From Bacteroidaceae bacterium (GTDB lineage Bacteria; Bacteroidota; Bacteroidia; Bacteroidales; Bacteroidaceae), in the NCBI GenBank assembly GCA_017548075.1, contig JAFYNL010000026.1:1-34694 (forward strand): DNA of 34,694 nt, given 5' to 3'. A model generated the notes under the pieces. That model was not told the DNA's origin and ran no database searches. It saw nothing but the letters and a program-made list of their open reading frames with translations. Position numbers and translations under genes: made by a program. Shown one piece after another: positions 1 to 34,694 of this stretch; within the stretch, counting starts at the first letter, position 1; each line of letters begins with the position of its first letter.

Positions 1-3000
1 CATCTTACCACTGTTGGTAGAAGTGGAGATGTCGCTGTAGTCCTCATTTCCTTCTGCATCGAAGTGCTTGATAGCAGGCAGTTCGGCAGACGGAGTGGAA
101 CGATACTGGATGTACCAGAGACCACCCTGACCATCTTCGTGGATACCTACATGACCCGGAGCAATGGTGTAAACACCATCGAGAGCAGTAATGTAACCAG
201 AAGGAGCAGCAGTCCATTCAGTAGCAGTGCCGAGGTTGTAGAATGCACAGTTGTAGTCGGTAGTGTTGTACTCACCGTTACTACGCTGAGCTCCAAGAAC
301 ATACAACTTCAGAGCATCGCCTTCACCTTCAACGGCAAGGCCGACAGCCATACGGTTCTGCTCATCGTCGCCAACATAGGTAATACCTGTTGCTTCGTCG
401 AGTTCACCACCTGTGAAGACAGGCTTCCAAGGTTCGTTGAGGTCATCAGGATTGATTTCCCAAACAGAGCTGTTGCTTGTACCGGAAGCACGGCCAACGA
501 AGAGACGACCGTCCTTAGAGAAGCGAACATCCTTCAAGTCGAACTGATAGTCTCCGGAGATTGTGATAGGAGTTTCCTCTACAATGTTGAGACCACCATA
601 GTAAGAGCCTACGGGCTCAAAGCCTGCATCGAATGCGAAGAGAGCACCAGGAGTGCCTGTTGAGAACATGCCTGCAGGATCTTCTGTAGGACGAGATTCG
701 GTGATGAGTACCTGACCAAAGCCCTTGCTTGCAGGATTGTTGTTAACTGTCAATCCATAAGCCGAATTGAACTTATAGCTATCGCCAATCTTACGAGCAT
801 CAAGAGAGCCTTTGCCCTTAACCTCTACCTCATAGTTCAAAGCGGTAGGATCAGCACCAAGTTCGCTTGCAGGAACAGTCACACTGTAAGAACCAGCATT
901 GAGTTCACCTTCAACAGCCTTAGTGACACCGTTGCTGAACTTAACCTCTGCAGATTCTGCCTCTGCATTGAGCTTGAAGGTTACAACAACTTTGTCGCCA
1001 ACCAGTCTAGCATCAAGATCGTATGCAAATGCATTCAGCTGAGGATTCGGTTTGTCGTTGATGTACTGGCCACCATAGAAGTAAACCACATCATCACCAA
1101 ACAGATGAGGAGTTGCATCGGTGCCAATGGTCTGATACCAAGCAACGTTCTCACTTTGACTACCATTCAATCTGTAAGTAATTTCACCGCTTGCCAACTG
1201 TTCAGGTGTAACAAGCGTGCCGCCCGAACCGCCGAATGTTTGCGTTACAAAGACATTGGTTACGGTAGAGCCGTTACGCGAGATGGTGTTGGAACCATCG
1301 TCACTTACACTTACGTAGTCATTCATGATCAGCGTGTTCTTAACCTGAGGTGAGCTGTTAGCCCAACCGCAGACACCGCCTACACAAGTAGTGGTGACAC
1401 CCTCAGCGCTGTAGAACTGGCAGTGTACAAGGCAGTTGCTGATAACCTCGTCTGTACTTCCGCCGATACCTACAACGCCACCATGCGTACCATCACCATC
1501 GATAGAAGAGTGGATGGCAACAGCAATGTCGCAGTTGTCAACCGTAGAGCCTTCAGACATCCAGCGGGTAACACCGCCCATGAACTTAATACCGCCGTAG
1601 TATTCACCGGTCAGCTTCAGGTTCTTCACCGTAGCTTTCTTCAGTTCGTAGAACAGTGTAGCAGGATCATCAGTAGACATGAAGTCGGTGCTTACAAAGA
1701 CATTCTTAAGGGCATGACCCTGACCGTCGAAGACACCGCTTGTCCAGATGTGTCCAGAAAGGCCAATAGGCTGCATTGCAATGCCTGTCATGTCGATGTC
1801 AGCCACCATCTTAGCCTTTGCGGTATTGTCGAGATTGTTGACAACAGCACGGAAAGCTGCAAGATGCTTAGGAGTGGAGAGGAGGTAGTAGCCACTCTCG
1901 TCCTGTTCAGGAACGATATCTGCAAGAACTTCAGTCTTCAAAGGCTCCATATTCAAAGCTTCTTCCGTAGAATATGTACCTTCATAGTATGCGTCCAGAA
2001 GATCACCAGAAACTTCATAGAGAGCTTCTGTCTCATCAAAGCTGAATACTGTTAATGGTTGATCGTCAGCATCTAACTTCTCAACCCAATTTCCTTCTTC
2101 GTCCTTCTCAACCAAAGAAAGGTTGCCGGTTGCGATAGTTTCAGCACCAATAGCAGTATTGTAGAGTTTCACGTAAGCCTGCTTACCTTCGTAGATACGC
2201 TGGAAGATGTCGGAGAACTCTTGTGCAAGAGCATACTTAGCTTCGTCGGTTGTTGCTTCTAAAATCTTGCCCTGTGCTGCCTCGAGTTCTGCCTTCAGAG
2301 CTGCGGGGAAGTTAGGACCTGCTGCAGCAACATCTTCGTCATAAGTGTAATCCATGATGGTCTGAGCGCGTGCCCCCATGTTCTCAAGAACCGTGTTAAG
2401 AGCATCTTCAGCACTTTCACCACAGTAAGTCACCTTAAGGGGACCCCAACCAGTCCAGTCGTTGCTGTACTTTGTGCCTGGGTTCTTGATACCAATGGTG
2501 AGTTTGCTATCCTCGCCTACCTTTGCGATAGTGTAAGCCTGATAACGGTTAACCGCTGCTGCAATTGCCATACCTGTCTCACCATGAACAGCATAACCGA
2601 TAATCTCAGAACCATTATCATCGTTGGTAGAGAAGCCATCCTCATAGACAGCGAGGTCATAAGCACTCTTAATAGTCAGATTGCAGTTCACGCCATCTTC
2701 AGCCTCATCAACAGGCACCATGTCCTCGATGACTGTGGGGAAGTAGTTGAAGACACCATTAGCATAAATACCTGCAGCATAGTTGGTGCTGTAGCGGTTG
2801 TTGCTGGGACGGAAGGCACCGTTGATACCTACGAGATAGTAACCGGGCTTCATGCCTTCGACAGTCTGGTACTGGTCGCCAGTTACATTCCAAGCTTCAA
2901 CGCCAGTAACATACTTACCGGTCTCGTCCTGTATCTTGTTAATGCTGTAGCCTGTGCTCCAGCCTCCAGTCCAATTCTCTTTCTGCTTGCTGAAATCGCT

Positions 3001-6000
3001 GTTAGGAATCAAGCTGCTGATATCGGTGCCAGGAGCATAATCCTCTGCAATAGCATCGGCAAGCCACTTGGTGACACGCTCCGTCTCTGCCTTGATTTCA
3101 TCAGCAGTTGCGGTGTGCTCTTCAACGATGTATGCGTAAGTACCGAGAGGATTCTCGTCGCTGGGTTCGTCACTCTCTGAGAGATAATACTCGAGAGATG
3201 CACGAAGGTCACCTGCAAAGTCGTCATGAGACTCAAGATAAGCCTTAACTTCTTCGCACTTTGTGATGTAAGCCTGATAAGCTGCAGCATTTGACGCAAC
3301 TTCAGACTTCTTGGCATTGACAGCGTCGACAGCATCAGCTAACTCAAGGACACTTGAGGATTCTGTCAAATCCTCGAGTAATGCCTTGTATTCGTCAAGC
3401 ACTGACTGAGTAGCAATGGTTTCTTCAACAGCTTCTTCCTCATATTCCTTAATAGCAGTTGCCACTTCTGCAAGGTCTGCTTCGTTAGCTACAGAGAAGT
3501 ACTGGTCTGCAGCGAAGATGACGGTACCATGAGAGGGATCGGGGAAAGGATAATTGTCCACGCCGATGTCCTGATACCAGTAACCTGTGCGGAACTGGCT
3601 TCCGTTAGCTCTCCAAGCGAGGGCACCGCTTACGAAATCATCATCGCTGACGGTGGGAACCTGTGTACCATACTTGGCATAGCAGTTGGTGATGGTAGCA
3701 CTGCTGTAGCGGGCGAAGTAGCGGTCATCGCTTTCGGTACCTTCAACAGAACCTACAGCATAGCAGTTGGTTACCTCAGCATAGCTACCGAGCCAACCAG
3801 AGAATGAACCATTCTCCTTCGGACCATAGACGTTGCCGACCATACCACTGTTGTTGATAGTAACGTGGCAGGTAGAGCTCATCACGCAGCCGAATACACC
3901 AGAAGCATTGGGACCGCCATTGGCTGTAACGTCGCCGCACATCATAAGACCACTGATGTTAACATGACCTGCCCAAGGAGCTGTCATACCGACAATGCCG
4001 ATATAACCGCGACCGAGGAGAGAGCAAGTCTCGTCGAGCACTACATTCTTAATATATACGCCTTCTGCTGCGCGAGCGTCAGCATCGCTGATGCCACCGA
4101 AACCGGCAGAGGGCAAGCTGTTCATAACAGCCACGAGACCTACACCATTGGTATTTGGTTTATCGACAACAAGGTTGCTGATGGTATGGTATTGACCATC
4201 GAAGTTGCCATAGAAGGGAGCACCTTCTGTGCCGACATCGGCCCAACGTTCGCTGTAACCTTCCATGTCGATGTCATCGGTAAGTTTAGCGCTAGCATCG
4301 AGATGCCTTGATGCATAGTGTGACCACCAAAGGAGTTCTGCACCATTGCTGATTTCGAACCATCCGTCAACAGGAGTCAGGAAGTCTTCCTGCAAACCAC
4401 CGCACACAGTACAGAAACCTTCATCATATTGATGAGGAGGTATCGTTGTAGTATTTGGAGTGTTGCTGTAAGTTGTCTCACCTATTGGTTGACCATCGCA
4501 ACGATAACTTGATGCAGAAGCATAGACGAGTGCGCCGTCCTTTACAATAGGATATGGGAAGAGGTCTTCACCAATCTTCTGATAGAAGCGCTCTACGCCG
4601 CCTTCGTTGCCGTTCAGGGCGTATGCAAGGGCACCACTTTCGATATCATCATGATTCTCAATCAATGTGGCCTTTTCCTCATCCTCATAGCCATACTCGT
4701 TAGCATAATAAACATTGGTACAAGTAATGTTGCCCGGGTTACGAGAGAGGGTCTTTGAGTCGCCTATTGCACCATTCAGTGAGCCAATGAAAGCACAGTT
4801 GGTGTAGTAGGTCTGAGCTGAAGACCAGCCGCAGAAGCCGGCGAGACACTCCGTGGTTTCCGGATTACCGTTGATGTTACCTGCATAGATGGTGTTCTCC
4901 ACCTGTGTCTTGCTCTCTACAATACCAATCAGACCACCCGTAGTGTTGTCACCAGGATGGGTTGTGTTGATTTCGATGTCGGAGAAGACGTTGATAATGT
5001 TCACGCGGTCACGATAGGTCTGACCAGCCACGGAACCTGCATATTGTCCGCTGGTTTCGAATGTACCGTGCATGATAACGTTCTCGAACCTTCTACCTGC
5101 AAATTTGGGGAAGAGTGCAACATTGTTGCCCGTCATTTCGGTCATCTCGATGGTAAGGGTATGCCCGTCACCATTAAAGTTACCGTCGAACCAGTTGCTG
5201 GTGTTGAAGATGTAACGTCCGGGCTCGGCTTTGTACTCTAAGTCGTTTGCCAACTTAATGCTGAAGCGTGCACCATTCGTAATACGGTTCCAACCTTCGG
5301 CCAAATCGATGTCCTCTGGAGTCCTGATGAGGTAGTAGCCGTCCTTCATGTCACGCTCGAGAGCGTCAATTTTGAAGCAGCCACAAACCTTACAGATGCC
5401 GAACTTGTCGAAGTCGTGTGCTGTGGCCTGAACTGTTCCTTCGTTGGAGAAGGTCAACTCGCCTTCGCTCTTACCATCACAATCGGTAACTGCAGATGCA
5501 TAGACCTGACCTGTGCCGAATGCTGCGGGAACGGGGAACGGATCTGTGCCAATCCGCTGAACCCAGTTGATCTTACTCTGGTCGGTGTTCAGCTGATAGC
5601 AGATACGGCCATCGGCAAGATCGTCATAAGGAACGATGGTCACGCACTTGGTGTTGCCCCATGCATTGGTAGCATAGTTGTTTGTGCTGGCACCACTGGG
5701 ACGATTGCCATAGATGTCCTGAAGATAGCTGTCCATGTTAACGACTTGCAGGTTGCCATCGTTACGTCCGATGGTTCCACTGCCGCCGTTGCTGAGGTCG
5801 AGGTTGCTGCCGTCGTTGATGACGAGACAGTTGATGACGTTGGTACGTCCGTCGCACCAGCCAACGATACCGCCGCTGTTCTGGGTGGTTGCGCCATTGA
5901 TGGTGAACTTTGCCAGACAGTTCTCGATCATTGAACCTTGATAAGCTACACCAACAACGCCACCATGGGTAGCATCGCCTGCCATGGAACTGACCACATT

Positions 6001-6444
6001 GACATCAATGTAGCAACCCTTGATGGTACCTGCGCTCCAAGCTGCGATACCACTGGCATACTTCTTCTCCGAAGTAATGGTACCCTGAACCTTCAGGTTC
6101 TTGATGAGGGCATTGTCGCCGACGTTGCGGAAAATCGCAGTACCGTCGGTTTCTCCCGAGAAGGTGTTAATCTTGATGGTGTGACCTTGACCGTCGAAGC
6201 AACCCTGATAGTCGAGTCCGGCTCGACCAATCATGGTGCCGTCGCTACCCTTATCAATGTCGGCAGTCAAAACCGCATTGAGATAGGGCTGGCCCTCACC
6301 ACCATTCACGAGTTCTGCAAAGGCAATGAAGTCCTCTGCTGTACCAATCTGATAGACGCCGTCCACTTCTGAGAGCGCCCATGCAACTGTGCTGACCACA
6401 CTAAGCATGGCAGCCAAACACAGATTCAGTAGTCTTCTACTCAT
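1..6444 (-). CDS. Giant secreted GLUG/beta-helix protein, left paralogue (3' end outside the window)
   Basis: An open frame runs from ATG at 6444 to the window edge without a stop (2148 codons visible). It starts with a Sec-type signal peptide (MSRR, a hydrophobic stretch, then AWA). Three N-terminal modules follow, each with an FDGQGH-type turn or variant (FNGDGH, FDGQYH) and glycine-rich repeats of GLUG type, which normally form a parallel beta-helix. Then come a helical region, a probable carbohydrate-binding-like domain (IPNSDFSKQ onward), a second helical region, a fourth beta-helix module and a propeller-like region. It aligns throughout with the neighbour at 6967-14022. By that comparison about 150 C-terminal residues are missing here, probably including a dockerin-like tail. 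The likely role is a cell-surface or extracellular adhesin or glycan-binding protein; no catalytic motif was seen. Own promoter upstream. Confidence 0.9.
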   Translation of the reverse strand, partial: MSRRLLNLCLAAMLSVVSTVAWALSEVDGVYQIGTAEDFIAFAELVNGGEGQPYLNAVLTADIDKGSDGTMIGRAGLDYQGCFDGQGHTIKINTFSGETDGTAIFRNVGDNALIKNLKVQGTITSEKKYASGIAAWSAGTIKGCYIDVNVVSSMAGDATHGGVVGVAYQGSMIENCLAKFTINGATTQNSGGIVGWCDGRTNVINCLVINDGSNLDLSNGGSGTIGRNDGNLQVVNMDSYLQDIYGNRPSGASTNNYATNAWGNTKCVTIVPYDDLADGRICYQLNTDQSKINWVQRIGTDPFPVPAAFGTGQVYASAVTDCDGKSEGELTFSNEGTVQATAHDFDKFGICKVCGCFKIDALERDMKDGYYLIRTPEDIDLAEGWNRITNGARFSIKLANDLEYKAEPGRYIFNTSNWFDGNFNGDGHTLTIEMTEMTGNNVALFPKFAGRRFENVIMHGTFETSGQYAGSVAGQTYRDRVNIINVFSDIEINTTHPGDNTTGGLIGIVESKTQVENTIYAGNINGNPETTECLAGFCGWSSAQTYYTNCAFIGSLNGAIGDSKTLSRNPGNITCTNVYYANEYGYEDEEKATLIENHDDIESGALAYALNGNEGGVERFYQKIGEDLFPYPIVKDGALVYASASSYRCDGQPIGETTYSNTPNTTTIPPHQYDEGFCTVCGGLQEDFLTPVDGWFEISNGAELLWWSHYASRHLDASAKLTDDIDMEGYSERWADVGTEGAPFYGNFDGQYHTISNLVVDKPNTNGVGLVAVMNSLPSAGFGGISDADARAAEGVYIKNVVLDETCSLLGRGYIGIVGMTAPWAGHVNISGLMMCGDVTANGGPNASGVFGCVMSSTCHVTINNSGMVGNVYGPKENGSFSGWLGSYAEVTNCYAVGSVEGTESDDRYFARYSSATITNCYAKYGTQVPTVSDDDFVSGALAWRANGSQFRTGYWYQDIGVDNYPFPDPSHGTVIFAADQYFSVANEADLAEVATAIKEYEEEAVEETIATQSVLDEYKALLEDLTESSSVLELADAVDAVNAKKSEVASNAAAYQAYITKCEEVKAYLESHDDFAGDLRASLEYYLSESDEPSDENPLGTYAYIVEEHTATADEIKAETERVTKWLADAIAEDYAPGTDISSLIPNSDFSKQKENWTGGWSTGYSINKIQDETGKYVTGVEAWNVTGDQYQTVEGMKPGYYLVGINGAFRPSNNRYSTNYAAGIYANGVFNYFPTVIEDMVPVDEAEDGVNCNLTIKSAYDLAVYEDGFSTNDDNGSEIIGYAVHGETGMAIAAAVNRYQAYTIAKVGEDSKLTIGIKNPGTKYSNDWTGWGPLKVTYCGESAEDALNTVLENMGARAQTIMDYTYDEDVAAAGPNFPAALKAELEAAQGKILEATTDEAKYALAQEFSDIFQRIYEGKQAYVKLYNTAIGAETIATGNLSLVEKDEEGNWVEKLDADDQPLTVFSFDETEALYEVSGDLLDAYYEGTYSTEEALNMEPLKTEVLADIVPEQDESGYYLLSTPKHLAAFRAVVNNLDNTAKAKMVADIDMTGIAMQPIGLSGHIWTSGVFDGQGHALKNVFVSTDFMSTDDPATLFYELKKATVKNLKLTGEYYGGIKFMGGVTRWMSEGSTVDNCDIAVAIHSSIDGDGTHGGVVGIGGSTDEVISNCLVHCQFYSAEGVTTTCVGGVCGWANSSPQVKNTLIMNDYVSVSDDGSNTISRNGSTVTNVFVTQTFGGSGGTLVTPEQLASGEITYRLNGSQSENVAWYQTIGTDATPHLFGDDVVYFYGGQYINDKPNPQLNAFAYDLDARLVGDKVVVTFKLNAEAESAEVKFSNGVTKAVEGELNAGSYSVTVPASELGADPTALNYEVEVKGKGSLDARKIGDSYKFNSAYGLTVNNNPASKGFGQVLITESRPTEDPAGMFSTGTPGALFAFDAGFEPVGSYYGGLNIVEETPITISGDYQFDLKDVRFSKDGRLFVGRASGTSNSSVWEINPDDLNEPWKPVFTGGELDEATGITYVGDDEQNRMAVGLAVEGEGDALKLYVLGAQRSNGEYNTTDYNCAFYNLGTATEWTAAPSGYITALDGVYTIAPGHVGIHEDGQGGLWYIQYRSTPSAELPAIKHFDAEGNEDYSDISTSTNSGKM

Positions 6445-6548
6445 AAATGTTGATTTTGGTTAATAAATAATGTTAATTACTGTTTGTTTTACCTAATTTT
6501 CATGCATATTGTCTAGCAAATTAAGCATTTTTTTTGATTTGTTCCAAA
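6445..6548 (-). promoter_or_regulatory. Promoter and leader of the left giant gene
   Basis: On the minus strand a TTTG (6545-6548) lies 20 bp before TTAATTTG (6517-6524), close to the Bacteroidetes -33/-7 pattern. The predicted leader is about 65 nt and A/T-rich. Its last 45 nt closely match the leader of the right paralogue, including AATTAAC and TTTATTAACC, so promoter and leader were duplicated with the gene. The stretch 6549-6686 is A/T-rich and I see no gene in it. Confidence 0.65.
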
Positions 6549-6686
6549 ACTTATAGGAACATTTTTCAAATTTAAACGTCTTTTTGCCAAAAAAGTATAA
6601 GATTACGCTCCCCTATACATTATTATAATATGAAAAGGGAGAGAAAAAAGAGAGCGAAGACAAGGATGACGAGAGTTACAGAAAAA

Positions 6687-6876
6687 CACGGCTAGTTACG
6701 TTGGCAATCATAACACGTTAAGTTGGCAAACATAACACGTTAAGTTTGGCATCGTAACACGTTAAGTTTACAAACTACCTTAAGGTTGTTGGCAAAGTAC
6801 CTTAAGGTTGTTGGCAAAGTAGGCACGTCTAGTTTGCCAATTAGGTACGCCTAGTTTATCAACTAGACACGTTGCA
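6687..6876. repeat. 22-bp-phased palindromic array 1 (8 cores)
   Basis: Eight 8-bp cores near TTTGCAAA start at 6701, 6723, 6745, 6767, 6789, 6811, 6833 and 6855, exactly 22 bp apart. The 14-bp linkers are imperfect palindromes that change along the array: TAACACGTTA three times, then ACCTTAAGGT twice, then versions with AGG on one arm and CCT or TCT on the other. The left cap holds GCTAGTTACG next to a short A tract (a T tract on the minus strand). The array lies between the terminator of the right giant gene and the promoter of the left one. It belongs to the same family as the four arrays further right. Confidence 0.9.
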
Positions 6877-6882
6877 TAAGAA

Positions 6883-6915
6883 AAGCCCCCTGCAGAACTT
6901 GTCCGCAGAGGGCTT
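6883..6915 (-). terminator. Intrinsic terminator of the right giant gene
   Basis: Two 11-nt arms, AAGCCCCCTGC (6883-6893) and GCAGAGGGCTT (6905-6915), pair with one mismatch around an 11-nt loop. On the minus strand the stem is followed by TTTTCTT. It lies about 50 nt after the stop codon of the giant gene that ends at 6967. Confidence 0.8.
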
Positions 6916-6966
6916 CGATTATGTCTAGTTCGCTAGGTCAACTAGCTCAACTAGTTCTGGACTTTC

Positions 6967-9900
6967 TTACTGTGCTGCCATGAGGTTCAGGACTGCAACG
7001 AAGTCGGCAATAGTAACGTCACCATCACCATTCACGTCTGCATTACCTGGAACAGTCTGACCAGCCATTGCATTCAGAACAGCTACGCCGTCGGCAATAG
7101 TAATCTGACCATCACCATTCACATCACCCTTCATGCCCTTGCCGATGCCGTTACCAGGAGTAACAACAACCTTAGGCATGCCAGGAACTGTGTAGCGGCT
7201 GAACGTCTCAGTGCCACCGGAAGCAACATAGAGGTTGTTAGCCCAGTCGAATGCGAAGCTTGAAATGCTGCTTTCCCTAACAGCGAGAGTTTGCTTCGGG
7301 TTCAGGAAGATCTTGCCATTCTCCATAGGAACGTAGTTGCACTCGTAGATGACAATCTTGCCGCTGCCGTTTGGCATAGCGATGTAGTTGCCGTCGGGAG
7401 TTACAACAACCTTGCCACCACCTGTGTTAAGTGTGATGTTGCTGTAGTCCTCATTGCCTTCAGCATCGAAGTGCTTGATGGCAGGACGTTCAGCAGATGC
7501 TGTAACAGACTGGATGAACCAGAGGCCACCCTGACCGTCAGCACAGATACCAACGTGGCTCGGCTGATATGTATAGACGCCATCGAGACCTGCAACATAA
7601 CCAGAAGGAGCAGCAGTCCATTCGGTAGCAGTACCGAGGTTGTAGAATGCGCAGTTGAAGTCGGTAGTGTTTGCATTACCATCGCTGAGCTGTCCACCCA
7701 GTACATACATCTTCAGGGCTTCGCCCTTACCTTCGAATGCCAAGCCAATAGCCATACGGTTCTGCTCGTCGTCGCCAACATAAGTGATACCTGTAGCTTC
7801 GTCGAGTTCACCACCTGTAAAGACAGGCTTCCAAGGTTCGTTGAGGTCTTCAGGATTGATCTCCCAAACAGAGCTGTTGCTTGTACCAGAAGCACGAGCT
7901 ACGAAGAGACGTCCGTCTGGTGAGAACTGGAGATCCTTCATGTCATACTTGAGACCATTGGAAATAACGAGAGCTGAACCATCCACAATCTCCTGTGGGA
8001 TAGGCAGATCACCATAGAAGCCGGGAGTGCCGTCAGCAGCATTGATAGGCTTGAAGTCCTGATCGTATGCGAAGAGAGCACCAGACTTTTCTGTGGAGAT
8101 ATAACCAGCAGGATATTGTGTTGCCCATGTCTCTGCAATCATTACCTGGCCGAAGCCCTTGCTTGCAGGATTGTTGTTGACTGCCATTCCGTAAGGAGCC
8201 CATACCTTATATACGTCACCTATGCGGAGAACATCAAGAGAACCCTTACCTGTAACAGCAATCTTGAAGTTGAGAGCTGCAGGATTCTCACCAAGGTTGC
8301 TTGCATCAACGGTTATGCTCTGTGCTCCAGGAGCGAAGTCATCTCCTTCTGCATCGGCACTGTAAACCAAAGTCTCACCATCGTAGAATTCAACCTTAAC
8401 GGCTTCAGCCTCTGCATTGAGCTTGAAGTTCACAACAACCTTGTCGCCACCTAAGCTAGCATCGAGGTCGTATGCAAATGCATTGAGCTGAGGATTCGGC
8501 TTGTCGTTAGTGTACTGACCAGCATAGTAGTAAACCACATCACCACCAAACAGATGAGGAGTTTCTTCAACACCAAGTGTCTGGAACCAGTGAGCGTCGT
8601 CACCAGTCTGGTCGTTCAGCTTCCAACAAATCTCACCGCTTGCCAACTGCTCTGCTGTTGCAGGCGAGGATATCTTTGTATCATTTTCACGGAAGAACTG
8701 AGGATATACATAGACATTGGTCGGACTACATGCTGCACCACGACTAATAGTGCGGGAGTTGTCACCATCTACACCTACATTCTCGTACTGAGAGAGAATC
8801 AACGTGTTCTGAATCTTAAGAGATGCATCTGCCCAACCTGCAACACCGCCAAAGTACCAGTGTGGGTTGTCACCCTCACCAATAACGTGAGTATTGACGA
8901 GACAGTTGCTGATAAGGCTGTTAGCACTGCCGTTGCGACCAATCAAGCCACCAGAAGAGGTATCGCCTGAAAGGTTGGGAGCAAGATACAAGGTAGCTTC
9001 AACCTCGACATTGTCGACGGTTGACTTGCCGGACATCCATCGTGTGAGAGGACCTGTGAACTGATGGCTGGTGTGGAACTCACCAGTCAGCTTGAAGTTC
9101 TTGGCGGTTGCGTTCTGCAACTCATAGAACAGAGTTGCAGGCTCTGCATACTCACCCGAAGGAATATTGGCGTCATCAATATAAACATTGGTAAGCGCAT
9201 GACCTTGACCGTCGAACTCGCCAGCAAAGATATGCACACCACCTTCACCTCTGTTATGACCGATTGGCAACATAGCAATGCCTGCCATATCGATATCAGC
9301 GATGAGTTTACCCTTGGCATATTTATCGATGTCACTTGCAATTGCACGGTAAGCAACAAACTGGTTGACAGTGCCAATGAGATAGTAGCCCTTCTCATCT
9401 TGTGCTGGCAAAAGATCCTTTAATTCTGGAACGTCCAGAACTGCAGGATTCAGAGCTTCCTCTAAGCTATATGAACCTTCTCCATATGCTCTGTAAATTG
9501 CATCACATGCATCATCAATAGCATCAAGAGAGTTGTCTAATACACAATCTCCTGTTTCGAACCATTCACCACTTTCTTCATCCTTCTCAACATAAGCCAA
9601 ATTGCCAGTTGATGACAGGAGTTCCAAGAGGGTTGCCTTGTTGTACATAGCGATGTAAGCCTGCTTGGCTTCATAGATGCGCTGGAAGATATCGGAGAAG
9701 GTTGCAACAAGAGCAGCCTTGTCTTCTACTGTAGCGGCACCTGCAACTGCATCAAGAGCAGCCTGGAGTTCTTCCTTCATAGAAGCAGGGAAGTTAGGAC
9801 CTGCAGCTGGATCAGTTGCATCTTCATCCCAAATATAGTCGATGAGAGTCTGAGCACGAGCACTCATGTTCTCGAGAACTGTGCTGAGAGCATCGTCGGC

Positions 9901-12900
9901 AGCATCACCGCAGTAGGTCAAAGTGAGGGGACCCCAACCAGTCCAGTCACTGCTGTACTGCGTGCCGGGATTCTTAATACCTACAGTAAGTTTACCGTCT
10001 TCACCTACATAAGCAATGGTGTAAGCCTGATAACGACCGGCCTTTGCAGCAATTGCCATACCGGTCTCACCATGAACAGCATAACCGAGAAGTTCTGCAC
10101 CGTTTGCTTCTGCCTGCTCCTCGCTAGTAGAAAGGTTATCATCGTAGATAGCAAGGTCATATGCACTCTTGATAGTCAGGTTACAGTTTACTCCATCTTC
10201 AGCCTCATCAACAGGAACCATGTCCTCGATGACTGTTGGGAAGTAGTTGAAGATATCATTAGCATAGACACCTGCAGCATAGTTAGTGCTGTAGCGGTTG
10301 TTGCTGGGACGGAAAGCACCATTGATACCTACAAGGTAATAACCGGGCTTCATGTTCTCAAGAGTCTGATACATGTCGCCAGTCCTGTTCCAAGCCTCAA
10401 CGCCAGTATAGGTCTTGCCTGCATCGTCTTGAGTTGCGCCCCAACCACTACCGAAGCCACCTGTCCAGCTTTCATTCTGCTTGCTGAAGTCAGAGTTGGG
10501 AAGCATCTTGCTGATGTCAGAGCCGGCAGCATAGTCGGCAGCAAGAGCATCGGCAAGCCACTTGTCAACACGCTCTGTCTCTGCCTTGATTTCCTCGGCA
10601 GTAGCAGTGTGGTTCTCTATGATGTACTCGTAAGAACCAAGAGGATTCTCTTCGCTGGGTTCTTCATTATTACTCTCAGAGAGATAGCTTTCGAGAGATG
10701 TACGTAATTCACCAGAGAAGGTGTCGTTAGAAGCAAGGAATGCCTTGACTTCCTCGCACTTGTCGATGTAAGCCTGCCAATCAGCAGCATTTTCATCGAC
10801 AGCCTGCTTAGCAGCATTCAAAGCGTCGAAAGCAGTAGCAAAATCAGCAATTGTCTCAGCATCTTCCAATGCCTCGATAGCTGCCTCGAGTTCGTCAAGC
10901 AGACTCTGGGTTGCGATAACACCCTCATAAGCTTCGCTCTCGTATTCCTTGATTGCAGAAGCAACGCTAGCTATGTCGCTTTCATTGAACAGAGAGAAGT
11001 ATTGCTCTGCACCATAGATAACTACACCGTGATCACCCCATGGATAAGGATGCGCATCCTCTTCGATTGTCTGATACCATGAAGGCTCCAGGAATTGCTT
11101 TTCGTTCAGGTTGTAGCAAAGAGCGCCACTGGCAACGTCCTCAAGCGGAAGAGTAATCGTCAGGCGATCTGCAGCCGTTGGGTTGTAGTGCTGCTGCTTG
11201 TTTTGGGCAACGCCTTCGATATCTGCCTCATAGCAGTTGATAACCTTTGCAGAGCCACGAGTGAAGGAGTCGCTCGAGTAGATAGATGCTGATGGCATTT
11301 GGCAAGTACTCCAGCAATTCTTAACCACAGAACCGCTGCCGGAGTAACCGCAGATAGCGCCAGACTCGACACCGCCTGTAATTACACCTGATACCCAGCA
11401 ATTGGTAATCATCATATTCATCGAACCGCCAGAGCAGCAACCGATGATACCTGCTGCGTTACGAGTGCCTACGCCAACCGTACCTTCGAAACCAACGCCC
11501 GTGATGTAAATCGTACCACTACCATCGGTGCTACCAATAACACCAGCGTAGTTTCCACTATACAGACTACATGTTTCATCCATAACAAAGTCATGGATGT
11601 TGGCGCCATCAATGATCGTAGCAATCAGACCATTATAGTTGTTGTTGTTTTCAAGGACAAAGTTGCTGATGGTATGTCCTTGACCATCGAACTCGCCAGA
11701 GAACTGATATACTTGAGCGTAGCGTTCCATGTAGTCGCTCATGTCGATGTCGGCAGTCAGGCGTGCGCATACATCAGGATGTGCAACAGCGTAGTTAGTC
11801 CACCATGCAAGTTCTGCACCATTGCTTATCTCGAACCAGCCATCGACGGGAGTTATGAAGTTTTCATCAAACTTACCGCAGTTGACACACCAGCCATCTA
11901 CAAACTGATGAGGAGGTATAACTGCCTCGCCAGTAGAACTATTGGTGTAGGAGAAACCTTCTCCAATAGGTGTGCCGTCGCAGTTGAATTGACCTGCAGA
12001 AGTATAGACGAGACCGCCTTCCTTAGGAATAGGCATAGGCTCTGGGTCTGTGCCAATCACTTGGAAGAAACGCTCCAAACCATTCTGCTTGCCATTCAGG
12101 AAGAATGCAAGTTCACCACTGGCAACACCTTCAATATTCGGTGTACGCTCGCCATCATCAGAAACAGTACCGAAATAAGTGTACTTGTCATGATCAGAAA
12201 CAGCGTTTCCGAAAATAGGATTAAGAACATACACATTCTCCGTGACAACACTGCCCGGGTTACGAGCGATGTTCTGCGAGTTTTCTGTATTAGTGTCAAG
12301 CGTCTGGTTACCAGCACCGATGATGTTACCGATCACAGCACAATTGGTGTAAGTGGTCTTTGCTGCAGTCCAACCTGCAAAGCCACCCACGCGTGCGCAA
12401 TCGGAACCTCCATCCGCACCTGGCAGAGTTAAGGTACCTGCATAGATACAGTTCTCGACGCGTTTTTCCTGGCTACCTGTCCAGCCGAAGAAGCCGCCAG
12501 AGGTGTTGTCGCCTACAACAGTAGAGGTGATGTCTACGTCAGAATAGACGTTGCGAATCAAAGCGTTGCGGGCTTCTGCGCAGAGAGAGCCAACTCGTGC
12601 TCCGTTTGTCTGGAGTGAGCCATGCAAGATGAGGTTCTCAATGTTACCAGCCATCTCGGGGAACAAACCTGCATAGCCGTCGACTTCGGATATTTCCATG
12701 GTGAAAGAGTGGCCCTGACCGTCGAAGTTACCGTCAATCCAGTCTGTGCGGTTGAAAATATATTGTCCAGGTTCTGCGATGTACTCGATGTCGTTCTCCA
12801 ACTTCATGTTGAGCTTGAAGCCGTTGCACATACGGTTTATACCTTCTGCAACATCAATGTCTTCCTTACTCTTCAGGAGGACTGCTCTGTCCTTCTGGTC

Positions 12901-14022
12901 GAACTTAGTAGGATCATCGGTTTCGAAGTAATGGAAATTGAAGCAGCCACACTTGGTGCAGATTCCATACTTGTCGAAAGTGTGCGGAGTGGCCTGAGCA
13001 GTTCCGCTGTTTGAGAAGGTCAGTTCACCTTCGCTCTTACCGTCACAATCGGTAGCAGCAGAAGCATAGACCCGACCTGTGCCGAATGCTGCGGGAACGG
13101 GGAAGGCATCTGTACCAATCCTCTGTACCCAACCAATACGGCTCTGGTCGTTGTTCAGTTGATAGCAGATACGGCCATCAGCCAAGTCCTCATATGCCAC
13201 AACGGTTGTAGCTACATTGTCGCCCCACTGCTGGGTGACGTAGTTGTTGTAGCAAGCGCCCATTCCTTTGCCGCTATCACGGTAGCCATAAGGGTCTGCA
13301 TTGTACGTCTCGACATCAATGGCATTTACTCTGCTGTCGTTACGGGCAATGTTGCGGCTAAGACCGGTGGAAAGGTCAAAAGCACTCTCGTCACTGAGAA
13401 CAAGACAGTTCATAATGTTGACAGGGTTCTCTGCCCAACCAACGACACCACCGCAGTTCTGGGTGGTCTCACCTACGATGGCAGTCTGTACAAGACAGTT
13501 CTCAACGATTGTACCGCTGTAGCCAACAGCAACGATACCGCCGTGGGTGGCATCACCTGGCATTGAACTGTTAATCTTGACATCTGCCCAGCAGTTGCGG
13601 ACAGTACCTCTACCCCTGCCGACGATACCAGCGGCAAACTTGCTAGCCGTTGTAATGGTACCCTCAACCTTCAGGTTCTGGATGACGGCACGCCAACCGA
13701 TGTAGCGGAAGATGCCGGCATCACCTGCCTCGGGGAACAAGTTGATTTTGATGGTGTGTCCCTGACCGTCGAAAGTACCGTCATAGCGTTTGCCCTGTTG
13801 GTCGGCAACGCCAATCATCGTACCATCAACGCCAGTGTCTATGTCGCTTGTCAGCACGGCACAGGCATTGACTTCACCACCATTCACGAGTGCAGCAAAC
13901 TCTTCCCAGTCTGCTGCAGAACCAATCTGATAGACTCCATTCACTTCAGAAAGAGCCCATGCAACTGTGGAGACCATGCTTAACAGCACAGCCAAACACA
14001 GATTCAGTAGTTTTTTACTCAT
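6967..14022 (-). CDS. Giant secreted GLUG/beta-helix protein with dockerin-like tail, right paralogue
   Basis: 2351 residues. A signal peptide (1-23, ending AWA) is followed by beta-helix modules with FDGQGH at residues 84, 433, 778 and 1603, and many GLUG-type segments such as GGVVGW. The first three modules are separated by short His/Cys motifs (H347..C355xxC358 and H705..C712xxC715) that resemble a zinc knuckle. Residues about 1010-1165 and 1375-1540 are helical (FIVAR-like). Residues 1174-1370 look like a carbohydrate-binding beta-sandwich. Residues about 1935-2285 resemble a beta-propeller. The C-terminus (2299-2340) carries two DVNGDG calcium loops as in type I dockerins. There is no visible lipobox or type IX sorting domain. 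The likely place is the cell surface or outside; the ligand is unknown. It is a tandem paralogue of the gene at 1-6444. Confidence 0.95.
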   Translation of the reverse strand: MSKKLLNLCLAVLLSMVSTVAWALSEVNGVYQIGSAADWEEFAALVNGGEVNACAVLTSDIDTGVDGTMIGVADQQGKRYDGTFDGQGHTIKINLFPEAGDAGIFRYIGWRAVIQNLKVEGTITTASKFAAGIVGRGRGTVRNCWADVKINSSMPGDATHGGIVAVGYSGTIVENCLVQTAIVGETTQNCGGVVGWAENPVNIMNCLVLSDESAFDLSTGLSRNIARNDSRVNAIDVETYNADPYGYRDSGKGMGACYNNYVTQQWGDNVATTVVAYEDLADGRICYQLNNDQSRIGWVQRIGTDAFPVPAAFGTGRVYASAATDCDGKSEGELTFSNSGTAQATPHTFDKYGICTKCGCFNFHYFETDDPTKFDQKDRAVLLKSKEDIDVAEGINRMCNGFKLNMKLENDIEYIAEPGQYIFNRTDWIDGNFDGQGHSFTMEISEVDGYAGLFPEMAGNIENLILHGSLQTNGARVGSLCAEARNALIRNVYSDVDITSTVVGDNTSGGFFGWTGSQEKRVENCIYAGTLTLPGADGGSDCARVGGFAGWTAAKTTYTNCAVIGNIIGAGNQTLDTNTENSQNIARNPGSVVTENVYVLNPIFGNAVSDHDKYTYFGTVSDDGERTPNIEGVASGELAFFLNGKQNGLERFFQVIGTDPEPMPIPKEGGLVYTSAGQFNCDGTPIGEGFSYTNSSTGEAVIPPHQFVDGWCVNCGKFDENFITPVDGWFEISNGAELAWWTNYAVAHPDVCARLTADIDMSDYMERYAQVYQFSGEFDGQGHTISNFVLENNNNYNGLIATIIDGANIHDFVMDETCSLYSGNYAGVIGSTDGSGTIYITGVGFEGTVGVGTRNAAGIIGCCSGGSMNMMITNCWVSGVITGGVESGAICGYSGSGSVVKNCWSTCQMPSASIYSSDSFTRGSAKVINCYEADIEGVAQNKQQHYNPTAADRLTITLPLEDVASGALCYNLNEKQFLEPSWYQTIEEDAHPYPWGDHGVVIYGAEQYFSLFNESDIASVASAIKEYESEAYEGVIATQSLLDELEAAIEALEDAETIADFATAFDALNAAKQAVDENAADWQAYIDKCEEVKAFLASNDTFSGELRTSLESYLSESNNEEPSEENPLGSYEYIIENHTATAEEIKAETERVDKWLADALAADYAAGSDISKMLPNSDFSKQNESWTGGFGSGWGATQDDAGKTYTGVEAWNRTGDMYQTLENMKPGYYLVGINGAFRPSNNRYSTNYAAGVYANDIFNYFPTVIEDMVPVDEAEDGVNCNLTIKSAYDLAIYDDNLSTSEEQAEANGAELLGYAVHGETGMAIAAKAGRYQAYTIAYVGEDGKLTVGIKNPGTQYSSDWTGWGPLTLTYCGDAADDALSTVLENMSARAQTLIDYIWDEDATDPAAGPNFPASMKEELQAALDAVAGAATVEDKAALVATFSDIFQRIYEAKQAYIAMYNKATLLELLSSTGNLAYVEKDEESGEWFETGDCVLDNSLDAIDDACDAIYRAYGEGSYSLEEALNPAVLDVPELKDLLPAQDEKGYYLIGTVNQFVAYRAIASDIDKYAKGKLIADIDMAGIAMLPIGHNRGEGGVHIFAGEFDGQGHALTNVYIDDANIPSGEYAEPATLFYELQNATAKNFKLTGEFHTSHQFTGPLTRWMSGKSTVDNVEVEATLYLAPNLSGDTSSGGLIGRNGSANSLISNCLVNTHVIGEGDNPHWYFGGVAGWADASLKIQNTLILSQYENVGVDGDNSRTISRGAACSPTNVYVYPQFFRENDTKISSPATAEQLASGEICWKLNDQTGDDAHWFQTLGVEETPHLFGGDVVYYYAGQYTNDKPNPQLNAFAYDLDASLGGDKVVVNFKLNAEAEAVKVEFYDGETLVYSADAEGDDFAPGAQSITVDASNLGENPAALNFKIAVTGKGSLDVLRIGDVYKVWAPYGMAVNNNPASKGFGQVMIAETWATQYPAGYISTEKSGALFAYDQDFKPINAADGTPGFYGDLPIPQEIVDGSALVISNGLKYDMKDLQFSPDGRLFVARASGTSNSSVWEINPEDLNEPWKPVFTGGELDEATGITYVGDDEQNRMAIGLAFEGKGEALKMYVLGGQLSDGNANTTDFNCAFYNLGTATEWTAAPSGYVAGLDGVYTYQPSHVGICADGQGGLWFIQSVTASAERPAIKHFDAEGNEDYSNITLNTGGGKVVVTPDGNYIAMPNGSGKIVIYECNYVPMENGKIFLNPKQTLAVRESSISSFAFDWANNLYVASGGTETFSRYTVPGMPKVVVTPGNGIGKGMKGDVNGDGQITIADGVAVLNAMAGQTVPGNADVNGDGDVTIADFVAVLNLMAAQ

Positions 14023-14125
14023 AGAATGATTTGTTTGGTTAATAAATAAGGTTAATTACTGGTTTTTCTTTTGTTATTTATGCGTATTGCCTAGCAAAGA
14101 TAGAGTTTTTTCTTTTTGCTTCAAA
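14023..14125 (-). promoter_or_regulatory. Promoter and leader of the right giant gene
   Basis: On the minus strand TTTG (14122-14125) and TATCTTTG (14095-14102) are separated by 19 bp, a good match to the Bacteroidetes promoter. The roughly 70-nt leader shares GCTAG, CAGTAATTAAC and TTTATTAACC with the leader of the left paralogue. Confidence 0.75.
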
Positions 14126-14251
14126 ACTTTTTAACACTTTTCTTTGCTCTAAAGACTTTTTTGTGAAAAAAGTATAAGAAAGGGAAAAACCATACAAATA
14201 ACAGTAAAGAAAAGGAAGGAAAAAGATGAAGAAAGCCATTCGGCACTAAGC

Positions 14252-14296
14252 AAAAAAAAAGTTCGCTAGTGAAGTCGGTCAACTTCACACGTGAAC
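14252..14296 (-). terminator. Terminator formed by the last unit of array 2
   Basis: Two successive array linkers (14261-14274 and 14283-14296) pair over 11 of 14 positions, with the 8-nt core (14275-14282) as the loop. On the minus strand nine consecutive T follow (14252-14260). This has the form of a rho-independent terminator for transcription leaving coaD. Confidence 0.65.
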
Positions 14297-14384
14297 TTTG
14301 CCAACAACACACGTGAAGTTTGCCATTTTCACGTGTGAAGTTTGCCAACGACACACGTGAAGTTTGCCAACGACACTGGGGTTG
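14261..14384. repeat. 22-bp-phased palindromic array 2 (5 cores)
   Basis: Cores start at 14275, 14297, 14319, 14341 and 14363, all 22 bp apart; four are TTTGCCAA or TTTGCCAT. The linkers use TTCAC/GTGAA arms around ACGT in place of the TTAAC/GTTAA arms of the other arrays. The right cap (CACTGGGGTTG plus T tract) runs directly into the coaD stop codon. The left end is a terminator-like hairpin with a run of nine A (T on the minus strand). The rest of the 14023-14387 gap is the promoter and leader of the giant gene plus A/T-rich sequence. Confidence 0.9.
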
Positions 14385-14387
14385 TTT

Positions 14388-14831
14388 TTAAGGGAGGAAC
14401 GCTGAGATGTCCTGACCAAAGTGTGCAAGTTCGCGAACAACCGAACTGCTGAGGCTTGCGAACTGTGGTGAAGCAGGAAGGAGAACTATCTCAATGCCCG
14501 TAAGTTGCTTGTTTACATCGGCCATTTGCAACTCGTATTCGAAGTCCGCAACGGTTCGAACGCCTCGAACAATCGCGTTGACGCCTTTCTCTTTGGCAAA
14601 TTCGACAGTAAGTCCAGTATAGCTCTCCACCTTTACTCGCGGTTCGTCGGCATAGATTTTACGTATCTTTTCGACTCTCTCCTTTACTGGCATCCATCCA
14701 GGCTTCTGCTCGTTATAGCCGACGGCCACAATGATTTCGTCGAAAAGAGCAAGTGCTCTCGTCACAATATCTGCGTGACCTTTAGTAAAAGGATCAAACG
14801 AACCAGGGAAAAGAGCGAGCCTACGAAGCAT
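14388..14831 (-). CDS. coaD: Phosphopantetheine adenylyltransferase
   Basis: 147 residues, slightly shorter than most family members. It catalyses the penultimate step of coenzyme A synthesis (4'-phosphopantetheine plus ATP to dephospho-CoA) in the cytoplasm. The nucleotidyltransferase signature GSFDPFTKGH is at residues 10-19 and the C-terminal SSSVVREL matches the conserved ISSTxVRE motif. The ATG shares one base with the stop codon of the upstream topoisomerase gene (TAATG), which suggests translational coupling. Downstream, the stop codon touches the cap of array 2. Confidence 0.95.
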   Translation of the reverse strand: MLRRLALFPGSFDPFTKGHADIVTRALALFDEIIVAVGYNEQKPGWMPVKERVEKIRKIYADEPRVKVESYTGLTVEFAKEKGVNAIVRGVRTVADFEYELQMADVNKQLTGIEIVLLPASPQFASLSSSVVRELAHFGQDISAFLP

Positions 14832-16819
14832 TATACGGCCTCCATTTCTTCTTCCGCCAAGTCTTCCTCGATGACAAGATTATCGATGATGAAGTTCTGA
14901 CGCTCCATTGTATTGTCTCCCATATAGAAGTTCAGGAGCTCGGCAACCTGGTCGGATTTGTGCAACATAACTTGGTCGAGACGAATATCAGGACCTATGA
15001 AGTTGCGGAACTCCTCAGGACTGATTTCGCCGAGACCTTTGAATCGAGTTATTTCGGGCTCTGGTCCGAGGTCGTCAATCGCTTGTTGACGCTCGTCTTC
15101 AGAGTAGCAATACTGCGTCACGAAGTCTTTCGAGAGGCTGAGATGACGGGGGCGTTTGCCATCGCTGAACGAAGAATTTTCCTCCGAATTGTCCCTTGCC
15201 GCAAGTTCCTCCTCGATGGCACTGACTTTGGCTTTGCCTATCTTTGTCTTTTTCCCACGAACGCGGAACAAAGGCGTCTGCAAGATGAAGACGTGACCCT
15301 TCTTTACGAGTTCGGGGAAGAACTTGAGGAAGAAGGTGAGCATCAAGAGACGAATGTGCATTCCGTCATCATCGGCATCGGTTGCAACTATGACTTTGTT
15401 GTAACGAAGACCGTCGAGTCCGTCCTCAATGTTGAGTGCGGCTTGCAGAAGATTGAACTCTTCGTTCTCATACACCACTTTCTTTGTGAGTTTGTAGCAA
15501 TTGAGTGGCTTTCCTCGAAGACTGAAAACGGCTTGAGTATTCACGTCGCGACTCTTTGTGATACTGCCGCTTGCAGAGTCACCCTCAGTAATGAAGATGC
15601 AACTTTCCTCTTGAAGTTCGCCTTTGGTATCAGTCAAATGCACTCTGCAATCGCGAAGTTTTCGGTTGTGCAGGTTGGCCTTCTTGGACATTTCGCGAGC
15701 TTTCTTCGCTATTCCGGCCATTTCTTTGCGCAACTTTTCGCTTTCGGCAACCTTCTGAAGGATAATATCTGCGACATCTATATTCTTGTGAAGATAGTTG
15801 TCAACCTGCTCTTTCACGAAGTCGCCAATAAACTTATCGACTGAGATGCCACCATTCGGTTCCGTAGTTGTGCTGCCGAGTTTGACCTTAGTCTGGCTCT
15901 CGAACATCGGTTCCTGTATGTTTATGCTGATGGCACCCACGATACCATTACGGATGTCGGCATATTCGTAGTTCTTTCCGCTGTAGTCCTTGATGACTTC
16001 TGCTATGTACTTCTTGAAAGCGGCCTGATGCGTTCCGCCAAGAGTGGTGTTCTGTCCGTTAACGAAAGAGTAGTATTCTTCGCCGTTTTGCTTGGTGTGG
16101 GTGAACGCTATCTCGATGTCTTCGCCACGAAGATGCACAATTGGATAGAGCGGTTCGTAGTCCATTCTGTCCGAAAGCAAGTCGCTGAGTCCGTCGCGAG
16201 AAACGATGCGACGGCCATTGAACATGATTGTGAGACCAGTATTGAGATAGGTATAGTTGCGAAGCATCGTTTCTACAAACTCTCCTCGAAACGCATAATG
16301 CTTGAAGAGAGAAGCGTCTGGCTCGAAGAAGACTGCAGTTCCGTTCTCTTCCTGAGTGGCTTCAGTTGTGTCGCTCTCCAGAATACCTTTGCTGAAGACT
16401 GCCTTACGAGACTCTCCATCGCGAAAACTTTGGACTTCGAAACGAGAGCTCAAAGCATTCACAGCCTTGAGTCCGACACCATTCAAACCAACACTTTTCT
16501 GGAACGCTTTACTATCATATTTGCCACCAGTATTGAGCATCGAGACGGCTTCTACAAGCTTTCCGAGAGGAATGCCTCGTCCATAGTCGCGAATAGAAAC
16601 GCGAAGGTTTTCCTCTATGTCAACCTCTATTCGTTTGCCGGCACCCATCTTGAACTCATCGATACTGTTGTCGATGACCTCTTTCAATAAGACATAGATG
16701 CCGTCCTCTGCCTGCGAACCATCACTAAGACGCCCGATATACATACCGGGACGCGTTCTGATGTGCTCCATATCGGAGAGGTGTCGTATATTGTCTTCGC
16801 TATATTGAGCTGAAATCAT
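14831..16819 (-). CDS. parE: Type IIA topoisomerase subunit B (topoisomerase IV ParE-like)
   Basis: 662 residues from ATG at 16819. A longer reading starts with TTG at 16840 inside the previous gene and is less likely. The GHKL ATPase part carries EVIDNS and the glycine-rich [14 protein letters not shown]. The TOPRIM part has EGDSASG (about 412-418), RGKPLNCYK and the metal-binding DADDDG (about 481-486), followed by RFKGLGE. It would act with a ParC-like subunit (not in the window) to unlink daughter chromosomes. GyrB is the alternative; the short length and RGKPLN context favour the ParE-like Bacteroidetes type. It starts 4 nt after the GNAT gene ends and overlaps coaD by one base. Confidence 0.9.
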
Positions 16820-16823
16820 AGTC

Positions 16824-17975
16824 TTATAGTTCCTTTGCAAATACTGCTCGACGTTTATGGATGCAGCAATCGAGGTTCTTCCATTGCATTTGTCCTGCCA
16901 GATTGTCTTCGAGCTGAGGATGTGTCTCTGCCCATTCGAAGCCGTGCTCTATGCCGAAAGGAATCATCTTGGCAAAGAAGAGGGCATTCGCTCCCTTTTC
17001 CTGATACTCGGGCAATACGCCTATCAGGAGCATATCGAGTATCTGATGGTTCTTCTTTATCCAGAGTTCTTTGGCGAGATGCCACCATCCGAAGGGGAAG
17101 AACTTGCCCTTTGCCTTCTGAACTGCGCGGCTGAGGCTGGGCATACAAACGCCTACACCTATGATTTCGCCTTCCTTATTCTCTGCTGCAGACAGGTAAT
17201 TATGGTCGAGCATCTGCAGGAAGCGGTCTGCATACCAACGCATCTGTTCCTCATCAAGCTCGCTATATCCGTAGAGATCGGCATAGGCTTTGTTGATTAC
17301 ACCCAGCATTTTCTCCACATATCCGCCTTTGCGAATCTCCCTCTTACTGCGGAAATTGCGTAGGCGGAAGCCGTAACGCTCCTCTGCAACCTGAGCTATG
17401 CGGAAGTATTTGGCGTTGTTTGCCTCATGCTCACCCTTAGGTATGAACACCTTTCTCTCCACCCATCCTGTCTCTTTCTCAAAGCCGAGTTGAGCCAGAT
17501 GCTGAGGGTAGTAGGGATAGTTGTAGATGGTGCAGAGTGTGGAAAGCTGGTCGAAACCTTCTGTCAGCATGCCTTCGGGATCGAGATCTGTGAAGCCAAG
17601 AGGTCCCACTATGCTGGTCATTCCTCTCTCTTTGCCCCAGTTCTCTACTGTCTCGAGCAGAGCCTTGCTCACTTCCAAATCGTCGATGAAATCGATCCAA
17701 CCAAAGCGGACCTCTTTCCTACCCCATCGTTCGTTGGCTCTACTATTGATGATAGCTGCCACGCGACCAACTATGCGACCTTCCTTTCGAGCCAAGAAGT
17801 ACTCGGCCTCGCAGAAGCGGAAAGCGGGATTGCTGCGGGAATCGAGTGTGTCGAGCGTATCCTCGAGCAGATCGGGCACAGCATACGGAGAGTCCTTATA
17901 CAGCTCATAGTTGAAACGGACAAATTTCCGCAACTCTTTAGCCGTACCGACTTTGCTTATGGTTACTGTGCTCAT
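16824..17975 (-). CDS. GNAT-fold N-acetyltransferase-like protein
   Basis: 383 residues with no signal peptide. The C-terminal half ([19 protein letters not shown]) resembles the acetyl-CoA pyrophosphate-binding segment of GNAT enzymes, and [13 protein letters not shown] in the N-terminal half fits the same fold, so the protein may hold two GNAT-like halves. The conserved [14 protein letters not shown] segment is one I associate with an uncharacterised Bacteroidetes family. The substrate is unknown. It is first in an operon with parE and coaD (4-nt gap, then a 1-nt overlap), a position that does not itself reveal the function. Confidence 0.7.
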
Positions 17976-18012
17976 ACGCGTTTTTGCTTCCTTTTATCGC
18001 ATAATTATCGTG

Positions 18013-18020
18013 CAAATATA
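18013..18020 (-). promoter_or_regulatory. Possible -7 element for the GNAT-parE-coaD operon
   Basis: TATATTTG on the minus strand, 38 bp before the GNAT start, fits TAnnTTTG. No convincing -33 TTTG lies 19-21 bp upstream, so support is partial. Confidence 0.45.
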
Positions 18021-18092
18021 CTATTTTTTGCTGACATTTTCGGCATTCAAAGCACAAAAATCTGCAAAAAACAACATTTTTTAATTTTTAGG

Positions 18093-18116
18093 GACCTTCA
18101 GACCTTGAAGGACCTT
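18093..18116. repeat. Three GACCTT repeats with a small hairpin
   Basis: GACCTT occurs at 18093, 18101 and 18111, and CCTTCA/TGAAGG within it form a 6-bp inverted repeat. It lies between the GNAT promoter region and the terminator of the beta-galactosidase gene. Its function is unknown. Confidence 0.5.
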
Positions 18117-18125
18117 AACAAGCTA

Positions 18126-18151
18126 AAGAAAAAACTACCCTAGAGTAGTTT
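18126..18151 (-). terminator. Intrinsic terminator after the beta-galactosidase gene
   Basis: The 7-bp stem AAACTAC (18132-18138) and GTAGTTT (18145-18151) has a 6-nt loop. On the minus strand the stem runs into TTTTTTCTTT. It overlaps the outermost core of array 3. Confidence 0.65.
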
Positions 18152-18236
18152 CCAAACGACTGCAGTTACGTTTGCAAAGTTAACGTGTTATGATTGCAAA
18201 CTTAACTCGTTACGATTGGCAACGTAACTGCAGTCA
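18149..18236. repeat. 22-bp-phased palindromic array 3 (4 cores)
   Basis: Cores at 18149, 18171, 18193 and 18215 are 22 bp apart (TTTCCAAA, TTTGCAAA, ATTGCAAA, ATTGGCAA). A perfect 13-bp inverted repeat, GACTGCAGTTACG (18158-18170) and CGTAACTGCAGTC (18223-18235), encloses the inner three. The sequence between also pairs imperfectly, so the whole array could fold into one long hairpin. It sits just after the stop of the beta-galactosidase gene and before its terminator. The 17976-18268 gap otherwise holds the GNAT promoter region. Confidence 0.9.
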
Positions 18237-18268
18237 TTTTTAATCGCACCTATAGAAGTCCGTTTTCG

Positions 18269-23237
<4,969 letters not shown>

Positions 23238-23257
23238 AGTTTGATGCTTGCAGAGCA

Positions 23258-23289
23258 CAAAGTTAGGAAAAAATGTTGAGAAAAACAAA
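23258..23289 (-). promoter_or_regulatory. Promoter of the kinase/beta-galactosidase operon
   Basis: On the minus strand TTTG (23286-23289), a 20-bp gap and TAACTTTG (23258-23265) match the Bacteroidetes promoter. The position fixes the kinase start at 23237. Confidence 0.78.
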
Positions 23290-23368
23290 TCTTGCAGTTC
23301 TTTTCTGTCTGATTTTGTTTTAAAATCTGCGCTTTCGCACCTTTTGTGTAAATTTTTGTGCTATTTTC

Positions 23369-23399
23369 TTGTTTATTTCGACATTTTGTTTTAATTTTG
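23369..23399 (+). promoter_or_regulatory. Promoter of the S24-type regulator
   Basis: TAATTTTG (23392-23399) fits TAnnTTTG. A weak -33 (TTG at 23369) lies 20 bp upstream. It diverges from the kinase promoter about 80 bp away, so one bound regulator could affect both. Confidence 0.55.
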
Positions 23400-23428
23400 T
23401 ACTCGAAAACAAAACAGAAGATGAGCGT

Positions 23429-24163
23429 ATGACCGTAGAAGAGAAGATTAGCATTCTGGTGGAGCGTTTCTGCCGTAATCGCTCGCATTTGGCAGAAATG
23501 ATTGAAGTTTCGCCTCAAACTCTCAACAATTGGGTTTATCGAGATCGGCTTCCCAAACGAGGAATCGACGCCATAATGAGGCGTTTTCCGCAAGTGGATC
23601 AAGAGTGGCTTCGTGGAGGCAGCCTTCCTCTTTCTGGCGGACAACTTCCCCTTCCCGACGAAGATGAAGAGGAGAATAATGAGTTTCTGGCAGCCAATTC
23701 GGGCTCTCAATTCGGGCAAAAGGGGACAACTCGCCAATCGAATAACGCTCCTAACAATAGGAATTCGGCCTATTTCGTGTCGAATGTTCAGCCCTCACTT
23801 GGGGATGGGCCGCAACCAGAGGCAAAGGAAGGGCTCGTTCCGCTGCAGATGCCTCGCAAAGATGTCAAATATGTCTTCCAATGTCATGGAGACAGCATGC
23901 TTCCTCGCATTCAGGATGGCGACTATGTTGGTGTGGGTGAGGCACTTGGACGCTATGAAGAGTTCCGCAAAGGAGTTCCCTATCTCGTCCAGACAACCGA
24001 TGGTCGGCTGATGGTTAAAATGGTGGAAGATCCAGGAGCAACGTCTCCTTTCCTCCTGCTCAGCACAGAGAATCCCGACTATCAGCTGGCCGATGGAGGC
24101 AGGCTCGCTAAGAGTGAATTCCGCGCAGCCTATCGAGTTTTGATGGTAATGCGAGACATCTAG
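23429..24163 (+). CDS. CI/LexA-like transcriptional regulator with S24 peptidase domain
   Basis: 244 residues from ATG at 23429; the upstream extension lies over the promoter. Residues 1-62 form a CI-type helix-turn-helix (HLAEMIEVSPQTLNNWVYR). Residues 65-145 are an acidic then N/Q/S-rich linker. The C-terminal S24 domain has the catalytic Ser156 in CHGDSMLPRIQDGDYV and Lys197 in DGRLMVKMVED. Regulators of this type can respond to DNA damage or other stress, sometimes by self-cleavage; I see no clear Ala-Gly cleavage site. It could be a prophage relic, but no phage genes are near. It is divergent from the sugar kinase operon and convergent with recQ. Confidence 0.85.
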   Translation: MTVEEKISILVERFCRNRSHLAEMIEVSPQTLNNWVYRDRLPKRGIDAIMRRFPQVDQEWLRGGSLPLSGGQLPLPDEDEEENNEFLAANSGSQFGQKGTTRQSNNAPNNRNSAYFVSNVQPSLGDGPQPEAKEGLVPLQMPRKDVKYVFQCHGDSMLPRIQDGDYVGVGEALGRYEEFRKGVPYLVQTTDGRLMVKMVEDPGATSPFLLLSTENPDYQLADGGRLAKSEFRAAYRVLMVMRDI

Positions 24164-24182
24164 GAGGACTTTAAGTTTAGGG

Positions 24183-24292
24183 TTTCAAAACAACCCCAGT
24201 TAAGTTGTCAAACGTAACAGGTTAAGTTTGCAATCATAACACGTTAACTTTGCCAACGTAACTGCAGTCATTCGACAACGACCCTAGTTGCA
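24183..24292. repeat. 22-bp-phased palindromic array 4 (3 clear and 2 weak cores)
   Basis: Clear cores start at 24205, 24227 and 24249; weaker ones at 24183 and 24271 keep the 22-bp step. The inner linkers are CGTAACAGGTTAAG and CATAACACGTTAAC. The left cap CAACCCCAGTTAAG faces the stop of the S24 gene and the right cap CGTAACTGCAGTCA faces the stop of recQ. The array therefore lies between two convergent genes and fills the whole gap. Confidence 0.88.
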
Positions 24293-24296
24293 TCTG

Positions 24297-26204
24297 CTAA
24301 GATTGCTGGGGAGCTTTCAAAAGTGGACCTTCGAAGACGATTTCTCCATTTGCCCTCATTCTGTCGACAACCTCTTCGAGAAGACCGGCTTCAAAGCCCG
24401 CAAAGTCCAATTCGTAAGAGTTGCGAGGCCCTTCACGAAGCTGGTTCAAGATGTGCAAACGCAGAGTTTCATAAGCCTCCTCTGGTTGCGAATGTCCTTT
24501 CTTGCGCTTGCAAACGTCGCAAATGCCGCAGTCTTCCGTTGCTTCTTCGCCAAAATATCGCAACAACAAACGGCTGCGGCAATAATCGCTACTCGGCTCA
24601 ATATACTGCAACATTGCCTTTATGCGCTCCTCATAATGCTTGCGGCGCTCCTCATAAACTTGAGCAGGAAGCGAAATCTTCTCTTTGTCGATTCGACGTT
24701 GGCGGAAAGTGACGCAAGGAAGGTGTTTTCTTGGAATGAACGAGATGAGGTGAAGTTGCGAAAGTCGCAGGAAAATCTGATAGACTTCATCAGTCGTCTT
24801 TCCCGTTTCGCGACTCAACATTTCCTCATCAATAAAGACATAATCCACGAAAATGCCACCATAATGACGGAGGACAGCTAGGATAAGTCGCTCGTCTGAA
24901 GGGTAAAGAGAGCGGAAAAGCTCTGTTCGAGTGACATTTATGCGCAACCGACTCGAGGATTCATCTTCGTCGCGATAGGCAATATAACCTGCTTTGTCGA
25001 GCAAGTCGAGAGCATGAACAAGCGTATTCGGGAAGTAACCATAGTTCAGACAGAACTTTTCCAAGTTGAATTCGCGAGTTACATTCAGCCCATCTCCCTC
25101 GGCAATTCCCAAGAAACAGCAAAGCATTTCGTAAACTTCGCGCACATAATCGAGTTTCGGAAACTGCTGAGCAAGCCGAGTTGACATACGTTTTCGCTCT
25201 CCTCCATCAGTCAGGAGAATCGCGTAAGCCTTTTCTCCGTCTCTTCCTGCTCGGCCAGCCTCTTGGAAATAGGCTTCTATGGAATCCGGCATATCTGCAT
25301 GAAGCACCAAACGCACATCAGGTTTGTCAATTCCCATACCAAAAGCGTTGGTCGCCACCATGATTCGAATCTCGTCTCGACGCCAGCGTTCTTGACGTTC
25401 ATTCTTTTGAAGACTCTGTAAACCAGCATGATAGAAGGTGGCGGAGAAACCTAAGTCGTTGAGTTGGCTAGCAAGTTCCTGGCACTTTCTTCGGCTTCGA
25501 GTATAGATGATGCAAGAGCCTGGAATGGACTGAAGAGCACGCACTATGCCACCAAAAATCTCGTCTTCAGGCTGAACTATATATGCCAAATTGTCCCTCG
25601 TAAAACTCATTTTCAGCACATTCTCCTCGCGAAAACGAAGCTTTTGCTGAATGTCGGCAACCGTCTTCTTCGTTGCCGTAGCCGTAAGAGCAAGGATAGG
25701 ACAATCGGGGAAATAGTCTCTGATAGCGGAAATCTCCAGATAAGAAGGTCGGAAATCGTAACCCCATTGACAGATACAATGTGCCTCATCAACCGTTATG
25801 AAGCACACTTCCATTCGACGCAACTTGTTCAGAAACATCGAACTCGCAAGGCGTTCAGGAGAGATGTACAGGAATTTGTAAGCTCCAAAAATGCTGTTTT
25901 CCAAGATGGTCAACACCATTTCGTGCTCCATATGACTGGTAATGTATGCAGCCTTTATGCCTCGACGACGCAAAGCCTCAACCTGATCCTTCATCAGAGA
26001 AATGAGAGGCGTAAAGACTATGCAGACGCCTTTCATCGCGAGGGCTGGCACCTGAAACGTTATACTCTTTCCTCCGCCAGTCGGCATCAAGCAAAGAGTG
26101 TCACGACCAGCACCTATGCTCTCTATGACCTCTCGCTGAATGCCACGAAAATCTTCATAGCCCCAGTACTTTTGAAGTATGGAAAGATAATCTTTTTCCT
26201 GCAT
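24297..26204 (-). CDS. recQ: ATP-dependent DNA helicase, RecQ family
   Basis: 635 residues from ATG at 26204, which has GGGAG about 10 nt upstream; a GTG at 26222 is the alternative. Helicase motifs are Walker A PTGGGKS (about 42-47), DEAH (139-142), ALTATAT and motif VI QEAGRAGRDG (314-323). A zinc-binding Cys set (about C542, C559, C562, C565) has the C-16-C-2-C-2-C spacing of E. coli RecQ. It lies some 165 residues further from the helicase core than in E. coli, and the extra stretch looks helical or winged-helix-like. No HRDC domain is visible. RecQ unwinds DNA 3'-5' in recombination and repair. It follows recJ by about 40 nt, and the two enzymes cooperate in E. coli. Confidence 0.92.
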   Translation of the reverse strand: MQEKDYLSILQKYWGYEDFRGIQREVIESIGAGRDTLCLMPTGGGKSITFQVPALAMKGVCIVFTPLISLMKDQVEALRRRGIKAAYITSHMEHEMVLTILENSIFGAYKFLYISPERLASSMFLNKLRRMEVCFITVDEAHCICQWGYDFRPSYLEISAIRDYFPDCPILALTATATKKTVADIQQKLRFREENVLKMSFTRDNLAYIVQPEDEIFGGIVRALQSIPGSCIIYTRSRRKCQELASQLNDLGFSATFYHAGLQSLQKNERQERWRRDEIRIMVATNAFGMGIDKPDVRLVLHADMPDSIEAYFQEAGRAGRDGEKAYAILLTDGGERKRMSTRLAQQFPKLDYVREVYEMLCCFLGIAEGDGLNVTREFNLEKFCLNYGYFPNTLVHALDLLDKAGYIAYRDEDESSSRLRINVTRTELFRSLYPSDERLILAVLRHYGGIFVDYVFIDEEMLSRETGKTTDEVYQIFLRLSQLHLISFIPRKHLPCVTFRQRRIDKEKISLPAQVYEERRKHYEERIKAMLQYIEPSSDYCRSRLLLRYFGEEATEDCGICDVCKRKKGHSQPEEAYETLRLHILNQLREGPRNSYELDFAGFEAGLLEEVVDRMRANGEIVFEGPLLKAPQQS

Positions 26205-26244
26205 TTTGATATGATCTCCCACAGGGAAGAAGCAAAGAAGGGCT

Positions 26245-27966
26245 TTATTCTATGGGCTTTATGTCTTCTATCTGCAGCTGAATCTCACCCCGTTTGTGGC
26301 TGTTTTCCTCGATGTGATAGACGATGTCGAAAGCTCGTTTGGTCTTTATATAACGGGCCTGCGAGCTTTGTCCAAAGGCGATTCCGTTCATCACATTGCT
26401 GCTCTTCGAATCCACAAGCTCCAGCTTGATGTGCTCTTGGTCGCGACCAACGACTTTACTGGTGCCGTAGTCGTACACTTGACGCGTGCAAAAGAGCGGT
26501 TTATGGTTGTCGGGACCATAAGGAGCAAAGCGTTTGATGTCGGAAACGATACGCCTATTTATGTCGCGGAAGTCAATAACTGCATCAATTCGAAGTATTG
26601 CGTTGACTTGTTCGGGCTGGATGTGTTCCCTTACATATTGCTCGAAACGATGACGGAACTCAGGAATGTTCTGCGCAGGCATACTCAATCCTGCCGCATA
26701 AGTATGGCCGCCAAAGTTCTCGAGCAAGTCGGAACAACTCTCTATTGCCTTATAAACGTCGAATCCTGGCACGCTTCGAGCAGACCCAGTCGCCATTCCG
26801 TCGTCATTACAGGTGAGGACAACACTCGGTTTATAAAAGACTTCTGTGAGGCGAGAAGCAACTATTCCGATAATACCACGATGCCATTCCTCGTTGTAAA
26901 GGACAATAGACTTGTGTTCGTGACGATGTTCGAGAGTCTTGACGATACGGTTCGCCTCCTCTGTCATAGACTTGTCCAAGTCCTTTCTCTGCTCGTTGTA
27001 TTCGTTTATCTGCTCTGCTTTCTCTTTGGCAGCCTGGGGGTCTTTCTCGATGAGAAGTGCTACGGCTTCATTTCCCGTCTGCATTCTGCCCGAAGCATTT
27101 ATGCGAGGTCCTATCTTAAAGATAATGTCGCCTAGAGAAATCTCCTTATTCTTCAGTCCGCATATCTCCATAAGTGCTTTCACACCTGTGCTTGGAGAAC
27201 TGTTCAACTGACGCAATCCGTGGTAAGCAAGGATGCGATTCTCACCCATGATAGGCACGATATCTGCCGCAATACTAATGGCACAAAGGTCAAGTAAAGG
27301 TATTAACTGAGAGAATTCGATGCCGTTGTTGAGAGCAAACGCCTGGATAAGTTTGAAACCGACGCCGCATCCACAAAGGTGCTCATAAGGATAAGTATTG
27401 TCGAAGCGCTTAGCGTTGAGGACTGCCACAGCTGGTGGCAATTCATCGCCAGGCACATGATGGTCACAGATGATGAAGTCGATGCCTTTCTCCTTAGCAT
27501 AGGCAATCTCTTCAGTCGCCTTGATGCCGCAGTCAAGAACTATAACCAGACCGACTCCTGTTTCACAGGCATAGTCCACACCTTTGCGGGAAACTCCGTA
27601 GCCGTCTTCATTTCGGTCGGGTATGTAATAGTCGATATTGCTATAGAACTGCTGCAGGAAGCGATAGACAAGGGCAACTGCTGTGCATCCGTCAACATCG
27701 TAGTCGCCGTAAACAAGGATGCGTTCCTTGCGTCCAAGCGCTTCGTTGAGGCGGTTCACAGCCTTCTGCATATCCTGAAAGAGGAAGGGATCGTGCAGAT
27801 CAGTCAGTTGTGGACGGAAGAACTTTCTTGCGTCCTGTACTGTGTTTATGCCGCGAGCTATAAGCACACGACCAAGTACAGGGCTGATTTTCAGCTCTTC
27901 TGCCATCTCAACTGCAAGCCTTTGCTCAGCTTCAGAAGGCGGATTATAGCTCCACTCGTAGTTCAT
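26245..27966 (-). CDS. recJ: Single-stranded-DNA-specific exonuclease RecJ
   Basis: 573 residues, the usual RecJ length. DHH-family motifs appear in order: VYGDYDVDG, VIVLDCG, the DHH itself in IICDHHVPG, then GPRINASGRM, and the DHHA1 signature GGHTYAAGLS toward the C-terminus. RecJ degrades single-stranded DNA 5'-3' with Mn2+ or Mg2+ in recombination and mismatch or base-excision repair. It starts 24 nt after the CoA-transferase gene and is followed by recQ, so these three are probably one transcript; the link between the CoA-transferase and repair genes looks positional only. Confidence 0.95.
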   Translation of the reverse strand: MNYEWSYNPPSEAEQRLAVEMAEELKISPVLGRVLIARGINTVQDARKFFRPQLTDLHDPFLFQDMQKAVNRLNEALGRKERILVYGDYDVDGCTAVALVYRFLQQFYSNIDYYIPDRNEDGYGVSRKGVDYACETGVGLVIVLDCGIKATEEIAYAKEKGIDFIICDHHVPGDELPPAVAVLNAKRFDNTYPYEHLCGCGVGFKLIQAFALNNGIEFSQLIPLLDLCAISIAADIVPIMGENRILAYHGLRQLNSSPSTGVKALMEICGLKNKEISLGDIIFKIGPRINASGRMQTGNEAVALLIEKDPQAAKEKAEQINEYNEQRKDLDKSMTEEANRIVKTLEHRHEHKSIVLYNEEWHRGIIGIVASRLTEVFYKPSVVLTCNDDGMATGSARSVPGFDVYKAIESCSDLLENFGGHTYAAGLSMPAQNIPEFRHRFEQYVREHIQPEQVNAILRIDAVIDFRDINRRIVSDIKRFAPYGPDNHKPLFCTRQVYDYGTSKVVGRDQEHIKLELVDSKSSNVMNGIAFGQSSQARYIKTKRAFDIVYHIEENSHKRGEIQLQIEDIKPIE

Positions 27967-27990
27967 TGTTAGTTACTGAAACTCGGGAGC

Positions 27991-29502
27991 TTACTTAATA
28001 TACTCTGCAAAGTCGGTCAGATGCATATCACCTTTACGCAAGAAGGTATCGTGCATAGCGAAGGCAGCGGCAAGTTCGTGATGTGTATGTCCGCTTCTCT
28101 TCTCTGCATACTTCAGGTAATCTTGCAACATAGGACGATAGTCGGGATGTGCCACCTTGATGAGTTCCTGTGCTTTCTGCATGTCGCTCTTGTGACGAAG
28201 GTCAGCTACACCATACTCCGTAATGACTGCATCTATGTAGTGATTCGTGTGATCTATGTGACTTGCGAAGGGAACGATGCTGGAGATAGCGCCTCCCTTT
28301 GTGGTAGAACCGCAGGTAAAGATGGTGAGATAGGCATTTGCGGCGAAGTCAGCAGAACCTCCAATTCCGTTCATCATCTTGGTGCCACAGATCTTTGTAC
28401 TGTTCACATGACCATAAAGGTCACATTCTATGGCCGTATTCAACGCGCAAACTCCCAGTCGAGCTATAACCTCGGGACAGTTGCTAATCTCTGAAGGACG
28501 CAATACCAACTTGTCCTTGAAGAAGTCGATGTTGTCGTAAATGTCGAGCAGACACTCGTTTGTGACCGTCAGAGAGCAAGCAGAAGCGGAAAGTACGCGT
28601 CCTTGCTTCATCAGGCCGACAGGAGCATCCTGCAGAACCTCTGTGTAGATATTGAAGTTAGGCACTTCCGGACATTGTCCAAGAGCACCCAAAACGGCGT
28701 TTGCTCCGCTGCCAACTCCACTCTGCAAGTTGAGGAAAGTCTTCGGAATGAGACCTTTCTTGAGGTTGAGGAGCAGGAAGTCTGCCACATTCTGACCAAT
28801 TTGAGTGGTGATGGGATCTGGGTCTTTGAAGCTACGAGCCTCATCAGGAACGTTACATTCCACAACTCCAACGATTCTGTCGGCATCCACTTCGATGTAA
28901 GGTTTGCCAATACGATCACTCGCTTTAGTAATCATGATGGGTGTGCGGAAAGGATGATCCTCTATCTCATAAACGTCGTGAATGCCCTTACTGTTGGGGC
29001 TGTGGAATGCGTTAAGCTCCACAATGATGCCTTCAGTCGCGAGTCGACAAACGGTAGGACTGATGCCTCCAGCTGCCGTAAGATAGATGTGAGCCTTGTT
29101 GCCCACTTTCTCTATTGCGCAAGCCTCAATGATAGCCCAATTCACCTGACCAAGATAGCCCTGACGAATCTGGGTTGCCATGTTCGAGAGGTTGAGGTCG
29201 GAGTAGTTCAGAGTGTTCTGATTGACGTTCTTTCGAAAGTCAGGATTGGTGGTATAAGGTGCGCGGAAGTCGATTGCCATTGCATTCGAGAGGTCACCAT
29301 CGCAACTTTGTCCTGTACTTGCACCTGTGAAAATGCTGATTTTGAAGGGTCGTCCAGCCTCGTGTTCAGCGACTGCTTTCTTCGCAATCTCAGCTGGAGT
29401 ACACTTCGCGACGCCTGCTGGAGTAAAACCACTCAGGCCAATTGTTTGTCCATTTTGGACAAGAGCTGCAGCTTCGGCAGCGGTCATTCTATTGAAGTCC
29501 AT
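27991..29502 (-). CDS. Acetyl-CoA hydrolase/transferase family, probable succinyl-CoA:acetate CoA-transferase
   Basis: 503 residues, the family length. It has the N-terminal GLSGFTPAGVAK, the segment SGVGSGANAVLGALG, the active-site Glu in NIYTEVLQD (E288) and GIGGSADFAANAY in the CoA-binding part. Members exchange CoA between succinyl-CoA, acetate or propionate. In Prevotella-type fermentation such an enzyme fits succinate, propionate or acetate formation. The exact acid pair cannot be set from sequence. It has its own promoter with an inverted repeat around it, and is followed 24 nt later by recJ. Confidence 0.9.
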   Translation of the reverse strand: MDFNRMTAAEAAALVQNGQTIGLSGFTPAGVAKCTPAEIAKKAVAEHEAGRPFKISIFTGASTGQSCDGDLSNAMAIDFRAPYTTNPDFRKNVNQNTLNYSDLNLSNMATQIRQGYLGQVNWAIIEACAIEKVGNKAHIYLTAAGGISPTVCRLATEGIIVELNAFHSPNSKGIHDVYEIEDHPFRTPIMITKASDRIGKPYIEVDADRIVGVVECNVPDEARSFKDPDPITTQIGQNVADFLLLNLKKGLIPKTFLNLQSGVGSGANAVLGALGQCPEVPNFNIYTEVLQDAPVGLMKQGRVLSASACSLTVTNECLLDIYDNIDFFKDKLVLRPSEISNCPEVIARLGVCALNTAIECDLYGHVNSTKICGTKMMNGIGGSADFAANAYLTIFTCGSTTKGGAISSIVPFASHIDHTNHYIDAVITEYGVADLRHKSDMQKAQELIKVAHPDYRPMLQDYLKYAEKRSGHTHHELAAAFAMHDTFLRKGDMHLTDFAEYIK

Positions 29503-29506
29503 GTTT

Positions 29507-29586
29507 TGATGTGTTAAATTTTGCGCACAAAGTTACAAAAAAAAATGGAGATTTGCACCCTTTGTAAGTCTTTTTAACACACATCA
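29507..29586 (-). promoter_or_regulatory. CoA-transferase promoter flanked by an inverted repeat
   Basis: TAACTTTG (29528-29535, minus strand) fits a -7 element, with no clear -33. TGATGTGTTAAA (29507-29518) and TTTAACACACATCA (29573-29586) are inverted copies apart from a 2-nt insertion. One lies just before the start codon, the other upstream of the promoter. Confidence 0.5.
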
Positions 29587-29599
29587 ACTAGGATTTCTT

Positions 29600-30187
29600 T
29601 CAGATGAGGCTCTTTTTGAAGAGAGAAAGGTAGTTTTTCGTCATTGCTTCAAGCAAATTTGTCGAATTTATGCCTCTCAAGTTTGCCACATTATTATATA
29701 ATTCCTCGATGGAACGCTCCTCATCTGCATCAGTTTCGAGCAACAGTCTGTCAATCGGACAGATACGCAAACTTTCCTCATTAAAAGCGAAGCCGAAACT
29801 GACGAAAAAGCCTGCATCGAGGAGTGAACGCAGTTGCTGAGGTTTGCCTCGGAAGCCGTGAAGCATCCACATCTGTTTGGGTTTCAAGTCTTTATGCAGT
29901 TGCAAGAGTCTGTCTAACGCTTTAACACAATGGATGATGAGAGGTTTCTCAACTTCCTCGCTCAGTTTGATTTGTTGAACGAAAACTTCCTCTTGCCTTT
30001 CCATCGAAGGTCCACGCAAGCCATCAAGCCCGCATTCCCCTATCGCAAGCTTGCCTGAAAGGTCAGGAACGACGAACTCCTCAGCCGCTTTCCAAGGATG
30101 AATGCCCCAAGTTTCGCGACCTTCAACAATCGCAACAACTTCCTTCGAAACAGGAACTTTGTGGGTGTGGAAATCGATATAAAACAT
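29600..30187 (-). CDS. TatD-family metal-dependent hydrolase
   Basis: 195 residues, shorter than the usual 250-260. The metal ligands of the amidohydrolase-like TIM barrel are visible: DFHTH (H7, H9), IGECGLD, IIHCVKA, LHGFRG and LLETDAD. TatD proteins are Mg2+-dependent 3'-5' exonucleases or related DNases. The shortened barrel belongs to a sub-group common in Bacteroidetes, so DNase activity is an inference. It starts 27 nt after array 5; I see no promoter that is not part of the array. Confidence 0.85.
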   Translation of the reverse strand: MFYIDFHTHKVPVSKEVVAIVEGRETWGIHPWKAAEEFVVPDLSGKLAIGECGLDGLRGPSMERQEEVFVQQIKLSEEVEKPLIIHCVKALDRLLQLHKDLKPKQMWMLHGFRGKPQQLRSLLDAGFFVSFGFAFNEESLRICPIDRLLLETDADEERSIEELYNNVANLRGINSTNLLEAMTKNYLSLFKKSLI

Positions 30188-30213
30188 CAGGATTTTTTAC
30201 GAGGCTTAGTTAA

Positions 30214-30323
30214 ATTCAAAAGTTAACGTGGTTAAATCGAAAAGTTAACGTGTTAAGTTGGCAAAGTTAACGTGTTACGTTGGCCATTTTAACGTGTTAT
30301 GTTTGCAATCGTAACTGGGGTTG
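30214..30323. repeat. 22-bp-phased palindromic array 5 (5 cores)
   Basis: Cores at 30214, 30236, 30258, 30280 and 30302 are exactly 22 bp apart; the first two are degenerate (ATTCAAAA, ATCGAAAA). The inner linkers are nearly constant (GTTAACGTGTTAAG and variants). The right cap CGTAACTGGGGTTG plus TTTT faces the yidD stop codon, 17 nt away. The left end runs into the leader of the TatD gene. Confidence 0.9.
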
Positions 30324-30340
30324 TTTTCTCTCGTCACTTT

Positions 30341-30589
30341 TCAAGGCACAGGATCATACCCGCTTCCACCCCAAGGATGGCACCTCAAAAGGCGTTTCAG
30401 AGCAAGCCACGAGCCTTTGAACGGCCCGTACTTTCGCAAAGCCTCAAGTGCATATTGGCTGCAAGTAGGCGTGAATCGGCACGAAGGAGGCGTCAGAGGC
30501 GAGATGAACCGCTGATAGATTCGGATGAACAAGATGAACAACCAAGTCAACAAGTCCGAGGGTTTACGTATCGGATGCAACGTTTTCAT
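30341..30589 (-). CDS. yidD: Membrane protein insertion efficiency factor YidD
   Basis: 82 residues from ATG at 30589; the longer reading begins with TTG deep in rnpA. The family core [20 protein letters not shown] is present, with conserved Cys residues, and [10 protein letters not shown] ends the protein. A short hydrophobic, amphipathic N-terminus ([10 protein letters not shown]) fits membrane association. It assists insertion of inner-membrane proteins. It overlaps the end of rnpA by 26 nt, the usual neighbour. Array 5 follows the stop codon. Confidence 0.93.
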
Positions 30590-30947
30590 GGATTCTTTGC
30601 AATATGTTTTGCATCTTCTGGAAGACCTTTTCTGTGGGAAGAACCTCGTCGGAAGTCCAAATGAAGGCAATATCCAGGCCTCCTTCAAGCGGTTGTAGCA
30701 ACTCTTTCTGCAGTCTGTAAGCCTCTCGCAACTGCCTCTTAATGCGATTTCGCCATACTGCTCGCTTAAAGTAACGCTTTGAAACTGAGACTAATACGCG
30801 GACTCCTTCCTTCTCGCTCCTCATAAAGACGGCACGAATGGGGTAAGCCGAAATCGATTGATGGCCGCCACCAAACAGTTCTTCGAGCACTTTTCGGCTA
30901 CAAAGACGCTCCTCTTTGGCAAGAGAATGTGTGCCGACATTAGCCAT
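30564..30947 (-). CDS. rnpA: Ribonuclease P protein component
   Basis: 127 residues. The RNA-binding RNR signature ([13 protein letters not shown]) and the preceding [13 protein letters not shown] are characteristic. The protein binds the RNase P RNA and helps mature tRNA 5' ends. It overlaps hemD by 8 nt upstream and yidD by 26 nt downstream, so the three are translated from one message. Confidence 0.94.
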
Positions 30948-31683
30948 TTGCCTTGCGCAGATGGTCGTCGATAGCAGATGAAATACTGGGATACTGAGGA
31001 GAGGGAGCCTCTATATCAAGGCGCAAACCTGCGTCGCGAACAGCCTTCGCAGTAGTAGGACCAAGCGTTCCTATCACAATGTCGCCTTGCTTGAACTTCG
31101 GGAAGTTCTTTTTGAGAGACTGAACACCACTAGGACTGAAGAAAATCAGCATATCATAGTCGAAGGGTTCACCTTCTGCAAAGTCGTTGCTAACAGTCCG
31201 ATACATTACCGCATCCGAGTGCTTAATGTTCTTACTGTCAAGCAATTCGCCAAACACAGGATTGTGAACGTCGCTCAAAGGAATGAAGTAACGCTCCGAC
31301 TTATGCTTCATCATAACAGGAACCAAGTCGTCTATCTTTCCAGTTGAGCCGAAGAAAACCTTACGCTTGCGGTATTGAACGTACTTTTGAATGTATTGCG
31401 CAACCGTTTCCGTAATGCAGAAATACTTCATTTCCTCAGGAATGGGAATGCGCATCTCCTTTGCCAAAAGGAAGAAATTGTCTATGGAAAGGCGCGAAGT
31501 AAATACGACAGCAGTATGCTCCAATATGGAGATTTTCTGTGCACGAAACTCTTTGGGAGTTAATGGCTCGACCTTTATGAACGGACGAAACACAATTTCC
31601 ACATTATAACGCTTAGCGATGTCATAATAAGGAGAGTTAGCCGAAGTGGGTTCTGGCTGCGAGATGAGAATCTTCTTTATCAT
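30940..31683 (-). CDS. hemD: Uroporphyrinogen-III synthase
   Basis: 247 residues. The HemD fold is poorly conserved, but AVVFTSRLSIDNFF near residue 60, IFFSPSGVQSLKKNF and IGTLGPTTAKAVRDAGLRLDIEAPSPQYPSISSAI are typical blocks, shared with Bacteroidetes members beside rnpA. It closes hydroxymethylbilane to uroporphyrinogen III in tetrapyrrole synthesis. It starts about 20 nt after the DUF4271 gene and overlaps rnpA. Confidence 0.88.
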   Translation of the reverse strand: MIKKILISQPEPTSANSPYYDIAKRYNVEIVFRPFIKVEPLTPKEFRAQKISILEHTAVVFTSRLSIDNFFLLAKEMRIPIPEEMKYFCITETVAQYIQKYVQYRKRKVFFGSTGKIDDLVPVMMKHKSERYFIPLSDVHNPVFGELLDSKNIKHSDAVMYRTVSNDFAEGEPFDYDMLIFFSPSGVQSLKKNFPKFKQGDIVIGTLGPTTAKAVRDAGLRLDIEAPSPQYPSISSAIDDHLRKANG

Positions 31684-31703
31684 CGTTTGTCGTATTTTTT
31701 CTG

Positions 31704-32567
31704 CTAGATTTTAATCACCGAAAGATAGTCTGCATATGTCAAAACTTGTTGAATGACAAGCAAAGGCATCAGTTCGAGTGTGCAAAAGTACACAATTAAA
31801 TGCAAAGTGCCATACATTTTCGGAAAAAATATCTGATATGTCTTAAAAAGAAGCAATATCTTGACGAAAATGATAACTGCAAAAGCCAAAATCATGATCT
31901 TGTCGTGAGGAATCGGCAAATACACTACAGCCATCGCAAAAACGAGGGAAAGCATCGCTTCTACCACATAAAGAAATGTATAGGCTCTGTGCATTGTAAA
32001 GATTTTTTCCTTTCGAAAGAATATCCAATTCACGAAGCTGCTCATCATTCGCTTCATCAAGAAATAAACTATCCAAAGCAAAAAGAATGCCGCAAAAAGG
32101 ATGTAAGGAGTCTCAGGAAACGAGTAATATTCAACTTCATACTGGGTATAGGTGAAAGTTACCATTGCCGCAGTCAAAGAAAGCAAGCAAACGGCAATCA
32201 GTCGAGTTGAATATCTGAGCGGATCATCCACTAGAGGTTCTTCCTTTTTCCCTGGTATAGGAAGGAATATACCTTGCAAAACTTCTCCGAAATTCTTTCT
32301 GAGACGCAATATGAGACTTGCCGCAAGTATCAGACACACAAGCAATAACAACCCGCTCCACTCGTTAAAACGAATGCGAAAAGGTGTTGCGGTTGCCTCG
32401 AAACCAAAAGGTTTGTAGGCAATCTCTGTATGCATCAAACTGCTGTCCTTCAATATACCAAAGTACTCGAAAGGCAACAAGTTCTCGATAACTGTGTCTT
32501 GCGCTTCTGCCTGACAAAGTGTATCGACGCAAAGAGTGTCGTTGCAAAGTGTGTCTGGAACAATCAT
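31704..32567 (-). CDS. DUF4271 family membrane protein
   Basis: 287 residues with about seven hydrophobic segments (for example LLLLVCLILAASLIL, YILFAAFFLLWIVYFL, MILAFAVIIFVKILLLF), an integral inner-membrane protein. The conserved C-terminal part (FKTYQIFF...LHLIVYFCTLELMPLL) matches DUF4271, a Bacteroidetes family usually encoded beside hemD. The function is unknown. The N-terminus holds three DTLC repeats (DTLCNDTLCVDTLC) in a soluble tail. Its ATG overlaps the TGA of the LOG gene by 3 bases. Confidence 0.85.
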   Translation of the reverse strand: MIVPDTLCNDTLCVDTLCQAEAQDTVIENLLPFEYFGILKDSSLMHTEIAYKPFGFEATATPFRIRFNEWSGLLLLVCLILAASLILRLRKNFGEVLQGIFLPIPGKKEEPLVDDPLRYSTRLIAVCLLSLTAAMVTFTYTQYEVEYYSFPETPYILFAAFFLLWIVYFLMKRMMSSFVNWIFFRKEKIFTMHRAYTFLYVVEAMLSLVFAMAVVYLPIPHDKIMILAFAVIIFVKILLLFKTYQIFFPKMYGTLHLIVYFCTLELMPLLVIQQVLTYADYLSVIKI

Positions 32568-33151
32568 ATCTTAGCGAAACGACGGATACTTGTGTCCCAA
32601 AGTGGCGTTTCGAGAGCCATCTTCAACGCTTCTTCTGGCGTAGGAGCTACCTTCCAAATGTCAGCATGAACAGGTCGCATGAAATTTTCCACAACTGCTT
32701 GATGCAAAGTATTCAGCATTGCATCATAATAACCTTTGGTGTTAAGCAGGATGATGGGTTTGAGATAGAGTCCCAACTGCTTCCAAGTGATGAGTTCCAT
32801 CAGTTCGGCAAAGGTTCCACAACCGCCTGGAAGGAAGATTCCAGCATCAGTCATTTCGGCCATTCGCGCTTGTCTTTCGTGCATATCGGCAGTTTCAACA
32901 ATCTCAGTCATGCTTTCGTGACACCAACCTTCCTTAATCATAAAGGTAGGTATCACACCTATTGCTTGCCCTCCATTCTCGAGACATCCGTTCGCACTTT
33001 CAGCCATAAGGCCCATATTGCCTGCACCATTCACCAAAGTTATGCTTTGTTCTGCCATCAGTTGGCCAAGCTTTCGTGCATCCTGAAAGTATTTCTCGTC
33101 TATTTGAGTGCTGCTGGCACAATAGACGGCTATCTTTTTTCCTTTATTCAT
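32564..33151 (-). CDS. LOG family protein (TIGR00730)
   Basis: 195 residues from ATG at 33151, one base after the metK stop codon; an ATG at 33187 would lie inside metK. The signature PGGCGTFAELMELITWKQLG is the PGGxGTxxE active site of lysine-decarboxylase-like (LOG) proteins, with the N-terminal GNMGLMAESA. Several members are cytokinin-activating phosphoribohydrolases acting on nucleoside monophosphates. The bacterial role is often unclear. It is co-transcribed with metK and DUF4271. Confidence 0.9.
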   Translation of the reverse strand: MNKGKKIAVYCASSTQIDEKYFQDARKLGQLMAEQSITLVNGAGNMGLMAESANGCLENGGQAIGVIPTFMIKEGWCHESMTEIVETADMHERQARMAEMTDAGIFLPGGCGTFAELMELITWKQLGLYLKPIILLNTKGYYDAMLNTLHQAVVENFMRPVHADIWKVAPTPEEALKMALETPLWDTSIRRFAKI

Positions 33152-33152
33152 A

Positions 33153-34409
33153 TTATGCAAAGAAACATTTCTTAATCTTTTCCACATAGTCGAGCTTCTC
33201 CCAAGTAAAGAGTTCGACAGTCACTTCTTTTGTTTCCTGATAGAGTGATTCGTAGCGTTTTGTAACGATTTGCGGCTCTCTTCCCATGTGTCCGTAAGCT
33301 GCCGTCTCCTCATAAATGGGGTTGCGAAGCTTGAGTCGTTGCTCGATGGCATAAGGTGTGAGCGTAAAGATCTCCTTTATCTTCTCGGCAATCTCGCCGT
33401 CGGAAAGGTTAACATGACTCTTTCCGTAAGTATCTACGAAGATGCTTACAGGCTCAGCAACGCCGATAGCATAGCTGAGTTGGACAAGCATTTCGTCTGC
33501 CACACCAGCAGCCACCATATTCTTGGCAATGTGTCGAGCCGCATAAGCAGCAGAACGATCGACCTTCGAAGGGTCTTTTCCGCTGAAAGCTCCGCCGCCG
33601 TGAGCACCTTTGCCGCCATAAGTATCAACGATTATCTTTCGTCCTGTAAGGCCGGTATCGCCGTGGGGACCGCCAATGACGAACTTTCCTGTCGGGTTGA
33701 CATAATATTTTATGGAGTCATCAAACAGGCTGCGAATGCGCTCAGAACGAATGCCTTTGAGCATTCTGGGCACGAGAATCTCCTTCACATCCTTGGAAAT
33801 CTGCTTCTGCATGGCTTCGTCGGTATCGAATTCGTCGTGCTGAGTGCTTACGACGATTGTGTCAATTCGCTGAGGAACGCCATCGTCGTTGTATTCGATG
33901 GTTACCTGACTTTTTGCATCAGGACGGAGATAAGTCATCTCTTTACCTTCTCTTCGAATCTCGGAAAGTGTTTTGAGGAGTCGATGAGCGAGGTCGAGGC
34001 TCAAAGGCATATAGTTGTCTGTCTCGTTGGTGGCATAGCCGAACATCATTCCTTGGTCGCCTGCCCCTTGTTCTGAGCGGTTGCTTCGGTCCACGCCTCT
34101 GTTTATGTCGGCACTTTGCTCGTGGATTGCAGACAGAACTCCGCAACTGTTTCCCTCGAACATATACTCGCTTTTGGTGTAGCCAATACGGTTGATGACT
34201 TCGCGAGCAATTCGTTGCAGGTCGACGTAAGCTTTCGTCTTGATTTCGCCAGCCAGAACAACCTGCCCAGTTGTTACGAGAGTTTCGCAAGCCACCTTCG
34301 ATTCAGGATCGTAGGCAAGCAGTTTGTCGAGCACAGCATCACTGATTTGATCGGCCACTTTATCAGGATGGCCTTCGGAGACGGACTCCGATGTAAACAA
34401 ATAACCCAT
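33153..34409 (-). CDS. metK: S-adenosylmethionine synthase
   Basis: 418 residues, full length. It makes SAM from methionine and ATP in the cytoplasm. The signature [11 protein letters not shown] and the phosphate-binding [16 protein letters not shown] are intact, as is the N-terminal [21 protein letters not shown]. It heads the operon metK-LOG-DUF4271-hemD-rnpA-yidD. The leader contains a SAM-II-like riboswitch, consistent with repression when SAM is abundant. Confidence 0.97.
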
Positions 34410-34456
34410 AGTAGAATTAATCTTTTAATATAATTAATAATGTATGGGGAAAGAAG

Positions 34457-34542
34457 TCGGGCACAAATGCGCGAGGAAGCCCGAGGCTATCCTCCTTTTA
34501 GCATTTTTTACTGTGGTTGCAAGCAGCCCAAATCTATCCACA
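34457..34542 (-). ncRNA. SAM-II-class riboswitch candidate in the metK leader
   Basis: On the minus strand a 5-bp stem, TGTGG (34538-34542) with CCACA (34512-34516), encloses GATTT, 7 nt and TTGCAA. It is followed after 9 nt by GCTAAAAGG. The SAM-II consensus has the same order: stem, GAUUU, 7 nt, UUGCAA, stem, about 11 nt, GCUAAAAAGG. The loop GGGCT (34525-34529) can pair with AGCCT (34484-34488), a possible pseudoknot further downstream than usual, as in long-loop SAM-II variants. Next comes a 6-bp hairpin TCGGGC/GCCCGA (34457-34484) that might be the expression platform. A class assignment needs a covariance search. Confidence 0.65.
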
Positions 34543-34561
34543 TTTCTTAAGTTTGCGGCTG

Positions 34562-34569
34562 CAAAGGTA
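34562..34569 (-). promoter_or_regulatory. -7 element of the metK operon
   Basis: TACCTTTG on the minus strand fits TAnnTTTG and would place the transcript start just upstream of the riboswitch candidate. The -33 region is only TTTC-like. Confidence 0.6.
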
Positions 34570-34578
34570 CGAAAAAAA

Positions 34579-34606
34579 GTTGAAAGTTGAAAGTTGAAAT
34601 TTGAAA
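34579..34606. repeat. Four 7-bp repeats (GTTGAAA)
   Basis: GTTGAAA three times and TTTGAAA once, in tandem, between the divergent metK and right-edge promoters. Such heptamer runs are prone to slippage and could change promoter spacing. Confidence 0.7.
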
Positions 34607-34607
34607 G

Positions 34608-34639
34608 TTTTGTTCAATAGGAGAAAAGTAGTAACTTTG
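34608..34639 (+). promoter_or_regulatory. Promoter of the right-edge gene
   Basis: TTTTG (34608-34612), a 19-bp gap and TAACTTTG (34632-34639) match the Bacteroidetes promoter closely on the plus strand. Confidence 0.75.
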
Positions 34640-34661
34640 CAGCTGAAATGAGCAAGATTCT

Positions 34662-34694
34662 ATGAGGAAGCAAGAGTTAGAGATAATGGCTCCA
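34662..34694 (+). CDS. N-terminal codons of a gene, possibly a U32 family peptidase
   Basis: Only 11 codons are visible (MRKQELEIMAP). An E-[IL]-M-A-P start is typical of U32 peptidases in Bacteroidetes, but 11 residues give weak support. A strong plus-strand promoter lies just upstream. An ATG at 34648 is closed by a stop after five codons. Confidence 0.45.
   Translation, partial: MRKQELEIMAP

Follow-up and report, generated by a model that had tools for sequence, protein, structure and literature searches.

Short palindromes in an exact 22-bp phase form arrays between genes in the genome that contains the window (the whole 34,694-nt stretch of DNA analysed), and sister species retain the phase while their palindromes differ. 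We give about an even chance to the explanation that the arrays are rows of double-stranded binding sites for a putative dimeric protein, the site sequence being exchanged from one species to the next. This explanation is drawn from the phase, the dyads, the frozen palindrome next to a free spacer, the lack of an RNA signature, the intergenic placement, the turnover of units and the replacement of the palindrome.

Arrays in the window and in the genome

The earlier note had described five gaps with cores at exact 22-bp steps. All five were confirmed at its coordinates and in exact register:

Array 1, 6694..6869, no strand assigned: eight 22-bp steps, cores at 6701-6855; five units match the profile.
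Array 2, 14268..14377, no strand assigned: five cores at 14275-14363; linker type CAC-AC/GT-GTG.
Array 3, 18142..18229, no strand assigned: four cores at 18149-18215; CTGCAG linkers at the ends.
Array 4, 24176..24285, no strand assigned: five steps, three of which match the unit profile (24198-24263).
Array 5, 30207..30338, no strand assigned: cores from 30214; six profile units.

Lag-22 self-matches over 66 bp scored 43-54 at these gaps and nowhere else listed in the window. The top score at lags 11, 20, 21, 23, 24 and 33 was at most 34, and the lag-44 maxima coincided with the lag-22 arrays. Along array 1 the linker type shifts from TAAC-AC-GTTA through ACCTTAAGGT to TAGGC-AC-GTCTA. Array 2 lies directly 3' of the coaD stop (14388, minus strand) and array 3 has the stop of the beta-galactosidase gene (18269) on one side and the next gene on the other; array 4 occupies a gap in which a regulator-like gene on the plus strand (stop 24163) and recQ (stop 24297) converge. 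The neighbours of array 5, whose top other genomic match by E-value is 91% over 109 bp, are yidD (stop 30341, minus strand) and tatD (start 30187, minus strand). A known RNA family was rejected, since the single match of the Rfam covariance models in the window, a SAM-II riboswitch, lies outside the arrays and none was returned at them.

The host is a rumen bacterium with many short palindrome arrays between its genes. The search for further arrays revealed a genome-wide family, with 25 arrays in an unbiased 266-kb sample, across which the claim that the sequence drifts and the spacing is fixed was upheld. At 9.4 per 100 kb in a genome of 2.66 Mb, the total is estimated at ~250 arrays; the linker pattern has 301 matches over the two strands of the whole genome. 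Strong units in the stretches examined were spaced by 22 bp in 164 cases and by 44 in 3, with no other spacing below 70 bp, and in new stretches the spacing was 22 in 58 cases, 33 in one and 44 in one. At a score of at least 42, a 416-kb set consisting of the window and 20 stretches picked for holding a BLAST match gave 49 regions at lag 22 and one in total, at lag 23, for all other lags of 14-40. The 266 kb not selected by match gave 19 regions at lag 22 (score 40) and 0-1 at each other lag of 14-33. The spacing also withstood a control: a profile trained on the 416 kb found 83 chains in 683 kb and 0 in the reversed sequence. With the same profile and the same 683 kb, chains at other spacings numbered 0 at 18-20 and 23-26 bp and 4 at 21; 21-bp arrays are also present. 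Conservation of the array flanks falls to background level beyond ~11 bp. An element that retains spacing and symmetry without sequence escapes sequence searches, and a lag-22 scan reveals it at once.

The dyads alternating about every 11 bp, pointed out in the earlier note, are present, but they lend no independent support to helical phasing, because a 22-periodic sequence with one dyad necessarily has a second one 11 bp off. The perfect palindrome of the unit profile is likewise partly a matter of construction, the profile having been symmetrised. Dyads were therefore also scored on unsymmetrised consensus sequences of 49 arrays (mean z 2.72); at p<0.05 a consensus dyad was present in 69% of these 49, in 34% of 32 from close species and in 11% of 38 from distant ones. 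Pairing was 0.69 vs 0.63 and 0.75 vs 0.60 expected at core dyad arm positions 2/19 and 3/18, 0.77 vs 0.68 expected at linker dyad arm position 18/3, and slightly below expectation at the majority of variable arm positions. Many sites in this genome are imperfect.

The arrays are mostly intergenic and near gene 3' ends. With biased and unbiased stretches pooled, arrays were found at 20/50 convergent, 11/50 divergent and 42/412 co-directional junctions, counts that are approximate as our own gene-calling script overlooked yidD in the window and perhaps other small genes. Convergent junctions thus carry arrays approximately twice as often as divergent ones. In co-directional gaps the array is closer to the 3' end of the upstream gene in 27 of 31 cases, and in 7 of 9 in the 266-kb sample. 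The arrays at 11 of 50 divergent junctions, one of which sits 3' of a tRNA-Met gene, argue against a strict 3'-end role; at divergent gaps with arrays, a Pfam family was found on both sides in 5 of 10 checked pairs. A count of 13/14 convergent gaps of at least 100 bp with an array was discarded as inflated because an array itself lengthens its gap. A depletion at divergent gaps (6/22) is absent in the unbiased sample (5/17 divergent vs 9/40 co-directional). One array lies where a gene encodes its signal peptide; since the homologues of this gene in other species are equal in length, the sequence seems to have been overwritten and not inserted. For an in-gene array in a TamB-like gene, the alignment is not gap-free in all seven homologues, and the gene's own lag-22 signal of 34 barely exceeds that at other lags (33).

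Phase and palindrome in related species

In seven close genomes lag 22 came out on top, with 36 regions vs at most 4 at other lags, and 78 loci of other Bacteroidales gave 42 regions at lag 22 vs at most 13 at other lags (threshold 40). Cultured species with lag-22 arrays include Prevotellamassilia timonensis (L073) and Parabacteroides bouchesdurhonensis (L094). Per-strand counts of AAWGGTTAACCWTT are 192 and 189 in the sister genomes G011 and G023 and 0 in this genome; the sister species retain the 22-bp phase and, at the one locus checked, mostly the array position, and their palindromes differ. Further palindrome families are CCGC-GT-GCGG, CCCTATAGGG and TTAAC-GT-GTTAA. G075 carries two families (124 matches over two strands of one pattern, 64 per strand of another) and G005 has three array types at a single locus. 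The G012 pattern has just 2 exact sites, either because the pattern is too strict or because the family is small.

Arrays gain or lose whole units: one orthologous site has 4 in G005 and 1 in G034. G011 and G023 differ by one whole unit in one case and by a net 22 bp in another, and in one array a GGCAC vs GCCAC change recurs throughout the five units of one sister; indel comparison of the sisters was too noisy for use. Conservation was assessed for this one pair and one family, in 11 orthologous arrays with 35 sites. Changes numbered 2/280 in the palindrome, 56/490 at the remaining unit positions and 147/1513 in flanking intergenic DNA (palindrome vs flank, Fisher p 2e-9), the spacer part of the unit thus changing at a rate like that of the flanking DNA. 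The pair L167:17875, which ran into a non-homologous flank and had inflated earlier rates, was trimmed there for this test. The palindrome centre TTAA showed 0/140 changes and, being as frozen as the arms, does not behave as a free hairpin loop.

Explanations of the arrays

If the arrays are binding-site rows, one palindromic site falls in every 22 bp, or two helical turns, and a candidate dimeric protein would occupy neighbouring sites cooperatively on one face of the DNA. The bound array might mark or insulate intergenic space, as a transcription road-block, a supercoil buffer or a nucleoid organiser. A new palindrome would spread through the genome as arrays are copied onto one another, by template switching or gene conversion, and the putative partner protein would change along with it; the several families in single genomes (G075, G005) mean that several such partners would be needed. 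Of the alternatives in the earlier note, protein on DNA gains support from the frozen palindrome with its free spacer and from the absent G-U excess given below.

We consider it improbable that the arrays act at the RNA level, with hairpins in the transcript terminating or protecting the 3' ends of mRNAs from either direction, as in some roles of REP/BIME elements. Arrays do often lie right behind stop codons and are commonest per junction at convergent ones; their presence in divergent gaps counts against this reading. Shuffled sequences fold less well than the arrays (mean z about −2.4, and −3.3 for convergent ones), but the advantage is alike on both strands (sense −2.40, antisense −2.45), and hairpins need no rigid spacing. 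The arm pairing above expectation at two positions would also be predicted by a structure reading. The linker centre on the sense strand reads AC 58 vs GT 28, a bias that is weak per array (21 mostly AC, 10 mostly GT, 2 ties). G-U vs A-C mismatches on the sense strand, at 54 vs 58 in cores and 34 vs 42 in linkers, show no G-U excess, and the would-be loop bases are unchanged in the one sister pair; the run of RNA hairpins that the earlier note had allowed for is thereby disfavoured. Of 46 gene ends that have an array no more than 50 bp away, one shows an intrinsic terminator (G+C-rich hairpin and U run) behind the array, by a scan that finds few anywhere (4/60 array-less control ends). Where the array starts more than 50 bp from the gene end, a canonical terminator stands between stop and array at 4/12 ends, which again counts against action at the RNA level.

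Less improbable, though still unlikely in our view, is a dispersed bacterial satellite, selfish or neutral and without function for the host, whose units multiply in register through gene conversion or template switching. The copying itself would then set the 22-bp step, and arrays would be tolerated chiefly away from promoters and codons. The turnover of families between species, the gain and loss of whole units, the change common to all five units of one sister and the seemingly overwritten signal peptide all agree with this. However, orthologous copies keep the palindrome and not the spacer, whereas whole-unit copying should make both uniform and a neutral repeat should keep neither, which argues against such a repeat.

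Returning to protein-binding arrays, we further propose, tentatively and at clearly less than even chance, a geometry-defined chromosomal element across Bacteroidales in which the palindrome, probably along with the protein that binds it, is swapped as a set between species and the phase and many array positions persist. Should a protein bind, the hundreds of sites in related species would make up a natural series of changes in specificity, in which it can be tested how a DNA-binding protein and its entire site set switch together. A boundary or nucleoid factor so far missing in Bacteroidales may also come to light through these arrays.

Comparison with known systems

The earlier note had suggested BrickBuilt for comparison. 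According to PMC4596501, this element of Porphyromonas gingivalis has a 23-nt unit, 19 copies in strain ATCC 33277, a leader and tail, IS5-like terminal repeats and target duplications; one passage states that BLASTn matches none outside P. gingivalis, and another gives copies in some P. gulae strains. According to the same paper it resembles the present arrays in being intergenic and tandem, with a dyad-symmetric unit of ~22 bp, expansion and contraction by whole units and SNPs spread at intervals across units. It also belongs to the same order, and its unit proved dyad-symmetric in 9/11 pairs (p 0.0045, degenerate letters fixed by the analyst). Nevertheless, a BrickBuilt-like minisatellite MITE mobilised by an IS5-type transposase is very hard to credit: the period is 23 vs 22, the sequence is another (the 23-nt consensus AGAYCATARTATCCTCTCRTRTG had no match in the window at up to 3 mismatches), and no array flank is conserved past ~11 bp. 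Any copy of the 12-bp terminal inverted repeats near 83 arrays had at least 2 mismatches; at up to 3 mismatches they occurred at 39 and 25 of the 83 arrays vs 33 and 17 of 83 random windows.

REP/BIME elements, as described in PMC3733652 and PMC6006769, are likewise short intergenic palindromes in species-specific families that prefer convergent and co-directional gaps; they bear GTAG/CGTC tags and GT pairing in their stems. On inspection of the unit profile, no GTAG/CGTC tag stands out. The present arrays differ in their exact head-to-tail 22-bp register and in having no RAYT match in the genome. The Y1 transposase family PF01797 (RAYT) had 0 matches in G000, G005, G011, G023 and G035 (72-89% complete), and matches are present in G012, G026 and G034. 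A RAYT-driven REP was rejected for this genome because no RAYT was found in it.

In plasmid iterons, helically phased tandem repeats of 17-22 bp bind a protein cooperatively, with a few per replicon origin. The unit spacing in this genome and the sequence comparison of one sister pair point to the same arrangement here, that of helically phased tandem sites with a conserved site and a free spacer. The difference is that the present arrays are chromosomal, at ~250 estimated places, and this chromosome-wide location argues against a replication-origin role. SlmA, Noc and MatP sites are dispersed chromosomal palindromes bound by dimers, each a single conserved site, and we know of no case in which they are swapped wholesale between sister species. 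In contrast to such single sites, the palindromes described here stand in phased arrays and have been swapped between sister species; if the geometry-defined element proposed above exists, it would be the bacterial equivalent of rapidly evolving satellite DNA and its binding proteins.

Arrays in the window and across the genome

The earlier note had placed units at exact 22-bp steps in five gaps of the window; such tandem units were present in all five, and a self-match scan (offset of 22 bp, scored over 66 bp) showed lag-22 hot spots in these gaps only. The source genome is a 2.66-Mb draft in 66 contigs. BLAST and a unit profile revealed further arrays outside the window; the family is genome-wide. 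With array 5, which sits between yidD and tatD, as the BLAST query, at least 49 matches were obtained in the genome (40 of 270 candidates scored).

The unit profile (consensus CGTTAAGTTTGCAAACTTAACG) is symmetrised because strands were pooled. It returned 267 units in 416 kb, made up of the window and 20 stretches picked for containing BLAST matches, and 266 of them lay within 58 arrays of two or more units. Neighbouring strong units in this set were 22 bp apart in 164 cases and 44 bp apart in three, with no other spacing within 70 bp. Twenty more stretches (266 kb), picked without regard to matches, held 25 arrays, or 9.4 per 100 kb, with 58 spacings of 22 bp, one of 33 and one of 44. The profile search found nothing in reversed sequence, used as control.

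Linkers are palindromic around an asymmetric centre, which reads GT or AC in 150 of 208. Linkers at array ends are unlike those further in: of 166 ends, 25 have CTGCAG and 15 have CTGGGG. No conserved flank was found past about 11 bp from the arrays. Window positions 34576-34609 hold a distinct tandem repeat, 4.9 copies of the 7-bp AAAGTTG.

Same phase, different palindromes in relatives

By RecJ identity, two MAGs are the nearest named relatives: Bacteroidaceae bacterium RGIG2699, from goat omasum, at 94%, and Bacteroidales bacterium RUG12173, at 89%; the others among the best 80 listed reach at most 77%. At a threshold of 40, seven close genomes (RecJ 92-94%; 349 kb) gave 36 lag-22 regions versus no more than 4 at each of the other lags between 12 and 35, and 26 further genomes of the genus gave 13 versus at most 3; none was found at this threshold in 14 genomes from other families of the order. 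Lag 22 also ranked top in 78 loci from other Bacteroidales (42 regions versus at most 13 at other lags), among them Prevotella denticola, Leyella lascolaii, Parabacteroides and Bacteroides. At the same threshold, the Bacteroidales loci L023-L100 gave fewer tandem regions at lags 21 (13), 16 (12) and 24 (12). Palindromic arrays of period 21, not 22, occur in close relatives at L112:9493, L113:12391 and L116:1368.

The yidD-tatD spacer carries a 22-bp array in this genome, in RUG12173 and in the related genomes G026, G005, G035, G011 and G023. Its type is common to G011 and G023 and differs among the remaining array-bearing genomes; G034 has a single G005-type unit, and G012 is without a spacer.

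Turnover of the palindrome is evident from whole-genome counts in 61 genomes from the genus. Forward and reverse matches were summed for two patterns, so that one site may count on both strands: TTAACRYGTTAMG gave 301 in this genome, 124 in G075, 49 in G005, 25 in G011, 20 in G023 and at most 10 elsewhere, and CCCCTATAGGGCG gave 160 in G005, 19 in G034 and at most 1 elsewhere. Counted per strand, AAWGGTTAACCWTT occurred 192 times in G011, 189 times in G023 and at most once elsewhere, and GCCGCRYGCGGCG 132 times in G026, 64 times in G075 and at most 6 times elsewhere. The G012 pattern had two sites in G012 and one in G033. The first four patterns read backwards, as control, gave 0 to 3 matches per strand per genome. 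G075 holds two array patterns in quantity, a TTAAC type (124, two strands) and a GCCGC type (64 per strand).

Palindrome constraint and RNA signatures

G011 and G023 are sisters, with collinear BLAST matches of about 87 to 97% identity around the arrays. Thirteen of 24 sampled G011 arrays, those with a long collinear match, were aligned; the others were without a sampled counterpart or overran the end of a stretch. Substitution rates were 10.8% for arrays, 12.5% for other intergenic DNA and 5.9% for coding DNA; the latter two are too high because one aligned pair extended into flank that is not homologous. The sisters differ by a whole unit in one array and by a net 22 bp at the edge of another, and between L167:13004-13179 and its counterpart L177 a GGCAC/GCCAC change is repeated in all five units of one sister's array.

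The palindrome was examined in eleven GGTTAACC arrays, trimmed of non-homologous flank, at 35 sites where at least one of the two copies matched with no more than one mismatch. Changes affected 2 of 280 positions among its eight bases, 56 of 490 among the remaining 14 unit positions and 147 of 1513 in flanking intergenic DNA. In this one sister pair the palindrome, centre included, is held and the spacer sequence is free, which is the main reason for reading the arrays as putative sites for a DNA-binding dimer.

In co-directional arrays read on the sense strand, G-U mismatches were as frequent as A-C mismatches (54 versus 58 in cores, 34 versus 42 in linkers), and folding was equally good on both strands. 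Most variable arm positions pair slightly below chance. Two (2/19 and 3/18) pair above it; the excess stems from the presence of two half-site types (GTTA and GTGA) and would be consistent with a structure too. Among 12 gene ends with an array beginning more than 50 bp off, 4 had a terminator between stop and array. The scan says little on missing terminators, because it detected one at just 4 of 60 gene ends without an array. A SAM-II riboswitch (Rfam RF01726, 54 bits) lies upstream of metK at window 34488-34547 (-).

Placement, spread and interpretation

In this genome, match-chosen and unbiased stretches pooled, arrays were present at 20 of the 50 convergent junctions, 11 of the 50 divergent ones and 42 of the 412 co-directional ones. 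The counts were 16 of 56, 9 of 65 and 42 of 393 in the seven close genomes, extra stretches from two of them included, and 14 of 131, 5 of 131 and 16 of 777 in the 78 loci from other Bacteroidales. Part of the 42 lag-22 regions in those loci may be ordinary coding repeats, since six lie inside called genes and two in neither class. Within co-directional gaps the array was closer to the 3' end of the upstream gene in 27 of 31 cases (chosen set) and in 7 of 9 (unbiased 266 kb). Pfam searches on 10 of the 11 divergent pairs found a family on both sides in five, e.g. prolyl-tRNA synthetase and an OmpA-domain gene; the eleventh array is placed behind a tRNA gene.

Two arrays of this genome lie inside genes, whose products, judged by a look at the sequence, would be as follows:

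L189:13066-13109, array at the signal peptide of a glycosidase-like protein
L188:8901-8966, array within the open reading frame of a TamB-like protein

Both are weak, with profile totals of 36.4 and 35.7 where the median over all chains is 89. Over the array stretch of the glycosidase-like gene, seven homologues are gap-free save for one extra residue in one; one homologue aligns from residue 2 only. For the TamB-like gene, four of seven homologues (L210-L213) are gap-free at the array, two show gaps (8 and 11 columns) next to or across its beginning, and one carries extra length immediately upstream. Lag-22 scores were 19-29 in homologues, 37 in the glycosidase-like gene and 34 in the TamB-like gene, whose other lags reach 33. 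In the glycosidase-like case, short copying tracts may have overwritten the sequence, or sites may have been selected. The in-gene evidence is on the weak side; it concerns how the arrays spread and leaves the balance between the readings unchanged. On the minus strand of the window two very long open frames lie side by side, one at 1-6408, which runs off the window, and one at 6967-14022, which presumably ends in a dockerin-like repeat (judged by eye).

No earlier description of such phased arrays was found in the literature searched, which covered few subscription papers. The chief rival reading is a selfish repeat family, which accounts for the spread and turnover of the arrays but fails to account for a frozen palindrome next to a free spacer. 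The arrays combine a fixed phase and symmetry with that turnover and, in one sister pair, that constraint. We infer that a protein partner binds the arrays cooperatively and that they serve as intergenic boundaries: the arrays would be rows of putative sites for a DNA-binding dimer and, as DNA in vivo has about 11 bp per turn, sites spaced by 22 bp would share one face.
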